Shown here in pieces: positions 1 to 64,000 of a DNA stretch of 64,000 bases (positions within the stretch are counted from its first letter, which is position 1; every line of letters starts with the position of its first letter). A program made the translations under genes and the position numbers. The notes below the pieces were generated by a model. It had not been told where the DNA came from. It did not search any database and saw only the letters and a program-made list of their open reading frames with translations. This DNA is from Pseudobutyrivibrio sp. MD2005 (GTDB lineage Bacteria; Bacillota; Clostridia; Lachnospirales; Lachnospiraceae), in the NCBI RefSeq assembly GCF_000621865.1, contig NZ_JHXE01000001.1, positions 248,001-312,000 on the forward strand. The letters are read 5' to 3'.

Positions 1-90
1 CAGTTTGAGGATGATGATTACTACTATTATGTAACTGCTGTTCCTAAGATTAGAATTGTAGAAGAAGAGAAAGAGGTTAAGAAGATATAG
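1..90 (+). CDS. C-terminal end of an unidentified upstream protein (partial)
   Basis: The first 29 codons are open and end at TAG (88-90). The residues are acidic and tyrosine-rich (FEDDDYYYYV), followed by a charged tail. The stop overlaps the GTG start of cdaA by one base, so it is probably the preceding gene of the same operon. There is too little sequence to name a family. Confidence 0.6.
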   Translation, partial: QFEDDDYYYYVTAVPKIRIVEEEKEVKKI

Positions 91-947
91 TGGTTGATTT
101 TGTCAATGCTGTAGATGCCTTCATCGATGATTATTTCAATGTAAATATTCCAGATGTATCCATTACAGATATTATTGAAATTGTCATAATTGCATACTTT
201 ATGTATCATCTATTAGTTTGGGTGAAAAACAGCAGGGTTTGGATGCTTATTAGAGGTGTCCTGATTATCATGCTGTTTTTTGTGCTTGCAGCCATCTTCC
301 AGATGAACACAATCCTTTGGTTAGGCGAAAAGCTAGTTTCGGTTGCGGTCACTGTGCTCATCGTCGTATTCCAGCCAGAGCTCAGAAGAGCCCTCGAACA
401 AATCGGGAGACGTAAGATTACATCTATCTTCACATGGAATCTTCTCAAGACTGGTGCCAAGAAATTTGATGATTCTACCATCACAGGTATGGTTACAGCC
501 TGCTACGAGATGGGGGCTGTAAAGACTGGTGCGTTAATCGTAGTTGAAAACGACATGCAGCTGACTGAATTCGAGAGAACAGGTATTAATCTTGATGCTC
601 TCGTAACAAGACAGCTTCTTATAAATATTTTTGAAAAGAACACACCACTTCATGATGGAGCGGTTATAGTTCGTGGCGACAGAGTTGTTTCTGCTACATG
701 CTATTTACCTTTGTCAGATAACATGGCTTTGTCAAAGGATTTAGGTACTAGACATAGAGCTGCGGTTGGTATTAGTGAGGTTTCTGATTCCCTTACAATC
801 GTCGTTTCCGAGGAGACAGGTACTGTTTCATATGCTCGCGAAGGCAAGATTGTCAGGGATGTAAAAGAAGATGAGCTTATTGCTGAGCTCAAGAAGATTC
901 AGAATCCTGACAAGGAAGAGCAAAACGCGGCGGAGAAGGAGGGTTAG
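90..947 (+). CDS. cdaA: Diadenylate cyclase CdaA (c-di-AMP synthase)
   Basis: This membrane-bound enzyme condenses two ATP into c-di-AMP, a second messenger for potassium, osmotic and cell-wall homeostasis. The 285-residue length is usual for CdaA. The N-terminal third has hydrophobic membrane segments (about residues 24-95). The DAC domain follows with both signature motifs: DGA at residues 189-191 (within LHDGAVIV) and RHR at 221-223. The GTG start overlaps the upstream TAG by one base. It is followed after one base by ybbR and then glmM, the conserved cdaA-cdaR-glmM operon of Firmicutes, in which YbbR and GlmM are known to modulate CdaA activity. Confidence 0.97.
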   Translation: MVDFVNAVDAFIDDYFNVNIPDVSITDIIEIVIIAYFMYHLLVWVKNSRVWMLIRGVLIIMLFFVLAAIFQMNTILWLGEKLVSVAVTVLIVVFQPELRRALEQIGRRKITSIFTWNLLKTGAKKFDDSTITGMVTACYEMGAVKTGALIVVENDMQLTEFERTGINLDALVTRQLLINIFEKNTPLHDGAVIVRGDRVVSATCYLPLSDNMALSKDLGTRHRAAVGISEVSDSLTIVVSEETGTVSYAREGKIVRDVKEDELIAELKKIQNPDKEEQNAAEKEG

Positions 948-948
948 C

Positions 949-2232
949 ATGAAGCAGAAGATAATTAATGCCCTCACAAAGGACGTCGGATTAAAAATAC
1001 TAGCATTTGTCTTTGCTTTCTTGTTATGGCTTGTGGTTGTCAACATCGATGACCCAACCCAGACTAGGACCTTCACATCGGTTGTAACTGTTACCAATGA
1101 GGATGTTCTTAAATCAGCAGGAAAGCTATATGAGATAAAAGATGGAGTTAACACTGTAAGCTTCAGAGTGACAGCAAAGCGTTCTATTATAGAAAAGCTT
1201 TCTCCATCAGATTTTTCTGCAGTTGCAGATATGAACAATTTGGAAAATGAAGAGCGCATTCCTGTAACTATTAGCGCTAAAACATATGCTAACTACATCA
1301 CTATTTCCAGCAGACAGAATTATCTGTATGTAGAGCTTGAGGATGAGCAGACACAGCGTTTTGTTATCAATGCCCAGACAACAGGTACTCTTGAAGCCGG
1401 CCTTGCAGTAGATTCTGTTACTTGTAGTCCTACTGTAATCACAGTAACAGGTCCTGAAGAAGTTGTATCTACAATCGAAACAGTTACAGCTACTGCAAAT
1501 ATTACAGGTGTAACTAACAATTTTACAGAGAGCGTTATTCCTAAGTTCTACAATGCATCTGGTGATGAGGTAGATTCAAAGGAGCTTACTCTTTCGGTTT
1601 CAACCGTTGGAGTTAGTGTAGTGTTTGCCAACACTAAAACAGTAGATATCGTTGTAAAGACAAGTGGCACATTGCCTGATGGTCTTTCACTTGATTCAAT
1701 AAAGACAGACCCTTCATCAGTAATGATAATTGGAGAGGCTAGCGCCTTAAATGATGTTACTAGCATCACTATTCCAGATTCAGTTATCAACTTATCTGAT
1801 CTGACAGGATCATTTACCACAACAGTCGATATAAGTTCGTACATACCTGCTAATGTCACTCTAACAGAGGGCTCGAGCTCAAAGGTTACTATTTACGTAC
1901 TTATGTCTGGACAGACAGCTTCCACTGCGGATATATCCGCTGACAATATAGAACTTACCAATATTCCTGAAGGAATTGCAGTTGCAGTTACCACAAAGAG
2001 CCTTACAGTTAATGTATTTGGCACTGAGTCTGCTTTATCAAATCTTGATACAAGCAAAATCAAAGGAACTATTGATTGTTCAAGTTTGACAGTCGGTGAA
2101 GGACAAAGCGCTGTGGTACAGTTTGAAAATACAGAAGGACTCACCATCCAAAACACATCGGTGACAGTTGATGTTGTCGCTACTGAAAAATCAGAGAGTT
2201 CAGACTCATCATCAAAGGAAAAAGAGGAGTAA
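949..2232 (+). CDS. ybbR: YbbR-domain protein (CdaR), regulator of CdaA
   Basis: This is an extracytoplasmic protein with one N-terminal membrane anchor (about residues 15-35, [17 protein letters not shown]) followed by a long, Thr/Ser/Val-rich beta-repeat region typical of YbbR domains. At 427 residues it has room for about four repeats. The start is set at ATG 949, eight bases after an AAGGAGGG Shine-Dalgarno located at the end of cdaA; an in-frame upstream extension lies inside cdaA and is unlikely. The charged tail ([15 protein letters not shown]) looks disordered. Family knowledge: CdaR binds CdaA at the membrane and alters c-di-AMP output. Its place between cdaA and glmM supports that role. 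Confidence 0.93.
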
Positions 2233-2233
2233 C

Positions 2234-3583
2234 ATGGGAAGATTATTTGGAACAGATGGAGTCAGAGGAGTTGCTGGCTCAGAACTTACTATTGAGCTTG
2301 CAAAGTCACTTGGTCAGGCAGGCGCATATGTTTTGACTAAAGAGGCTTCACATCAGCCTACAATCATCGTAGGTTGTGATACTAGAATTTCTGGCACAAT
2401 GCTTGCATCTGCACTTATGAGTGGTATCTGCTCAGTTGGTGCTAATGCAGTTTATGTTGGAGTGTTACCAACACCAGCAATCGCTTACCTTACACGTAAG
2501 CACAAGGTTGATGCAGGAGTTGTTATTTCTGCCAGCCACAACCCAATGGAGTTCAACGGAATCAAGTTCTTCAATGGCGAAGGCTTCAAGCTTTCAGATG
2601 CATTGGAGGATGAAATCCAGGCGCTTATCGAAAGTGATATGAAGGGAGTTAACCTTCCAACAGGCGCTGAAATCGGAAAAATTGATTATAGATTTGATCT
2701 TGGTAGAGAGTATGTTGATTTCTTAAAGCAGACAGTACCAATGGATTTATCAGGATTAAAGATTGTTATTGACTGCGCAGAGGGTGCATCTTACAGAACA
2801 TCTGTAGCATGTCTTTCAGAAATGGGTGCTGAATTAATCACAATTCACAACAACCCTGATGGAACAAACATCAATAGTAACTGCGGTTCTACACACATGG
2901 ATGAGCTTAAGGCTAGAGTTGTTGCTGAAAACGCAGCAGTTGGTCTTGCTTTCGATGGTGATGCAGATAGAATGCTTGCAGTTGATGAAAAGGGACATCT
3001 TGTTGATGGTGACCAGGTTATGGCCATCTGTTCAAAGCACATGAAGGACAAGGGCACACTTAAGAAGAACACATGCGTTGTTACAGTTATGACAAACCTT
3101 GGCTTCACACTTATGGCTAAGGAGCAGGGAATCAACGTTGAATCAACAAAGGTTGGAGATAGATATGTATTAGAAAACATGCTTGCTAATGGCTACAACA
3201 TCGGCGGCGAGCAGAGTGGACATGTCATTTTCCTTGACGATAATACAACAGGTGATGGTTTGTTATCAGCTCTTCACCTACTTCGCGTAATGGTAGAGAC
3301 AGGCGAGTCATTGTCATCACTTGCATCTATTATGGAGGTACTTCCACAGGCTCTTGTAAATGCAAAGGTTCCAAACCACAAGAAAGAGAGCTATATGGAA
3401 TATCCTGAGATAGCACAGGCTATCGAAAAGCTCGAGCAGAAATTTGCCGGCGAAGGAAGAGTTCTCATCCGCCCATCAGGTACAGAACCACTTGTACGTG
3501 TTATGATCGAGGGTAAGAATCAGGCAGAAATCGATGCCGACGCAAAAGCTTTAGCAGAGCTTATTACTAAAACAATGTTATAA
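2234..3583 (+). CDS. glmM: Phosphoglucosamine mutase GlmM
   Basis: It converts glucosamine-6-phosphate to glucosamine-1-phosphate on the route to UDP-GlcNAc, the precursor for peptidoglycan and wall polymers. The 449-residue protein starts [15 protein letters not shown], the standard GlmM opening. The catalytic phosphoserine motif SASHNP has the active Ser at 101. The metal-binding loop DGDADR is at 241-246, GEQSGH near 328 binds sugar, and RPSGTEP at 413-419 is the phosphate-binding loop. ATG 2234 is chosen because the family begins here; a longer frame overlaps ybbR. The gap to ybbR is one base, so it belongs to the cdaA operon. Product glucosamine-1-phosphate is also the expected substrate of the PtmE-like enzyme at 24447. 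Confidence 0.97.
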
Positions 3584-3590
3584 ATATAAT

Positions 3591-3673
3591 CAAATTCAAT
3601 TAACAATCTATTATGCTCTGTAAGGAACATCTAGTGACTGAAAGAGCCATAATGATTGTTAATGTAGAATTTG
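3591..3673 (+). repeat. Nested inverted-repeat element, family 1, copy 1 (HPr leader)
   Basis: Three nested stems can be read. The outer stem is CAAATTC 3591-3597 with GAATTTG 3667-3673. The inner stem is TTAACAATC 3600-3608 with GATTGTTAA 3654-3662. The apical stem is ATTATGCTCT 3610-3619 with AGAGCCATAAT 3643-3653, with one bulged C. The apical loop carries GGAACATCTAGTGAC, shared with the two copies at 24256-24432. A TATAAT hexamer at 3585-3590 abuts the left arm but has no convincing -35. No T-run follows, so it does not look like a terminator. It ends 21 bases before the HPr start. Confidence 0.85.
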
Positions 3674-3694
3674 TCATAAACTAGGATTTTTGAT

Positions 3695-3961
3695 ATGGTT
3701 TCTAAAAAAGTTAAGATAGTAAATGCTACTGGCTTGCACTTAAGACCAGCGGGAGTATTGTGCGAGACAGCTATGAAATACAATAGTAAGGTTACATTTA
3801 CTACAGACAATCACTATGAGGCAAATGCCAAATCAGTGCTCAGTGTTCTGGGCGCTTGTGTGAAGTCTGGAGAGGAAATAGAACTAAGCTGTGATGGTGA
3901 TGACGAAGAGGCAGCGCTATCAGACCTCGTAGCATCCATCGAAGGAGGCTTAGGCGAATAA
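3695..3961 (+). CDS. ptsH: HPr-family phosphocarrier protein
   Basis: This small cytoplasmic phosphocarrier of the sugar phosphotransferase system passes phosphate from enzyme I to EII complexes. In Firmicutes it also controls carbon catabolite repression when phosphorylated on serine. The 88-residue length is right. The active-site histidine is H15 in GLHLRPAG. The regulatory serine is at about S47 in AKSVLSVLG, matching Ser46 of Bacillus HPr, and GACVKSGEEIEL follows as usual. A weak AGGA lies eight bases before ATG. It stands alone between glmM and leuA, with structured repeats on both sides. A Crh-like role is less likely because the catalytic His is present. Confidence 0.93.
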   Translation: MVSKKVKIVNATGLHLRPAGVLCETAMKYNSKVTFTTDNHYEANAKSVLSVLGACVKSGEEIELSCDGDDEEAALSDLVASIEGGLGE

Positions 3962-4020
3962 AATTCGTATAAAAAAATCGTGTAGTTAAATCATTAGATT
4001 TATATACATATACTAAAAAA

Positions 4021-4156
4021 AGCTTGCTTAAGAATGATTAACAGTAGGCTGTAGCTATAAAGCTCTGGCCAAAGCTCAAGCGAGACGTGTTGTCGAGCGG
4101 AGTTTGGACAGGCTTGAGAGCGTAACAGCCGAGCCACAGACTTGAATGAGCAAGCT
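4021..4156 (+). repeat. Nested inverted-repeat element, family 2, copy 1 (leuA leader)
   Basis: The outer stem is AGCTTGCT 4021-4028 with AGCAAGCT 4149-4156. The 84-base core spans 4047-4130 and is closed by GGCTGT/ACAGCC. Inside, CCAAAGCTC pairs with GGAGTTTGG (one bulge), and GCTC plus GAC pair with GTC plus GAGC around a GTGTT loop. The core differs from the copy at 6834-6917 at only three positions; two of these are a compensatory C-G to A-T swap in the closing stem. The element ends 25 bases before leuA and is followed by its AAGGAGGAAG ribosome binding site. Confidence 0.85.
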
Positions 4157-4181
4157 AGACGCAGAATAAGGAGGAAGAATA

Positions 4182-5870
4182 ATGTTAAACTACAAGCGTT
4201 ACAAAGCGAACCCAGTGTTAAAGTTTCCTGAGCGTACATGGCCAGAAAAACAGATCACAAAAGCTCCACTATGGTGTTCAGTTGATCTACGTGACGGCAA
4301 TCAGGCTCTCGTCGAACCAATGAATGTTGACGAGAAAATGGAACTATTCGACCTCCTACTAAAACTTGGATTTAAAGAGATAGAGATTGGCTTTCCCGCA
4401 GCAAGCCAAATTGAATATGATTTTTTAAGAAAACTTGTTAAGGAAAATAAGATTCCTTCAGATGTTAAGGTTCAGGTGCTTTCACAGTGTCGTGAAGAGC
4501 TTATAGATCGTACATTTGAGGCTATTCAGGGAATCCCAAATGTTATTTTCCATATTTACAACTCGACATCTACATTACAGCGTGATGTTGTGTTCAATGC
4601 AGATAAAGATGAAATCATCAAGATTGCTAAAGCAGGTACTCAGATGGTTAAAGATAGACTTGATAGATATGATGGCAATCTTCAGCTTGAATATTCTCCA
4701 GAATCATTTACTGGTACTGAAGTAGAATTTGCTCTTGATATCTGTACAGCAGTTCAGGATACATGGGATCATGCAACAGATGCTCCGATTATTTTTAACT
4801 TACCTGCAACAGTAGAGATGAACACACCTAACGTATATGCGGATCAGATTGAGTGGATGAGTACACACTTTAAAGATAGAGAAAACATCATCCTTTCAAT
4901 TCACCCACATAATGATAGAGGTACAGGCGTTGCTATTACAGAGCTTGGTCTTCTTGCTGGAGCAGACAGAGTAGAGGGAACACTTCTTGGTAATGGTGAG
5001 CGCACAGGTAATGTAGATATTCTTACAATCGCATACAATATGTTTTCACAGGGCGTAAACCCAGAGCTTAATCTTGACGACATCAAAGAAATCGTTGAAG
5101 TATGCGAAAGAGTTACTAAAATGCCAACAGACGCAAGACACCCTTATGCTGGTGAGCTTGTGTTTACTGCATTCTCTGGTTCACACCAGGATGCTATAAA
5201 TAAGGGCGTTCGTGCAATGAAGGATCGCAACAACATGTACTGGGAGGTTCCATATCTTCCAATCGATCCTGCAGATATCGGACGTAAGTACGAGCCAGTG
5301 GTTCGTATCAACAGCCAGTCTGGCAAGGGCGGAGTTGCCTTTGTTATGGACACAGTATATGGCTACAAGCTTCCAAAGAAGATGCAGCGTGAATTCGCTG
5401 ATGTTGTTCAGCGAATTTCTGAAAAGCAGGGTGGCGAAGTTACACCACAGCGCATTATGGAAGCATTCAAGTCTCAGTATCTTGAGAATAAAGAGCCACT
5501 TACACTTGAGTATGTGGTTATTAAGGATGACAAGGAAACAGACGATACAGTTGCAGTTCTTGACTTCAGCTACAATGGTGAGAAATTCCACTCAGAGGCT
5601 GAAGGTAACGGACCTATCGATGCTGTTAAGCTTGCAATTAAGCAGTGCGTACCAGAGTTAGACTTTACACTTATCGACTATACTGAGCATACACTTGCTC
5701 AATCACAGGGCTCAGGTGCAAAGGCTGCTGCTTATATAGAAATGAGAGACGAGAGACACGGCAATACCACATTTGGTGTAGGCGTAAGTTCAAACATCAC
5801 ACGTGCTTCTATCCGTGGTATGTTCAGCGCATACAATCGTCTTATCAAAATAGCAAAGGACTATGTATAA
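4182..5870 (+). CDS. leuA: 2-isopropylmalate synthase LeuA
   Basis: It condenses acetyl-CoA with 2-oxoisovalerate, the committed step of leucine synthesis. The 562-residue length and WPEKQITKAPLWCSVDLRDG opening match the longer LeuA type found in many Clostridia and Actinobacteria. The TIM-barrel domain has the catalytic DLRDGNQ at residues 35-41 and the metal-binding HPHND at 241-245, with GNGERTGNVD after it. The C-terminal part (about 430-562, LEYVVIKDD...VGVSSNITRASIRGMFSA) is the leucine-responsive regulatory domain, so feedback inhibition is expected. ATG 4182 follows AAGGAGGAAG. The 5' leader holds a family 2 repeat rather than a recognisable T-box. rfbD begins only three bases after the stop. 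Confidence 0.96.
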   Translation: MLNYKRYKANPVLKFPERTWPEKQITKAPLWCSVDLRDGNQALVEPMNVDEKMELFDLLLKLGFKEIEIGFPAASQIEYDFLRKLVKENKIPSDVKVQVLSQCREELIDRTFEAIQGIPNVIFHIYNSTSTLQRDVVFNADKDEIIKIAKAGTQMVKDRLDRYDGNLQLEYSPESFTGTEVEFALDICTAVQDTWDHATDAPIIFNLPATVEMNTPNVYADQIEWMSTHFKDRENIILSIHPHNDRGTGVAITELGLLAGADRVEGTLLGNGERTGNVDILTIAYNMFSQGVNPELNLDDIKEIVEVCERVTKMPTDARHPYAGELVFTAFSGSHQDAINKGVRAMKDRNNMYWEVPYLPIDPADIGRKYEPVVRINSQSGKGGVAFVMDTVYGYKLPKKMQREFADVVQRISEKQGGEVTPQRIMEAFKSQYLENKEPLTLEYVVIKDDKETDDTVAVLDFSYNGEKFHSEAEGNGPIDAVKLAIKQCVPELDFTLIDYTEHTLAQSQGSGAKAAAYIEMRDERHGNTTFGVGVSSNITRASIRGMFSAYNRLIKIAKDYV

Positions 5871-5873
5871 GAA

Positions 5874-6734
5874 ATGAGAAAGATTTTAGTGACTGGTTGT
5901 AACGGTCAGCTTGGTCGTGCAATACAGGAAGAGTACAAGGATGAAGTAGAGTTTATCCTTACAGATGTAGTAGAGGGAGAAAAGATTTCACCTCTCAACA
6001 TTATGGATTTGAATGAGGTTCTTTCATTCGTTGAAGAGAAAAAGCCAGATGTAATCATCAATTGTGCTGCCGCTACAAATGTAGATGGTTGCGAGAAGGA
6101 TTGGGATTTTGCATACAAGCTTAATGCACTTGGCCCTAGAAACCTTGCAATTGCCGCTACAAAGGTTGGAGCAAAGCTTGTGCATGTCAGTACAGATTAT
6201 GTTTTCCCTGGCAATGCATCAAAGCCAATCACAGAGTTTGACCAGCCAGCGCCAATCAGTGCATACGGCAAGACAAAGTACGAAGGCGAGAAATTTGTTC
6301 AGCAGTTTGCCGAGAAATGGTTCATCGTTCGTACAGCATGGCTTTATGGCGATGGCAAGAATTTCGTCAAGACGATGCTTTCATTAGCAGAGACACATGA
6401 TGAACTTTCAGTTGTTTGCGACCAGCTTGGTTCACCTACATCAGCTGCAGAGCTTGCTAGACTCATCCATCATCTTGAGCCTACAGAAAACTATGGAATC
6501 TTCCATGGCACATGCGAAGGCGATACCAACTGGGCAGATTTCACAGAAGAAATCTTCAAGCTTAAGGGCATCAATGCAAAGGTCAACCATGTCACTAGCG
6601 ATGAATACAAGCGCATGAATCCTGCCAGTGCCGATAGACCGCACTACAGCATTTTGGATAACTACATGCTTCGCCTCACAAGCGACTACCGCATGGCCGA
6701 CTGGCACGACGCACTCCGCGAATATTTGGCGTAA
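5874..6734 (+). CDS. rfbD: dTDP-4-dehydrorhamnose reductase RfbD
   Basis: It catalyses the last step of dTDP-L-rhamnose synthesis, NAD(P)H-dependent reduction of dTDP-4-keto-L-rhamnose. The 286-residue extended SDR protein has the nucleotide-binding motif TGCNGQLG near the N-terminus, STDYVFPG, the catalytic Y131-x-x-x-K135 (YGKTK), RTAWLYG, and a C-terminal RPHYSILDN substrate motif. It starts three bases after leuA and is probably translated from the same message. Its partners rfbB, rfbA and rfbC follow at 6957-10791, so the rhamnose set is complete although separated by repeat-bearing gaps. Confidence 0.95.
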   Translation: MRKILVTGCNGQLGRAIQEEYKDEVEFILTDVVEGEKISPLNIMDLNEVLSFVEEKKPDVIINCAAATNVDGCEKDWDFAYKLNALGPRNLAIAATKVGAKLVHVSTDYVFPGNASKPITEFDQPAPISAYGKTKYEGEKFVQQFAEKWFIVRTAWLYGDGKNFVKTMLSLAETHDELSVVCDQLGSPTSAAELARLIHHLEPTENYGIFHGTCEGDTNWADFTEEIFKLKGINAKVNHVTSDEYKRMNPASADRPHYSILDNYMLRLTSDYRMADWHDALREYLA

Positions 6735-6808
6735 AGGCATATCGCAAAACGTTAATCGTTGTTCGAATGAACAATTATTATAAATAAAACTGATTAAGAT
6801 TTTGAATA

Positions 6809-6941
6809 GGATTTTCATCATATATTATAAATAGGATGTAGCTATAAAGCTCTGGCCAAAGCTCAAGCGAGACGTGCTGTCGAGCGGAGTTTGGACAGGC
6901 TTGAGAGCGTAACATCCGAGAAAAAACTTAAATGAAAATCC
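6809..6941 (+). repeat. Nested inverted-repeat element, family 2, copy 2 (rfbB leader)
   Basis: The outer stem is GGATTTTCAT 6809-6818 with ATGAAAATCC 6932-6941, a perfect 10-bp match unrelated in sequence to the outer stem of copy 1. The 84-base core at 6834-6917 is closed by GGATGT/ACATCC and is 81/84 identical to 4047-4130. The outer arms differ between copies but pair perfectly in each. The right arm ends 15 bases before the rfbB ATG and just upstream of its AAAGGA ribosome binding site. Confidence 0.85.
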
Positions 6942-6956
6942 GAGAAAGGATTAAAA

Positions 6957-8042
6957 ATGAGAACATATTTAGTAACAGGTGGAGCAGGCTTCATCGGAAG
7001 TAACTACATTCATTACATGTTTAAGAAGTATGATAACGAGATTCGCATCATCAACGTAGATAAGCTTACATACGCGGGTAACCTTGAGAACCTCAAGGAT
7101 GTTGAGAATCGCGATAACTACACATTCGTTAAGGCTGATATCTGCGATAAGGAAGCTATCCGCAAGATTTTTGCAGAGAACGATATTGATAGAGTTGTTC
7201 ATTTTGCTGCAGAGTCACACGTAGACCGTTCAATCAAGAACCCAGAAGTTTTCGTACAGACAAATGTACTTGGTACAGCTGTAATGCTTAACTGTGCAAA
7301 GGAAGCTTGGGAGCTTGAGGATGGCACATTCAAGGAAGGTAAGAAGTTCCTTCACGTTTCTACTGACGAAGTTTATGGATCACTTCCAGATGATGATAAC
7401 GCTTTCTTCTATGAGACAAGCCCATACGATCCACATTCACCATACTCAGCTTCAAAGGCTTCATCAGACATGCTTGTAAAGGCTTACATGGATACATATA
7501 AGTTCCCAGCAAACATTACAAACTGCTCTAATAACTATGGCCCTTACCAGTTCCCTGAGAAGCTTATCCCACTTATCATCAACAATGCACTTCAGGGCAA
7601 GGACCTTCCTGTATACGGTGATGGTAAGAACGTACGTGACTGGTTATTCGTAGAAGATCATGCTAAGGGAATCGATATGGTTCAGGAGCAGGGCAAGCTT
7701 TTCGAGACATACAACATCGGTGGACATAATGAAAAGCAGAACATCCAGATCATCCACATCATCCTTGATACACTTCAGGAGATGCTTCCAGAGGGCGACC
7801 CACGTAAGGAGCTCGTATCTGAGAACCTTATCAAGTACGTAACAGACCGTAAGGGACATGACCGTCGTTACGCAATCGCTCCAGATAAGATTAAGGAAGC
7901 AGTAGGCTGGTATCCAGAAACATGCTTCGAAGAAGGAATTAAGAAGACAATCAAGTGGTTCTTCGAGCACGAGGATTGGATGAAGAATGTAACATCTGGC
8001 GACTATCAGAAATACTACAACGATATGTACAAAGATAAATAA
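6957..8042 (+). CDS. rfbB: dTDP-glucose 4,6-dehydratase RfbB
   Basis: It dehydrates dTDP-D-glucose to dTDP-4-keto-6-deoxy-D-glucose. This is the branch point for L-rhamnose (via RfbC and RfbD) and for 4-amino-6-deoxy sugars such as the product expected from the WecE-like enzyme at 63478. The 361-residue protein has TGGAGFIGSNYI at the N-terminus, AAESHVDRSI, STDEVYG, the catalytic Y163-x-x-x-K167 (YSASK), NNYGPYQFPEKLIP, and DRKGHDRRYAI near the C-terminus, all standard for this enzyme. ATG 6957 follows AAAGGA at seven bases. Confidence 0.97.
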   Translation: MRTYLVTGGAGFIGSNYIHYMFKKYDNEIRIINVDKLTYAGNLENLKDVENRDNYTFVKADICDKEAIRKIFAENDIDRVVHFAAESHVDRSIKNPEVFVQTNVLGTAVMLNCAKEAWELEDGTFKEGKKFLHVSTDEVYGSLPDDDNAFFYETSPYDPHSPYSASKASSDMLVKAYMDTYKFPANITNCSNNYGPYQFPEKLIPLIINNALQGKDLPVYGDGKNVRDWLFVEDHAKGIDMVQEQGKLFETYNIGGHNEKQNIQIIHIILDTLQEMLPEGDPRKELVSENLIKYVTDRKGHDRRYAIAPDKIKEAVGWYPETCFEEGIKKTIKWFFEHEDWMKNVTSGDYQKYYNDMYKDK

Positions 8043-8045
8043 AAA

Positions 8046-8090
8046 GCCTTCCCCTTGAGGGGAAGGTGCCCCGTAGGGGCGGATGAGGTG
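8046..8090 (+). repeat. Two-hairpin dispersed repeat, copy 1 (rfbB-glf gap)
   Basis: Two short perfect hairpins stand side by side: CCTTCCCC 8047-8054 with GGGGAAGG 8059-8066, and GCCCC 8068-8072 with GGGGC 8076-8080. They are followed by GGATGAGGTG. The copy at 10142-10190 has the same layout with changed but still paired stems. The GAGGTG end lies five bases before the TTG start of glf and serves as its ribosome binding site. The first hairpin has no downstream T-run. Confidence 0.8.
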
Positions 8091-8095
8091 TTAAC

Positions 8096-9214
8096 TTGAA
8101 GAATTACGATTACTTAGTGGTAGGTTCCGGTCTTTTCGGCGCGGTATTTACCTACGAGGCTATGAAGCGCGGCAAATCAGTTCTTGTGATTGACAAGCGC
8201 AACCACATTGCTGGAAATATTTACACAAAGGAAGAAGATGGCATCAATGTACATGTATATGGTGCTCATATCTTCCACACAAGCGACAAGAAGATTTGGG
8301 AGTACATGAATCAGTTCGCTGAGTTCAATAACTACATCAATTCACCAGTTGCTGTTTATGGAGACGAGCTTTACAATCTTCCATTCAACATGAATACATT
8401 TTCGAAGATGTGGGGTATCAAGACTCCAGCAGAAGCTAAGGCAAAGATTGCCGAGCAGATTAAGGAACTCAACATTACTGAGCCTAAGAATCTTGAAGAG
8501 CAGGCACTTTCTCTTGTAGGAACTGATGTATATGAAAAGCTCATTAAGGGCTATACACAGAAGCAGTGGGGACGTCCTTGCGACGAGCTTCCAGCTTTCA
8601 TTATAAAGAGATTACCACTTAGATTTACTTACGATAACAACTACTTCAACGATAGATTCCAGGGGATTCCAATTGGCGGATACACACAGATAGTTGAGAA
8701 GATGCTTGAGGGAGCAGATGTTGTACTTGAGCAGGATTACTTTAAGCTGGCTGAGTCAGGAAAGCTTGTTGATGGCAGTGAAGTTTCTTGGGATAAGCTT
8801 TTATTTACAGGTCAGATTGATGAATACTATGATAGCTGCTTCGGACCACTTGAATATCGTTCAGTTCGTTTTGAAACAGAAAAGCTTAACGAAGAAAACT
8901 ATCAGGGCAATGCAGTTGTAAATTATACAGCAGCGGATGTGCCTTACACTCGAATCATTGAGCACAAACACTTTGAATTTGGCAAGCAGCCAACAACAAT
9001 CATTTCAAAGGAATACTCATCAGAGTGGAAGCCGGGTGTTGAGCCTTATTACCCAGTAAATAACGACAAGAACAATGCAGTATATGAAAAATATGCAGAA
9101 AAGGCATCAAAAGAAGACAACGTAATCTTCGGAGGCCGCCTCGGCCAGTACAAATACTACGATATGGACAAGGTCGTAGCAGCCGCGTTGGCCTGCGTAG
9201 AGGTTGAATTGTAA
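8096..9214 (+). CDS. glf: UDP-galactopyranose mutase Glf
   Basis: This flavoenzyme interconverts UDP-galactopyranose and UDP-galactofuranose, supplying Galf for surface polymers. The 372-residue protein opens with the Rossmann FAD motif VVGSGLFGAVF (G10-x-G12-x-x-G15) and DKRNHIAGNIY, and has YGAHIFHTS, KGYTQKQWGRP and GRLGQYKYYDMD near the C-terminus, all family hallmarks. The start is TTG 8096, supported by GAGGTG five bases upstream inside a two-hairpin repeat. It lies within the dTDP-rhamnose genes, so the polymer probably contains both rhamnose and Galf. Confidence 0.96.
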   Translation: MKNYDYLVVGSGLFGAVFTYEAMKRGKSVLVIDKRNHIAGNIYTKEEDGINVHVYGAHIFHTSDKKIWEYMNQFAEFNNYINSPVAVYGDELYNLPFNMNTFSKMWGIKTPAEAKAKIAEQIKELNITEPKNLEEQALSLVGTDVYEKLIKGYTQKQWGRPCDELPAFIIKRLPLRFTYDNNYFNDRFQGIPIGGYTQIVEKMLEGADVVLEQDYFKLAESGKLVDGSEVSWDKLLFTGQIDEYYDSCFGPLEYRSVRFETEKLNEENYQGNAVVNYTAADVPYTRIIEHKHFEFGKQPTTIISKEYSSEWKPGVEPYYPVNNDKNNAVYEKYAEKASKEDNVIFGGRLGQYKYYDMDKVVAAALACVEVEL

Positions 9215-9219
9215 AGTTA

Positions 9220-9242
9220 GCAATTGTAGGCGTAACAATTGC
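9220..9242 (+). repeat. Short hairpin resembling a core-deleted family 2 element (rfbA leader)
   Basis: GCAATTGT 9220-9227 pairs perfectly with ACAATTGC 9235-9242 around the loop AGGCGTA. The TGTAG and GCGTAACA ends match the borders of the family 2 core at 4047-4130 and 6834-6917, as if the interior had been removed. AGGAGG for rfbA follows about eight bases later. Confidence 0.6.
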
Positions 9243-9259
9243 GTATTTAGGAGGAAAAT

Positions 9260-10138
9260 ATGAAGGGAATTATTTTAGCAGGTGGTTCTGGAACAAGATT
9301 GTATCCACTTACAAAGGCTATTAGTAAGCAGATTATGCCTATCTATGATAAACCAATGATTTATTATCCGCTTTCTACACTTATGCTTGCTGGTATCCGC
9401 GAGGTTTTGATTATCTCTACACCAAGAGATCTTCCAGTATTTGAGGAGCTTCTCGGTGATGGTAAGCAGCTTGGTATGGACATTCAGTATGCAGTTCAGG
9501 AAGCTCCTAACGGACTTGCTGAGGCATTTATTATAGGTGCAGATTTCATCGGAAACGATGCAGTAGCACTTGTACTTGGCGACAATATTTTCTATGGTCA
9601 GTCATTCTCGAAAGTACTTCTTTCAGCAGCTAACCGTACAGAAAATGAGCCAGGTGCAACAATCTTTGGTTACTATGTTCGTGACCCAAGAGAGTATGGC
9701 GTAGTTGAGTTTGATGAAAACGGCGTGGCTATTTCAATCGAAGAGAAGCCAGAAAAGCCAAAGAGTAATTACGCTGTTCCAGGTCTTTACTTCTATGACA
9801 ATTCTGTTGTAGAAATTGCAAAGACAATCAAGCCATCAGCTCGTGGTGAGCTTGAAATCACAGCAGTAAATAACGAGTACTTAAACCGTGGAAATCTTCA
9901 CGTTGAGACACTTGGCCGTGGATTCGCATGGCTTGATACAGGAAACCACGACATGCTTCTTGCAGCTGCAGAATTCGTAAGCACATTCCAAAAGCGCCAG
10001 GGTATGTACGTATCTTGCATCGAGGAAATCGCATACAAGCGTGGCTTCATAGACAAGGAGCAGCTTCTTAAGCTCGCTGAGCCTCTCATGAAAACAGACT
10101 ACGGCAAATATCTCGTAGACGTAGCAAACGGCTTATAA
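9260..10138 (+). CDS. rfbA: Glucose-1-phosphate thymidylyltransferase RfbA
   Basis: It makes dTDP-glucose from dTTP and glucose-1-phosphate, the first step of dTDP-rhamnose synthesis. The 292-residue protein has the nucleotidyltransferase signature [13 protein letters not shown] (G8-R13), [30 protein letters not shown] with the metal-binding Asp, [20 protein letters not shown], and [11 protein letters not shown] 9260 sits behind AGGAGG at about six bases. Product inhibition by dTDP-rhamnose is known for the family. Confidence 0.97.
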
Positions 10139-10141
10139 AAG

Positions 10142-10190
10142 GCTTCCCCTAGAAAGGGGAAGCTGTCACCGAAGGTGACTGATGAGGTGT
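10142..10190 (+). repeat. Two-hairpin dispersed repeat, copy 2 (rfbA-rfbC gap)
   Basis: The first hairpin is GCTTCCCC 10142-10149 with GGGGAAGC 10156-10163. The second is GTCACC 10165-10170 with GGTGAC 10174-10179. The shared tail TGATGAGGTGT follows. Compared with copy 1 at 8046-8090, the second stem has changed on both sides (GCCCC/GGGGC to GTCACC/GGTGAC) and stays paired. Here the tail is not the ribosome binding site; rfbC has its own AAGGAAG. Confidence 0.8.
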
Positions 10191-10215
10191 AAAAAAATAA
10201 GGAAGTAAAATTACA

Positions 10216-10791
10216 ATGGCAATAACAGTTGAAAAAAATGTAGGCGGTATCGAGGGCCTATGTGTTATCACTCCAAAGGTTTTTGGTGATGACAGAGGAT
10301 ATTTTGTAGAGACATATAATGAGAATGATATGAAGGCAGAAGGCCTTGATTATGTGTTTGTGCAGGATAATCAGTCTGCTTCAAAGAAGGGCGTACTTCG
10401 TGGTCTTCATTTTCAGAAGCAGTACTCACAGGATAAGCTTGTAAGAGTTATCTCTGGTGAGGTTTATGACGTAGCAGTGGATTTGAGAGAAGTTTCTAAG
10501 ACTTTTGGTCAGCACTATGGAATTCTTCTTTCAGCAGAGAATAAAAAGCAGTTTATGATTCCTAAGGGATTCGCTCATGGATTCTTAGTTGTTAGTGATT
10601 TTGCAGAGTTCTGCTATAAGGTTACTGATTTCTATCATCCAAATGATGAGGGCGGACTTATGTATAACGACCCTGATATCGGGGTTCAGTGGCCTATTCC
10701 AGAGGGAATGACAGAGGCAGATCTGATTTTATCTGATAAGGATAAGGTTAACGGCTCTTTCAAGGATTATTGTAAGGAGCACAATATTTAA
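10216..10791 (+). CDS. rfbC: dTDP-4-dehydrorhamnose 3,5-epimerase RfbC
   Basis: This cupin-fold epimerase converts dTDP-4-keto-6-deoxy-glucose to the L-lyxo isomer used by RfbD. The 191-residue protein has DDRGYFVETYNENDM, QDNQSASKKGVLRGLHFQ with the catalytic His at 65, GEVYDVAVDLR, IPKGFAHGFLV and YKVTDFYHP, in the order expected. ATG 10216 follows AAGGAAG. It completes the rfbDBAC set. The next gene follows after 21 bases. Confidence 0.97.
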   Translation: MAITVEKNVGGIEGLCVITPKVFGDDRGYFVETYNENDMKAEGLDYVFVQDNQSASKKGVLRGLHFQKQYSQDKLVRVISGEVYDVAVDLREVSKTFGQHYGILLSAENKKQFMIPKGFAHGFLVVSDFAEFCYKVTDFYHPNDEGGLMYNDPDIGVQWPIPEGMTEADLILSDKDKVNGSFKDYCKEHNI

Positions 10792-10812
10792 GTATTGTAT
10801 GGGAGAAATGAT

Positions 10813-13527
10813 ATGAGTGGAGTATGGGAAGGTGTAAAGTTATTTCTTGGCGCACACAGGACTGTAAGTCTTGCTGTAGCTGGAGCTGTAGGCGCAACTG
10901 CAGTTGGTGTGGGTGGCTATAGCATCTACAATGTAGCAAACGCAAAGCCTGAGGAAGTTCAGGTTGTGGAAGAGCAAGTTGCAGAGGCGGCACCTGTCGA
11001 GAAAGAAGATGTTTACATACCAGAAATCAAAAATGTAGTGATTACAAGTGAATCACTTGAGAAGGATTTGACAATCTACATTTCAGATGAAGAAGAAAAT
11101 CCGATTGAGGGTGTACCTTTTCAGGTTAAGCTTTTAACTCCAGAAAATGCAGAGCAAATTCAATCATATGTTGATGCAATCAAAGATATAGATGGCCAGT
11201 TGGCAGAATATGCTACAGAAGGTCAGTCTATCAGTGATCTTCTTCAGGAGCGTAATATCGATGTTACAGTTACTGACGAAGAAGGCAATGTTGTGGAGAC
11301 ACAGCAGGGGGACATCAGCTCAGATCCTCTTTATCTTTTGTATTTGGATAAAGAGACAGCTATTCAGTCTTATAACCTGGCCCTTAATGATGTTGAGGGA
11401 AAGGTTTATACAGATGATGATGAAGATGGTGTCATCACTGAGAAAGAAATGGAACCTGGCGATTATGTACTTTGTCTTGTGAATGATGTTGATGCAGAGG
11501 TAAACTATGAGCCAACTACATACACTATCGCTGCAAACGTAAAAGATAAAGTGGAGTTCAAGGTTCAGAAGGAAATCACTAAGCAGATTAAGAAGGATGT
11601 TGCCTCAGAGGATGGACAGAAGAAAGAGGCAGTTCCTGTTGAGAATAAGCTTACAGATACAGTTGAGTATATTGATTCTCGTAAAGATGAGACGGGTGGC
11701 GGTACATTTAAGGAGACTACAGATGTTGTAGCACCAAAGGCTTCAGCCACAGCTAATGCTGCAGGCGGTAAAGCTACAGTAAAAGAAGGTGGTATTACAA
11801 AGACTACACATGATGTTATCAAAACAGCTAAGGGCTATGTAAAGGCTAAAGGACCTGTTGCTGTAGCAAATAACATGTATGCAACTAATTTCTTAGCTAG
11901 CAAGGTTCGTAAGGTAGCTACTGTAACAGATACTTCTAATGGCTCAACAGATGGCAATACAGCTACTGACGAGAACAAAGATAAAGATAAAGAAAACACT
12001 GAAGGTACGACCGAGGGTGGCTCAAGTGAATCAGGTGAGACTAAGCCAGAAACAAAGCCGGAGACTCAGCCTGAAACTCAACCAGAGACAAAACCAGAGA
12101 CTCAGCCTGAGACCAAGCCAGAAACAAAGCCAGAGACTCAGCCTGAGACAAAACCTGAAACAAAGCCTGAAACAAAGCCTGAGACTAAGCCGGAGGAGAA
12201 GCCAGCACCTGCTCCAGAGCCAGCTAAAAAAGAATTCAAGGCTACAATTAATTATGTAGATGAAGCTAATAAATCTATAAAGAATGCTTTCGTGCAGACT
12301 AAAAAAGAAGGCGAGTCATATTCTTACGCTGCTGATGCAATTACTGGATACACATATGTTTCAGCAAGTGGTGATGCTTTAAGCGGCACAGTCACAAAGG
12401 ATATAAATATCACCTTCAAGTACAAGAAGAATGCTACTGAGACAAAGACAACTGAAACAGCAACACTTGATATGTCATATTCAGGTGGTACATTTACAAT
12501 TTCTGCTTCATCAAATGTAAGTGGTGTAAAGGTAAATGGCACTGATGTTTCAATGAGCGGTGGCAAGGGCACTTATAAAGTTACAAAAGACGGTGATTAT
12601 AAGCTTACTGGTACAGCAAAATTCTCTGATGGCGTGACAGATAACACATTGAGTGTTACTTACACAGTATCAGGATTTGGTACAGCTTCTACAGAAAAGC
12701 TTAAGGATTCAAAGGGCAATCAGCTTTATCTTGATCCAGAAGGTAAGACAGAAGCTACAGCTGCCAACTACGAAAAGGGTAAAAAATACTATTACAAGGA
12801 TGCTACATACAATTACTTTGGATGGCAGACAATAGATGGTAATACATATTTCTTCGATAAAAACGGAAACAAGGTTACAGGAACACAGGTAATTCAAGGT
12901 GTTCAGTACGACTTTGGTGCTGACGGAGTTCTTGTAGTTAAGGGCAATGGTATCGATGTATCTAAGTACCAGGGTTCAATCGATTGGAAGGCTGCTAAAT
13001 CAGCTGTCAACTTTGCAATTATCCGTTGTGGTTATCGTGGTATGTACGATGGACAATTACACGAGGATCCATACTTCTATAAAAATATGTCTGGTGCCAA
13101 GGGAGCAGGTGTAAACGTTGGTGTTTACATTTACTCAACAGCATTGAATGAAGCCGAGGCAGTGCAGGAAGCTTCTATGGCTGTAGCAATGGCACAGAAG
13201 GCAGGAGGATGTTCATATCCAATTTATCTAGATATGGAGGATACAGTTAGAGGTCAGAGCAAACTTTCAGTAGACCAGAGAATGGCTATCGTAAATGCGT
13301 TTGTATCTACAGTACAGTCATCAGGCTATAAGGCAGGTTTATACTGCAGTAAGAACTGGATGACAGCAAGAATGAATGCTGGAGCAATTCCAGGCTCATG
13401 TAGTGTATGGATTGCTCAGTACAATACTTCATGTACATATTCAGGAAGAAAGAATATGTGGCAGTATTCTAGCAAGGGTTCTATACCAGGAATTAAAGGT
13501 CATGTAGATATGAATAGGGCCTTCTAA
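10813..13527 (+). CDS. Surface GH25 muramidase with ETKP linker and wall-binding repeat
   Basis: This is a predicted exported muramidase of 904 residues. ATG 10813 is chosen because GGGAG lies eight bases upstream; a TTG further up is inferior. Order of parts: an N-terminal hydrophobic segment (about 18-38) as signal or anchor; acidic beta-rich regions; fourteen ETKP/ETQP units at 409-464; a MucBP-like module at about 474-540; a cell-wall-binding-like repeat near 668-708 (FGWQTIDGNTYFFDKNGNKV); and a C-terminal GH25 domain at 713-904. The GH25 domain opens GIDVSKYQG with Asp 715 and has the YLDMED catalytic region at about 805-810. It likely cuts peptidoglycan or anchors at the wall; the linker length suggests it spans the wall. 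It lies between rfbC and the first phosphoglycosyl transferase. Confidence 0.85.
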   Translation: MSGVWEGVKLFLGAHRTVSLAVAGAVGATAVGVGGYSIYNVANAKPEEVQVVEEQVAEAAPVEKEDVYIPEIKNVVITSESLEKDLTIYISDEEENPIEGVPFQVKLLTPENAEQIQSYVDAIKDIDGQLAEYATEGQSISDLLQERNIDVTVTDEEGNVVETQQGDISSDPLYLLYLDKETAIQSYNLALNDVEGKVYTDDDEDGVITEKEMEPGDYVLCLVNDVDAEVNYEPTTYTIAANVKDKVEFKVQKEITKQIKKDVASEDGQKKEAVPVENKLTDTVEYIDSRKDETGGGTFKETTDVVAPKASATANAAGGKATVKEGGITKTTHDVIKTAKGYVKAKGPVAVANNMYATNFLASKVRKVATVTDTSNGSTDGNTATDENKDKDKENTEGTTEGGSSESGETKPETKPETQPETQPETKPETQPETKPETKPETQPETKPETKPETKPETKPEEKPAPAPEPAKKEFKATINYVDEANKSIKNAFVQTKKEGESYSYAADAITGYTYVSASGDALSGTVTKDINITFKYKKNATETKTTETATLDMSYSGGTFTISASSNVSGVKVNGTDVSMSGGKGTYKVTKDGDYKLTGTAKFSDGVTDNTLSVTYTVSGFGTASTEKLKDSKGNQLYLDPEGKTEATAANYEKGKKYYYKDATYNYFGWQTIDGNTYFFDKNGNKVTGTQVIQGVQYDFGADGVLVVKGNGIDVSKYQGSIDWKAAKSAVNFAIIRCGYRGMYDGQLHEDPYFYKNMSGAKGAGVNVGVYIYSTALNEAEAVQEASMAVAMAQKAGGCSYPIYLDMEDTVRGQSKLSVDQRMAIVNAFVSTVQSSGYKAGLYCSKNWMTARMNAGAIPGSCSVWIAQYNTSCTYSGRKNMWQYSSKGSIPGIKGHVDMNRAF
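12037..12204 (+). repeat. Fourteen 12-bp tandem repeats encoding ETKP/ETQP
   Basis: The stretch is in frame within the GH25 gene and encodes fourteen tetrapeptides, ten ETKP, three or four ETQP variants and a final EEKP. Synonymous variation (GAG/GAA, ACT/ACA/ACC, AAG/AAA) shows that the array is not freshly expanded. Pro-rich repeats of this kind are known as wall-spanning spacers. Length changes by slippage are likely between strains. Confidence 0.9.
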
Positions 13528-13537
13528 CAGGAGTAAT

Positions 13538-14920
13538 ATGACAAACAACGTATCAAACATAGAAACTAAAAAGAGATTATTCCGCTTTGTAAGTAGCGTG
13601 GTTTTAGTAGCAGTACTAGCCACGCTCTTTGGCGTTATGTGGTACATGCGTTTTCAGATGCTGATGATGCAGCGTTTCTTGAGCGTAGGTAACTATTTGA
13701 TGATAGGCTTGTACGTGGTACTTACAGTGCTGATGATTAATACGTTTAAGGGATTTGGCATTGGAAGTGGACGTATATCAATACTTACAATGTCTCAGGC
13801 CATAGCCATGGGGCTTGTAAATGTGTTAGAGTTTATCATCTTGCTTTTAATGACCCGTATTAGGGCATTGATGTGGATGACACTTGCTTATGTAATTGTG
13901 CTCACACTAGCGCAAGCTGTGGCAGTGCTTGTTGTCACATACGTTAGCACAAAGATATATAGAGCGGTATTCCCACCATTTACAATTTTGAATATTTACG
14001 GTGAATACGAAAATGATTTGGTTCTCAAGATGAACAGAAGAGCTGATAAGTATCGTATCACAGGTGAAATGAGTTGCAGAGAGCCTCTTGAGAAGATTAC
14101 AAGAGAGCTTGAAAATTACGATGCCGTGTTAATCAATGATGTTCCATCGGAGATTAGAAATGACATTGTTAAGGCCTGTTTTGCAACAGATAAGCGTGTA
14201 TATTTTACACCGAAGATTTCGGATATTTTGATTAAAGGCTCAGAGGAAGTTAATCTTTTTGATACTCCTCTTTACCTTTGCAAAAATGTAGGAATGGATG
14301 GCATATCAGCTGCTATCAAGAGATTAGGTGATATTCTGATTTCAGGTGTTGGAATCATTCTTTCATCACCAATCATGCTGGTGACAGCTATACTTATCCA
14401 CAAATATGACGGTGGCCCGGTATTTTATAAACAGGTGCGCTGCACAATCGGTGGAAAAGAATACAAGATTATGAAGTTCCGTTCCATGATTACTGATGCT
14501 GAAAAGGATGGAAAGGCTCGCCTTGCCAGCGAAAATGATGACAGAATCACTCCAATTGGACATTTTATTAGAGCCACTAGAATTGATGAGCTTCCTCAGT
14601 TCTTTAATATTCTAAAAGGCGAAATGTCTGTTGTTGGGCCTCGTCCTGAGCGTCCAGAAATCATTCAGGAATACATCAAGGATGTACCAGAGTTTGCATT
14701 CCGTACACACGTTAAAGCTGGCCTTACAGGCTACGCACAAGTCTACGGTAAATACAACACCACATCCTATGACAAACTCAAGCTAGACATGATTTACTGC
14801 GAAAAATGCAGTGTACTATTAGACATACAGCTCATTCTTATGACATTGCGCGTCATCTTCACAAAAGACGCAACTGAAGGTGTCGCCGAAGGCGCCACAA
14901 ACGCCAACGTACATAAGTAA
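13538..14920 (+). CDS. Polyprenyl glycosylphosphotransferase (initiating sugar transferase), copy 1
   Basis: It is predicted to transfer a sugar-1-phosphate onto undecaprenyl phosphate, starting the polysaccharide repeat unit. The 460-residue protein has about four N-terminal membrane segments (25-145), a CoA-binding-like Rossmann middle domain, and a C-terminal bacterial sugar transferase domain. That domain has a re-entrant helix near 270-290, KFRSM at 313-317, the catalytic Asp-Glu in RIDELPQ (D350, E351), and VVGPRPERPE. AGGAG is at the proper distance from ATG 13538. A second member is encoded at 37305. The sugar transferred cannot be read from sequence. Confidence 0.93.
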   Translation: MTNNVSNIETKKRLFRFVSSVVLVAVLATLFGVMWYMRFQMLMMQRFLSVGNYLMIGLYVVLTVLMINTFKGFGIGSGRISILTMSQAIAMGLVNVLEFIILLLMTRIRALMWMTLAYVIVLTLAQAVAVLVVTYVSTKIYRAVFPPFTILNIYGEYENDLVLKMNRRADKYRITGEMSCREPLEKITRELENYDAVLINDVPSEIRNDIVKACFATDKRVYFTPKISDILIKGSEEVNLFDTPLYLCKNVGMDGISAAIKRLGDILISGVGIILSSPIMLVTAILIHKYDGGPVFYKQVRCTIGGKEYKIMKFRSMITDAEKDGKARLASENDDRITPIGHFIRATRIDELPQFFNILKGEMSVVGPRPERPEIIQEYIKDVPEFAFRTHVKAGLTGYAQVYGKYNTTSYDKLKLDMIYCEKCSVLLDIQLILMTLRVIFTKDATEGVAEGATNANVHK

Positions 14921-14941
14921 AGGAGCGAGAAAGACTACGAG

Positions 14942-16108
14942 ATGAAGAAAGCTCTAATGCATGCGCATACTGCGTATATGTTGACACAATTTAATATAGA
15001 TAATATTAAGATTTTGCAGGATTTAGGTTATACGGTGGATGCGGCATGCTGCTGGCAAGATGATGACAGCGCCCTGAGTCCAGAGGCTATGAAGGGCCGT
15101 AGAAAGATTCTTGATGACCTGGGGTGTAGAGTAATCGAGACTGCAAGCTTGCGTAAGATTTTTAATATAGGCGAGCTAAGCAAAGCCTATAAGCAGCTTA
15201 AGTCTGAGGTGGAGAGCAATAAGTATGAAATTGTTCATACACAGTCCCCTATAGGCGGAGTCATTTGTAGGTTGGCCTGTAGGAAAGCCAGAAAGCTGTA
15301 TGGCACAAAAGTGATATATGCAGCCCATGGTTTTCATTTCTTCAAAGGTGCTCCACTTAAGAACTGGTTAGTGTTCTACAATGTGGAAAAGTGGTGCAGC
15401 AAATTCACCGACTTGTTGATAACTATCAACAAGGAAGATTATAAAAGAGCTAAAAAGTTCAAAGCGAAAAAGGCTGTATATGTACCAGGCGCTGGTGTTG
15501 ACACCCATAAGTTTGTGGCAAGCGAAGGTGGAAGAGAACGAGTTCGACAAGAGCTTGGAATATCAGACGATACCACAGTGCTTCTTTCTGTTGGGGAATT
15601 GATACCACGAAAGAATCACATGGAAGTACTTGAGGCACTTCAGCAAATGAAGCAGTCGGAAGATATCAGCAAAATCAAATATCTGATTGCCGGCCGAGGT
15701 AAGATTCAAGCAGAGCTGGAGAGCAAAATCAAGGAACTTGGCCTTACAGATAATGTAAAGATGTTGGGATTTAGGTCTGATGTGGCAGATGTATTTGCTG
15801 CTAGCGATATTTACGTATTTCCATCTCACCAGGAAGGCCTTCCTGTGGCACTGATGGAAGCGATGAGCGTTGGCCTTCCAGTAGTTTGTAGTGAAATCCG
15901 AGGCAACACAGACTTAATCGAAGATGGCGTAGGTGGTTATCTCTTCGACTCAAAGGATTCGGGCACATTGGTATCAGCTATTAACCACATGCTGTGCACA
16001 TCCAAAGAAGCTCGCGCAGCTATGGGAGCCCACAACATCGAAACCATGAAATCATTCGATAAAGACCACGTAAATAGCGTAATGAGAGAATTGTATACGA
16101 AAGTGTAA
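14942..16108 (+). CDS. Glycosyltransferase family 4 (GT-B), EpsD-like
   Basis: This cytoplasmic or membrane-associated GT-B enzyme probably adds the second sugar to the lipid-linked primer. The 388-residue protein has an N-terminal acceptor domain (MHAHTAYM, HTQSPIGGVICRLACR, YAAHGFHFFKG) and a C-terminal donor domain with SVGELIPRKNH, IAGRGKI, and the EX7E-type motif SHQEGLPVALMEAMSVGLP. The HGFHFFKGAP segment is typical of capsule/exopolysaccharide GT4 enzymes. It lies 21 bases after the initiating transferase, suggesting sequential action. A GGAG is present but about 14 bases from ATG, so translation may be weak. Confidence 0.9.
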   Translation: MKKALMHAHTAYMLTQFNIDNIKILQDLGYTVDAACCWQDDDSALSPEAMKGRRKILDDLGCRVIETASLRKIFNIGELSKAYKQLKSEVESNKYEIVHTQSPIGGVICRLACRKARKLYGTKVIYAAHGFHFFKGAPLKNWLVFYNVEKWCSKFTDLLITINKEDYKRAKKFKAKKAVYVPGAGVDTHKFVASEGGRERVRQELGISDDTTVLLSVGELIPRKNHMEVLEALQQMKQSEDISKIKYLIAGRGKIQAELESKIKELGLTDNVKMLGFRSDVADVFAASDIYVFPSHQEGLPVALMEAMSVGLPVVCSEIRGNTDLIEDGVGGYLFDSKDSGTLVSAINHMLCTSKEARAAMGAHNIETMKSFDKDHVNSVMRELYTKV

Positions 16109-16161
16109 TTTTGCGGACAAAGCAAGGTTATTGTCAGCGAGTAACTATAAATTTTAGATGA

Positions 16162-16251
16162 GCATCATGTAAATAACAAGCTATTATGCTTATGAGCGAG
16201 GCGTTCTAAGCCGAGTGAATAAACATAATGCTTGTGATTGTAACATGATGC
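16162..16251 (+). repeat. Nested inverted-repeat element, family 3, copy 1
   Basis: The outer stem is GCATCATGT 16162-16170 with ACATGATGC 16243-16251. The inner stem is ACAAGC plus ATTATG (16176-16188, one bulged T) with CATAATGCTTGT 16224-16235. The loop holds TTATGAGCGAGG and GTGAATAAA, echoed in the element at 39811-39956. The 20 bases just before it (16142-16161, ending TTAGATGA) match 24236-24255 at 17 of 20 positions. It ends 17 bases before the next start codon. Confidence 0.75.
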
Positions 16252-16268
16252 GGATTTAGGAGATTTGT

Positions 16269-17363
16269 ATGACAATATTGCATATTTCTAAGTCGAGTAC
16301 ATACAGTGGTATGGAAAATGTTGCTATCAACATTATTAAGGCTATGCCTGAAAAGATTCATAGCGTTTATCTCACAGCCACTGGCTCAATCGAGACAAAG
16401 CTGTTAGAGCAGGATGTTGAGTACATTGGCGTGGAAAAGGTAGATGAGGCTGCAATAAAAAGAGCCATTGAGGAGGTTCAACCTGACATCATCCATGCCT
16501 ATGAATATGATTGCAGCCTTATGTGTACGAAAGTCACTGATACAATTCCAATTATCAGCCATTTGTATTCTTTCCCAAAATGGGTTCAAAAGATTGGCCC
16601 TAAGTCAGTTATCTATGGTGGCGCTTGCAAAAACTTTGCCAAAATCATCATCCCTGTAAAGAAGGTCGAAGAAAAGGCTTGGTTTAGAGATAAGATGGAA
16701 GGCAAGACAGTAGTGCTTGGCACTCCATTTAATGCTGTGCGCATTTTCGAAAAAGGATATTTGCCAGGCAAAGAAATGTCAAAAGAAAAGCTTGAAGGCT
16801 ATAAGTCTGATTTGCTTTTTGTGGGATATCTGACTGACAATAAAAATCCTTATGAATTTGTTCGTATTGTCAACGAGGTGAAAAAGACCCATCCAGATAT
16901 AAAAGCTGTCATGGTAGGCGGTGGTGATTTGGGAAGCGAATGCCTTGAGCTTATCGGCAAGCTAGGACTTGGCGATAATATCAAAATGGCTGGCCTGCAG
17001 CATAATCCTTATATCTACATGAATTATACAAAGATACTAGTTGCTCCTTCAAAATTTGAGGGCTTTGGTATGGCTGTGGCAGAGGCTATGGCCTTTGGTA
17101 AGCCAGTACTTGCCAGCAAAGTGGGCGGTCTAGTTCTAAATGTAAACGATGATTGTGGCAAAATCTGTGGAACAGATAAAAAGCCTATTGATAGAGAAGC
17201 TTTTGTGAGAAACATAAATGAGCTTCTTGAAAATGAAGAAATCTACAGAATGAAATCTGAAGGCGCACGAAAGCGTGCTAAGGATATAAATAATTTCGAT
17301 GAATATATGGAAGAAGTATTGAAGATCTATGAAGATGCTTACGATGCCTCTACCAAAAATTAA
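16269..17363 (+). CDS. Glycosyltransferase family 4 (GT-B)
   Basis: This 364-residue GT-B transferase is predicted to extend the repeat unit. The N-terminal domain shows the glycine-poor SGMENVAINI acceptor-site segment and QPDIIHAYEYD. The C-terminal domain shows LLFVGYLTDNKNPYEF, MVGGGDLG and the EX7E-type KFEGFGMAVAEAMAFGKPVLAS. AGGAG lies seven bases before ATG. It opens a new transcription segment after a structured repeat and is followed 19 bases later by the polytopic protein at 17383. Sugar specificity is unknown. Confidence 0.9.
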   Translation: MTILHISKSSTYSGMENVAINIIKAMPEKIHSVYLTATGSIETKLLEQDVEYIGVEKVDEAAIKRAIEEVQPDIIHAYEYDCSLMCTKVTDTIPIISHLYSFPKWVQKIGPKSVIYGGACKNFAKIIIPVKKVEEKAWFRDKMEGKTVVLGTPFNAVRIFEKGYLPGKEMSKEKLEGYKSDLLFVGYLTDNKNPYEFVRIVNEVKKTHPDIKAVMVGGGDLGSECLELIGKLGLGDNIKMAGLQHNPYIYMNYTKILVAPSKFEGFGMAVAEAMAFGKPVLASKVGGLVLNVNDDCGKICGTDKKPIDREAFVRNINELLENEEIYRMKSEGARKRAKDINNFDEYMEEVLKIYEDAYDASTKN

Positions 17364-17382
17364 ATAGAATTTGAGGAACTTG

Positions 17383-19197
17383 ATGAATAAGGTTAATAAT
17401 ATTATACAAAACATTTATAGAATTGCTGTTTCTTCAGTTAGTATAATAGCGCTTAGTGTTATTTTATTTATTTGTACTATATCAACATGCTATAAAACAG
17501 TAGATAGTAATGAGATTACTTTCTTTTGTGAAGATAGTATATTAAAAAATATCTTTGTAATACTTTTGTTTTTATTAATGCTTTTTATAGCAAAGAAGTT
17601 TTCGTTTTTCAATAAGATTGAAAAATATATAGAGAATGATAATAATTTTGACAAAATAAAAAAAACACTGCTGTTAGTGATATTTGCAATGAGCTGTGCA
17701 TGGGTGTTGTTCTCGCAGTATATACCCGGTTCAGATCAGTTGGACATAATAAACTGTGCACATAAGCTTTCTATCAAAGAATATGACATGCTAGAACCTG
17801 GAGGATATTTGAATAAATGTACCAATCAAATTGGACTTACTTTGATTGAGTATTATCTTGCAAAGGTGATTGGCAATTACAATATAGTTGTTCTTCAATT
17901 GCTCAATGCAGCAGGATTAACACTTTTGTATAAGAAAATAATCGATGTTCTTGAAACATGCAAGGCAAGTAGATTAGTCCAGGTTTTTACTTTGATTACA
18001 TGCGGATTATTTTTACCGATGACTATGTATACTTCATTTGTATATGGCACTATATGGCATGTTGCGTTAGCATTGGTAGCCTTCAATAGAGTACAGAAGT
18101 ATATTGAGAGATATAAATGGCAAGATATATTAATAGCTTCTTTAAATATATCTCTAGCAATGATGATAAAGAGTAATGCATTGATTTTCTTGATTGCAAT
18201 TGTTATTTTTGTCTTGGTAAAACTGTTTTCAGATAAAGAGTATTATTGGAAAAAAATGATTATTGCTGCTTGTATGATTCTATTTGTTATAGGTACAGCT
18301 AAACTTCCTGTATGGATTATAGAACAGCAAACAGGTTATAAACTGAATCAAGGTGAAAGTAGCTATGCATACATGGCTATGGGATTGCAGGAAAGTAAGT
18401 TTGCTCCAGGATGGTGGAATGGTTACAATAATCAATCCTATGAAGCGAGTGGCTATAATACTGATAAACATACAAAGATAGCCAAAAAAGAGATTGAAGA
18501 AAGACTAACAGAATTTAAAGATAATAAAGGACATGCTGTAAATTTCTTTTCAAAAAAGATTGCTTCAATGTGGTCTGAACCAACATTTGAAGGATTTTGG
18601 ATAAATCAAATAAGATATCATAGGGCGCTACTTCCTCAATGGTTTGAAAGTCTTATGAGTATGGATGGGTATTTGTCCTGGGCTTCAATTCTAGATCGTG
18701 TTCAAGTTTTAATATATTTTGGAGCTATTCTCTGGCTTTTGCTTGCTCCAAAAGGAGATTTTATTGATAATTCATTTTTCTTTTTAACATTTTGTGGTGG
18801 TTTTCTGTTTCACCTAATTTGGGAAGCGAAAACACAGTATTCAGTGACATATGTAGCCTTATTATTACCATGTGCAGTGATGGGATATGAATTATTCTTA
18901 AATGCAACTTGTTCAATGCTCGTAGAAAAGAAAACAAATAAGCTGAATATTAATTATTTGAACTTAATGATTTGTGTGTTTGCGATAATGGCATTTGCAT
19001 TTATATATAAGAAGTATGCATATGGCTGTTTGGTTGAAAATACAGAATCATATATTGGTTATACTGAGACAACTGGTGGGTTTAATACAGATGAGAGTGT
19101 ACTAGAAATTAATCATATGAAAAACAACTTAAAAGATAATGAAGGATTAATAAAATATCTTGAAGAAAAATTAGATGAAAATAATATATCATACTAA
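17383..19197 (+). CDS. Polytopic membrane protein, GT-C-like
   Basis: This 604-residue protein has many hydrophobic segments and a first large outside loop with PGSDQLD (acidic pair after an early membrane helix), the usual place of the catalytic acid in GT-C glycosyltransferases. The second half has a soluble stretch (WWNGYNNQSYEAS...KKEIEERLTEF) between helices. ATG 17383 is chosen because GAGGAA precedes it; a TTG upstream lacks one. Base composition is more AT-rich than its neighbours; 17521-17580 has 10 G+C in 60. It could use a polyprenyl-phosphate sugar donor. It is a family guess only, and a polymerase-like role is the alternative. Confidence 0.6.
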   Translation: MNKVNNIIQNIYRIAVSSVSIIALSVILFICTISTCYKTVDSNEITFFCEDSILKNIFVILLFLLMLFIAKKFSFFNKIEKYIENDNNFDKIKKTLLLVIFAMSCAWVLFSQYIPGSDQLDIINCAHKLSIKEYDMLEPGGYLNKCTNQIGLTLIEYYLAKVIGNYNIVVLQLLNAAGLTLLYKKIIDVLETCKASRLVQVFTLITCGLFLPMTMYTSFVYGTIWHVALALVAFNRVQKYIERYKWQDILIASLNISLAMMIKSNALIFLIAIVIFVLVKLFSDKEYYWKKMIIAACMILFVIGTAKLPVWIIEQQTGYKLNQGESSYAYMAMGLQESKFAPGWWNGYNNQSYEASGYNTDKHTKIAKKEIEERLTEFKDNKGHAVNFFSKKIASMWSEPTFEGFWINQIRYHRALLPQWFESLMSMDGYLSWASILDRVQVLIYFGAILWLLLAPKGDFIDNSFFFLTFCGGFLFHLIWEAKTQYSVTYVALLLPCAVMGYELFLNATCSMLVEKKTNKLNINYLNLMICVFAIMAFAFIYKKYAYGCLVENTESYIGYTETTGGFNTDESVLEINHMKNNLKDNEGLIKYLEEKLDENNISY

Positions 19198-19218
19198 AGT
19201 TTAAGATTAGAAAATAAT

Positions 19219-20577
19219 ATGTTTACTAAAATAATTGAAAAGATAAAAAATGCTGACTTCATCCTAGTTACATTATCCACAGTTGCATGTTCAGCAATGT
19301 CATTCGTATTTAGCGTATATAATAAGTCGATAGTGGCGACAAAACCCCTTGGAATATACAGTACATGCCTGCTTGCTATGACTTATATGAACTATGCACA
19401 GTTTGGTGTATTAAATGCTTACAATAGGGACTATCCTCAAGCACTTGGCAGGCGAGATATGGCTGAGGCCAACAAGCTCAAAAATACAGCAATGACATTT
19501 ATGGTTATCGTATATACGATAATATTTGTTCTCTTTGAAGCTTGGGTAGCCATACATTATAGAGGTGCAATAGGTAGTGATACTGAGGGTACCTACTACG
19601 CATTTGGATATATGCTTTGCCCAATAATGATCTTTCTTAAGAGCTTTGATGATATGTCAAATGCAACAGTTAAGATGAACGGGCACTATAATAAATCAGC
19701 GATTATAGGTTTCGTAAGAACAGTTATTGCACTTATTATTGGTGTAATTGCAATAAATGTGTCAGGATATTACGGTTTGTATGCAATGACAATTGCATCA
19801 GCTTTATTGGGAATCATAATGTTTAGAAGCGAAGCTTTCGCTGGAGCAAAGCTTACATTTGACATTCCGTATATGAAGCTTATGATAATCGGGGGATTAC
19901 CTCTTCTTATCAATAGCTTAATCTGGACAATAGTCCAGTCAGTGGATAAGTTTGTAATACTTGGATTTTTGTCTACAGAAGCACTTGGTGTGTATTCCGT
20001 ACCACTTATGGGATTTACCACAATGGTGCTTGTGCCACAGACGATATCACAAGTGTTCTATATAAAGGTTAGCCATTTGTATGGAGCTAATCATGATGAA
20101 AATGAGCTGTTAAATAAAGCTGCATATTTTACAAGAATCACCGCACTTATTTCAGGCGCTGCTTGCCTATTTGTATTCTATGTAATGCCTGTATTTGTGC
20201 ATTTCTTTATGCCAATGTACACAGATGGAACAAAGGCAACACAGATACTTGTAATTGGAGTTGCAATATATTCCACAACGATGCTTTATGGCAACATTTT
20301 CTCAGTGCTCAAGCTTAATAAATCGTTGATAGCAAATTCAATTGCTTTGTGCATTTTCAATGCAATCTTCTCAAGTAGCCTTGTGTTATTTGTGGAGAGA
20401 AGCATTAATATGGTGGCTATCGGTACAGGTCTTTCATATGCCCTGTACTCACTTTTACTAGTAATCAAGCTATCAAAGCGTTTTAAGTTTTCATTGTGGA
20501 AACTACTTATTAATAGCTGGGGGCCTGCAGTATCAATACTGGTACCAGGACTTGCAGTATATTCGGTGATTTTTTGA
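19219..20577 (+). CDS. Wzx-like polysaccharide flippase (PST/MOP superfamily)
   Basis: It is predicted to move lipid-linked repeat units across the membrane. The 452-residue protein has the pattern of about 12-14 membrane helices typical of MOP flippases. It opens with FILVTLSTVACSAMSFVFS and continues with YAQFGVLNAYNRDYPQALGR, a segment common in this family of O-unit translocases. The central GGLPLLINSLIWTIVQSVDKFVILG matches the position of helix 7. It lies among the transferases of the first half of the locus. A MurJ-like protein is encoded separately at 46850-48385. Confidence 0.88.
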   Translation: MFTKIIEKIKNADFILVTLSTVACSAMSFVFSVYNKSIVATKPLGIYSTCLLAMTYMNYAQFGVLNAYNRDYPQALGRRDMAEANKLKNTAMTFMVIVYTIIFVLFEAWVAIHYRGAIGSDTEGTYYAFGYMLCPIMIFLKSFDDMSNATVKMNGHYNKSAIIGFVRTVIALIIGVIAINVSGYYGLYAMTIASALLGIIMFRSEAFAGAKLTFDIPYMKLMIIGGLPLLINSLIWTIVQSVDKFVILGFLSTEALGVYSVPLMGFTTMVLVPQTISQVFYIKVSHLYGANHDENELLNKAAYFTRITALISGAACLFVFYVMPVFVHFFMPMYTDGTKATQILVIGVAIYSTTMLYGNIFSVLKLNKSLIANSIALCIFNAIFSSSLVLFVERSINMVAIGTGLSYALYSLLLVIKLSKRFKFSLWKLLINSWGPAVSILVPGLAVYSVIF

Positions 20578-20645
20578 TTGATTGACAATGGTAAGAAACT
20601 TCTTTAAGATACATACGGATTATAATAATTGATTAGGAGAAACAA

Positions 20646-22079
20646 GTGTACACAATATGTTTTATGGCTAGGCGTCCCTTTGAGGATTTTTCGCCAGCTG
20701 TATACAAAAAATTAAAAGAAGCTCATGATGATGTAAAGGCAGTTTTCATTACCTGTGATAAGCAGGAATCGGCCTATATATGGGCTAAATTCAACGAAGA
20801 AGAAAAAAAGGATATCGCTGTTTGTGAAATCTCAGAATTCATGAATACCCATTGGGATGAGTTCACAGTGGAAAAGATGGCTGAATTCGAAAAGAAATAC
20901 GATGCACAGCCGATGTGGAAATACATCTACACAGACAGATATTTAATATATAGAGATTATGATTACTGCGTGCATACAGCTGCAGGTCTTTTTGCGTTTT
21001 GGGAGTATGTGTTTAACACATATCATGTAGATTTCTTCTATGATGAAGTTATCGCAACACTTCTCACATACGCAGCATATTTGGTTGGAAAGAAGACAAA
21101 CACAGGTTACTATTCATTAATGTTCATGAGAGCCTGTGGCATGGATTTGACACATCATTACATCTTAAATGATCCATTTGAAAAGATGTATGATATGGAG
21201 GCTGACTATCAGAATATTCCTGTTACTGAGGAGCAGCGTGCAGCAGCGGATGCATTCCTTACAAAGTTTGAGGAGCAGCATTCAAAGCCTGCATTCATGA
21301 AGTTCTCTGGCAAGAAGCCAAAGTGGAAGGCATTGTTCTTTATATTGCCATTTTTCTATTTGAGACAGAGGTTTTTCAATCCGCTCACAAGGGATAAGGG
21401 CTCTTACATTTATTACAAAGCGTATGAGCATACAATGGACCAGTTGGTGTTCTACCTTAGATATTCAAAGGGTAAGAAGTATTTCAAAAAAGCTGATTAC
21501 AGCAAGAAGTTTGTATACTTTCCACTTCACATGCAGCCGGAGGCTACCACAATTGTATGTGCACAGAAGTATGAAAAACAGCTGTATTTCATTGATAATT
21601 TGGCTAAATCGTTGCCTGCAGATACATTATTATATGTAAAAGAACATTATTCGTTCTTAGGCATTCGTGAAAATAGCTTTTATGAGCAGTTGCAATTATA
21701 TCCAAATGTAGTCTTAATCGACCCATGGGAGGATTCAATCAAGCTCATTGAAAAGAGCGAGTGTGTTGCAACTTTGACTGGCACAGCAGGGCAGGAAGCA
21801 ATGATGCTTCGCCATCCAGTATTCATGAGTGGCGACATTATATACAAGGGCGCTCCAGGCGTTATGTACCTGGAGGAAGTATTCGGAAATTACGAAAAGA
21901 TGATGGCTGAATACAAGCGTCCAACAAGAGATGAAATCGTACAGTACATGGCCGTATACATGAGCCATGCTCGCAAAGGAAATACCTACGTACTAAGCAA
22001 GGAGCGTCTATCAGACGAGAACCTAGCAGACGTAGCGGAATCAATGTATTCGTATTTTAAGGAGATGAAACATGAGTAA
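20646..22079 (+). CDS. Capsule polysaccharide biosynthesis (KpsC/LpsZ-like) transferase
   Basis: This soluble 477-residue protein carries YFPLHMQPEATT (about residue 298), a signature of capsule_synth/Kdo-transferase-like proteins, followed by LYVKEHYSFLG and TGTAGQEAMMLRHPVF, which form the nucleotide-sugar binding half. GTG 20646 follows AGGAG at seven bases. The end overlaps the LegB start by eight bases (ATGAGTAA), so the two are translationally coupled. Family members use CMP-activated acid sugars, and the adjacent legionaminic-acid genes make a CMP-nonulosonate donor plausible. That pairing is inferred. Confidence 0.75.
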   Translation: MYTICFMARRPFEDFSPAVYKKLKEAHDDVKAVFITCDKQESAYIWAKFNEEEKKDIAVCEISEFMNTHWDEFTVEKMAEFEKKYDAQPMWKYIYTDRYLIYRDYDYCVHTAAGLFAFWEYVFNTYHVDFFYDEVIATLLTYAAYLVGKKTNTGYYSLMFMRACGMDLTHHYILNDPFEKMYDMEADYQNIPVTEEQRAAADAFLTKFEEQHSKPAFMKFSGKKPKWKALFFILPFFYLRQRFFNPLTRDKGSYIYYKAYEHTMDQLVFYLRYSKGKKYFKKADYSKKFVYFPLHMQPEATTIVCAQKYEKQLYFIDNLAKSLPADTLLYVKEHYSFLGIRENSFYEQLQLYPNVVLIDPWEDSIKLIEKSECVATLTGTAGQEAMMLRHPVFMSGDIIYKGAPGVMYLEEVFGNYEKMMAEYKRPTRDEIVQYMAVYMSHARKGNTYVLSKERLSDENLADVAESMYSYFKEMKHE

Positions 22080-23049
22080 AGTATTAGTTACAGGTTCAGA
22101 TGGATTTATTGGTTCTCACTTAGTTGAGGAATTAGTTAAAAAGGGTTATGAAGTAAGAGCATTTGTTTATTACAATTCATTTAATAATTGGGGATGGCTC
22201 GACACTCTTCCAAAGGATATCATGAATCACGTAGAGGTATTCGCAGGTGATGTCCGCGATCCTAATGGCGTTAGAGAGTCTATGAAGGGCGTAGATGCAG
22301 TGTTCCATTTAGCAGCACTTATCGCAATTCCATTCTCTTATCATAGCCCAGATGCTTACGTAGACACAAATATCAAGGGTACACTTAATGTCCTTCAGGC
22401 AGCTAGAGACCTTGGCACACGTGTCCTTGTTACATCTACATCAGAGGTATATGGTACAGCTCAGTATGTGCCAATCGATGAGAAACACCCGTACCAGGGC
22501 CAGTCACCATATTCAGCTACAAAGATTGGTGCAGATAGATTGGCTGAGTCATTCTATCGTTCATTTGATTTGCCTGTTACAATCGTGCGTCCATTTAACA
22601 CATTTGGACCACGTCAGTCAGCTCGTGCGGTTATTCCTACAATTATCACACAGCTTCTTGCAGGCAAGGAAGAAATCAAGCTTGGTTCACTTACACCAAC
22701 ACGTGATTTCAACTATGTAAAAGATACAGCACATGGCTTCATCGCTATGTACGAAAGTGATAAGACTATCGGTCAGGAAATAAATATCGCAACACAGAAG
22801 GAAATCTCAATCGGACAGCTTGCAGAAGAGCTTATCCGCCAGATTAATCCTAATGCTCGTATTATTTGCGATGAGGATCGTCTCCGCCCAGAGAAGTCTG
22901 AGGTTAATCGTCTTCTTGGTTCTAACGAGAAGATTCTTCAGCTTACAGATTGGAAACCTCAGTATACATTTGAGCAGGGCTTAGCCGAGACAATCGAATT
23001 CTTACGTCATAATTTAGATAAGTATAAGGTAGACATTTACAATATTTAA
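22072..23049 (+). CDS. legB: LegB-type NAD-dependent 4,6-dehydratase (legionaminic acid pathway)
   Basis: This extended SDR enzyme removes water from a nucleotide-GlcNAc to give the 4-keto-6-deoxy sugar, the first committed step toward legionaminic acid. The 325-residue sequence has VTGSDGFIGSHLVEELVKKG, FVYYNSFNNWGWLDTLPK (very typical of LegB), HLAALIAIPFSYHSPDAYVD, STSEVYGTAQYVPI, the catalytic Y147-x-x-x-K151 (YSATK), and RPFNTFGPRQSARAVIPT. It overlaps the upstream gene by eight bases. LegC follows 17 bases downstream; PtmE, LegI and LegF homologues are at 24447-30928. Confidence 0.93.
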   Translation: MSKVLVTGSDGFIGSHLVEELVKKGYEVRAFVYYNSFNNWGWLDTLPKDIMNHVEVFAGDVRDPNGVRESMKGVDAVFHLAALIAIPFSYHSPDAYVDTNIKGTLNVLQAARDLGTRVLVTSTSEVYGTAQYVPIDEKHPYQGQSPYSATKIGADRLAESFYRSFDLPVTIVRPFNTFGPRQSARAVIPTIITQLLAGKEEIKLGSLTPTRDFNYVKDTAHGFIAMYESDKTIGQEINIATQKEISIGQLAEELIRQINPNARIICDEDRLRPEKSEVNRLLGSNEKILQLTDWKPQYTFEQGLAETIEFLRHNLDKYKVDIYNI

Positions 23050-23066
23050 ATTAAGAGGTGTTTAAA

Positions 23067-24233
23067 ATGTCAGATGAATTTATTGCACTTTCAGTGCCAA
23101 ACTTAAAGGGAAATGAATTAAAGTATGTTACTAATGCTGTTGAGACAGAGTGGGTTTCTACTGCAGGTCCATACGTATCAGATTTTGAGAAGAAAGTTGC
23201 AGAGTATGTGCATGTACCTGCGGCTGTTAGTACTCAGAATGGTACATCAGCACTTCATATTAGCTTGATGCTTTGTGGTGTAAAGAGAGAGGATGCAGTT
23301 ATTGTTCCAACTCTTACATTTATCGCGGCAGTTAATCCTACAAAATATATTGGTGCAGAACCAGTATTTATGGATTGTGATGATAGCTTATGCATCGACC
23401 CAGTCAAGCTCAAGAAGTTCTGTGAAGAAGAGTGTGATTTCACAGATGGCAAGCTTATTGATAGAGCTACAGGTCGTCATGTAAAGGCAATGGTAGTAGT
23501 TCATGTATTTGGTAACATGGCCGATATGGAAGCTATCATGCCTATAGCTGAGCAGTATAATATCAAGGTTGTTGAAGATGCTACAGAAGCTCTTGGGACA
23601 TATTATACTGAAGGCAAGTATGCTGGCAAGTATGCTGGAACAATCGGAAATATTGGCTGCTATTCATTCAATGGCAACAAGATTATCACAACAGGTGGCG
23701 GCGGAATGATTGTTTCAAATGATGAAGCAATCTTAGCTCATGCTAAGCACCTTACAACTCAGGCAAAAGCAGATCAGGCTAATTTCATTCATGATGAAAT
23801 TGGTTATAACTATAGACTTACAAATCTTCAGGCAGCACTTGGTCTTGCGCAGATGGAGCAGCTAGAAGATTTCATTAAGACAAAAGAGAAGAACTATCAT
23901 CTCTACAAAGATGCTATTGATAAGATGCCAGGACTTCACGTTCAGGATTTCAGAGAGGGCATTCGCAGCAACTACTGGTTCTATTCAGTTGTATTTGAGA
24001 ACGATGAAGAGGGTCGTGATAAGCTTATCGAAGCACTTAAGGAAGCTCATATTCAGTCACGTCCTATTTGGGGCTTGATTTCAGATCAGGTGCCATACGA
24101 AGGTGCACGCACTTATGAATTAGAAAAGGCACCATGGTATTGGAAACGTGTTGTAAATGTACCATGTTCAACAAACCTCGACGAAGCAGGTGTAAAGCGT
24201 GTTCTTGACGTGGTTAAAACATTTGGTAATTAA
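23067..24233 (+). CDS. legC: LegC-type PLP aminotransferase (legionaminic acid pathway)
   Basis: This DegT/DnrJ/EryC1-family enzyme transfers an amino group to C4 of the 4-keto-6-deoxy sugar from LegB. The 388-residue protein has TQNGTSALHISL, PTLTFIAAVNPTKYIGAEPVF, VEDATEALGT, and SFNGNKIITTGGGGM with PLP lysine K205. ATG 23067 is chosen because GAGGTG lies six bases upstream; a GTG three codons earlier overlaps that site. It ends the operon that began near 16269; the next gap holds two structured repeats. Confidence 0.92.
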   Translation: MSDEFIALSVPNLKGNELKYVTNAVETEWVSTAGPYVSDFEKKVAEYVHVPAAVSTQNGTSALHISLMLCGVKREDAVIVPTLTFIAAVNPTKYIGAEPVFMDCDDSLCIDPVKLKKFCEEECDFTDGKLIDRATGRHVKAMVVVHVFGNMADMEAIMPIAEQYNIKVVEDATEALGTYYTEGKYAGKYAGTIGNIGCYSFNGNKIITTGGGGMIVSNDEAILAHAKHLTTQAKADQANFIHDEIGYNYRLTNLQAALGLAQMEQLEDFIKTKEKNYHLYKDAIDKMPGLHVQDFREGIRSNYWFYSVVFENDEEGRDKLIEALKEAHIQSRPIWGLISDQVPYEGARTYELEKAPWYWKRVVNVPCSTNLDEAGVKRVLDVVKTFGN

Positions 24234-24255
24234 AATAACTATAGAAATTAGATGA

Positions 24256-24344
24256 ACAAATCTTAGTTAACAATATATTTGTTCTCTGAAAGGAACATCT
24301 AGTGACTGGAAGAGAATCTAATTATTGTTAACGTAAAGATTTGT
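24256..24344 (+). repeat. Nested inverted-repeat element, family 1, copy 2
   Basis: The outer stem is ACAAATCTT 24256-24264 with AAGATTTGT 24336-24344. The inner stem is GTTAACAATA 24266-24275 with TATTGTTAAC 24323-24332. The apical stem is TTCTCT 24282-24287 with AGAGAA 24311-24316. The loop carries GGAACATCTAGTGAC. Compared with copy 3, the inner stem has C-G replaced by A-T and the apical stem G-C replaced by T-A, both still paired. It is preceded by a 20-base flank (24236-24255) like that of the element at 16162. Confidence 0.87.
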
Positions 24345-24349
24345 TGGTG

Positions 24350-24432
24350 AAATTCAGTTAACAATCTAATTGTGCTCTGTAGGGAACATCTAGTGACCGA
24401 AAGAGCATCTATTGATTGTTAACGTAGAATTT
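24350..24432 (+). repeat. Nested inverted-repeat element, family 1, copy 3 (tandem with copy 2)
   Basis: The outer stem is AAATTC 24350-24355 with GAATTT 24427-24432. The inner stem is GTTAACAATC 24357-24366 with GATTGTTAAC 24414-24423, a perfect 10-bp match. The apical stem is GCTCT 24374-24378 with AGAGC 24402-24406. The loop again carries GGAACATCTAGTGAC. It begins five bases after copy 2 ends and stops 14 bases before the PtmE-like start, just before its GGAG. Confidence 0.87.
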
Positions 24433-24446
24433 TATGGAGTAGATAT

Positions 24447-25487
24447 ATGGATAATGTGTTAATTAGAGAAGATGACAGCATTTTACAGGCGATGCGTACA
24501 TTTGATGCTAGTGGCAGACGCACAGTGTTTATTGTTGATGATAGCAACAAGCTTTTGGCAGCTCTTTCAGAGGGCGATGTGCGTCGTTTTATTTTGTCTG
24601 GTGGCGATTTAAATGAGTCTGTAAAAAAGATTGCAAATTATAAACCTCGTAGCATTACTGAAGATGAAAAGGCTGATGCTAGAGATTTCTTACGTCGTCA
24701 TAATATCGAAGGCTTGCCTATTGTTGATGAAAATGGTGTTGTTATCGATACAGTTTTTTGGAGTGAGAATCACTACAAGAAGCATTCAACATTAAGCACA
24801 CCTGTTGTCATGATGGCAGGTGGTAAAGGCACAAGACTTTATCCATACACAAGAATTTTGCCAAAGCCACTTATTCCAGTAGGTGAAAAGCCAATCGCTG
24901 AGCTTATTATGGATAGCTTTGCTGACTATGGAATAGACAGAATGATTATGATAGTAAATCATAAGAAAAATATGATTAAGTCATATTTTGGCGAGGCGGA
25001 AAGACCATATAATATCGAATATATTGATGAGGATGAACCACTTGGAACAGGTGGAGGTCTTGCACTTCTTCGAGGCAAGATTAATGAGACATTTATCCTT
25101 ACAAACTGCGATATCCTCATTGAAGAAGATTATTCAAAGATATATGAGCACCATAAAAAAGAAGGCAACTTAGTTACAATGGTTTGCTCTTTAAGAAATT
25201 TCCAGGTGGCTTACGGAGTCGTTGAATTTGGTGAGCACGGAAATATCACAGATATGAAGGAGAAGCCAGAGTTTAGCTTCTTTACAAATACAGGTATTTA
25301 TGTAGTTGAGCCAGAGGTAATCGATTACATTAAGGATGGAGAATTCATTGGATTCCCAGATATCATCAATAGAATCAAAAACGATGGTAAAAAAGCAGGT
25401 GTTTATCCTATAAACGAAAACACTTGGATGGATATGGGACAGCTTGATGAACTAAGCAAGATGGAAAGTAGACTTAGAGGAAAATAG
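24447..25487 (+). CDS. ptmE: CBS-domain sugar-1-phosphate nucleotidyltransferase, PtmE-like
   Basis: The protein joins two N-terminal CBS domains (about residues 1-110; VFIVDDSNKLLAALSEGDVRR, IEGLPIVDENGVVIDTVFW) to a nucleotidyltransferase domain with MAGGKGTRLYPYTRILPKPL (signature at 124-130), LTNCDILIEEDY and EKPEFSFFTNTGIYV. This architecture and its placement next to leg genes match PtmE, which in Campylobacter makes GDP-glucosamine from glucosamine-1-phosphate for legionaminic acid. At 346 residues the length fits. ATG follows GGAG at seven bases. A mannose-1-phosphate-type guanylyltransferase is the alternative. The CBS pair suggests allosteric control by an adenine nucleotide. Confidence 0.85.
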   Translation: MDNVLIREDDSILQAMRTFDASGRRTVFIVDDSNKLLAALSEGDVRRFILSGGDLNESVKKIANYKPRSITEDEKADARDFLRRHNIEGLPIVDENGVVIDTVFWSENHYKKHSTLSTPVVMMAGGKGTRLYPYTRILPKPLIPVGEKPIAELIMDSFADYGIDRMIMIVNHKKNMIKSYFGEAERPYNIEYIDEDEPLGTGGGLALLRGKINETFILTNCDILIEEDYSKIYEHHKKEGNLVTMVCSLRNFQVAYGVVEFGEHGNITDMKEKPEFSFFTNTGIYVVEPEVIDYIKDGEFIGFPDIINRIKNDGKKAGVYPINENTWMDMGQLDELSKMESRLRGK

Positions 25488-25488
25488 A

Positions 25489-27114
25489 GTGGAAAAAGAA
25501 AAGATATTTAAAATCGGAGCCATTTTAGGTGCAGTTATCACGATTGCATACAGTTTGTTTTTTTATTTCAAGAACTGTTTTAATAAAGCTGCTGGTCTAA
25601 GAATCAACCTATACTATGCAGTGATCTTCATTGTAATGATTGCAATGGTTCTATTTGTACTAAGATTGCTCTTAAAAAACAAAGAATGGAATTATCCTAG
25701 ACTATTTGTAATTCTGTCCTTAGGATGGACAATTGGTATGCAGCTTGTAATGCCACCTATTTCTGGTGTTGATGAGACTACTCATTTCTACAGTGCATAT
25801 CACTGTTCAAACATTATGATGGGAATGAAGGATCATAACCTTGGCCTTGATAGATTCCACGGAACTGTTTGGGAAGATGATACATTCTTCTACATGAGAG
25901 CGGAAGACTATTACATGCTCCCTTATTTAGATGTTACATTCCCATATCAGTATGCAGTACTTGCAAATGGTAATTGGGTTAAGCATGCAGATGATATGCA
26001 GGACAATGTTGAATGTCATATCGCCCCAACAAAAGCATCTAGATATTTAGTGTCTGGATTCGGTATTACAATAGCACGACTTCTTCACTTTGGATTTGCA
26101 GGTGTAATATTCTTGGGACGTTTCATGAATTCACTGTCATTAATAATTGCAGGCTGGATTGCACTGAAGCTTCTTCCTGTAGGAAAGCATCAGTTCTTTA
26201 CATTTGCGCTGTTCCCAGCAGTGTTGCATCTGTGTAGTTCATACTCATACGACAACATGAGTATTTTATTCTCACTTGCACTTTTAACACTATGCTTGTA
26301 CTACGGACAGCCTCATGTAAAGCTTCATGCATGGGATTTAATTATCCTTGGAATCTGCGTTGTATTCCTGATTCCTAACAAGACAGTTTATGCGCTTTTC
26401 GCTATTTGGATTTTAGCTATTCCTGTAAAGAAATGGTGGACAGATGTCATCCTCAGTAAGAAGTGGTATGAATATGTGACACTTGGATTTATTGTAGCAG
26501 GTGCTGCCGTTGTTATAGATAAGATTGTTATCACGTATTTCTATAGAGTTGTTAAGCTAGTATTCTGGACTTACAATGCTGATGTTTCTGAGGTTGATCC
26601 ATCACGACAGGTACTTAGCTGGGAATATTTCCTTGATCATAAATGGGAGACCATTAAGTTTGCCTTAGAAGGAATCAAAGTAGATTTTTGGTACAACATT
26701 CAGCATGTAGTTGGAAGTGAATTAGGACATGTAATGCTCAACGCAAAAGTTCCAACAGCATGCATATTAGCATTACTCGCCATCTTGATTATTGGTATAG
26801 TTTGCATTAAAGGTAAGCGCTTAACAAAGTGGCAATATATCTTTATCGGCCTTGGATTATTCGTGTGTATCGTTGCAATATTTATCGGCTGTATGACACG
26901 ATTCACACCTACAGATAGCCAGCGTATTCAGATTTCATACAGATATTTGATTCCATTATACATGGCTCTATCAATTATCCTTGGAACTAATGCTAAAGAG
27001 AATAAGCTTGCACTTACACTTATTTATGTACAGAATCTTGTGCTAGCATTTTCACTTTGTGGCACATTATATTTCTTATTACATTTGCGAGATGGAATGC
27101 CAGCTCCATTCTAA
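25489..27114 (+). CDS. DUF2142-like polytopic membrane protein
   Basis: This 541-residue protein has about 11-13 hydrophobic segments. The first outer loop carries PPISGVDETTHFYSAY, matching the PPDE-AHF-like motif of DUF2142, and the last soluble loop carries TPTDSQRIQISYRYLIPL, matching its GRYFIP-like motif. CSSYSYDNMSILFSLALL lies between. GTG 25489 begins two bases after the previous stop. DUF2142 proteins are GT-C-like and occur in capsule and teichoic-acid loci, so extracytoplasmic glycosyl transfer is likely but not shown. Confidence 0.75.
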   Translation: MEKEKIFKIGAILGAVITIAYSLFFYFKNCFNKAAGLRINLYYAVIFIVMIAMVLFVLRLLLKNKEWNYPRLFVILSLGWTIGMQLVMPPISGVDETTHFYSAYHCSNIMMGMKDHNLGLDRFHGTVWEDDTFFYMRAEDYYMLPYLDVTFPYQYAVLANGNWVKHADDMQDNVECHIAPTKASRYLVSGFGITIARLLHFGFAGVIFLGRFMNSLSLIIAGWIALKLLPVGKHQFFTFALFPAVLHLCSSYSYDNMSILFSLALLTLCLYYGQPHVKLHAWDLIILGICVVFLIPNKTVYALFAIWILAIPVKKWWTDVILSKKWYEYVTLGFIVAGAAVVIDKIVITYFYRVVKLVFWTYNADVSEVDPSRQVLSWEYFLDHKWETIKFALEGIKVDFWYNIQHVVGSELGHVMLNAKVPTACILALLAILIIGIVCIKGKRLTKWQYIFIGLGLFVCIVAIFIGCMTRFTPTDSQRIQISYRYLIPLYMALSIILGTNAKENKLALTLIYVQNLVLAFSLCGTLYFLLHLRDGMPAPF

Positions 27115-27152
27115 ACGCTGGAACTATTACTAAAAAATAGAAGAGAATATAT

Positions 27153-28349
27153 ATGAAAAAGCATATTATCATTATTTGCCAGCATTTTTATCCTGAAAAT
27201 TTCAGGATAAATGATATGGCATTTGAATGGGTAAAAAGAGGATACCAGGTTACGGCTGTAACTGGTTTTCCTAATTATCCAGAGGGAAAAGTATATAAGG
27301 GTTATGGATTTTTCAAAAGAAGACATGAAGTTATTAATGGAGTAGATGTGTATCGTATACCGCTTATTCCAAGCGGTAATAACAGATTCCAGCTAGTGCT
27401 GAACTACTTCAGTTTTCCATTCTTTGGATTCTTTTGGAACCTATTTACAAAGATAAAGGCTGATGAGGTTTACATGTTTGAGACCTCACCAATGAATCAA
27501 TGCAAGGTAGGTGTAGCCTATGCCAAAAAGCACCATATACCTTGCTTTTTGTATGTACAGGATTTGTGGCCTGAAAATGTAGAGATGATTACAGGAATTC
27601 ATTCACCAATAGTTATTAAGCCTATTGAGAGAATGGTTAGAAAAATATATAAAGGCTGTACTCATATTTGGGGAACCAGTCCAAGCTTCGTTGATTCAAT
27701 TCGTAAATACGTAGACGAGGATGAAAAGGATAAAGTAAGTTTTTGGCCTCAGTACGCAGAAGAGTTCTATCAGCCACAGGAAAAGCAGGAGCACAAAGGC
27801 TTTAATGTTATCTTTACAGGAAACATTGGTCAGGCTCAGGGCCTTGAGATTCTTCCAAAGGCGGCAGCAATCATTAGAGCAGAGGGAATAAAGGATATTC
27901 GATTTACAATCGTAGGCGATGGTCGTGCTAGAGAAAGCTTCAAAGAAAGCATTACTGCAGCAGGCGTTTGGGATTTATTTGAGTTTGCAGGAAGAGTAAA
28001 GCCAACCGAGGTTCCAGGACTTTTGGCAAAAGGTGATGTGGCATTTATTTCATTTGCAGATGATGAGCTGTTTGCTAAGACTATCCCAGCTAAGCTCCAG
28101 TCATATATGGCATGTGCTATGCCTATAGTTGCATCTGCAAAAGGCGAGACAGCCAGAGTTATCAGTGAGGCAGATTGTGGTATGTGCTCTGATATCGGAG
28201 ATGCCAAAGCACTTGCTATGAACATCATCGCTATGCGAAATCTTCCTAAGGATAGGTTGAATCAGATGGGAGAAAACGCTCTTGCATATAACAGTGAGCA
28301 CTTCTCTAAAAAGAAACTTATGGATTATATGGACACATATTTACGATGA
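27153..28349 (+). CDS. Glycosyltransferase family 4, WbuB-like
   Basis: This 398-residue GT-B enzyme resembles WbuB-type transferases that act on N-acetyl-6-deoxyhexosamines. The N-terminal domain opens IIIICQHFYPENFRINDMAF and includes GFPNYPEGKVYKGY and VQDLWPENVEMITG, which are characteristic. The C-terminal half has FTGNIGQAQGLEILPKAA, IVGDGRARE, and KTIPAKLQSYMACAMPIVAS as the donor-binding region. ATG 27153 has a weak AGAAGAGA upstream. The last four bases (ATGA) overlap the next start. Donor sugar is unknown. Confidence 0.88.
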   Translation: MKKHIIIICQHFYPENFRINDMAFEWVKRGYQVTAVTGFPNYPEGKVYKGYGFFKRRHEVINGVDVYRIPLIPSGNNRFQLVLNYFSFPFFGFFWNLFTKIKADEVYMFETSPMNQCKVGVAYAKKHHIPCFLYVQDLWPENVEMITGIHSPIVIKPIERMVRKIYKGCTHIWGTSPSFVDSIRKYVDEDEKDKVSFWPQYAEEFYQPQEKQEHKGFNVIFTGNIGQAQGLEILPKAAAIIRAEGIKDIRFTIVGDGRARESFKESITAAGVWDLFEFAGRVKPTEVPGLLAKGDVAFISFADDELFAKTIPAKLQSYMACAMPIVASAKGETARVISEADCGMCSDIGDAKALAMNIIAMRNLPKDRLNQMGENALAYNSEHFSKKKLMDYMDTYLR

Positions 28350-29188
28350 AAACAGTATTTACAACAGTAATATACAAACAAGCTGAAAGCTTTATACCGG
28401 AATACATCAAATCTGTGGATAACCAGACCGACAAAGACTTCGACCTGTTGATAATTAATGATAATTTTAACAGTGAAGAGTTAAAAGATGTGGAACACCA
28501 GATTAATTCATTAACAACAGGTTTAAAGATTCATGTAGTAGATTTGTTTGACCAGCATTTATCCATATCTGGTACTCGTATTCAAATGATGGCATCAGCC
28601 AAGAAAATGGGCTACGACCTAATGGTTATGGGGGATGTGGATGATACATTTGCCCCAAGCAGAGTAGAAGAGGTTAAGAAAGCCTATGAATTAGACAAAT
28701 CTGCAGTATTCTTTTATAATAAATTAGTTACGGATGGTGGAAAAGAAGTGTTCAGCACACTTCCAACAAAGGCTGAAAGTATCAAGCAGATTTCCCAAGG
28801 GAATTTTGTTGGAATGTCTACATCCGCAATCAACTTAAACCATGTGACAGAGGATTTTATTGATTCCTTAAAAGAGGGAGATTGCCCTGTGTTTGACTGG
28901 TACCTTTTTTCAAGACTTCTTTTAGATGTGGGTTATGGCAACTTGGTGCCAAATACATCTACTATTTATCGTATTTATGATAATAACGAGGTAGGTGTCA
29001 CAAGAGACATCAAAAAAGAGCTAGAGGTAAAAAAGGTTCATTATACAAATCTCGCCAAGAGATATAATTATTTCAGAGATTTACTTTCTAAGTTAGAAGA
29101 TATAGATATAAATGCCATTTCAGCAAGAGCTGATCATCAGGGATATTGGTGGAGTGACATTCAGATGGAGGACAATTATGAGATTTAA
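28346..29188 (+). CDS. GT-A type glycosyltransferase-like protein
   Basis: This 280-residue protein has a GT2-like opening (VFTTVIYKQAESFIPEYIKS, LLIINDN) and an acidic MGDVDDTFAPSR stretch in place of the usual DxD motif. A FDWYLFSRLLLDVGYG segment lies in the acceptor half. The start overlaps the preceding stop (ATGA) and its end overlaps the legI start by 11 bases, so it is translationally coupled to both. This tight link to legI/legF makes it a candidate nonulosonate-related transferase. That is inferred from position; the fold call is moderate. Confidence 0.65.
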   Translation: MKTVFTTVIYKQAESFIPEYIKSVDNQTDKDFDLLIINDNFNSEELKDVEHQINSLTTGLKIHVVDLFDQHLSISGTRIQMMASAKKMGYDLMVMGDVDDTFAPSRVEEVKKAYELDKSAVFFYNKLVTDGGKEVFSTLPTKAESIKQISQGNFVGMSTSAINLNHVTEDFIDSLKEGDCPVFDWYLFSRLLLDVGYGNLVPNTSTIYRIYDNNEVGVTRDIKKELEVKKVHYTNLAKRYNYFRDLLSKLEDIDINAISARADHQGYWWSDIQMEDNYEI

Positions 29189-30230
29189 TTATGCCGATTT
29201 AGTTGCAGGAAATCAGAGACCATATGTTATTGCAGAGCTTGGCGCTAATCATAATGGTGATATGGATTTAGCTAGAACACTCATTAAGACTGCGAAAGAA
29301 TGTGGAGCAGACGCTGTAAAGCTTCAGTCATGGACTGCAGATGATTTATTTTCAAAGAAGAAATACGAGGACAATTACTTCCTTGCAGACGATTATCGCA
29401 ATCGTACAGATTATTCTCTTAGAACAATCATGGAAAAATATGCAGTATCTCGTGAGGAGCACTTCGAATTAAAGAAGTACTGTGATGAGCTAGATATAGA
29501 TTTTGTTTCTACACCATTCAGTAACGAAGGTGTTGATTTACTTGTAGATGATCTACATGTTCCATTTATCAAGGTTGCATCCCTTGATGTAGAAAACATT
29601 CCTTTCCTTGAGTACATCGGAAGCAAGGGAGTGCCAGTAGTTATTTCTACAGGACTTACAGGAATGGAAGATGTATGTGCTGCAATTGCTGCTCTTGAAA
29701 GAGGCGGATGTAAGGAAATTGCAATTCTTCACTGCGTTTCACTTTATCCACCAAAGGATGAAAATGTTAACCTCAACAACATGGATATGTACAAGAAAGT
29801 ATTCGATTATCCAGTTGGTTATTCAGATCATACACTTGGAACAATCGCTCCAATTATGAGTATTGCCAAGGGCGCTTGCATCATTGAAAAGCACTTCACT
29901 ATGGATAAGAACATGGAAGGCTGGGACCACAAGGTTAGTGCCAACCCAGAAGAGCTTAAGGTTATCTGCGATGCTGCTAGAGAAGGTTACGCTATGCTTG
30001 GTAGTTACCGCAAGGTAGTTGTAGAGGACGAGAATCGTCGCGAAGAGTTCAAGCGTTCAATCGTTGCTAAGTACGACATGCCAGCAGGTCACGTACTTAC
30101 ACTGGAGGATCTTGCATACAAACGCCCAGGCACAGGAATCTCCCCAAAGCATTACGAAATGGTTATCGGACGCGCGCTCAAGCACGACGTAAAATACGAC
30201 GACATCTTCCAGTGGGAGGATCTCGTATGA
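29178..30230 (+). CDS. legI: LegI-type N-acetylneuraminate/legionaminate synthase
   Basis: It is predicted to condense phosphoenolpyruvate with a 6-carbon 2,4-diamino sugar to give a nonulosonic acid. The 350-residue protein has a NeuB TIM barrel (VIAELGANHNGDMDLARTLI, DAVKLQSWTADDLFSKK, DDYRNRTDYSLRTI, VSTPFSN, GYSDHTLG, IIEKHFTMD) and a C-terminal SAF domain (about 290-345, RSIVAKYDMPAGHVLTLEDL). The DDYRNRTDYSL segment is typical of LegI rather than NeuB or PseI. ATG 29178 follows GGAGG at six bases and is preferred over an in-frame codon upstream. Its stop overlaps legF. Confidence 0.92.
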   Translation: MRFNYADLVAGNQRPYVIAELGANHNGDMDLARTLIKTAKECGADAVKLQSWTADDLFSKKKYEDNYFLADDYRNRTDYSLRTIMEKYAVSREEHFELKKYCDELDIDFVSTPFSNEGVDLLVDDLHVPFIKVASLDVENIPFLEYIGSKGVPVVISTGLTGMEDVCAAIAALERGGCKEIAILHCVSLYPPKDENVNLNNMDMYKKVFDYPVGYSDHTLGTIAPIMSIAKGACIIEKHFTMDKNMEGWDHKVSANPEELKVICDAAREGYAMLGSYRKVVVEDENRREEFKRSIVAKYDMPAGHVLTLEDLAYKRPGTGISPKHYEMVIGRALKHDVKYDDIFQWEDLV

Positions 30231-30928
30231 TTGCATTTATTCCAGCAAGGGGCGGTAGTAAGGGTGTCCCAGGAAAGAATATAAAGGATTTATGTGGCAA
30301 GCCTCTGATTGTGCATACTATTGAGGCAGCCCTTAAAGCAGATAAGATTGATAGAGTCATTGTTACTACAGATGATGAGGATATTGCAAGAGTGGCCCGA
30401 GAAGCGGGCGCAGAGGTTCCATTTATGCGTCCTGATTATTTGGCTAGCGATACAGCATCAGCTATAGATGTTTATATTCATGCAGCAGAGTTTGTTATGA
30501 ATGAAACAGGCAAGCCTGTAGATAAGTTTATGGTGCTTCTTCCAACAGCTCCACTTCGTGATGAGAAAAACATCAACGAAGCTATTGAGCAGTTTGAAAA
30601 GGATGGCGCCACAACACTTATTTCATTTACAGAGGCTGAATGTCCTGTAGGCTGGTATCACATGATGGATGAGCAGGGCAGAATAAAGAATGCAGGCTTT
30701 GGTCAGTCTGGTTCTAATGTGGCTAATCGCCAGACAAATGCAACTTACTATGTTCCTAATGGTGCAATCTATATTTTGGATTATAAGCTTCTTAAGGAAC
30801 AGCGCACATATTACTGTGACGAGACTTATGCATACATCATGAGCAGACAGGATTCAATTGATATAGATTATCCAATAGATTTTGAAATCGCAGAATTTAT
30901 GATGAAGAAAAAATTAGGGATTAACTAA
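30227..30928 (+). CDS. legF: LegF-type CMP-nonulosonate cytidylyltransferase
   Basis: It activates the nonulosonic acid with CTP to form the CMP-sugar donor. The 233-residue protein has IPARGGSKGVPGKNIKDLCG at the N-terminus (nucleotide-binding loop), VTTDDEDIARVAREAGA, RPDYLASDTAS and LLPTAPLRDEKNI, all typical of NeuA/LegF. ATG 30227 overlaps the legI stop (ATGA) and is preceded by GGGAGGA; a GTG further upstream would place that site inside the gene. The product could feed the KpsC/LpsZ-like enzyme at 20646. Acid-sugar identity (legionaminate against another nonulosonate) rests on the neighbours. Confidence 0.92.
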   Translation: MIAFIPARGGSKGVPGKNIKDLCGKPLIVHTIEAALKADKIDRVIVTTDDEDIARVAREAGAEVPFMRPDYLASDTASAIDVYIHAAEFVMNETGKPVDKFMVLLPTAPLRDEKNINEAIEQFEKDGATTLISFTEAECPVGWYHMMDEQGRIKNAGFGQSGSNVANRQTNATYYVPNGAIYILDYKLLKEQRTYYCDETYAYIMSRQDSIDIDYPIDFEIAEFMMKKKLGIN

Positions 30929-32073
30929 TGACATTAATTAGAGCATTGGCCTTTTTATTGCACTTTACTATAGTGCCAATAGCAGTGGGCAGACTAATTA
31001 CATATAGAACAAAAAGTAAATGGATTGAGAGCTACTTGATAGGATTCTTTGGTAACTTAGCAATCTTTTACGTTTTGTATTCGATACTTGAATGGCGGCA
31101 AAACTGGAAAACAATTGTGGATCCAGTTACTGGCGCCTTCACTGCGCTTACAAGCATTTATTCAGGAATTATTCTTATTGCTCTAGTTGTATGGTCTATT
31201 CTCAGAAGGGATAAGATTAAAAAATTACCTGCTAGAATAAAGTTTAAGATATATGGTACTAAGCAAAAAATCACTGATGATAAGTTTTCAATCATCTATA
31301 TCTTGATTGTAATTGCGTTATTACTAGTTCAGTTATATATGGCTTATGCCTATGAAATTAACGAATGGTCCTATGATGATTATGATTATGTTGTTACTAG
31401 CAACGATGCAATCTCAAGTGACACAGTTTCTTACGTTAATTTTATTGATGGTTCCATGCCAAATGTTTCAGCTAAAAGAGCTGTAGCATCTTGGGGAACA
31501 TACGTGGCAATGGTAGCCAAGACATCTGGCTTTGAAGTGACTACTGTTTATCATACTATTTTGCCGGTGTTCTTGTTGTTGATTGCTTACTTGAACTTTT
31601 ACTACATTGCTAGATTTCTGTTTTCAAAAACAGATGACAGAATGATTTTTCTTATTCTGTTATCAATGGGATATATTTTCGGATTGTATTCTCATTACTC
31701 AGGAACATTTAGATTGCTTGGCGCTATCTGGCAAGGCAAGGCAGTGCTTTCCATTATTGCAGTTCCTTTCTTTACAGTTTATTTATTTGAGCAGTACAAA
31801 CGAGAATACGATAAAGCTAATTTATTACCGATTGTAGCAGTATCCCTTGGCGCATGTTCAATTACATCACAGTCATTATTGTTTGTGGTGCCAATCGCTA
31901 TTTTCGTATGGGCCTTGATGTGCGTATACCACAAGAAAATATGTGGAATCAAGTATTTACTTGCAAGTTTGATTGGACCTATATATCTAGGAATCTTTTA
32001 TGCATTGATTTGTATGCTTCAGTATGATATGCAGATGCATGAGTTTAAGTTTTTTAGATTCAGAGTAGAATAA
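30928..32073 (+). CDS. DUF6077-like polytopic membrane protein, N-terminal part
   Basis: This 381-residue protein has about nine hydrophobic segments and a long acidic outer loop (INEWSYDDYDYVVTSNDAISS), a feature of DUF6077 membrane proteins. It ends abruptly in FKFFRFRVE. The next gene starts 13 bases later in another frame with two or three more helices of the kind that normally complete the family, then a soluble domain. So this is either the first half of a split protein or a two-gene arrangement. The start overlaps the legF stop by one base (TAATG). GT-C-like activity is possible; function is not established. Confidence 0.65.
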   Translation: MTLIRALAFLLHFTIVPIAVGRLITYRTKSKWIESYLIGFFGNLAIFYVLYSILEWRQNWKTIVDPVTGAFTALTSIYSGIILIALVVWSILRRDKIKKLPARIKFKIYGTKQKITDDKFSIIYILIVIALLLVQLYMAYAYEINEWSYDDYDYVVTSNDAISSDTVSYVNFIDGSMPNVSAKRAVASWGTYVAMVAKTSGFEVTTVYHTILPVFLLLIAYLNFYYIARFLFSKTDDRMIFLILLSMGYIFGLYSHYSGTFRLLGAIWQGKAVLSIIAVPFFTVYLFEQYKREYDKANLLPIVAVSLGACSITSQSLLFVVPIAIFVWALMCVYHKKICGIKYLLASLIGPIYLGIFYALICMLQYDMQMHEFKFFRFRVE

Positions 32074-32086
32074 AGGTGTTTGTGGT

Positions 32087-33622
32087 ATGTTAAAATATCT
32101 GCTTAGTGTTACTACAGACTACTGGGGAAGCTGGTTTTTCCCGTTGCTTTTCATAGCAGGTCTGATAGGAATACTATTATTAGAAAAAGAAAAAATAAAA
32201 CGATACACCTTTTTATGGTATTCCATACTGGTGCTCGTTTTCATATATAATCCTATTACGCTTTTTGTGAGCCGAAAGATTTTAGAAGAGACTACTTTTG
32301 ATCAGTATTACTTGAGATTTTTCACTTTGCTTCCAGTGATGCTAGTCATTGCATACATGTTTACACTGGTTTTGAAAAAGCTTTCAGGAATAAAAAAGCT
32401 TGGTGGCCTCATAGTGATTTGCGTTGTCATTGCGCTAGCGGGCAATTGCATCTACACAGAGGATTGGTACACAAAAGCTGAAAACCGCAATAAGGTTCCA
32501 CAGGATGTGGTAACAATCTGTGATTTGTTTGCAGATTACGAAGGTGATCAGATTAGAATAATGGCACCTCAGGATATTGCCGTTTATTTAAGGCAGATGG
32601 ATAGTAGGTTCTCCATGCCTTATTCCCGCTCACTTCCTGATGAAGCTTATGAGCTTACAAATGAAAAGCCAGATGCTGCAGCAGTAGTGAAATATGCGAA
32701 AAAGAAGGATGTGGATTACGTAGTTGTATCTGCTATACCAGATATACTTAATGCATATCTAAACTTCGGATTTACGTTATATGGACGCACTGCTAATTAT
32801 GCTGTGCTGATGCCAAATGACCCTACATGGCTTGTGACAGAATATCCTATGGCATCAGGTGACCAGGGCATGTTTTATACAGTAGAGAATCTTGAGGATG
32901 GCACTTTGCTTGTAATTGATGGTGGCGATGCCGAAAATGAGCAAGTGGTTAGAGATGCCATAAAAGAAAAAGGTGGCAATGTGGATGCTTGGATAATCAC
33001 ACATTATCATCAGGACCATGTAGATTCATTTAATGCGATTTACGAAGAGCCTCAGGGTATAAAAATAAAAGATGTGTATGTCACACCACTTGATTCAGAA
33101 AAGTTCTATTCGGTGGCGCAAGAGTGGGATGATGTTGATTCCTATGAAAAATTCTTAGAAGTCACTGAGGAGGCTGATAATATAAATTATGTCAGTCGTG
33201 ATGATGTGCTCACCTACGGCGATTTAACAATTACATTTTTCAATGCTTATGATGATGTAGTTGTAGATTGTGGCACAGATATACCTAACAACGATTCACT
33301 AGTATTTCAAATGGCCACAGACAATCGCAGCATGTTAATCTGCGCAGATTGCCACAGTGAATATATGGCAAAATATTTTGTTGAAACATATGGCGATAAG
33401 CTTAAATCAGATATACTTCAATGCGGCCACCACGGCAACAACAGCATGCCTACGGAGACAGGTTTTTATGAAGCTGTAAATCCTGAGGTTGCTGTATTTG
33501 ATACACCAGATAAAATAATGTTTAGTCCAGAATATACAGCTGGAGCATTGGCATCATATTTACAGGAGCTTGGTTCTAGAATCGTATGGTATAGCACCGC
33601 ACCTAACACATTTGGACTATAA
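32087..33622 (+). CDS. Membrane protein with C-terminal ComEC-like metallo-hydrolase domain
   Basis: Residues 1-130 hold about four hydrophobic segments (including YYLRFFTLLPVMLVIAYMFT). A soluble region follows, and from about 245 to 511 a metallo-beta-lactamase fold. Its motifs are GDQGMFYTV...LLVIDGGD, HYHQDH at 306-311 (HxHxDH), ADCH with D421, and GHHGN with H448 and H449. The pattern with IDGGD and HHG is like the extracellular domain of ComEC/Rec2. AAAGGTG lies eight bases before ATG. The combination with a DUF6077-like membrane part in a polysaccharide locus is unusual. Substrate could be a phosphodiester in a surface polymer, but nothing in the sequence proves it. Confidence 0.75.
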   Translation: MLKYLLSVTTDYWGSWFFPLLFIAGLIGILLLEKEKIKRYTFLWYSILVLVFIYNPITLFVSRKILEETTFDQYYLRFFTLLPVMLVIAYMFTLVLKKLSGIKKLGGLIVICVVIALAGNCIYTEDWYTKAENRNKVPQDVVTICDLFADYEGDQIRIMAPQDIAVYLRQMDSRFSMPYSRSLPDEAYELTNEKPDAAAVVKYAKKKDVDYVVVSAIPDILNAYLNFGFTLYGRTANYAVLMPNDPTWLVTEYPMASGDQGMFYTVENLEDGTLLVIDGGDAENEQVVRDAIKEKGGNVDAWIITHYHQDHVDSFNAIYEEPQGIKIKDVYVTPLDSEKFYSVAQEWDDVDSYEKFLEVTEEADNINYVSRDDVLTYGDLTITFFNAYDDVVVDCGTDIPNNDSLVFQMATDNRSMLICADCHSEYMAKYFVETYGDKLKSDILQCGHHGNNSMPTETGFYEAVNPEVAVFDTPDKIMFSPEYTAGALASYLQELGSRIVWYSTAPNTFGL

Positions 33623-33636
33623 ATTGGAGAAATCAA

Positions 33637-34890
33637 ATGACATTCATTGAAAAGAATAAAAAGATAATATCAATTATTCTACTTGCTTTAATAATATATT
33701 TTAGATGTGACCACGGAGTTACAAAAGGCTACGCAATAGCATGTAATTTGGCTGTTGATATACTTGGTTTCATCTTTTGCCTGTTTCTGACAAAGCAGGA
33801 TTTTAATAAAACAAAAAAGAGTATTTTCAATGTGGCAATACTTTGGCTTGTGATTTTCCAAGCTATTGTATTTATCTATGGTCATTTTGATTTGTTTAGT
33901 GGCAATAGCAATATTTATAGCATGCAATACACTATACTCACTATTTTGCCAGCAGTTCTTTGCTACGAGATTCTCTGGCACAACAGTGATGATATGATAG
34001 AGATTCTTAGTATTGTTGGTATTATAATCATCATTGCTACATACATTACATCTATGAAAACAGATCATCTCTGGGGCGATGCTCTAGAAGGTCGATTCTT
34101 TAGATTAGGAAAGGTACCAGGCGGTTCTGATATTGATACTGGAAACCTTTATTTATTAATGATGATTCCAATTCTATATTCAACAATCGTTCTTAGAAAG
34201 ATTAAGGCTTATATCGCATTTGCGATAATAGGTGGAGTTGGAATTGTTCTTACTGGCTCAAAATCATCTGCGCTACCACTAGTGTTAGTTATTGGAATAA
34301 TGCTTTTGGGAACTGCAAAAAGTAAGAAAGAAGCTGGAAAATACATAGCCTGCCTGGTAGGAGTTGGAGTGATTGCTACAATAGCTCTTATGACAGTGCC
34401 AATCCTTTACAGAACATTAGGATATCGTATAGCAGAAGTGTTTACGGCATTTGCAGATACCAGTGAGTACGATTTACATACAAGTACTGGTCAGAGACTT
34501 GCAATAATCGATGCATTTAAAAAGCATTTCTGGGAGACACCAATCTTTGGTCATGGATTTTATTCATTCCTTGGAATGTCATATTCTCAGCTTGAAGAAT
34601 ATCATCTAGAAAGTGGTGAGATAGCATATAGACACGTGCAGACTCACATGAATTATATGGAGCTATTATTTAGCTTTGGTATTGTTGGATTTGTGGCATA
34701 CTACTGGTTACCACTTAAATTAGTTATTGATACAATAAAGAGCCATAGCAAGGAGATTAAATTAATCTGTGCATCATTTTTAATCTCATTTGTTTTTATG
34801 GATTTAGGTCTTGATATGTACTACAAGTACATGACACCTTATTTTACATATTTAGTTATTTACACATTCCTAAAGAGGGAGGAACTCTAG
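33637..34890 (+). CDS. O-antigen ligase/polymerase-like membrane protein (Wzy_C)
   Basis: This 417-residue protein has about 11 hydrophobic segments and a large outer loop before the C-terminal helices. That loop includes TGQRLAIIDAFKKHFWETPIFGHGFYSF and RHVQTHMNYMELLFSFGIVG, the arrangement of Wzy_C proteins, where the His and Arg are used in glycosyl transfer. TGSKSSALPLVL is the usual helix just before the loop. It is the only such candidate in the window, so it is the likely repeat-unit polymerase or ligase to a wall acceptor. ATG 33637 follows GGAGA at six bases. Confidence 0.85.
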   Translation: MTFIEKNKKIISIILLALIIYFRCDHGVTKGYAIACNLAVDILGFIFCLFLTKQDFNKTKKSIFNVAILWLVIFQAIVFIYGHFDLFSGNSNIYSMQYTILTILPAVLCYEILWHNSDDMIEILSIVGIIIIIATYITSMKTDHLWGDALEGRFFRLGKVPGGSDIDTGNLYLLMMIPILYSTIVLRKIKAYIAFAIIGGVGIVLTGSKSSALPLVLVIGIMLLGTAKSKKEAGKYIACLVGVGVIATIALMTVPILYRTLGYRIAEVFTAFADTSEYDLHTSTGQRLAIIDAFKKHFWETPIFGHGFYSFLGMSYSQLEEYHLESGEIAYRHVQTHMNYMELLFSFGIVGFVAYYWLPLKLVIDTIKSHSKEIKLICASFLISFVFMDLGLDMYYKYMTPYFTYLVIYTFLKREEL

Positions 34891-36351
34891 TTGAAAGAGA
34901 ATAGTACTAAAAGAAATATAGCCATAATGGTAATTGCGGTTCTTACACCTATATTAGGAATGGCTTTATATATGCTTAAATATAAAGTCGGAGTCGGAGA
35001 TATATCAATCGCTTGCTCAGATTGGAATGATGAACTATGGTATTATAAAATGATTGAGGCGATGGTTCGTTACGGACTTCCTCAGGGATACTACGGTTAC
35101 AATGAAAGCCATGCCATTTGGGGCAACTTAGGTGGTTGGAGTATAGCAATGTATTTGCCATTTGTTGCAATTGGTAAGCTTGTTGGGTGGAATTACATGA
35201 CTCCTGTAGTAATAAACCTTGTATTATGGCTTGCATCTTTTGTATTGTTTGCAGTTGCTTTACGTCCATCTCTTAAGCAGCAGGTTTTTGTTGGCTTAGT
35301 ATGGTTAAGTTATTCAATTAATATTAGATACATCTTTTCAGCTACACCAGAGACACTTATAACAGTATGTTTCTTGTGGGTTGCAATTGCGTTTGTTAAG
35401 CTTTATAAGAATCCTAAGTCTTTAGGTTGGTTGATATTTGCAGATGTTGTATTAGTTTATCTCACATTAATGAGAGGCTATTACATACTTTTCATAGTTT
35501 GTATTCTCGCTATACTATACAATGATAGCAAAAAGATTAGCTTAAATATCATCATACAGGTGATTGTAGCTTTAGTAGCAGCAGTAGGCTTTGTGCTCAT
35601 AGTACACTTCTGCTTGGCAGAATACTTTGTTCCAGATATTAATACAGAATGGCTTACACATCCAAAGGCATTTGTAAAGCTTAACCTTATGGGCTTTATC
35701 GAAAGCCTACAGTATATGTGGGAGGCAGTGCTTTTAAAGAATATGCGTGGCTCTTGGTATATTATCTATCTATTGGTAGTGCCATTTATCATTCGCAGAT
35801 GCATTAAGAATAAAAACATTGTCGATTATTCACTTTTATTCTCATGGGTTGCACTTATAATCGCAATGTGGACTCTTTATACAGCAAAGGAAGGCTGCAG
35901 ACATTTAATGGCATATTGCATGATAGCAGTTATGCTTATAGCTTATTCTGAAGTTCAATTGAAAGCATCATATATTATGATAGCTGTTCTTATATATACT
36001 AATTGGTTCTCAACAGATGCTCATTTTACAGAGCTGATACCAGAGAACAAGGCTTTAATCGAAGCTATAGAAGATGGACATGAAAAACTTAGCAAGGTAA
36101 TGGAATTAAGCGATAATGAGTGGGATAATACAGTCATCTCTACTAGATTGACATATTCTAATGATATGTATGCCATCCCAGAGGGCTTCGCATTAAATAG
36201 TTGCTTAGATGATTATGTCCGTGAAAATTGGGATAATCTCAATAGTAAATATATTGCATACAGCCCAGAGGGAGATTTAAATGATTTCCTAGCTGAGCGA
36301 TGCGAAGTTATTGCAACATACGGAGATACAATTGTATATAAAATAAGATAA
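34891..36351 (+). CDS. Polytopic membrane protein, GT-C-like
   Basis: This 486-residue protein has about 10 hydrophobic segments. The first outer loop carries ACSDWNDELWYYKM, an acidic pair after the first helix, the usual catalytic position of GT-C enzymes. A short soluble tail follows (ELIPENKALIEAIEDG onward). TTG 34891 starts directly after the previous stop, with GGAGGA about eight bases upstream. It is followed by a polyprenyl-phosphate type GT2 at 36367, suggesting a donor-maker and transferase pair. No closer family is recognised. Confidence 0.65.
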   Translation: MKENSTKRNIAIMVIAVLTPILGMALYMLKYKVGVGDISIACSDWNDELWYYKMIEAMVRYGLPQGYYGYNESHAIWGNLGGWSIAMYLPFVAIGKLVGWNYMTPVVINLVLWLASFVLFAVALRPSLKQQVFVGLVWLSYSINIRYIFSATPETLITVCFLWVAIAFVKLYKNPKSLGWLIFADVVLVYLTLMRGYYILFIVCILAILYNDSKKISLNIIIQVIVALVAAVGFVLIVHFCLAEYFVPDINTEWLTHPKAFVKLNLMGFIESLQYMWEAVLLKNMRGSWYIIYLLVVPFIIRRCIKNKNIVDYSLLFSWVALIIAMWTLYTAKEGCRHLMAYCMIAVMLIAYSEVQLKASYIMIAVLIYTNWFSTDAHFTELIPENKALIEAIEDGHEKLSKVMELSDNEWDNTVISTRLTYSNDMYAIPEGFALNSCLDDYVRENWDNLNSKYIAYSPEGDLNDFLAERCEVIATYGDTIVYKIR

Positions 36352-36366
36352 GCAGTGAGGTTTTAT

Positions 36367-37305
36367 ATGTTTGATAAAAAGATATCTTTCGTAATTCCAT
36401 GCTACTATTCGCAGGATACTATCAAAGATGTAGTAGATGATATACGTAAAGAGTTTCCAAAGACAGATTATAATATTGAGATAGTGCTTGTTAATGATGG
36501 CTCAAAGGATAATACTTTCAACGTATTAAAGTCATTAGCAGATGAAGATAGCCGCATTGTGGCAATCAATCAGTCTAAGAACTTCGGGCAGGATGCTACC
36601 ACAATGTGTGGCCTTACTAATGCTACTGGTGATTACATGGTAGTGCTTGATGATGACGGTCAGAATCCTCCATCAGAAGCACATAAGCTGCTTGATGAAA
36701 TCGAAAAGGGCTATGAGGCTGTATTTGCAAAGTACCATGTAAAAAAAGATTCTGCATTTAAAAAGTTTGGTCATGACCTAAATGATAAGATGGTTACATC
36801 TTTGATTGGTAAGCCTAAGGATATAGAGCTTAACAGCTATTTTGTTATCACAGCTTTTGTAAGAGACCAGATGATTAAGTATAAGGGCGCATATCCTTAT
36901 ATTTGGGGACTTATTCTTAGAGCGACAGATAATGTTGCAAACGTATTTGTTGAGCATAAAGCTCGTGAAGTTGGTAAGAGCACATATACTTTAAGTAAGC
37001 TTATTGGCTTATGGTTTGATGGATTTATTTCATTTTCAATCAAGCCTCTTAGAGTTACATCTGTGCTTGGCGTTTTTGCAACAATAGTAGGATTTGTTTT
37101 ACTTGCGATTATTGTGGTTAGAACATTGCTAAACGGTGATGTGGAAGGCTGGACATCAATGATGGCTGCTATATTAATCATGAGCGGAATGCAGATGTTG
37201 ATGCTTGGAATGTTAGGTGAATACGTAGGAAGAATCTTCATTAACGGTAACAATTCACCACAATTTATTATCAAGGAAAAGTACACTAAGGAGTCAGAAG
37301 ACTAG
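36367..37305 (+). CDS. Polyprenyl-phosphate glycosyltransferase (GT2, DPM1/ArnC-like)
   Basis: It is predicted to charge undecaprenyl phosphate with one sugar for use outside the membrane. The 312-residue protein has FVIPCYYSQDTI, LVNDGSKDNTF, NFGQDATTMCGL and VLDDDGQNPP as the GT2 nucleotide-sugar site. Two C-terminal hydrophobic segments (about 225-285) end in GMLGEYVGRIF, typical of GtrB/ArnC/DPM1 enzymes. ATG 36367 follows GAGG at six bases and is preferred over an upstream GTG. It is next to a GT-C-like gene upstream, and its stop overlaps the GTG of the sugar transferase at 37305. Confidence 0.9.
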   Translation: MFDKKISFVIPCYYSQDTIKDVVDDIRKEFPKTDYNIEIVLVNDGSKDNTFNVLKSLADEDSRIVAINQSKNFGQDATTMCGLTNATGDYMVVLDDDGQNPPSEAHKLLDEIEKGYEAVFAKYHVKKDSAFKKFGHDLNDKMVTSLIGKPKDIELNSYFVITAFVRDQMIKYKGAYPYIWGLILRATDNVANVFVEHKAREVGKSTYTLSKLIGLWFDGFISFSIKPLRVTSVLGVFATIVGFVLLAIIVVRTLLNGDVEGWTSMMAAILIMSGMQMLMLGMLGEYVGRIFINGNNSPQFIIKEKYTKESED

Positions 37306-38678
37306 TGAAAAACAAAAATACCATCAGAAAAATCGAAAGCTTAATAGAGTTATGTATACTTACTTTTGTTTACTTGTATATCTACTGGAATCACATTTTC
37401 AACTGGAATGATTTTCATCCTATGTGGGGCCGTGGTAAGTATGTATTCATGGGTGTATATTTCATCCTTAATCTTGTGATTATACATTTGTGCGATGGAT
37501 TCAAATATGGAATTCTTAGAATGGCAGATGTGTTGTTTTCACAGTGGATTGCCATCGGTATTTCAAACGTAATCACCTATTTACAGCTTTCATTGATGGC
37601 TAACAGAATGATTTCTATTAAGCCTATTATAGGGCTTACGGCTATTGATTATGTGATTTCGGGAATATTTGTATATATTTTCTTTTTTATTTATTACAGA
37701 CATTCCAAAGCTAGCAAGCTTTTGATGGTATATGGAGTGAAGGAATCGGTTGGGCTCAAGCTGAAAATGGATACTCGCTCAGATAGTTACAATATTAAAA
37801 AGATTATTAGCATTGAAGAAGGTTTAGATGCCATCTTCAAAGAGCTTGAAAATTTTGATGGTATCGTTATTTCCGATGTTAGTGCAGAGCAGCGAAACGA
37901 TTTGCTTAAGTATTGCTACATGCATGAAATCGAAACATATATTACACCAAAGATTTCAGATGTAATCATTGCAGGTGGCGAGGATATTCATCAGTTTGAT
38001 ACCCCACTTACTATGATTAATACAAAGGGCCTTGCGCCTGAGCAAGAGCTTGTTAAGAGATTTTTTGATGTACTGCTTTGTGCAATTGCGGCAGTAGTAC
38101 TTTCACCACTTATGGTTATTGTTGCCATTGCAATTAAGCTTGAAGATCACGGCGCTGTCTTTTATAAGCAGGCTCGTGTAACAAAAGATGGTAAGGTATT
38201 TGATATCCTTAAATTCCGTAGCATGGTCGAAGATGCAGAGCAGCGTCCAGCTACAGATGACGACGATAGAATTACAAAGGTAGGTCACGTGATTCGTGCT
38301 ACAAGAATCGATGAGCTACCACAGATTTTCAACATTATAAAGGGCGACATGTCTATTGTGGGACCACGTCCAGAGCGAACAGAGCATGTTGAAAAATATA
38401 CAGCAGCTATACCAGAGTTTGAATTTAGAAGTAAAGTAAAGGGCGGCCTTACAGGCTTTGCTCAGATTTACGGCAAGTACAACACATCAGCTTACGATAA
38501 GATTAAGCTTGATTTGATGTATATTGAAAACTATAGTTTCTTGTTAGATGTAAAGCTTATTCTTATGACTATAAGAATTGTTTTCAAGAAAGAAAGCACA
38601 GAGGGCTTTGATAAGATTGCATCTGCAGATGAGATATTAGCATCTATTGATGCAAGCAGCAGTAAAAAAGAGGACTAA
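37305..38678 (+). CDS. Polyprenyl glycosylphosphotransferase (initiating sugar transferase), copy 2
   Basis: This 457-residue second initiating enzyme has four N-terminal membrane segments (15-130), a Rossmann middle domain, and the catalytic C-terminal sugar transferase domain with DILKFRSMVEDAEQRP, RIDELPQ (D336, E337) and VGPRPERTE. Length and layout match the enzyme at 13538, but the N-terminal segments differ strongly. GTG 37305 overlaps the upstream TAG by one base. Two initiators imply two glycan types or two starter sugars in this locus. Confidence 0.92.
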   Translation: MKNKNTIRKIESLIELCILTFVYLYIYWNHIFNWNDFHPMWGRGKYVFMGVYFILNLVIIHLCDGFKYGILRMADVLFSQWIAIGISNVITYLQLSLMANRMISIKPIIGLTAIDYVISGIFVYIFFFIYYRHSKASKLLMVYGVKESVGLKLKMDTRSDSYNIKKIISIEEGLDAIFKELENFDGIVISDVSAEQRNDLLKYCYMHEIETYITPKISDVIIAGGEDIHQFDTPLTMINTKGLAPEQELVKRFFDVLLCAIAAVVLSPLMVIVAIAIKLEDHGAVFYKQARVTKDGKVFDILKFRSMVEDAEQRPATDDDDRITKVGHVIRATRIDELPQIFNIIKGDMSIVGPRPERTEHVEKYTAAIPEFEFRSKVKGGLTGFAQIYGKYNTSAYDKIKLDLMYIENYSFLLDVKLILMTIRIVFKKESTEGFDKIASADEILASIDASSSKKED

Positions 38679-38681
38679 ATT

Positions 38682-39767
38682 TTGAGAACATTACAGAATA
38701 CAGAATTTGAGTATGAAGTTGATTTAAAACTGAAAAACATATTGATAATCATGCCAAATTTCTATTCCTACCAAACTAAGATTAGAGATGATATGATTGC
38801 CCGCGGGGCAAATGTCATGTTTTATGACGAGGAGCCTGAGCGCTCCAAGTTCCTGATTCTGCAGAGATTGGGCAAGCTTTTCAAAAAGAGCAACATCTTC
38901 GAGAAGTTCAATAAGGAGCTTGCAAGCAGAATTATTGCAGAGATGCCAGCAGGCGGCTATGATTATTTTCTTGTTATCAGAGGCAATATAATCACCGAAG
39001 AGACGGTAAATACAATCAATGCAAATGCTCTAAAGGAAGGTGCTAAGACTATTTACTATGCTTGGGATTCATTTGAGAACATGAACCACAAGGGTGAGCT
39101 TGGCAGATTATTCGACCACCGAGCAACATTTGATTCAGTAGATGCCAAAAATCATTCTGACTATGAGCTACTTCCATTGTTCTACTCAGATGATTTTGAT
39201 GCCACATTAGTTGATAAGGATGTAGAAAACAAATACGATTACGCGTCAGTATCTGCATTTTTCCCATTTAGATATCGTTATTTCAAGGCCTTCAAGGAGG
39301 CTAATCCAGATAAGAAGCTTTTCTTAAAGCTTTATTTAGCACCTAGTGTGTACAAGGGAAAGAAATTTACAGATCCAAAGCTTGTAAAGAATCTTGATAT
39401 GGATATCGTAAGCTTCGAACCTTTCTCACCACAAGACATTCGTGATGCTTGCCTTCACTCAAAGGCAGTATTAGATTTAGCAAATGAGACACAGCAGGGG
39501 CTCACAATGCGTACCATGGAAACACTTGGTATCAAACGCAAAATCGTTACAAATAATGTTTATTTGAAGGACTACGAGTTCTACAACAGCGATAATGCAA
39601 TTGTCCTAGAAGACCTTGCGAAAAAGGCTGATGAAGCAGAAGCTTCAGGCGATTACTCAGCCTTCGTATTGCCAGATAGCGCATGGCTGGATAAACCATA
39701 TGTGGAGAACGAAGACCTCCGCAAACGCTACAGCATTCATGCATGGTTGGATAATCTATTTCGTTAA
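38682..39767 (+). CDS. CgeB-like glycosyltransferase family protein
   Basis: This 361-residue soluble protein has NILIIMPNFYSYQTKIRDDM at the start and YYAWDSFENMNHKGELGRLFD, TFDSVDAKNH, LKLYLAPSVYKGKKF and SKAVLDLANETQQGLTMRTMETLG. The last is an EX7E-like donor site seen in CgeB/DUF3880-type capsule transferases. TTG 38682 follows GAGG at about nine bases. It closes the operon before a structured repeat. The fold call is reasonable; substrate is unknown. Confidence 0.75.
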   Translation: MRTLQNTEFEYEVDLKLKNILIIMPNFYSYQTKIRDDMIARGANVMFYDEEPERSKFLILQRLGKLFKKSNIFEKFNKELASRIIAEMPAGGYDYFLVIRGNIITEETVNTINANALKEGAKTIYYAWDSFENMNHKGELGRLFDHRATFDSVDAKNHSDYELLPLFYSDDFDATLVDKDVENKYDYASVSAFFPFRYRYFKAFKEANPDKKLFLKLYLAPSVYKGKKFTDPKLVKNLDMDIVSFEPFSPQDIRDACLHSKAVLDLANETQQGLTMRTMETLGIKRKIVTNNVYLKDYEFYNSDNAIVLEDLAKKADEAEASGDYSAFVLPDSAWLDKPYVENEDLRKRYSIHAWLDNLFR

Positions 39768-39810
39768 CGTAGACTTGGGTAATATATCAATTGGTAAATA
39801 GTTTAGATGA

Positions 39811-39956
39811 GTCGGCTTGAGATTGAATAACATACTGTTTATGAGACCGTGGAGCAACGTCAGCACTTAGTGAGCGAAGCGAACTTAGTACTGCTACGTT
39901 GCGCAAAGAGCGAAAGCGTGTCGAATAAACAGTGTGGTGTTCAATAGAAAGACGAC
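39811..39956 (+). repeat. Nested inverted-repeat element, family 3, copy 2 (long)
   Basis: The outer stem is GTCGGCTT 39811-39818 with AAGACGAC 39949-39956, one mismatch. The inner stem pairs 39822-39842 with 39925-39945 over 21 positions, with two G-U pairs and one mismatch. Inside it GCAACGT 39854-39860 pairs with ACGTTGC 39896-39902, and the apex includes GTGAGCGAAGCGAAC. Shared with the copy at 16162: a TTAGATGA flank just before the left arm, TTATGAG after the left inner arm and GAATAAAC at the right inner arm. It ends 18 bases before the next ATG. Confidence 0.78.
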
Positions 39957-39974
39957 GGATTAGAGGTACATAAG

Positions 39975-40811
39975 ATGAAGTATTTGGTGACAGGTGCAAA
40001 TGGTTATATTGGCCAAGGCGTAGTGAAGACTATGCTTGATTTAGGGGCTGAGGTTGTAGCCACAGATTTTCACACAGATGATGTGGACGAGAGAGCTAAA
40101 AGAATTGATGCAGATTTATTTAAGCTTGAAGATCCATATGGATATTTTGAAAAGCCTGATGTGGTAATTCACTTGGCTTGGCGTGATGGATTCAGACATG
40201 CATCAGCTAATCATATGAATGATTTGCCACATCATTATGAGTTCCTTGAAAAGATGTGCAAGGCTGGTATCAGAAAGCTTTGCGTTATGGGAACTATGCA
40301 TGAAGTAGGTTTTATGGAAGGTTGCATCAAGGCAGATACACCATGCGCACCGCAGTCATTGTATGGAATAGCTAAAAATGCACTTCGACAAGCTACAATT
40401 CTTCTTTGCAAAGAGAATAATACTAAGCTTCAATGGCTCAGAGGCTACTATATAGTGGGTAATGCTCATAAGGGGTGCAGCATCTTCTCAAAGCTTACAG
40501 CAGCAGCTGAGGCTGGTGATGTTACATTCCCATTCACCACAGGGCAGAATCAGTTTGATTTTACAGACTATGATTTGTTCTGCGAACAGGTTGCAAAGGC
40601 ATCTATGCAGGATGAAGTATTAGGCATTATTGAATGCTGCACAGGTAAGCCTATGAAACTTGCAGACCGTGTTGAAAAGTTTATTGAAGACAATGGATTT
40701 GCAATAAGCTTGGCATACGGCACATTCCCTGATAGACCTTATGATAGTAAGGCTGTGTGGGGAGATAACACAAAGATAGATAAGATTCTTTCGAGCTTTA
40801 AAGGAGAATGA
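39975..40811 (+). CDS. NAD-dependent sugar epimerase/reductase (extended SDR)
   Basis: This 278-residue protein has the NAD(P) motif VTGANGYIGQGVVKTM, DVVIHLAWRDGFRHAS, and the YxxxK pair in SLYGIAKNALRQA. It is short for an epimerase and resembles 6-deoxy-4-keto-sugar reductases such as those making 6-deoxytalose. The C-terminal part has QFDFTDYDLFCEQ. GAGG lies nine bases before ATG 39975. It opens a new segment after a repeat and is followed one base later by a GT2 gene. Its substrate may be dTDP-4-keto-6-deoxyglucose from RfbB; this is inferred. Confidence 0.75.
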   Translation: MKYLVTGANGYIGQGVVKTMLDLGAEVVATDFHTDDVDERAKRIDADLFKLEDPYGYFEKPDVVIHLAWRDGFRHASANHMNDLPHHYEFLEKMCKAGIRKLCVMGTMHEVGFMEGCIKADTPCAPQSLYGIAKNALRQATILLCKENNTKLQWLRGYYIVGNAHKGCSIFSKLTAAAEAGDVTFPFTTGQNQFDFTDYDLFCEQVAKASMQDEVLGIIECCTGKPMKLADRVEKFIEDNGFAISLAYGTFPDRPYDSKAVWGDNTKIDKILSSFKGE

Positions 40812-40812
40812 G

Positions 40813-41772
40813 ATGAAACCAGTACTTTATATTGTAATACCTTGCTACAATGAAGAAGAAGTTCTTCCAATTACAGCACCTTTGTTTTTGGATAAGATTA
40901 AGGAACTTGTATCCTTAGAAAAAGTTGATGATAAATCACGCATAATGTTTGTAAATGATGGTTCAAAGGATAAAACATGGGAAATTATTAAGGATTTAGC
41001 TAAACAGGATGAGCACTTTGTAGGAATCACACAGAGCCGTAACCGTGGTCATCAGAATGCTGTGTTGGCTGGCCTTATGGAAGCAAAGGAACTATGTGAC
41101 ATCACTATCTCAATCGACTGCGACGGCCAGGACGATATTAATGCTATGAATGAAATGGTAGATGCTTATGCTGACGGCTGTGAGATTGTTTATGGTGTTA
41201 GAAATAAGCGTGATACAGACACATTCTTTAAGCGTTTTACAGCAGAAAGCTTCTATAAGCTTTTAAATGGAATGGGTGCAGAGGTTGTATTCAACCATGC
41301 TGATTATAGATTGGTTTCGTCAAAGGTATTAAAGGAATTTGCCAATTTCAAAGAGGTTAATATTTTCCTTAGAGGAATGTTTCCACTTGTTGGATTTAAG
41401 AGCACTAGCGTATATTACGCACGTAATGAGCGTATTGCAGGAGAAAGCCATTATCCTCTTTCAAAGATGCTTAGTCTTGCTTTTGATGGAATCACAAGTC
41501 TTAGCATAAAGCCAATCAGAATGATTACTGGCTTTGGTATTTTTGTAGCTTTTATAAGCCTTTTACTCATTATTTATTCTATCGTTCAGCATTTCATGGG
41601 TAACACATTAGGCGGTTGGACAAGTACTATGATAGCGGTATGTTTCCTTGGAGGAATTCAGCTTATTTCTCTTGGTGTAATTGGTGAGTATGTTGGAAAG
41701 ACATACATGGAGACTAAACAAAGACCTAGATATATCATTAGTGAGAAAACATATGAAGATTCAGATAGATAA
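40813..41772 (+). CDS. Polyprenyl-phosphate glycosyltransferase (GT2, GtrB-like)
   Basis: This 319-residue enzyme has YIVIPCYNEEEVLPITAPLF, FVNDGSKDKTW, SRNRGHQNAVLAGL, and the DxD-type SIDCDGQDDINAM. Two C-terminal membrane segments (about 235-295) end in GVIGEYVGKTYMETKQRPRY, the hallmark of GtrB/CsbB-type enzymes that make undecaprenyl-phosphate sugars. Its end overlaps the next gene by 20 bases, so the downstream GT-C-like protein is coupled to it and may be its user. Confidence 0.92.
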   Translation: MKPVLYIVIPCYNEEEVLPITAPLFLDKIKELVSLEKVDDKSRIMFVNDGSKDKTWEIIKDLAKQDEHFVGITQSRNRGHQNAVLAGLMEAKELCDITISIDCDGQDDINAMNEMVDAYADGCEIVYGVRNKRDTDTFFKRFTAESFYKLLNGMGAEVVFNHADYRLVSSKVLKEFANFKEVNIFLRGMFPLVGFKSTSVYYARNERIAGESHYPLSKMLSLAFDGITSLSIKPIRMITGFGIFVAFISLLLIIYSIVQHFMGNTLGGWTSTMIAVCFLGGIQLISLGVIGEYVGKTYMETKQRPRYIISEKTYEDSDR

Positions 41773-43438
41773 TAAGAAGAAAACAATAATCATTGCTATT
41801 CACATTTTATTAACCTTTCTATTTGAAAGGTTAATTTTTGTTTTTTCATGGGATAACATTTTATTTAGAACAACACAGCCTAAAAATTATATTTTGGGTG
41901 ATAAAACAGAAATGATAATGGTTTACATATTATCTAAAATATGCTCTATTGTAATAATTGTTTTGCTATGGAAATTAATTTTTTTAATTAAAGAAAAAAG
42001 AATAAGAAAAGATGTAATAAAATGCTTTGGAAGTATTTTTTTAGTGGGATTAATAATTGGTGTAATTGTATTTCCAGATAATTTTGGTATGGAAGTTGAT
42101 AATTATGGCGTGTATGCGTTGGCAATCCGTTTTTTGCCAACGTATTGGCATTCAATATATACAGGTATTATTTATGCCGGTTGTTTAATGGTATTGCCTA
42201 ATCCAATATCTATATTTATTTTTCAATGGCTACTTCTTATAGTAGTAATTGCATATATATACAACGGTATTTCTGAATTGACTAATGGTAATAGTATTAA
42301 ATATATCCCGTTGGTACTTTTGTTAGTTCCAGAGACATATGAGTTAGTATTTAATGCTTATAGGAATAACTATTATACAATTATTTGTATGTTTTATTTT
42401 TCGTATATTTTCTTTTATTTTCAAAACAAAAAAGGAAATAGAATTAATATAAGTATTATTTTTTTGTCTTGTTTCATAATGATATGGAGAACAGAAGGTA
42501 TAATAATTGGCGTATTTGGGTTGTTTTTCATGATATGCTTTTGTATGAAGATATCAAAAAAAGAATTATTTAAAATATGTATCTTATGCATTGTTATATT
42601 TTCCGTTTTGAATGGAATCCAGAACATTGGAGCAAAAAAGTATTATGGGAAAGACTATCAAATTGTAAGTACTATAAACGTATTAAATAATATACTAAAT
42701 GATGAAAAGGCGATTATTACTAAGTCTGAAATTGACAAAATCAATGCTTGTGTACCAGCTCAAATAATAAAAGAAACTGGAATAGATGGATATCGTAATT
42801 ATAATTACTTGATGGGGAGGAAAGATGGAAATCAAACCCTAATGTCAGAATCAGATTCAACTAATTATATTAGTAGTTATTATAGTATAGTAAAAAACAA
42901 CTTTGTTGATTATATTTATAAGCAAATTAGTAGTTATTTTTACTGTATAGATTTTCCATTTGTTGATAAGACTCATATATTTCAAGGAAAGCCAACAATT
43001 GTTTTGCCGCAGTATACTGATTTACGTAATATAGAAGGAAGAGATGATATTCTAGGTGTATGGTTAGTCGGTAAATGGGATAAGAATGAGGTGAGAAAAA
43101 GTATTAGTGTTGTTATAAGAAATACGTGCTATAGTTGGCAATTGTTTATTAAAACAACACATATAGGAACACTTTATAGAATGCTAGTAATGTTAGGAAT
43201 AATTCGAATGTTTACATATGAATTGACATGTTTTGTGAAGAAAACTGATTATAATATATATGGTTTGATTATGTCGTTAGGGATTATTTTGGAACTATTG
43301 GCGGTTATAGCTTTTATGCCAGAAGGAAGGCTGTACTATTTATTCCCTATGATGTATAGTGCTTTTTGGGTAATTGCTTTTAATACTATAGATATTAGGG
43401 CATTACGATTGATTAATAAGGGGGACGTTGATGATTAA
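41753..43438 (+). CDS. AT-rich polytopic membrane protein, GT-C-like
   Basis: This 561-residue protein has about 12 hydrophobic segments, with FPDNFGMEVDNYGVYALAIR as the first long outer loop and a lysine-rich inner part. ATG 41753 is chosen because a longer frame would overlap the GT2 gene deeply; the start has no strong Shine-Dalgarno. Base composition is strikingly AT-rich (42421-42480 has 10 G+C in 60), unlike leuA (27 in 60 at 5101-5160). That suggests horizontal acquisition. No specific family is recognised; coupling to the GT2 gene suggests use of its lipid-linked product. Confidence 0.6.
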   Translation: MKIQIDNKKKTIIIAIHILLTFLFERLIFVFSWDNILFRTTQPKNYILGDKTEMIMVYILSKICSIVIIVLLWKLIFLIKEKRIRKDVIKCFGSIFLVGLIIGVIVFPDNFGMEVDNYGVYALAIRFLPTYWHSIYTGIIYAGCLMVLPNPISIFIFQWLLLIVVIAYIYNGISELTNGNSIKYIPLVLLLVPETYELVFNAYRNNYYTIICMFYFSYIFFYFQNKKGNRINISIIFLSCFIMIWRTEGIIIGVFGLFFMICFCMKISKKELFKICILCIVIFSVLNGIQNIGAKKYYGKDYQIVSTINVLNNILNDEKAIITKSEIDKINACVPAQIIKETGIDGYRNYNYLMGRKDGNQTLMSESDSTNYISSYYSIVKNNFVDYIYKQISSYFYCIDFPFVDKTHIFQGKPTIVLPQYTDLRNIEGRDDILGVWLVGKWDKNEVRKSISVVIRNTCYSWQLFIKTTHIGTLYRMLVMLGIIRMFTYELTCFVKKTDYNIYGLIMSLGIILELLAVIAFMPEGRLYYLFPMMYSAFWVIAFNTIDIRALRLINKGDVDD

Positions 43439-44960
43439 TAGAGCCTTGAAGGTATTGAACAATAATAAGAGTATTATTGTCATCATAATAGGTTGCATAC
43501 TTAGATTGATGTTTATTGGAAAAATTCCAGGAAATTATAATTATTTTCAAGATGAGGCATTTTCTGCTTATGAAGCATATTCTATAGTTAATTATGGGAT
43601 AGATTCTCATGGATATCATAATCCGGTATATTTGGAAACATGGGGAAGTGGAATGAGCGCTGTCCAGTGTTATATACAATCTTTATTTGTTAGAATATTG
43701 GGATTTGGCCCTGTGGCAATACGTTTACCACAAGCGTTACTAGGATGTTTGACACTTATATTTTTCTACCTATTAGTAAAAGAAGTTGCAGAGGAACGAG
43801 TTGCATTTTGGTCGACATTTGTACTTGCAATAGCGCCATGGCATATTATAATGAGCCGTTGGGGATTAGATTGTAATTATTACGTTGGTTTTGTAACAAT
43901 TGCTTTGTACCTTTTGGTTACATCTAGAAATGTTTTGTGGAAGACAATAGTAGCGGCTATTGTAATGGGAATAACACTTTATAGCTATGCTTCTCCTTGG
44001 GTTGTTATGCCTTTTCTAGTTTATGGAATTATATTAGTTTTATACATAAAAAAAGAAATGAATCTTAAATCCATAATAATATATACGATGACTTTAGGCA
44101 TTGTGGTCATTCCATTATTTTTATTTATTATGGTTAATCTTGATTTTATAGGTGAAATAAGAACGAGCTATATTTCAATACCAAGACTAAGTTATTTTAG
44201 GAGCGATGATGCAAAGCCTTCTATAGCTAATTTAAAACAATTGGTTACTTATTTTTGGACACAGTATGACTACATTTCGTACGATTCTGCATTGCCTTAT
44301 GGAACTTATTATTTATTCTCAAATGTATTTTTGGTGATTGGATTAATTAAGGATTTGATAAAACGTAGCAAGAAATCATTTGTTATGTGGTTTTGGTTTA
44401 TTTGCGCGTTGATTCTTGGAATATTGGTTCAAGCTAATTTTGAACGAATTAATATGTTGTTTTTGCCTTTGTTTTACTTCATTGGCACAGGTATAGTTTT
44501 TGTTATTGACCTTTTTAAAAACACAAAAGCAGTTGATTCGGTTGTGATAGGTGCTCTGTATTGCATTAGTGGAGTATTATTTGCGAAATATTATTTTACT
44601 GATTATAACGCTATGATGGAGCGCGTGTGGCCAGAAGGTGTTGAGGAGGCTATTGTATTTGCAAACACTTACGACGGGACAATACATGTGCAGGATATTC
44701 GTCATCCTTTTGTTTTATGTTATAGTAAGTATCCAACCGATAAGTATGTAGAGACTGTTGTATACGAAGATGAGAATGCAAAGTTTTTACAACCTGTTAG
44801 TTTTGAAGGATATGACTTTGGGGATTTTGTATCTCAGTCACCGGTTAAGAATGATATTTACATATGCAGTGTTAACAATGAAGAAGTTGTTACGTGGTTA
44901 ACTGATAATGATATGGCCGTAGCACAGTTTGGAAATTACTATGTAGGTGTGGCCAACTAA
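43431..44960 (+). CDS. GT39-like (ArnT/PMT) membrane glycosyltransferase
   Basis: This 509-residue protein has about 12 hydrophobic segments. After the first helix, PGNYNYFQDEAFSAYEAYSI carries the DE pair typical of PMT/ArnT enzymes, and AIRLPQALLGCLTLIFFYLL, WSTFVLAIAPWHIIMSRWG and TLYSYASPWVVMPFL follow as in the family. ATG 43431 is behind GGGGGA and overlaps the upstream stop by eight bases. The gene is also AT-rich. It likely transfers a sugar from a polyprenyl phosphate to an acceptor outside the membrane; the GT2 at 40813 is the nearest donor-maker. Confidence 0.8.
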   Translation: MINRALKVLNNNKSIIVIIIGCILRLMFIGKIPGNYNYFQDEAFSAYEAYSIVNYGIDSHGYHNPVYLETWGSGMSAVQCYIQSLFVRILGFGPVAIRLPQALLGCLTLIFFYLLVKEVAEERVAFWSTFVLAIAPWHIIMSRWGLDCNYYVGFVTIALYLLVTSRNVLWKTIVAAIVMGITLYSYASPWVVMPFLVYGIILVLYIKKEMNLKSIIIYTMTLGIVVIPLFLFIMVNLDFIGEIRTSYISIPRLSYFRSDDAKPSIANLKQLVTYFWTQYDYISYDSALPYGTYYLFSNVFLVIGLIKDLIKRSKKSFVMWFWFICALILGILVQANFERINMLFLPLFYFIGTGIVFVIDLFKNTKAVDSVVIGALYCISGVLFAKYYFTDYNAMMERVWPEGVEEAIVFANTYDGTIHVQDIRHPFVLCYSKYPTDKYVETVVYEDENAKFLQPVSFEGYDFGDFVSQSPVKNDIYICSVNNEEVVTWLTDNDMAVAQFGNYYVGVAN

Positions 44961-44986
44961 TAAGGAATAGAGTTAGGAGAATAAAT

Positions 44987-46120
44987 ATGCGCTTTGTCAT
45001 GGTTTCGAAGCATTATCCTGTAGAGGGAGATCCAATATTTGTGTTTTCCCAGCAGATTGCCGAAGCGATGGCTTATTATCATAATGTTGAAACAGTTGTA
45101 ATAAGCCCTCAGAGTATTACAAGAAAACTTATTCATCGAAAAAGAATAACTAAATCTGTTTATAAAAAAGAATTGGATAATGGAAATACATTAACAGTTT
45201 ATGCATATCCTTATTTGACATTTTCTGATACAAAAAAAGGATTTCTGAAAAAGCTTCAGGATGCTAGTAATCAACGAGCTTTAAGGAGGTGCATAAAAAA
45301 AGCAAAAATAGGTGAGACAGATTATTGCTACTCGATGTTTTGGGAAATGGGAAAGCAATTCGATGAGGCATTGTCAAAACTAAAGATAAATACTAATTTA
45401 ATAGTTGAATCTAGTGAATCTGTTTTACAAAACGGTAACGAAATAGAAGAATACAATTTTAATAATTTAAAAGCTATTGTATGTGTATCATCTGAAAAGG
45501 TTAATGAGTGTAATAGATTTAATCTTATTGAAAAAGCTCCGTATGTCTTGATACCTAATGGATTTGATGCAAATGTATTTAAACCTTTAGACAAGAAATC
45601 GATGAGAGAAAAACTAAATCTCCCACAAGAGGCATTTATTATAGCCTTCGTGGGAAGCTTTATTCCTAGAAAAGGAATAATAGAACTTAACCATGTTTTA
45701 AAGAGCTTGGATGATGTGTACTCAATATTTATTGGAGGAGGGCCGAATCCTCCTGATTGTGAGCATATTCTATTTAAAGGCAGTTTAGATCATGATAATA
45801 TACCTGAATATTTATGTGCCGCAGATGTATTTGTGCTTCCAACAAAGCATGAAGGATGTGCAAATGTGATAGTAGAAGCTTTAGGTTGCGGCTTGCCAAT
45901 CATATCATCAAAACGAGATTTTAACAAAGAAATTCTTGATGATGACTGTGCTATTTTGATTGATCCAGACAACGAGGACCAGCTTAAAGAAGCTATTTTA
46001 AAAATAAAAAATGATGAAAAATTACGTGAAAAGATGAGCGAAGCATCATATTCAATGGGGAAAACACTCACGATTGAAATGAGAACAAAAAACATATTGG
46101 CAGTAATAAAAAACATTTAA
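44987..46120 (+). CDS. Glycosyltransferase family 4 (GT-B)
   Basis: This 377-residue GT-B enzyme has MVSKHYPVEGDPIFVFSQQI at the N-terminus, VCVSSEKVNECNRF and IPNGFDANVFKPLD at the domain junction, and AFVGSFIPRKGIIEL, FIGGGPNPP, and PTKHEGCANVIVEALGCGLP as the donor-binding EX7E motif. ATG 44987 follows TTAGGAG at eight bases. It ends the long plus-strand run; the next gene has its own promoter. Donor and acceptor are unknown. Confidence 0.9.
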   Translation: MRFVMVSKHYPVEGDPIFVFSQQIAEAMAYYHNVETVVISPQSITRKLIHRKRITKSVYKKELDNGNTLTVYAYPYLTFSDTKKGFLKKLQDASNQRALRRCIKKAKIGETDYCYSMFWEMGKQFDEALSKLKINTNLIVESSESVLQNGNEIEEYNFNNLKAIVCVSSEKVNECNRFNLIEKAPYVLIPNGFDANVFKPLDKKSMREKLNLPQEAFIIAFVGSFIPRKGIIELNHVLKSLDDVYSIFIGGGPNPPDCEHILFKGSLDHDNIPEYLCAADVFVLPTKHEGCANVIVEALGCGLPIISSKRDFNKEILDDDCAILIDPDNEDQLKEAILKIKNDEKLREKMSEASYSMGKTLTIEMRTKNILAVIKNI

Positions 46121-46195
46121 TGATAAAACCATGAATTATTTGTTTAAATAAGGTGATATGAGTTGAATTGTTAAACATCTTAGGATATATTAAAA

Positions 46196-46224
46196 TTAGA
46201 AGACGATTTTATAGAGTATATAAT
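46196..46224 (+). promoter_or_regulatory. Candidate sigma-70-type promoter for the small secreted protein
   Basis: TATAAT lies at 46219-46224. A weak -35 (TTAGAA, 46196-46201) is 17 bases upstream. The start codon at 46248 has GTGAGG before it. The -10 is perfect and the -35 poor, so confidence is moderate. Confidence 0.5.
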
Positions 46225-46247
46225 ATTTTATAGTGAGGTAAAAGATT

Positions 46248-46820
46248 ATGAAGAAATTTACAAAGTTTTTGTCATTGACATTTGCAGTAATTTTCGCAGT
46301 ATCTGTTTTTACAGTTAAAAGCGAAGCAGCAATGTCAGCAGAGGGACAGGCTCACATGAGAGAGCTTACTGCCGAGGAAGTACAGACATTGTATACCTTA
46401 TTCGTAGCAGATGAGTATACAAAGATGTACCCTGATGTCAAAGAAGTTCTTGGAACTGATGAGATGACTCTTTTCAATCATTTTATTACATTTGGTATCT
46501 GGGAGCAGAGACAGCCATCTGTAGCATTTAATGTAGATGTATATGCAACAAGAAATCCGGATTTACATATTCAGTTCGGTGATGATATTGTTGCTTACTA
46601 TATGTACTTTGCAACACATCAGAATGAGCAGTCATGGAGAACAAAGCCTACAAAATATGATGCATTATGGAATAACTGCATTATCTATAGCGTATATGAT
46701 TTTGTAGAGGGTCAGGAGAAGCCAAGAGAAGGCGCAGTTCCAGTACAGACAGGAAACTATCATCCTGATGTATTTATTAATGGTGAAGACCCACATGAGG
46801 CTAATAAGCAGTTTGAATAA
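46248..46820 (+). CDS. Small secreted protein with two YPDV/NPDL-type modules
   Basis: This 190-residue protein has a clear signal peptide (MKKFTKFLSLTFAVIFAVSV, Ala-rich cleavage near 28). Two related modules follow: about 62-98 (YTKMYPDVKEVLGTDEM...HFITFGIWEQR) and 102-135 (DVYATRNPDLHIQFGDD...MYFATHQNEQS). Repeats with Y-x-x-x-YPDV-x-x-x-x-G...H-x-x-x-x-G-x-x-E-x-R are common in surface proteins of Lachnospiraceae. I do not know a function. It has its own promoter-like sequence and a terminator. No wall-sorting signal is visible, so it is probably released or bound non-covalently. Confidence 0.8.
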   Translation: MKKFTKFLSLTFAVIFAVSVFTVKSEAAMSAEGQAHMRELTAEEVQTLYTLFVADEYTKMYPDVKEVLGTDEMTLFNHFITFGIWEQRQPSVAFNVDVYATRNPDLHIQFGDDIVAYYMYFATHQNEQSWRTKPTKYDALWNNCIIYSVYDFVEGQEKPREGAVPVQTGNYHPDVFINGEDPHEANKQFE

Positions 46821-46835
46821 AGAATAGAATAAAGT

Positions 46836-46868
46836 AAATGCCAGCTTCATTAGAAGCTGGCATTTTTT
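46836..46868. terminator. Bidirectional intrinsic terminator between converging genes
   Basis: AAATGCCAGCTTC 46836-46848 pairs with GAAGCTGGCATTT 46853-46865 around ATTA. The plus strand then has a T-run (46863-46868). On the minus strand the hairpin is followed by TTTACTTTATTC, a weaker T-rich stretch. The minus-strand flippase stop codon lies in the loop, so its last codons form one arm of the terminator. Confidence 0.9.
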
Positions 46869-48385
46869 ATTTTAGAAATAAGTTTTGTTTTTAATAGGTT
46901 CACTTCATCGATTTTCATAAGCGTTAGGATTATAGCATAAACAATAAGTCCTACTAGAGCTGAAATGCAGAAGATAAGGAAATTATTGTTGAATAAATTT
47001 TTTATAACAATTATGAGTATAACTAAAACAACACTTCCTGGCACCTGTTTTAATATAACAGGAATAAGATCAAATAATGAGTAATCAGGCACATACTTTC
47101 TAAGCATAAGTGAGTTAATAATAAAGTTAACAGTAAGCGATATAGAGCTTGCAATTGCTACGCCCATAATACCGATAAAACGTGAAAGTAAGATGCTGAA
47201 AAATACGTTGGCAGCTACAGCAAAAAAACCTGTAATCATTGGCCCTTTTGTATCTTTAAAAGCATATAGGGCACGTGAAGCAATATCTCTTACACCAGAA
47301 CTTATAAATCCTACAGCGTATCCTATTAAAGCTGCGCTAGTCATAATTAGAGATTTCTGATTAAACTCTCCTCTTAAAAATACAATTGAAACAATCTCTT
47401 TCGAGCACAAACAAGTGATAATAGTAATTGGTGTCATAAGGCATATCATTGCTCTTACGGCAGACTTCATTGTATTTGAAAGCTTTTGAATATTTCCTTC
47501 TGCAGCGAAGTTTGAAAAATTAACATATAAAATATCTACAACATTGTTGACGATTACGTTTACTACTAAATCTTCAAGAACTACTGCGTATGCAAGGGCC
47601 GATGCATTTCCCGCTCCAAGGCCAGATGAAATAGAACCATCAACGATTTTGTTAATCTGAAAAACTGAGTTTCCAATAAATACCGGCAGTGCAGCAGTAA
47701 GGATTACTTTTAATTCTGGAACATCCCTAAGCTTTACAAATGAATAATGTACATAACGGCGTCCCCTAAAGATGAGCAGTGAACTGAATAGTATGTAGCT
47801 TAAATATTGGGCTATTACAAGTGATGTAACTGCCTGAGTACTGTAAAGCAAGACACAACATAAAATAGTAATGGAACTGGTAAAGAATGATTCTGTTCTG
47901 CTGATAACAAAGTCCTTGTTTGAATCCATCAGTGATGTTCCAACCATAGTAAAGATGGAGAATACAAAGAATGGATAACAGATTCTAAGGTAATGCTGAA
48001 GCAAAATCGATTCTTCAGGTGAGTATGATGGCGCAAGCATCTTTGCAATCAGTGGCGTAAACATGTAAGTGAAAAGCAGTATCACTGGTGCTATCGGAAG
48101 CATAAATTCCATACAAGCACAGATTAGCCTTGAAGCCGCCTCTTTACCCTTTTGAACTAAAGTGTGGGTGTAGATACTAACCATCGAAATAGATATTGCC
48201 CTAACAAATGCTGAAGTCAAGGTGCCTACAAATGTAAATGCTAGATTGTAAATATCAGTTTCGAAGGTGGTTCCAAAATAATATGCTACAACGGCTTGCT
48301 TAACAAAGCCGAGTAATTTAAAACATAAGGTCATTACAGCAATTATAGCGGTAGTAGCTAAAATGCCTTTATTCTTTTTGCTCAT
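46850..48385 (-). CDS. MurJ/MviN-family lipid flippase-like protein
   Basis: This 511-residue polytopic protein resembles MurJ, which flips lipid II. It begins with KGILATTAIIAVMTLCFKLLGFVKQAVVAYYFG, the first helix pair of MOP flippases, and has about 14 segments in all, including SGLGAGNASALAYAVVLEDL and FISSGVRDIASRALYAFKDTKGPM, the latter like the conserved RxFYAxxDTxTP region of MurJ. ATG at 48385 follows GGAGG at six bases; a TTG upstream would bury that site. It is the only minus-strand gene, placed between polysaccharide genes, so it may flip a surface-glycan intermediate rather than lipid II. Which one it flips cannot be told here. Confidence 0.85.
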   Translation of the reverse strand: MSKKNKGILATTAIIAVMTLCFKLLGFVKQAVVAYYFGTTFETDIYNLAFTFVGTLTSAFVRAISISMVSIYTHTLVQKGKEAASRLICACMEFMLPIAPVILLFTYMFTPLIAKMLAPSYSPEESILLQHYLRICYPFFVFSIFTMVGTSLMDSNKDFVISRTESFFTSSITILCCVLLYSTQAVTSLVIAQYLSYILFSSLLIFRGRRYVHYSFVKLRDVPELKVILTAALPVFIGNSVFQINKIVDGSISSGLGAGNASALAYAVVLEDLVVNVIVNNVVDILYVNFSNFAAEGNIQKLSNTMKSAVRAMICLMTPITIITCLCSKEIVSIVFLRGEFNQKSLIMTSAALIGYAVGFISSGVRDIASRALYAFKDTKGPMITGFFAVAANVFFSILLSRFIGIMGVAIASSISLTVNFIINSLMLRKYVPDYSLFDLIPVILKQVPGSVVLVILIIVIKNLFNNNFLIFCISALVGLIVYAIILTLMKIDEVNLLKTKLISKIKNASF

Positions 48386-48408
48386 TGACTGGTCCTCCAA
48401 ATAAAGAG

Positions 48409-48437
48409 ATTATACATCGAAATACTAGCATAAGCAA
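48409..48437 (-). promoter_or_regulatory. Candidate promoter for the MurJ-like gene
   Basis: On the minus strand TTGCTT (48437-48432) and TATAAT (48414-48409) are separated by 17 bases. Transcription would start near 48402, leaving a short leader with GGAGG before the ATG at 48385. Confidence 0.6.
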
Positions 48438-48487
48438 AGAAAATGGTATAAAATGTCAATATCTATGTGTATAATATGGAGATAATT

Positions 48488-50188
48488 ATGTTTGCTGAAA
48501 GTAACAAGAAAAAAATCGTTTTTAATACAATAATTGGAATTGCAGTTTTAGTATGGTCGTTTTACTTTATCGACAGGGGCTTTTATATGGATGAGTCTGG
48601 GCTACTTGCTTTATATAGGACTACTTTCCTTGGTAAAAAGCTTTTTGTTGAAAACTGGGATACTTTGCAGATGGGTGGCATTTTAGTATATCCACTGTTT
48701 GCTTTGTATTATGGAGTGCTGGCACCAATCATCGCACCATTAGGCTGCGGAGTGGTTCTATTTATGCGTATCTCATATCAAATCATTCGATTGATGATCG
48801 CCATTTATCTGTACGCTTGTATCAAGAGAACAAAGTACAGAGATAGTGCCTTTTTGACAGCACTTGTATACTACGCATTCATTATTTCCTTTAAGAACTT
48901 TTCTTATAAATCATTGTGTGATTTTGGGCTTATTTTGTTTATATGCTGGGCATATAGATTTTTTGAAACAGAGAACAAAATCTACATAGTGTTAATGGGA
49001 GTGGCTACATGCATCGCAATTTTAGCGTATCCTACTATGATTCTGATGCCAATTCTATTTGTTGTAGTATTAGCAATTATGACATACAAAGGTTATGATT
49101 TGCTTAAACCAATAATAGTATATATTTTTACTTGTTTTGTATGTGGTGCACTGACTTTAATATATTTGCAATTTACATCTGGCTTAGTAGATGCTTTTTC
49201 TAGTATGACATATCTTAGTGATTCATCTCATACGGGAAATCCCTCCATGCGCTTAGTTAAAATGCTGATTAGTTATTTTGCATTTGCTTGCATAGCATAT
49301 TTACCAATTATAATAATGCATGTTGTTAACAAAGTGTCATATGTTAGTGAAAGCTTTTTTAACACTATACTATCTTTATATTGGATTATATTTATGGTAG
49401 CTATATTCGCCATAAAACCAGAAAGCATCAGTCTTTCTAGATTAATATATGGATTCTTGATTATATTTATGTGGTTCCCTTATTTGGTATATAAAAGGGA
49501 AAGTAATGAATACACCAGAATAGGCCAATACGGTCAACCTGGTTATGATGGTAAACAAAAACTTGGCATCATATTCTTTGTGTCAGTTTGTGCGCAGTTA
49601 GTTTGGGCACTATCAACCAATCAAGATATAGCTATACCAGGTTTTATGACTATATATGTGATTTTGGCTATTGTAATGATCACTGGTGAACGATTAGAAG
49701 GAATGAAGCTTTTGCGTTTTGCTGTAGTGGGTTTTACATTATTCTTTATGGGAATATGGGTGGCTGAAGGTGAAGGTGGTTATAGTACCATATTTGAAAA
49801 AAGGACATATGTGACTTATGGAGCGTACCAGGGAATAGCATTATCTGATGAAGATTACTACATGAATGAATCGTGTTATACATTATTGACTAAGTATGTT
49901 AGTGCAGAGGATAAGTTGTTTGTGTCAATGGGACACGGGTCTAGTGCCTACCTTAATAGCGACGCTAAAATGGCAGCAGGAACATCCTACGCCAGAGCTG
50001 GCAAAGGCCAAACAAGAGTATTGGCATATTGGGAGGCACATCCAGAACAGTTGCCAGATTACATATTGATAGATACAGCCAATAAATACTACGAGGAATT
50101 TGAGGCAGGCGAAACATATCAATATATTTTAGAAAACTACCCTACTACTGTTGCAGAAGAGGGATCTTTTATATTACTTTCAAAGTGA
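48488..50188 (+). CDS. Polytopic membrane protein, GT-C-like
   Basis: This 566-residue protein has about 12 hydrophobic segments and the outer-loop motif FIDRGFYMDESGLLALYRTT, a D/E pair after the first helix. A short soluble C-terminal region follows (VTYGAYQGIALSDEDYYM onward). ATG 48488 follows GGAG at seven bases; a GTG and an ATG upstream are less well placed. A TATAAT is present at 48470-48475, but it would leave almost no leader, so I do not call it a promoter. The next gene is a GT2-GtrA fusion, a likely source of its lipid-linked donor. Confidence 0.68.
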   Translation: MFAESNKKKIVFNTIIGIAVLVWSFYFIDRGFYMDESGLLALYRTTFLGKKLFVENWDTLQMGGILVYPLFALYYGVLAPIIAPLGCGVVLFMRISYQIIRLMIAIYLYACIKRTKYRDSAFLTALVYYAFIISFKNFSYKSLCDFGLILFICWAYRFFETENKIYIVLMGVATCIAILAYPTMILMPILFVVVLAIMTYKGYDLLKPIIVYIFTCFVCGALTLIYLQFTSGLVDAFSSMTYLSDSSHTGNPSMRLVKMLISYFAFACIAYLPIIIMHVVNKVSYVSESFFNTILSLYWIIFMVAIFAIKPESISLSRLIYGFLIIFMWFPYLVYKRESNEYTRIGQYGQPGYDGKQKLGIIFFVSVCAQLVWALSTNQDIAIPGFMTIYVILAIVMITGERLEGMKLLRFAVVGFTLFFMGIWVAEGEGGYSTIFEKRTYVTYGAYQGIALSDEDYYMNESCYTLLTKYVSAEDKLFVSMGHGSSAYLNSDAKMAAGTSYARAGKGQTRVLAYWEAHPEQLPDYILIDTANKYYEEFEAGETYQYILENYPTTVAEEGSFILLSK

Positions 50189-50198
50189 GAATGATTAT

Positions 50199-51233
50199 AT
50201 GAAAAAGCAATTAATTATCATACCTGCGTACCAGCCACTTGAGAGCTTGGTGCCACTTACAAAAGAAATAATGACACTGTTTAACAATGTTTTAGTTGTC
50301 GATGATGGTGGAGGAGAAAAATACGCACACATATTTAATCAGCTAAAAGAAATGGGTGCAATTGTTGTAGCTCATGCAATCAATCAGGGTAAAGGCCGTG
50401 CGCTTAAAAGTGCAATCAATTATTGCCTACTTAACCCAGAGCTTGCAAAAGCTGGTGTTATCACTGTGGATGCTGATGGTCAGCATCGTCCAGAGGACAT
50501 TGTAAAGATTGCAGATGCAATGGAAGCAAATCCAGATGCAGTTGTAATGGGGTGCCGTGCTTTTGATGCTAGCAACATACCATTTAGAAGCCGTATGGGA
50601 AATGGAATATCTCGCAAGGTTTACAAGTGGGCTTGCGGTATCGATGTTTCTGATACTCAGACAGGTCTTAGAGGATTGCCATATTCATTCCTTGAAATCG
50701 CAGCTAGATGCGATGGAGAGAAATACGAATATGAGACAAATATGCTTCTAGATATTAAGAGCAACAATGTCCCAATGAAGGAAGTTACAATCCAGACTGT
50801 TTACGAGAACAATAACGAATCATCTCACTTTAATCCAGTAAGAGATTCAATTCGTATATACAGTATCATTTTAAAGTATTCATTCTCATCGCTTTTTTCA
50901 GCGTTGATTGACTATATTATTTTTATTATTGCTCATGCTTGTGGTGCCAAAATCATGGCAGCCACATATATTGCAAGAGCTTGCTCTTGCCTTGTGAATT
51001 TCACTTTAAATAAAAAAATGGTATTCAAAGGCGAAGGCAAGGTTGCAGTGCAGCTTGCAAAATACTTAGTGCTTGTTGTAATCTCAGGTACTATTTCAGG
51101 TTGGGCTGTTACCAATTTGTCACAGCTTCTGCCTATGATTGCACCAGTTATTATCAAGGTGCCAGTAGAAGTCATACTTTATATTTTCAATTACGCGGTA
51201 CAGCGTGCATTTATTTTTAATAACAAGGAGTAG
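50199..51233 (+). CDS. GT2-GtrA fusion (polyprenyl-phosphate sugar synthase plus flippase domain)
   Basis: Residues 1-215 form a GT2 domain (IIIPAYQPLESLVPLTKEI, VVDDGGGEKYA, INQGKGRALKSAINY, VDADGQHRPEDI, DTQTGLRGLPYSFL). Residues about 225-344 form a GtrA domain with four hydrophobic segments (FSSLFSALIDYIIFIIAHAC, YIARACSCLVNFTLNKKMVF, YLVLVVISGTISGWAV, VILYIFNYAVQRAFIF). The GT2 part likely makes the undecaprenyl-phosphate sugar, and GtrA is known as its flippase. ATG 50199 follows GTGAGA; the longer frame overlaps the previous gene. It is the only GtrA domain in the window. Confidence 0.9.
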   Translation: MKKQLIIIPAYQPLESLVPLTKEIMTLFNNVLVVDDGGGEKYAHIFNQLKEMGAIVVAHAINQGKGRALKSAINYCLLNPELAKAGVITVDADGQHRPEDIVKIADAMEANPDAVVMGCRAFDASNIPFRSRMGNGISRKVYKWACGIDVSDTQTGLRGLPYSFLEIAARCDGEKYEYETNMLLDIKSNNVPMKEVTIQTVYENNNESSHFNPVRDSIRIYSIILKYSFSSLFSALIDYIIFIIAHACGAKIMAATYIARACSCLVNFTLNKKMVFKGEGKVAVQLAKYLVLVVISGTISGWAVTNLSQLLPMIAPVIIKVPVEVILYIFNYAVQRAFIFNNKE

Positions 51234-51239
51234 CAGTAG

Positions 51240-53129
51240 ATGCTATCAATAATTCTGTTTTTGATTGTAATATCAGCTTTTGCTGTGTTTGCATGTTTTA
51301 AATTAGATAAGACATTTGAGGAGGCTCTTCCAATATCTTGCATGGGAATAATACTTGTATTATTCCTATTTGGCGTTTTACATATTTTAAAAATCGGTGC
51401 TGTAGTGATAGGTGTTGCTGCAGCACTGCTATACGTTTACACCATTTATTGGATAATTAAAGGCGGGGCAAAATCAGTTCTTAAAGAGCGCATCTTTAAT
51501 CTGGTTACTCCTGGATTTTTGATATTTGCAGCATTTTCAATGCTACTTGCATATTGGAATCAGGACAGAATGGCTACCCGTACTGATGAATTCTCACATT
51601 GGCTAGATACTGTAGTTATTATGTCACAGCTAGATGCTTTCGGAACAGCACCTGGTTCAACAGCCGTGTTTCCTTCGTATCCACCAGCAATGTCGCTTTT
51701 TCAGTATATGCTAGAAAAGATAAACATGTTGGTTACAGGCGAGTTTTCAGAGTGGAAAACTTACTATGCATATCAGCTTTTAGCAATTGTTTCAATGCTT
51801 CCATTTGCAAAGGTAAAGGCAGAAGCTACAGCTAAAAAGGTTGCAAGCATCATTATGTGGTTTGCAGCAGTTGTCATGCCATTGTATTTCTTTAGTGAAG
51901 CATACTGCAGTTTGTATATTGACCCATTCTTAGGAGTTCTTGGCGGATGCGGCTTTGCTGCTATCTCTCTTACCAAGAATAAGGATTGGCTCTACACTAC
52001 ATATATTTCAATGCTTTGTGCAACACTTACACTTGCTAAGGATGTAGGAATATATCTTGCAATGTTTATTGCGCTTTATTATGTGATTGACATGATCTCA
52101 GCTAAAAGGGCAGATGCTGTAAGCAAGATTAAATTGCTAGCTGTATCGCTTGTTCCAGTTATCTCTTTTGTTGCTGCAAAGATGCTATGGAAATTAGAGC
52201 TTACTATTTCCCACACACCTCGCAAATTTAGTGCACCTTTTGATTTCGCAGGTACAATTGCTACGCTGCAAGGAAAAGGAAATGAATTCCAGACAACAGT
52301 ACATGGAAATTTCATGGATGCCATTACTTACAGATATATCTATTTTGAAAGAATGGGATTCAACTACACGGCGCTTATGGTGTTGATTACAGCTGCATTA
52401 ATTGGGCTTCATATCAAGCTGTACAGAAAATCACAGCTAACAAAGGCTGCAAGTATAGCTGGCGCAGTGATTCCAAGTATAGCGATTATTTTTTACATAC
52501 TTTCAATGTTTCCACTTTACATATCTAGATTTTCAGAAGAGGAAGCCATTAATCTTGCCTCATTTGATAGATACTGTGGAATCATGTTTTTGACAGGGCT
52601 ATTACTTCTGACTTGGCTTGTTAGAGAGTCCATTTCAGATATTACAAAAAAGCAGGTTGCGGTAATCGCAGCAGTTGCGGTGACACTTTTGGTGTTCCAC
52701 AGTAAGGCTGAATCAATTAGATATTATACTTCTAGACAGCTTGTGGATGATTCTGTTAGCTTCCGCGCCGCAGTAAATATCCTTGCTGGTAAGATTAATG
52801 CTAACACACCGGAAGATGCATCTATTTTAATTGTGGGTGATGATACTAATGTTGTATTCCATCCAATACTTGCAACAATAGCAAAGCCTCGTTCATTTAC
52901 ATATAGTGATGTGTATATTTCAAGCTATGTAGATGAAAGTGGTGCAGGTTTATCTGAAGAGGAATTCAAGGAGATTCTAGTTGATAATTTTGATTATGTA
53001 GCTATATACAATCCTACAGATAATCTTGTAAATACTTATGCTGGATTGTTTGAAGATTCTTCAGAGATAAAGGATCTTACATTATATCAAGTAGATAAAG
53101 AGTCAGGCATGCTTAGCCTGGTGCAATAA
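51240..53129 (+). CDS. Large polytopic membrane protein, GT-C-like
   Basis: This 629-residue protein has about 13 hydrophobic segments, a loop RMATRTDEFSHWLDTVVIM with a D/E pair, and a soluble C-terminal region (FRAAVNILAGKINANTPEDA onward) as in GT-C enzymes with an extracytoplasmic domain. FPSYPPAMSLFQYMLEK lies between the second group of helices, a feature seen in GT-C and mannosyltransferase-like proteins. AAGGAG lies ten bases before ATG 51240. It lies between two GT2 genes (50199 and 53142), fitting a donor-maker and user pair. Confidence 0.68.
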   Translation: MLSIILFLIVISAFAVFACFKLDKTFEEALPISCMGIILVLFLFGVLHILKIGAVVIGVAAALLYVYTIYWIIKGGAKSVLKERIFNLVTPGFLIFAAFSMLLAYWNQDRMATRTDEFSHWLDTVVIMSQLDAFGTAPGSTAVFPSYPPAMSLFQYMLEKINMLVTGEFSEWKTYYAYQLLAIVSMLPFAKVKAEATAKKVASIIMWFAAVVMPLYFFSEAYCSLYIDPFLGVLGGCGFAAISLTKNKDWLYTTYISMLCATLTLAKDVGIYLAMFIALYYVIDMISAKRADAVSKIKLLAVSLVPVISFVAAKMLWKLELTISHTPRKFSAPFDFAGTIATLQGKGNEFQTTVHGNFMDAITYRYIYFERMGFNYTALMVLITAALIGLHIKLYRKSQLTKAASIAGAVIPSIAIIFYILSMFPLYISRFSEEEAINLASFDRYCGIMFLTGLLLLTWLVRESISDITKKQVAVIAAVAVTLLVFHSKAESIRYYTSRQLVDDSVSFRAAVNILAGKINANTPEDASILIVGDDTNVVFHPILATIAKPRSFTYSDVYISSYVDESGAGLSEEEFKEILVDNFDYVAIYNPTDNLVNTYAGLFEDSSEIKDLTLYQVDKESGMLSLVQ

Positions 53130-53141
53130 TAAGGAGCCAAT

Positions 53142-54086
53142 ATGGAAAAGAAGTTACTTTCTATCGTAGTGCCTGCTTACAACGAGCAGGAGTCGTTGCC
53201 ATTATTTTATAATGCAATAATAGAGATAGAACAAAAACTAAATAATGTTGATATTGAGCTGCTTATCATAGACGATGGTTCGAAGGATAACACATTATCG
53301 GTTATAAAAGAGCTTAAGAAAAAAGACTCAAGAGTTCACTATGTTTCATTTTCGAGAAACTTTGGTAAAGAGGCTGGGATTTTTGCCGGTCTAAAGCACT
53401 CAAAAGGTGATTATGTGGTTATGATGGATGCGGATTTACAGGATCCACCTGCACTTCTTCCTGAGATGCTAAAGTACCTTGAGAGTGGAGAGTACCAGTG
53501 TGTAGCCACCCGTCGTGTAGATAGAAAAGGGGAACCACCTATTCGTTCTTGGTTTGCTCGCAAATTCTATCGTCTTATGAATAAAATCAGCGATGCTGAT
53601 ATTGTGGATGGCGCAAGAGATTACCAGATGATGACAAGAAAAGTTGTTGAGGCGATTCTTTCTATGGGAGAATACAATCGCTTTAGCAAGGGAATATTTG
53701 GCTGGGTTGGATTTAAGCGAAAGTGGCTTGAGTTCGAAAATACAGAGCGTATTGCAGGCGAAACTAAATGGTCCTTCTGGAAGCTGTTTATATATGCGAT
53801 AGACGGAATTGTAGCATTTTCGACAGCTCCGCTTACCATGGTTTCATTGCTTGGACTAATAATGTGCATGGTGGCATTCTTATTTATAATCGTAATCATT
53901 ATTCGCACATTAGTATTTGGTGACCCAACAAATGGTTGGCCATCAATGGTTTGTATAATTCTGTTGGTGTCAGGCATACAGCTTTCATGCTTGGGTATCA
54001 TAGGTCAATATATGGCAAAGACATATCTTGAGACAAAACATAGACCTATCTACATTATTGGGGAGACTGACGAGGAGCAAGAATAA
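53142..54086 (+). CDS. Polyprenyl-phosphate glycosyltransferase (GT2, CsbB/ArnC-like)
   Basis: This 314-residue enzyme has SIVVPAYNEQESLPLFYNAI, LLIIDDGSKDNTLSVIKEL, SFSRNFGKEAGIFAGL, and MMDADLQDPPALLPEM, the full GT2/CsbB signature. RFSKGIFGWVGFKRKWLEFE is the acceptor-side loop, and two C-terminal helices end in GIIGQYMAKTYLETKHRPIY. AAGGAG precedes ATG 53142. Family knowledge: CsbB in Bacillus makes undecaprenyl-phosphate-GlcNAc, used with YfhO; a YfhO homologue is encoded at 55263. Confidence 0.93.
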   Translation: MEKKLLSIVVPAYNEQESLPLFYNAIIEIEQKLNNVDIELLIIDDGSKDNTLSVIKELKKKDSRVHYVSFSRNFGKEAGIFAGLKHSKGDYVVMMDADLQDPPALLPEMLKYLESGEYQCVATRRVDRKGEPPIRSWFARKFYRLMNKISDADIVDGARDYQMMTRKVVEAILSMGEYNRFSKGIFGWVGFKRKWLEFENTERIAGETKWSFWKLFIYAIDGIVAFSTAPLTMVSLLGLIMCMVAFLFIIVIIIRTLVFGDPTNGWPSMVCIILLVSGIQLSCLGIIGQYMAKTYLETKHRPIYIIGETDEEQE

Positions 54087-54087
54087 A

Positions 54088-55251
54088 ATGAGCGGTAAAA
54101 AAATAGTCCATCTTAGTCTCAATAGTTTATTTACAGATGGCTGGTCTTATCAGGATCAGATGCTTACAAAATTTCATAAGAAGATGGGGCTATCAGTTAC
54201 AGATATCACATCACACTGGATTAATGATGATAAGGGAAATGTAATCTGGGATGATAGAGATGATTATGTAAATGACGATGGCGTTCATGTAGTTCGTTTG
54301 AAAATCAAAGGTAAGGAATCTTTTACCAACAAGTTCAAGCGATTTGAAGGTCTGTATGAAGCTATTGAAAAAGAGAATCCTGACATTATGTTTATTCATG
54401 GTGTTAGTTCGCCTGAAAATACTACAATAGTAAAATATTTAAAGGCTCATCCAACTGTTGTGGCCTACGCAGATAATCATGCGGATTTTTCAAATTCAGG
54501 TACTAACTGGTTTTCAAAAAACATTCTTCATAAAATTGTATGGAGACACTATGCTAAGCTTTTGGTTCCCCATATTAAGAAGTTTTATGGCGTTATGCCT
54601 AGCCGCGTAGATTTCCTCAGAGATATTTATCATATCCCTACAGAAAAGACCGAGCTTCTTGTTATGGGCGTGGATGATGATGAGGTTAAAAAGGCGCTAG
54701 CGGTTGACACTCGTGCCGAGATTCGTAGGAAATATAACATTGAGGATGATGATATTCTTGTGATGACTGGTGGCAAAATCGATATGGCTAAAAAGCAGAC
54801 AGTCAATCTTATGGAAGCCATAAATAAGCTTGATAATCCTAAGGTGAAGCTTATCGTTTTCGGTTCAGTTGTAGATGAACTAAAGGATGCTGTAAATGCT
54901 CAGTGTAGCGATAGATGTAAATATATTGGATGGATTAATTCTGCAGAGACATTGAATTATTATGGCGCCTCAGATTTAGTTATATTCCCAGGTCGTCACT
55001 CAGTATTTTGGGAGCAGGTTGTAGGAATTGGAAAGCCTATGATTTGCAAATATTGGGATGGTACTACTCATGTGGATTTAGGAGGAAATGTTAAGTTCCT
55101 ATATAAAGACACAGTTGAAGAATTGACAGAAGTGATTAACACCGTGCTTGGTTCCGAAGAAGTGTTTAAAGGAATGCAAGAAGTGGCTCAGTCAAAGGGA
55201 ATGGAATACTTCTCTTATCAACAGATTGCAAGAAAGAGCTTAGAATTATAA
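54088..55251 (+). CDS. Glycosyltransferase family 4-like (GT-B)
   Basis: This 387-residue protein has VHLSLNSLFTDGWSYQDQML at the start and LLVMGVDDDEVKKAL, MTGGKIDMAKKQTVNLMEAI, LIVFGSVVDELKD and FPGRHSVFWEQVVGIGKPMI in the donor half. The last lacks the usual EX7E glutamates in standard form, so specificity is uncertain. ATG 54088 follows GAGGAG at ten bases; a longer frame overlaps the previous gene. It lies between a CsbB-like and a YfhO-like gene. Confidence 0.82.
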   Translation: MSGKKIVHLSLNSLFTDGWSYQDQMLTKFHKKMGLSVTDITSHWINDDKGNVIWDDRDDYVNDDGVHVVRLKIKGKESFTNKFKRFEGLYEAIEKENPDIMFIHGVSSPENTTIVKYLKAHPTVVAYADNHADFSNSGTNWFSKNILHKIVWRHYAKLLVPHIKKFYGVMPSRVDFLRDIYHIPTEKTELLVMGVDDDEVKKALAVDTRAEIRRKYNIEDDDILVMTGGKIDMAKKQTVNLMEAINKLDNPKVKLIVFGSVVDELKDAVNAQCSDRCKYIGWINSAETLNYYGASDLVIFPGRHSVFWEQVVGIGKPMICKYWDGTTHVDLGGNVKFLYKDTVEELTEVINTVLGSEEVFKGMQEVAQSKGMEYFSYQQIARKSLEL

Positions 55252-55262
55252 AGGTTGATTTC

Positions 55263-57518
55263 ATGATAGATATAAAGCAGTTTTTGAAAAAGGATTATGT
55301 TAAATCATTCATTATATGTTTTATTATAGCTTGCCTTTCGCTATTACCGTTTGTAGTAGCAGGGCATGGCTTTTTTGTGTTGACGAACGATTTCAATGAT
55401 CAGCAGATTCCTTTTACAATGGGATTGCATAGAGACTTATTAGATGGTGGTTTTAATGGCTTTAGTTGGAGCGTTGATTTAGGCACATCCACAATTCAGG
55501 CTTATAGTTTTTATGAATTGGGGGGACCATTTTTCTGGTTGAGCATGTTGTTCCCAGTTAATGCATTTCCTTATATGGTGGCATGGTTCTTTATGCTTAA
55601 ATTTGCATTTGCAGGCCTTACCTCTTGCCTTTATCTTAAGAGATTTGTAAAGGATAGCAAATGGGCGGTGCTTGGCTCAGTGCTTTATGCGTTTTCGGGT
55701 TATTCACTTGCCAACATGCTTTTCTATCATTTCCATGATGCGATAGTTTGTTTCCCACTAATGTTGCTTGGATTAGAAATTTACAAAGAGAAAAAGGATA
55801 GCAGATTATTTATATTTTCGATATTCATTAACTGCTTCGTTAACTACTTCTTCTTTGTGGGAGATGTTGTATTTCTAATAATCTATTATCTATTTAGATT
55901 TGCAAGTAAAGATATTAAGACATTAATCCTAGATGTAGTAAAGTGCATTGGCTGTGGCGTGCTTGGCGTTGCCATGGCAGCATTTATGTTTATTCCAAAC
56001 ATCATGTATATCTCGGGTAATCCTCGAACAGGGCAGTTCAGTGGTATCTTATCGATGCTCACCACTACTTTAGAAGATTACCTGTACATACTAAAAAATA
56101 TGCTGCTTCCGGCAGAGACATTAACATCTGTTAGTGTTATAAATGAGCAGAATTTCTCTAGCCATGGAATGTACTTACCTTTGTTTGGATTAGTTTTGGT
56201 GATTGCCTATATTATAAAAAAACGCGATTGGCTTTCTAGAATAATCCTGTTTTGTGCAGTGGCTAGTTTTATACCACTTCTAAGCGATTTGTTTTATATG
56301 TACAGTGCGGCGCAAATGAGATGGTGGTACGCATTCGGCCTTATGGTTGTATTGGCATCTATCAGAATGATAGAAGAGCCAGAGGTTAAAGCTATAAAAG
56401 TTGCGACAGTAGGCTACATTGCGATAATCATAATGTTTGCGATTATCATAAATGTATTAAATGGCCTAAATATCAACGATCATCAGTGGATTAATGATGC
56501 AGTTAGATTTTATGTATATGTAGCAATTGCTATAGTCGGTGCGATTATTACTTGTATCATCACCACAAGAAGCCAGATAAATTACAAAAATGTATTTGTA
56601 AATGTAGCTATCGTTTCAGTAGGCCTCATGTTTAGCACAGCCTTTATATATAAGACCTGCGATTGGATGGGCTTACAAGCTTACAAGCAAAAGTATGATG
56701 TGTCTGTTGAGTTGGAGCTCCCTAGTGAACAGTACAGATTAAACAACACTATGAATCTTATCAGCATGGCTGCACATGTAGCTGGCTTTACTAACCAAAC
56801 ATCTACAAATGCAAATAGCATTATCGAGTTTGAAGATTTATTTGATTACTACCACAATGTGGCTGGAATGCCAAAGAACGATATTCCAGGTTTGGCAGAG
56901 CTAATTGCAGGAAAATACTATTTGATGTATGAAGAAACAGCAGGAACTGTTGTTGACACTTATGATACAGATCTAGGCACAGCCTATTTAATGGAGCGTG
57001 GTGCTTGTCCAATTGGATTTGCGGTAGATTCATACATCACACTTGAGGAATTAAAGAGCTTACCAGTCAATCAAAGAGCAATAGCACTTCTTGATAGTGC
57101 AGTGATTGATGAGGCTGATGTAACAAAAGAAATTGCAAATGATTTAAAGCAAAATACAGCAGATGATATAGATTTTGATAAATCTATAGATGATTATGTT
57201 ACAGAGCACACCTATGGTTCGGTTCTTGGATTTAGTAAAGATGGTCACGGTATGAAATGTGTGACCGGCTATGATAAAGACACTTATGTGTATTTCAGTG
57301 TGCCTTATGATGAGGGCTGGACAGCTACAGTTGATGGCATTCAAACGGACATTATTAAATCTGGCGGTATGATGCTTATCAAGGTTCCAGCAGGAAATCA
57401 TAATGTGGAATTCACGTATGGTACACCAGGATTTAAAATCGGACTTATTATTGCCGCCTTAGGATGGTGCGCATTTACAGCATTGATGCTAATGGCTAGG
57501 AGAAAGGATAGAAACTGA
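55263..57518 (+). CDS. YfhO-family membrane glycosyltransferase
   Basis: This 751-residue protein has about 13 hydrophobic segments followed by a soluble C-terminal region, with YVYFSVPYDEGWTATVDGIQ and LIKVPAGNHNVEFTYGTPGF near the end, the hallmark of YfhO proteins. The N-terminal outer loop has GHGFFVLTNDFNDQQIPFTM with the acidic residues. Known YfhO proteins transfer GlcNAc from undecaprenyl phosphate to teichoic acid together with CsbB and a GtcA-type flippase. CsbB-like GT2 genes flank it (53142, 59144), and the one GtrA domain is at 50199. The last base overlaps the next ATG. Confidence 0.9.
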   Translation: MIDIKQFLKKDYVKSFIICFIIACLSLLPFVVAGHGFFVLTNDFNDQQIPFTMGLHRDLLDGGFNGFSWSVDLGTSTIQAYSFYELGGPFFWLSMLFPVNAFPYMVAWFFMLKFAFAGLTSCLYLKRFVKDSKWAVLGSVLYAFSGYSLANMLFYHFHDAIVCFPLMLLGLEIYKEKKDSRLFIFSIFINCFVNYFFFVGDVVFLIIYYLFRFASKDIKTLILDVVKCIGCGVLGVAMAAFMFIPNIMYISGNPRTGQFSGILSMLTTTLEDYLYILKNMLLPAETLTSVSVINEQNFSSHGMYLPLFGLVLVIAYIIKKRDWLSRIILFCAVASFIPLLSDLFYMYSAAQMRWWYAFGLMVVLASIRMIEEPEVKAIKVATVGYIAIIIMFAIIINVLNGLNINDHQWINDAVRFYVYVAIAIVGAIITCIITTRSQINYKNVFVNVAIVSVGLMFSTAFIYKTCDWMGLQAYKQKYDVSVELELPSEQYRLNNTMNLISMAAHVAGFTNQTSTNANSIIEFEDLFDYYHNVAGMPKNDIPGLAELIAGKYYLMYEETAGTVVDTYDTDLGTAYLMERGACPIGFAVDSYITLEELKSLPVNQRAIALLDSAVIDEADVTKEIANDLKQNTADDIDFDKSIDDYVTEHTYGSVLGFSKDGHGMKCVTGYDKDTYVYFSVPYDEGWTATVDGIQTDIIKSGGMMLIKVPAGNHNVEFTYGTPGFKIGLIIAALGWCAFTALMLMARRKDRN

Positions 57519-59107
57519 TGACAGTAGCAACAACTATCGAAAATAAGATAAAAGAATTCATTGAAAGGCTGACAGTTGCGCAGAAGTATGCATTTTGTTC
57601 AGCAATATTGTTTGGAATATTTGCTCACGGATTTGCTTTTTTTAATAGATTGTCTGTGCATGACAATAGCCATTGCCTATTTGATTTGGGTGCGTCTTAC
57701 GAAGTAAATCGCTGGGGCCTTGGTATTCTTTATAGATTAATGGTGTTTACTACAAAGACCTATTCATTGCCATTCTTTAATGGATTTATGTCTGTGGTAT
57801 TTATTGGAATTTGCGCAATGATTCTTATGGACATCTTTGAGATAAGGTCAAAGGTAGTAGCTGTAATCATTGGTGGCCTTATGGTTGTGTTCCCGATGGT
57901 AACAAGCGTATTTTCATTTATGTTTACAAGCTGGCCATATTTCATGGGCCTTGTATTTGGATTTCAGGCAGCGAGGGTTCTTACAAAAGAGCTTTCTGTT
58001 AAAAATGTAATCATCAGTGCTCTTTGGATGGCGGTTTGCCTTAGCTTTTACCAGGCATTCCTTGGAGTGGTAGTTACTATCTTCTTGCTTAAGATGCTTA
58101 TAGACGTAATTGATGCTAAGACAGAATCGGTAGTGAAATATGCAATTTCAGGTTTCTCATATTTAATTGAATTGGGCCTTTCACTTGGAATCTGGTCTAT
58201 CATCGCAAAGATATTTAGAACCGTTAAGCACATGGAACTCAATGATTATAAAGGCTGGGGCGAGCCATACAACATCGCCAAATTCCCTCTAAAACTCAAA
58301 GAAGCCATTACAAGCTTCTTGTCATTTAGAATGGAAGGCATTAATCAGCTTAGATATCTAAGAATGATTTCGTTGCTAATTTTTGCATTAACAGTAGTTA
58401 TGATTGTAATGCTTTTAATTAAGTCACAGGCTAAGCTGGCAGTAAAGCTTTCGTCTATTGTAGGCGCATTACTTTTACCTGTATCAATGACAGTTATTTA
58501 TCTTCTTTCCACAAGTGATATGTTCCAGGTAAGTACTCTGATGATTTATGCAGAAGTGTTTGTTTACATCATTCCGTTAATACTATTAGAGAAATATGAA
58601 GGATTTGATGGTGTAATTGCAGGAAGAATGTCACAGATAATTGCCGGATTAATGATTTTGTGCACTAGTGTTGTGACACTTGGATATGTATATTTAGATA
58701 ATGGTGCTTATAATAAGGCTGCCATTTACCAGGAACAGGCTGTTGTTTATATGACAGCGCTTATGGCAAATATCAAAGCTACTGAAGGCTTTGCTGATGA
58801 TATGGATATCGTGTTTGTTGGCTTCAATAATGTAGAAGATTCAACAATAAATGAAGTCGCAAAGAAAGAAGAATTGGATGGTATTCAGCTAGAAAAGTAC
58901 TATAATTCACTAGAGGAAATGATAAACTTCGGCGTGAATGTACAGTTTATGCGTGATCATCTAGGTATCGGAAATGATCAAATCATTATTGATGATGATA
59001 ATGAATACGCTGAACTTCCAGAAGTAAAGGCAATGCCTACATATCCTAATGATGGTGGAATAGCTATTGTGGATGGGAAGGTTATTGTTAAGATGGGGGA
59101 AATGTAG
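57518..59107 (+). CDS. GtrII-like membrane glucosyltransferase
   Basis: This 529-residue protein has about 11 hydrophobic segments with HDNSHCLFDLGASYEVNRWG LGIL-type sequence after the first helix, the conserved region of GtrII/GtrG-type enzymes that modify polysaccharides outside the membrane. TSWPYFMGLVFGFQAARVLT and MAVCLSFYQAFLGVVVTIFL follow. The start overlaps the YfhO stop by one base (TGATG), so the two are coupled. The GT2 at 59144 probably supplies its polyprenyl-phosphate sugar. Confidence 0.82.
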   Translation: MTVATTIENKIKEFIERLTVAQKYAFCSAILFGIFAHGFAFFNRLSVHDNSHCLFDLGASYEVNRWGLGILYRLMVFTTKTYSLPFFNGFMSVVFIGICAMILMDIFEIRSKVVAVIIGGLMVVFPMVTSVFSFMFTSWPYFMGLVFGFQAARVLTKELSVKNVIISALWMAVCLSFYQAFLGVVVTIFLLKMLIDVIDAKTESVVKYAISGFSYLIELGLSLGIWSIIAKIFRTVKHMELNDYKGWGEPYNIAKFPLKLKEAITSFLSFRMEGINQLRYLRMISLLIFALTVVMIVMLLIKSQAKLAVKLSSIVGALLLPVSMTVIYLLSTSDMFQVSTLMIYAEVFVYIIPLILLEKYEGFDGVIAGRMSQIIAGLMILCTSVVTLGYVYLDNGAYNKAAIYQEQAVVYMTALMANIKATEGFADDMDIVFVGFNNVEDSTINEVAKKEELDGIQLEKYYNSLEEMINFGVNVQFMRDHLGIGNDQIIIDDDNEYAELPEVKAMPTYPNDGGIAIVDGKVIVKMGEM

Positions 59108-59143
59108 ATATATAGTTATTCTAAAATGAAACGAGGATGAAAT

Positions 59144-60076
59144 ATGTTATTTTCGGTTGTAATTCCTGTATATGGTTGTAGAGCTGCTCTACCTGAACTT
59201 CACAGAAGGTTAACAGAAACTATATCTGAGTTAACCACAGATTATGAAATAATACTAGTGAATGATAATTGCCCAGAAAATTCTTGGGAAGTAATTGAAG
59301 AATTATGTGCTAGGGATTCTCATGTAATCGGTATTGAGCTGTCACGTAATTTTGGGCAGATGAATGCCATGCTTGCTGGTCTTAATAATTGCAAAGGCGA
59401 ATGGGTTATTGTTATGGATTGTGACTTGCAGGATAGGCCAGAGGAAATACCGAGATTATATGCAAAAGCCAAAGAGGGATATGATGTTGTCTTCGCAAGA
59501 CGCGCTGATAGAAAAGACTCCAAAATAAAAATATTTTGGTCAAATCTATTTTATAAGGTATACAATTATGCGACAGACGGAAATTATGATGGTGCTTTAT
59601 GTAACTATTCGGTTATTAATAGAAAAGTTATTGAAGCATATTGTTCCATGAACGAGCAGTATCGTGACTATGTAATGTATATAAAATGGTTAGGATTTCA
59701 CTCCACGGCTATTGATGTAGAGCATAATGCGAGATTTGAAGGTGAAAGTTCTTATACGTTTAAGAAAAAAGTTGATATGGCAATTGAATTGCTGACATCT
59801 CAATCAGATAAGATGCTAAAGCTAGTTGTAAAACTGGGATTCAGTATGACATTTTTAGCGTTTATAGCAATTATTGTAATTGTTATCCAATATTTTACAA
59901 TTGATGTTGACCCTGGATGGACCAGTATGGTCGCTTCGATAATCTTGATTGGTGGTCTTGTTATTTTAACAATTGGAATGGTCGGTTTGTATGTTGGAAA
60001 TATTTTTGTGCAAACAAAGGATAGACCTAAATATGTTATAAGACAGATAATTAATGAGGATAAAGAGGAAGGTTAG
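59144..60076 (+). CDS. Polyprenyl-phosphate glycosyltransferase (GT2, GtrB-like)
   Basis: This 310-residue enzyme has SVVIPVYGCRAALPELHRRL, LVNDNCPENSWEVIEELC, SRNFGQMNAMLAGL and VMDCDLQDRPEEIPRLY as the GT2 site, RDYVMYIKWLGFHSTAID in the acceptor loop, and two C-terminal membrane segments ending GMVGLYVGNIFVQTKDRPKY. ATG 59144 follows ACGAGGA at about seven bases. It follows YfhO and GtrII genes and precedes an ATP-grasp ligase, so it may charge the lipid with an amino sugar used by those partners; this is inferred. Confidence 0.92.
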   Translation: MLFSVVIPVYGCRAALPELHRRLTETISELTTDYEIILVNDNCPENSWEVIEELCARDSHVIGIELSRNFGQMNAMLAGLNNCKGEWVIVMDCDLQDRPEEIPRLYAKAKEGYDVVFARRADRKDSKIKIFWSNLFYKVYNYATDGNYDGALCNYSVINRKVIEAYCSMNEQYRDYVMYIKWLGFHSTAIDVEHNARFEGESSYTFKKKVDMAIELLTSQSDKMLKLVVKLGFSMTFLAFIAIIVIVIQYFTIDVDPGWTSMVASIILIGGLVILTIGMVGLYVGNIFVQTKDRPKYVIRQIINEDKEEG

Positions 60077-60082
60077 AGTGGT

Positions 60083-61216
60083 TTGAAAAAAATAGCTATA
60101 ATAGGAGCCTCTTATTTACAGGTTCCATTAATCAATAAAGCAAAGGAGATGGGGTATGAAACTCACGTATTTGCTTGGGAAGCAAACGATGTAGGAGAAG
60201 CGCTTGCAGATTATTTTTACCCCATAAGCATAATTGAAAAGGAACAAATCCTTCAAAAATGTAAGGAAATAAAAATAGATGGAATATGCACAATTGCATC
60301 CGATTTGGCTACTGTAGCTGTTAATTATGTCGCTAATGAGATGAGCCTGGTTGGTAACAGTATGGATTGTACTATAAAATCTACAAACAAGTGGGTAATG
60401 AGAGAGACATTCCTAAAAAACGCAGATCCATCACCACGTTTTGCTATAATTAAATCGGAGCAAGACTACAATAAAATAGAATTTAATTACCCTGTCATAG
60501 TAAAACCACTTGATAGATCTGGAAGTCGAGGCATCACTAAGGTAGACTCGGCTTTAGAATTAGAGACTGCAGTTAAAATGGCATTAGAAGTAGGTTTTGA
60601 AAAATCAGCAATAATAGAAGAGTTTGTTAGCGGAACAGAGTATAGTATAGAAGGAATAAGCTATCGTGGACATCATGAAATACTAGCTATTACAAGAAAG
60701 TACACCACAGGAGCTCCTCATTTCATTGAAACTGCTCATTGTGAACCTGCAGTCTTATCAGTAGAAATCGTGAAGAAGATTAAGGATGTTGTAAAACATG
60801 CCTTAACCAGCCTTGGAGTTGAAAATGGGGCTTCACATTCAGAATTGAAAATAGATAAAGATGGAAATATTAAGATTATAGAAATAGGTGCCCGGATGGG
60901 TGGTGACTGTATTGGTAGTGGTTTAGTGCAATTATCTACAGGTGTAGATTTCGTAAAAGCAGTTATCGATGTTGCTATGGGAAATAAACCGGATATACAT
61001 CCATCAAGAAAGAATTATGCAATAATAAGATATGTGATGAATAAAAAAGATAAAGAACTGATGGATTCTGCACTCGAAAAGATGTCAGAGAATGTTATTG
61101 ACTATAAATTGGCTGATAATCTTGAAGGTGAAATTTTAGATAGTTCGACAAGATATGGTTATTTTATGATGTGTGATGAAAATGGTGAAGTATTGAAATA
61201 CTTACCAGAAGAATAG
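60083..61216 (+). CDS. ATP-grasp ligase, copy 1
   Basis: This 377-residue enzyme has IIGASYLQVPLINKAKEMGY as the preATP-grasp domain, VIVKPLDRSGSRGITKVD as the ATP-binding loop, IIEEFVSGTEYSIEGIS, and IIEIGARMGGDCIG with the metal-binding E-x-x-x-R. ATP-grasp enzymes of this form join a carboxylate to an amine through an acyl phosphate. In polysaccharide loci such proteins often attach amino acids to amino sugars. TTG 60083 follows GAGGAAGG at about ten bases. A close relative lies at 62222 with a GT2 gene between. Substrates are not readable from the sequence. Confidence 0.85.
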   Translation: MKKIAIIGASYLQVPLINKAKEMGYETHVFAWEANDVGEALADYFYPISIIEKEQILQKCKEIKIDGICTIASDLATVAVNYVANEMSLVGNSMDCTIKSTNKWVMRETFLKNADPSPRFAIIKSEQDYNKIEFNYPVIVKPLDRSGSRGITKVDSALELETAVKMALEVGFEKSAIIEEFVSGTEYSIEGISYRGHHEILAITRKYTTGAPHFIETAHCEPAVLSVEIVKKIKDVVKHALTSLGVENGASHSELKIDKDGNIKIIEIGARMGGDCIGSGLVQLSTGVDFVKAVIDVAMGNKPDIHPSRKNYAIIRYVMNKKDKELMDSALEKMSENVIDYKLADNLEGEILDSSTRYGYFMMCDENGEVLKYLPEE

Positions 61217-61278
61217 AAATTATTCTTAATATAATAATATAATGCCTAAAATTAGTTCTTATGAAAGGTTATAGTTCG

Positions 61279-62220
61279 ATGAAAAGAAAATTAAGTTTTG
61301 CAATACCTTGTTATAATAGTGCGAATACAATACCACAGGTAATTGCAGAGATTAGAGAAACTCTAGCTAAAGTCGAGGATAAATATGAATACGAAATAAT
61401 AACAGTAGTTGATGGGTCACCGGATAATGTATTTGAGGTATTGCAGGGATTGGCTGCTCAGGATCAAAGGATTAAGGTGATTAATCTGGCGAAGAATTAT
61501 GGACAGTCTAGCGCTAAGATGGCAGCTTTAAAGTATTCTACTGGTGATTATATAATCATTATGGATGATGATGGACAATGTCCAGCAGACAAGACTATTG
61601 ATCTTATTGCACCACTTGAGAATGGCTATGATGTATCTATGGCAGATTATCCGCAGAAGAAGCAAAGCTGGTTTAAGAATTTTGGAAGTAAGTTCAATAC
61701 AGTTACATGTAGGCTTGTATTGGATGTACCAAAGGATTTTCGCTCATCAAACTTTTATGCAATGAAAAAATTTGTGAGAGATCAGATAATTCAATATAGA
61801 AATCCATATCCATTTATGGATGGATTGATTTCACAGATAACAAAAAGCATTGGTTATGTTCCAATGGAAGAACGTGAGAGAATTAGCGGATCAACTGGAT
61901 ATACACTGGCAAAGCTATTGACCTTCTGGTTGAATGGCTTTACAGCATTCTCAATTATTCCACTTAGAATTTCTTCAATGATAGGAATAATATGTGCAAT
62001 AGCGGGATTTATAGGTGGTATAGTTACTGTGCTTAGAAAAATTATTATTGTTGAAATACATGTTGGTTGGAGTTCTATTATATCGCTTATGCTATTTATT
62101 GGTGGATTAATTATGCTTATGCTTGGCATGATAGGTGAGTATATAGGTAGAATATATATAAGCATAAATGATGCTCCGCAATATGTTGAGAGAGAAACTA
62201 TTAACGTAGAGAGGCAATAG
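61279..62220 (+). CDS. Polyprenyl-phosphate glycosyltransferase (GT2, GtrB-like)
   Basis: This 313-residue enzyme has FAIPCYNSANTIPQVIAEIR, VVDGSPDNVFEVLQGL, NYGQSSAKMAALKYSTGDY and IMDDDGQCPADKTIDLI as the GT2 site, and two C-terminal membrane segments ending GMIGEYIGRIYISINDAPQY. ATG 61279 has AAAGG ten bases upstream and is preferred over ATG 61261, which lacks any. Its sequence is close in style to the enzyme at 36367 (DDDGQ, ISGSTGYTL/VGKSTYTLSK). It sits between two ATP-grasp genes, suggesting that the sugar it loads carries an amide substituent. Confidence 0.9.
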   Translation: MKRKLSFAIPCYNSANTIPQVIAEIRETLAKVEDKYEYEIITVVDGSPDNVFEVLQGLAAQDQRIKVINLAKNYGQSSAKMAALKYSTGDYIIIMDDDGQCPADKTIDLIAPLENGYDVSMADYPQKKQSWFKNFGSKFNTVTCRLVLDVPKDFRSSNFYAMKKFVRDQIIQYRNPYPFMDGLISQITKSIGYVPMEERERISGSTGYTLAKLLTFWLNGFTAFSIIPLRISSMIGIICAIAGFIGGIVTVLRKIIIVEIHVGWSSIISLMLFIGGLIMLMLGMIGEYIGRIYISINDAPQYVERETINVERQ

Positions 62221-62221
62221 A

Positions 62222-63370
62222 ATGCGAAAAATAATGATTATGGGAGCTGGTATCTATCAAGTTCCACTTATACTAAAAGCCAAAGAAATGGGCCTTTATG
62301 TTATTGCTGTAAGCAGACCAGGGGATTATCCTGGGTTCAAATATTCAGATAAAAACTATTATTTTGACACAAGAGACACTGAAAATATTCTTAAAGTAGC
62401 AAAAGAAGAAGGTATTAGTGGTATTTGCACTACAGGCACTGATGTAGCATTAAAGGCTGTAGGGTATGTCAATGATGCAATGAATTTACATGGTGTATCC
62501 TATGATGCTGCATGCATTTGCGCTGACAAAGCATTAATGAAAGATTGCTTTGAAAAAGGTGGTGTAAAATCTGCTGAGCATAAAAGGATTTCTTCTATCG
62601 ATGATGCCAGAGAATGGATGAAATATCTCAACTCGCCTGTTATTATCAAACCTGTGGATAGTTCAGGTAGCAGGGGCATAACTAGGGTGGATGATATTTC
62701 AGAGCTTGATTCAGCATTTGAAAAAGCAATGTCCTTTACGACAAAGGATTATGTGGTTATAGAAAGATTTATCGAAGGAACTGAGATAGGCTTGGACGCA
62801 TTTGTTGTTAATAACAAAGTCCAATTTATAGCACCTCATGAAAAGCTTAACTATTTCAATGGATCGACTTGTGTTCCGGTTGGACATCGTTTCCCACTTA
62901 ATGAAAGTAGCACAGTGATTAAGCGAATAGAAGATGAGTGCAATAAAGTTATTTCTGCTATAGGATTAAATGATTGTGCTATAAACATGGATATAATGAT
63001 TAGCGATGGACAGCCTTACATTCTAGAAGCCAGCGGTAGATGTGGCGCTACATGTATACCAGAGTTAATAAGCATATTTTACAATTTTGATTTTTACGAA
63101 GAAATGATATCATGTGCCATGGGAGACCAAGTACATTTCGAAGAAAAAGAGAAAACTCCTTGCATTGGTAAGGTGATTATCCCTTACAAGGATGGACATA
63201 TTACTGATCAAAAGATTCTGACAGATAATCCAGATATAAAGGTATCATTGGATTATGAGCCGGGTGAAATAGTACATAAGTTCCAGGTGGGACCAGATAG
63301 AATAGGACAAATTATCGCTAAAGGTAGTGAAATTAATGAAGAAAAAATTGTAAAAATTACTATAGAGTAA
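62222..63370 (+). CDS. ATP-grasp ligase, copy 2
   Basis: This 382-residue enzyme has IMGAGIYQVPLILKAKEMGL in the preATP-grasp domain, VIIKPVDSSGSRGITRVDDI as the ATP loop, VIERFIEGTEIGLDAFVV, and YILEASGRCGATCIPELISI as the metal-binding end. It shares the overall arrangement of copy 1 but differs in the C-terminal third, so substrates may differ. It starts one base after the GT2 stop. The next gene is a WecE-type aminotransferase that would supply a 4-amino-6-deoxy sugar as possible acceptor. Confidence 0.85.
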   Translation: MRKIMIMGAGIYQVPLILKAKEMGLYVIAVSRPGDYPGFKYSDKNYYFDTRDTENILKVAKEEGISGICTTGTDVALKAVGYVNDAMNLHGVSYDAACICADKALMKDCFEKGGVKSAEHKRISSIDDAREWMKYLNSPVIIKPVDSSGSRGITRVDDISELDSAFEKAMSFTTKDYVVIERFIEGTEIGLDAFVVNNKVQFIAPHEKLNYFNGSTCVPVGHRFPLNESSTVIKRIEDECNKVISAIGLNDCAINMDIMISDGQPYILEASGRCGATCIPELISIFYNFDFYEEMISCAMGDQVHFEEKEKTPCIGKVIIPYKDGHITDQKILTDNPDIKVSLDYEPGEIVHKFQVGPDRIGQIIAKGSEINEEKIVKITIE

Positions 63371-63412
63371 TGTTTGTATCTTAAATTTATTAATAAAATG
63401 TCTGTATTCAAT

Positions 63413-63443
63413 TTGTAAACAAAGTGCTAAAATTACATATAAT
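63413..63443 (+). promoter_or_regulatory. Candidate promoter for the WecE-like gene
   Basis: TATAAT lies at 63438-63443, and TTGTAA at 63413-63418 is a possible -35 with a long 19-base spacer. The start codon at 63478 follows GAGGA at seven bases. The gap of 107 bases otherwise holds no hairpin or repeat that I can see. Confidence 0.4.
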
Positions 63444-63477
63444 GTTTGAATTTGTGTGAAAGAGTGAGGAATAAAAA

Positions 63478-64000
63478 ATGATTTCATTTAATGTTCCACC
63501 ATGTGTGGGTACCGAAGAAAAATACATAAAGGATGCCATCGCTAAGCATAAAATCTGTGGTGATGGTGAATATACAAAGAAGTGTAATGCTTGGCTTGAA
63601 GAACGTACAGGCTCACCAAAGGTGTTACTTACTACATCATGTACACATGCTACAGAGATGGCTGCACTTTTAGCTGAGATAGAGCCTGGTGATGAAGTAA
63701 TAATGCCTTCATTTACATTCGTTTCAACAGCAGATGCATTTGTTCTTAGAGGAGCAAAGGCGGTATTTGTTGATATCCGTCCTGACACAATGAATATAGA
63801 CGAGACAAAAATAGAAGCAGCAATTACTAAGAAGACAAAGGCTATCGTTCCAGTACACTATGCTGGTGTTTCGTGCGAGATGGATACTATCATGGATATA
63901 GCTCGCAGACACAACCTACTTGTTATCGAGGATGCTGCTCAGGGTGTATTGAGCTCATACAAGGGCAAGGCGTTAGGCACAATTGGTGATTATGGATGCT
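63478..64000 (+). CDS. wecE: WecE/RffA-type dTDP-4-keto-6-deoxy-glucose aminotransferase (partial, runs off the end)
   Basis: The 174 visible codons open MISFNVPPCVGTEEKYIKDA and continue with CGDGEYTKKC, TTSCTHATEMAALLAEIEPG, IMPSFTFVSTADAFVLRGAK, VDIRPDTMNIDETKIEAAIT, PVHYAGVSCEMDTIMDIA and IEDAAQGVLSSYKGKALGTI, a close match in order to WecE. The enzyme aminates dTDP-4-keto-6-deoxy-D-glucose at C4 to give dTDP-4-amino-4,6-dideoxygalactose. The keto sugar can come from RfbA/RfbB at 6957-10138. The PLP lysine lies beyond the window. GAGGA is seven bases before ATG. Confidence 0.92.
   Translation, partial: MISFNVPPCVGTEEKYIKDAIAKHKICGDGEYTKKCNAWLEERTGSPKVLLTTSCTHATEMAALLAEIEPGDEVIMPSFTFVSTADAFVLRGAKAVFVDIRPDTMNIDETKIEAAITKKTKAIVPVHYAGVSCEMDTIMDIARRHNLLVIEDAAQGVLSSYKGKALGTIGDYGC

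Follow-up and report, generated by a model that had tools for sequence, protein, structure and literature searches.

Several bacterial groups carry small intergenic repeats that fold into hairpins. As described in passages of PMC3733652 and PMC8266576, the REP/GTAG palindromes associated with RAYT transposases are dispersed hairpins, many per genome, with GTAG at their base; certain families conserve an irregularity of the stem, and G-T pairs have been read as a sign of RNA function. The ERIC/IRU elements of enterobacteria are transcribed intergenic repeats of 127 bp that form long stem loops and influence mRNA stability in a way that depends on their orientation, while the small NEMIS/Correia repeats yield folded transcripts that have been proposed as RNase III targets (both in passages of PMC2229807). 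In the Bacillus cereus group, the group-restricted repeats bcr1-bcr18 often lie in UTRs or operon gaps; the presence of bcr3 correlates with the mRNA decay rate, and bcr10 and bcr18 have been proposed to be RNA elements (passages of PMC3446304). Finally, a survey of non-coding RNAs in 50 genomes had a mobile/repeat category for motifs that are structured, recur many times in a genome and are not consistently oriented; its text makes no mention of Butyrivibrio, Lachnospir- or Roseburia (PMC11109978). A literature search, drawn for the most part from outside the subscription journals, returned no description of such elements in Pseudobutyrivibrio or Butyrivibrio among the matches listed.

Here we analysed a stretch of 64,000 nucleotides from Pseudobutyrivibrio sp. 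MD2005 (contig NZ_JHXE01000001.1, positions 248,001 to 312,000), referred to below as the window. It contains seven nested hairpins, each ahead of a gene, as follows.

3592..3672, + strand: B-tip element in the HPr leader; P1 AAATTC/GAATTT, tip GTAAGGAACATCTAGTGACTGAA
3695..3961, + strand: HPr gene, 3′ of the element; PF00381, E 2.8e-27
4022..4155, + strand: A-tip element in the leuA leader; outer arms GCTTGCT (4022-4028) and AGCAAGC (4149-4155), model core 4047-4130
4182..5870, + strand: leuA (isopropylmalate synthase), 3′ of the element; PF00682, PF22615, PF08502
6809..6941, + strand: A-tip element in the rfbB leader; outer arms GGATTTTCAT (6809-6818) and ATGAAAATCC (6932-6941), model core 6834-6917
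6957..8042, + strand: rfbB-like NAD-dependent epimerase/dehydratase gene, 3′ of the element; PF16363, E 1e-92
16162..16251, + strand: A-like element before the glycosyltransferase gene at 16269; P1 GCATCATGT/ACATGATGC, 5′ flank TTTAGATGA, 3′ flank GGATTTAG
16269..17363, + strand: group 1 glycosyltransferase gene, 3′ of the element; PF00534, E 2.4e-29
24256..24344, + strand: B-tip element, first of two before the gene at 24447; P1 ACAAATCTT/AAGATTTGT
24350..24432, + strand: B-tip element, second of two before the gene at 24447; P1 AAATTC/GAATTT
24447..25487, + strand: nucleotidyltransferase gene with CBS domain, 3′ of the two elements; PF00483, PF00571
39811..39956, + strand: nested hairpin of the D type, ahead of the gene at 39975; flanked by similar motifs, TTTAGATGA ... 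GGATTAG
39975..40811, + strand: epimerase-fold (SDR) gene, 3′ of the D-type element; PF01370, E 1.6e-20

An earlier sequence-only reading had placed nested hairpins in exactly these leaders, and both the sequence and the folds bore this out. The elements are about 81-146 nt long, and the fold z-scores of the nested hairpins range from -2.0 to -7.1, with -6.6 for the element at 3592, -7.1 for that at 16162, -5.1 and -6.8 for the pair before 24447, and -4.9 for the D-type element. Taken as whole gaps, the six that bear elements have z-scores of -4.2 to -7.2, whereas the gaps at 46121-46247 and 63371-64000 (first 320 bases) are unstructured, with z-scores of 0.3 and 0.1. The smaller gap at 10139-10215 holds a structured hairpin of another kind (z -4.4). 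That six gaps longer than 100 bp hold elements was thus confirmed, although by the gene boundaries used here there are eight gaps of this length rather than nine, the tail after 63370 included. Likewise, the distance from the end of the element to the start codon, given before as 14-25 bases, became 14-26 bases once the outer arms were re-read. For the elements before HPr and 24447 the variable outer stem was also relocated: it lies outside the GTTAAC arms and is formed by AAATTC/GAATTT or ACAAATCTT/AAGATTTGT.

A covariance model, R1, with a core of 84 positions was trained on eight leuA/rfbB-type copies from the same genome. This model recovered six of the seven window elements at E-values from 2e-32 to 5e-7, two of the six being training sequences (leuA leader, 2.3e-32; rfbB leader, 8.5e-32). 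Outside the training set, the element at 16162 scored 2.2e-16, the two before 24447 scored 5.2e-8 and 3.5e-8, and the one in the HPr leader scored 4.7e-7 with filters off; the next-best match in the window had an E-value of 0.026. Six of the seven window elements are therefore one superfamily with exchangeable tips. The idea that their cores come from different families was wrong for these six, as the HPr and 24447 elements carry the same base module as those before leuA, rfbB and 16269. The D-type element was not matched by R1, and a DNA search revealed no second copy of it in its own genome. D-like elements were seen by eye in the rfbB leaders of relatives.

Searches with R1 gave 52 matches in the genome of the window, or 56 copies when four additional B-tip copies found by their tip pattern are included. 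Of 24 other Pseudobutyrivibrio genomes, 22 were positive, with between 5 and at least 110 copies each, and a deeper R1 search of G003 returned 132. The copy-poor genomes, namely G007 and G021 with no R1 match and G004 with five, are all 82-86% complete. Among 198 genomes of other genera in the same family, R1 detected no copies. Many of the B-tip loci collected by tip pattern had an R1 match at the pattern position, as did the three B elements of the window, and a search of ten further leader loci added a single copy, in an rfbB leader (L217), and nothing at leuA. In these rumen bacteria the elements are present in dozens to more than 100 copies per genome and are genus-specific.

The elements share a common anatomy. 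The outer stem, P1, has locus-specific letters and ends inwards in GU/AC; next come an A/GUA internal loop that does not vary, the short P2, an invariant AAGC-U (or AAUC-U) step and a variable stem, P4. The tip is one of several interchangeable kinds, consisting of tandem G-A loops or of GUA/GAA plus GGAACAUCUAGUGACC. Between copies the stem letters change, while the shape and a few fixed bulges stay; each copy has outer arms of its own, an arm matching its partner only. The AGUA/GAR motif at the stem bases may be sarcin-ricin-like. A self-cleaving ribozyme, a K-turn and an integron attC site were considered and dropped on account of a poor fit by eye. The two flanks of the stem do not vary independently: among 145 distinct elements, 5′ AUGA was combined with 3′ GGA in 34 and ARUA with GAG in 26, as compared to seven for ARUA with GGA and none for AUGA with GAG.

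Covariation is strong. In the eight copies from the own genome, to which the leuA-leader element belongs, 94.0% of the cells were paired, versus 78.4% after shuffling and 27-41% after sliding, and 14 of 29 pairs showed changes in both partners. Across the 145 distinct elements there were 3827 Watson-Crick pairs, 117 G-U, 25 A-C and 148 others, counts which pool related sequences aligned to R1 and include preselected leaders and tip-pattern loci from relatives. The excess of G-U over A-C indicates selection on one RNA strand, and P2 alone contributed 28 G-U versus a single A-C. Antisense copies from all genomes displayed no clear G-U excess (6 versus 3; n = 12). Conceivably, the re-pairing could be a mutational by-product, in which template switching or recombination copies the letters of one arm of a quasi-palindrome into its partner without selection. 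The almost perfect P1, with 841 of 859 cells Watson-Crick, would fit this idea, as would a new and perfect P1 at the purB locus (see below), which accompanied a rearrangement and did not stem from point changes. However, copying between arms would erase the fixed unpaired loops, yet these persist, and the asymmetry between G-U and A-C would not be expected from correction at the DNA level. We therefore consider this explanation very unlikely.

With respect to genes, the 52 own-genome copies, whose locations are the only counts free of the preselection mentioned above, comprised 36 in tandem gaps in sense orientation, four in tandem gaps in antisense orientation, 10 between convergent genes, none between divergent genes and two unclear cases. 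The 36:4 split (two-sided P = 1.9e-7) disfavours a random distribution relative to genes, and the proposed shared class of element is supported by this genome-wide set together with the covariation and the R1 matches in the window. Its restriction to leaders held within the window and failed genome-wide, where copies occur between convergent genes and some lie within terminators. The genes identified downstream of elements encode HPr, LeuA, RfbB, a glycosyltransferase, a nucleotidyltransferase and PurB; they share no common pathway, and being unrelated they fit a generic role in mRNA. This argues against a ligand-binding riboswitch or an autoregulatory leader of the ribosomal-protein type, as do the 10 convergent copies and the Rfam searches, which, with gathering thresholds applied, matched neither the window nor any of 11 further loci and, at E-values up to 5, gave nothing credible for three sub-regions outside the 39.8-kb region. 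The proximity to the ribosome-binding site, the fixed internal loops and the strong covariation would suit such a regulator, which we nevertheless regard as very unlikely.

Could the elements simply be intrinsic terminators or attenuators? Between convergent genes this has some appeal, since TTTT follows within 22 nt in 9 of 22 copies and an A-run before plus a T-run after the stem is present in 8 of 22. In addition, one terminator has the same stem in two genomes, with an element in its loop in G041 and a short loop in G019. Tandem-sense copies, however, had TTTT within 22 bases past the modelled stem in just 10 of 102 cases and both runs in four, which leaves the terminator reading scarcely credible for the elements at large.

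Our preferred explanation, held with roughly even confidence, is that all window elements but the D-type one are members of a genus-specific nested-hairpin superfamily that is kept as RNA and probably acts on mRNA stability or processing. The shape and bulges are kept, and the element usually lies in sense orientation just 5′ of a gene, so that it looks maintained as RNA. Transcribed in a leader or between cistrons, the element would fold into a long hairpin with bulges, whose end lies some tens of bases 5′ of the start codon that follows; copies between convergent genes often sit within the terminator hairpin. The element would then act in cis on its mRNA. Its likeliest effect would be on stability or processing at the junction, where it would serve as a ribonuclease barrier or entry site, and it may also insulate the downstream start site. 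New or changed copies could be generated by recombination or by transposition of cores between stems.

Whole copies come and go between related species. A counterpart was missing in the sister species for 14 of the 32 copies examined, and remnants in the sister suggest that deletion may account for four cases. The sister-species loci also show remnants, swaps and one inverted leader. Of 30 genus rows for the leuA leader, 17 have an element in this position when judged by eye and 16 according to the model; by eye, the other 13 show either no element or just a simple hairpin. The tip in the HPr leader is the same or nearly the same in the HPr leaders of nine other genomes, as judged by eye. This patchiness at leuA, together with the sister differences in whole copies, implies that no single copy looks essential. 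In 16 same-locus comparisons, with L044/L046 omitted because they are inverted relative to each other, 414 pairs were the same, 15 were changed in both partners, five were wobbles and 10 differed in pairing, the unpaired differences in L221/L224 carrying no meaning owing to a misaligned long tip. At one locus of G020 and G012, the structure was held with new letters, seven pairs being changed in both partners. G012 and G020 also differ in the element type carried by a same leader. The purB leaders L018 and L044 carry the element in sense, whereas in L046 the leader with its element is inverted and the purB gene is intact. This inverted leader, at the purB locus of G019, has a near-identical core, two of the three rows being one base apart, and a wholly different, perfect P1, GCTAATTTGT/ACAAATTAGC, of which one arm already occurs elsewhere in the two non-inverted species. 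The patchy presence at a given gene, the antisense copies with no clear G-U excess, the purB inversion and the 10 pairs that differ in pairing weigh against the preferred explanation.

Much of this turnover would be accounted for by a selfish palindromic repeat of the REP/MITE type without host function. Its core would move as single-stranded DNA or through an unknown enzyme with a preference for intergenic hairpins, and the structure would be kept because the enzyme reads it; the REP transposase of Escherichia coli likewise requires a stem with a bulge (passages of PMC3733652, PMC8266576). The REP tag, GTAG, marks the base of the inner hairpin in 121 of the 145 distinct elements and in 43 of the 52 own-genome copies. 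The copies without sister counterpart, the inverted leader, four nested copies among the 145 by a strict pattern and the near identity of the leuA and rfbB copies in the window (94% over 97 nt, one P1 pair altered in both arms) are in agreement with such a repeat. On the other hand, PF01797, the Y1/RAYT transposase domain, was not found in the own genome or in 18 of 28 further genus genomes, being present in 10 of 29. The outer ends share no conserved sequence, and the presence/absence sites have no consistent target duplication, one indel being flanked by TA, which deletion explains equally. The G-U excess and the sense bias, moreover, speak for RNA. Exact matches to two tip patterns were absent from viral contigs and a match to one copy was absent from plasmids; a phage or plasmid origin was dropped on these grounds. 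Altogether we regard a purely selfish repeat as possible, though somewhat doubtful.

A combined reading, which we put forward tentatively and think unlikely, is a mobile hairpin cassette: a fixed-loop core would enter an existing hairpin loop or the space between the arms of another stem, the outer stem being borrowed or rebuilt and the tips swapped. Copies would then have unlike outer stems that are nonetheless perfectly paired, and cells would govern the fate of their mRNAs with cassettes that can be exchanged quickly. Hints in this direction come from outer stems found with and without an inner element, such as GGCAATCT/AGATTGCC in the rfbB leaders of G013 and G006 and the G041/G019 terminator, from copies at the tips of copies, from the type swap between G012 and G020 and from the purB inversion with its new P1. 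The sequence-only reading had offered RNA control and mobility as an either/or; in fact, RNA-level selection and repeat-like turnover each found support.

Judged from sequence, then, the Pseudobutyrivibrio hairpin repeat probably tunes the messages that carry it. Since its shape is kept and its letters are not, sequence-based repeat finders would hardly see this genus-wide RNA repeat. The same gene in related species with, without, or with a swapped or inverted element provides natural experiments, and these bear on how dispersed hairpins gain control over mRNA, a question long asked of REP, ERIC and bcr elements.

The elements are probably best compared with these three as a fast-turnover, transcribed hairpin repeat, whose mechanism we infer. 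Like REP, they occur as many dispersed hairpins with GTAG at the foot. REP sequences, however, span 20-50 nt, as opposed to a model core of 84 positions here, and their tag is unpaired and terminal, whereas the GT of GTAG here pairs with AC at the inner end of P1. Interchangeable tips, nested stems and a mostly sense position ahead of genes also set the elements apart. Membership in REP/RAYT was rejected because no Y1 transposase was found in the own genome, the tag is paired and the size differs, while GTAG keeps REP as a lead. ERIC has 7-bp terminal repeats and target duplications, and NEMIS/Correia has 24-bp terminal repeats (passages of PMC2229807); the elements here have no conserved ends of that kind, their outer ends being locus-specific and their stems alike in structure and not in letters. 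The bcr repeats share the restriction to one group and the intergenic setting, belong to another taxon and, in the passages of PMC3446304 concerned, come without mention of stem turnover around fixed loops or swappable tips. Finally, whereas the repeat candidates of the 50-genome survey were inconsistent in orientation (passages of PMC11109978), the elements described here are mostly consistent.

Nested hairpins were present in the gaps ahead of HPr, leuA, rfbB, the glycosyltransferase gene at 16269 and the genes at 24447 and 39975, as judged from sequence and folds, and the gap ahead of the gene at 24447 held two copies. Counted by our own gene boundaries and with the tail after 63370 included, six of the eight gaps longer than 100 bp carried elements and folded with z-scores of -4.2 to -7.2; the sequence-only reading was thus right on the six filled gaps, but its total of nine became eight. 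Folding indicated that the remaining two gaps are unstructured. The leuA element folded alone was weak (z -2.0). In the window, start codons lay 14 to 26 bases beyond the end of the outer arms. A hairpin of a different kind (10139-10190, CTTCCCC..GGGGAAG followed by TGTCACCGAAGGTGACTGATGAGG, z -4.4) occupied the 77-bp gap ahead of the gene at 10216. Other features of the window were 12-bp tandem units at 12036-12227, encoding a KPET/QPET repeat within the ORF at 10795-13527, and a palindrome, TTGTTCGAATGAACAA, at 6759-6774 upstream of the rfbB leader. The palindrome recurs in the rfbB upstream regions of two relatives (G012 and G014) and resembles an operator or promoter element.

Eight leuA/rfbB-type copies from the MD2005 genome supported a structure of 29 pairs, 14 of which were altered on both sides, and 94.0% of their cells were paired, versus 78.4% after shuffling and 27-41% with the partners slid. 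The covariance model built from these copies, R1, was used to search the whole window with filters off, and gave the following six matches below 1e-6 and no other below 0.02.

R1 matches in the window (E < 1e-6)
leuA element
rfbB element
16165-16248, element
24350, element
24259, element
3592, element

Two of these are training sequences and four are independent of training. The elements at 24350, 24259 and 3592 are visually unlike the leuA/rfbB type, yet they match because the same base lies under different tips: an outer stem P1 (mostly with a GU/AC end), an A/GUA loop, an inner stem P2 of 3 bp and a step reading AAGC-U or AAUC-U, as seen in the R1 alignments. Likewise, many relatives' loci fetched by the B tip alone matched R1 at the tip position. 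Six of the seven window elements are therefore one superfamily, and for these the proposal that their cores come from different families did not hold. Only the element at 39811 was without an R1 match in the window search, though it has flank motifs in common, and a DNA search found it as a single copy in its own genome.

The MD2005 genome held at least 52 R1 copies among the best 150 of 323 candidates, and four further B-tip copies were found by pattern. When 41 genomes were searched, 22 of 24 same-genus relatives were positive, with at least 5 to at least 110 copies each among the best 111 or fewer candidates, and none of the 16 genomes from other families had R1 copies. One genome searched singly gave at least 132 copies among the best 150 of 545 candidates, which makes the copy counts lower bounds. 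Among 200 genomes of the family, with the best 22 candidates scored per genome (a depth at which weak copies would escape), only the two genus members were positive. Relatives with species names show this genus to be Pseudobutyrivibrio.

Across 145 distinct elements aligned to the model, with related rows pooled, the paired cells comprised 3827 Watson-Crick, 117 G-U, 25 A-C and 148 other combinations. G-U exceeded A-C by 28 to 1 in P2, while 841 of 859 P1 cells were Watson-Crick. By context, the G-U and A-C counts were 86 versus 19 in tandem-sense, 17 versus 1 in convergent and 6 versus 3 in tandem-antisense copies. In a palindrome kept as DNA or mended by template switching, G-T and A-C would be expected in equal measure and the fixed bulges to be lost, so the G-U excess and the kept fixed bulges speak for RNA. 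Given the pooled rows and the alignment to the model, the ratio is a strong lead towards selection on one RNA strand rather than a test with a probability attached.

According to simple ORF-based gene calls, the 52 own-genome copies were placed as 36 tandem sense, 4 tandem antisense (1.9e-7 for 36 versus 4), 10 convergent, none divergent and 2 unclear. The 93 copies from other genomes, which take in leaders selected beforehand, comprised 66 tandem-sense, 8 antisense, 12 convergent, 1 divergent and 6 unclear cases. For the 102 tandem-sense copies of all genomes, the median distance from the modelled P1 end to the start codon was 27.5 bases. The stem was preceded by an A-run and followed by a T-run in 8 of 22 convergent versus 4 of 102 tandem-sense copies, which places the element within a terminator in those eight cases. 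Residence in the following gene's leader, described as invariable from the six window gaps, thus gives way genome-wide to a class that is mostly leader or intercistronic, but not strictly leader.

A genus-wide comparison covered the leaders of HPr, leuA and rfbB. The leuA leader held an element in 17 of 30 rows by eye and in 16 by model, with one truncated at a contig end; the other 13 showed a simple hairpin or none by eye. The B form was seen by eye in 10 of 29 HPr leaders, and the rfbB leader carried at least four element types, a simple hairpin, or none. In one leuA leader (L211, from G002) the element's 3' end is tandemly duplicated, possibly a turnover intermediate. A long GC-rich hairpin type, GCGCGAGCAGGGG...CCCTGCGGGAGC, stands in some leaders where relatives hold R1 elements.

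Occurrences of the GC-rich long hairpin
L216, rfbB leader
L210, rfbB leader
G020, opposite G012 64576
L018 (the purB leader locus of MD2005), about 1360-1480, beside the purB element

A hairpin resembling that at window 10139-10190 was likewise seen in G041 where its sister G019 carries an R1 element.

For two sister pairs, stretches of 260 kb and of 117 and 154 kb were set side by side; identity was about 95% in the HPr-leuA region and mostly 91-97% in aligned blocks. Of 32 R1 hits checked singly, 16 formed eight shared pairs, 2 were similar copies in non-colinear places and 14 were without a shared counterpart. Opposite seven of these 14 the sister held nothing related (in one case an unrelated terminator-like hairpin), opposite four a remnant, opposite one the same terminator stem closed by a short loop and opposite one another element type; one was unplaceable. 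At one shared locus seven pairs were altered on both sides. Sixteen same-locus comparisons, leaving out an inverted purB pair, using one sequence twice and including one pair misaligned in the tip, gave 15 pairs altered on both sides and still paired, 5 wobbles, 10 differing in pairing and 414 unchanged. The purB leaders of MD2005 and one relative (L044) share the same core in sense orientation with different P1 letters. In G019 the flanking gene order is kept and the stretch between the genes, with the purB element and an adjoining GC-rich hairpin, is inverted; the core is almost unchanged, P1 is new and perfect, and in the two other species the left arm of this P1 lies at the spacer's far end. 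Some new stems therefore arise by rearrangement rather than by point changes.

By a strict pattern, 4 of the 145 copies lay inside another copy, with additional cases by eye. The flanks were coupled across P1 (AUGA with GGA 34, ARUA with GAG 26, AUGA with GAG 0, ARUA with GGA 7), and in 42 copies neither flank fitted on either side. In one species the rfbB leader stem GGCAATCT/AGATTGCC stands as a simple hairpin; in another it encloses a complex element. On these three observations we base the reading that the element may be a mobile hairpin cassette, inserted into the loops of existing hairpins, whose outer stem would be borrowed or rebuilt.

Taken together, these results show a family of hairpins that lie mostly in sense, pair with a bias of the RNA type, and are quickly gained, lost and rearranged. 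A ligand switch was considered and is argued against by the unrelated downstream genes. The main rival is that the elements are a selfish repeat, as 121 of 145 copies carry GTAG, the tag of REP. However, the tag is paired here, contrary to REP, and the element size differs; moreover, no member of the REP transposase family was detected in the MD2005 genome, and of 29 genus genomes only 10 had one. We favour a hairpin that would act on its own mRNA to control its decay or processing, from positions between cistrons or upstream of the ribosome binding site, and that would belong to the terminator between convergent genes. No description of these elements was seen among the papers listed, and Rfam gave no match. 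Dispersed transcribed hairpin repeats as a kind are already known, and ERIC and bcr3 hairpins are reported to act on host mRNA, by analogy with which the same is proposed here; what sets these elements apart is the stem change around fixed loops, the swappable tips, the nesting, and the residence in leader hairpins and terminators alike.
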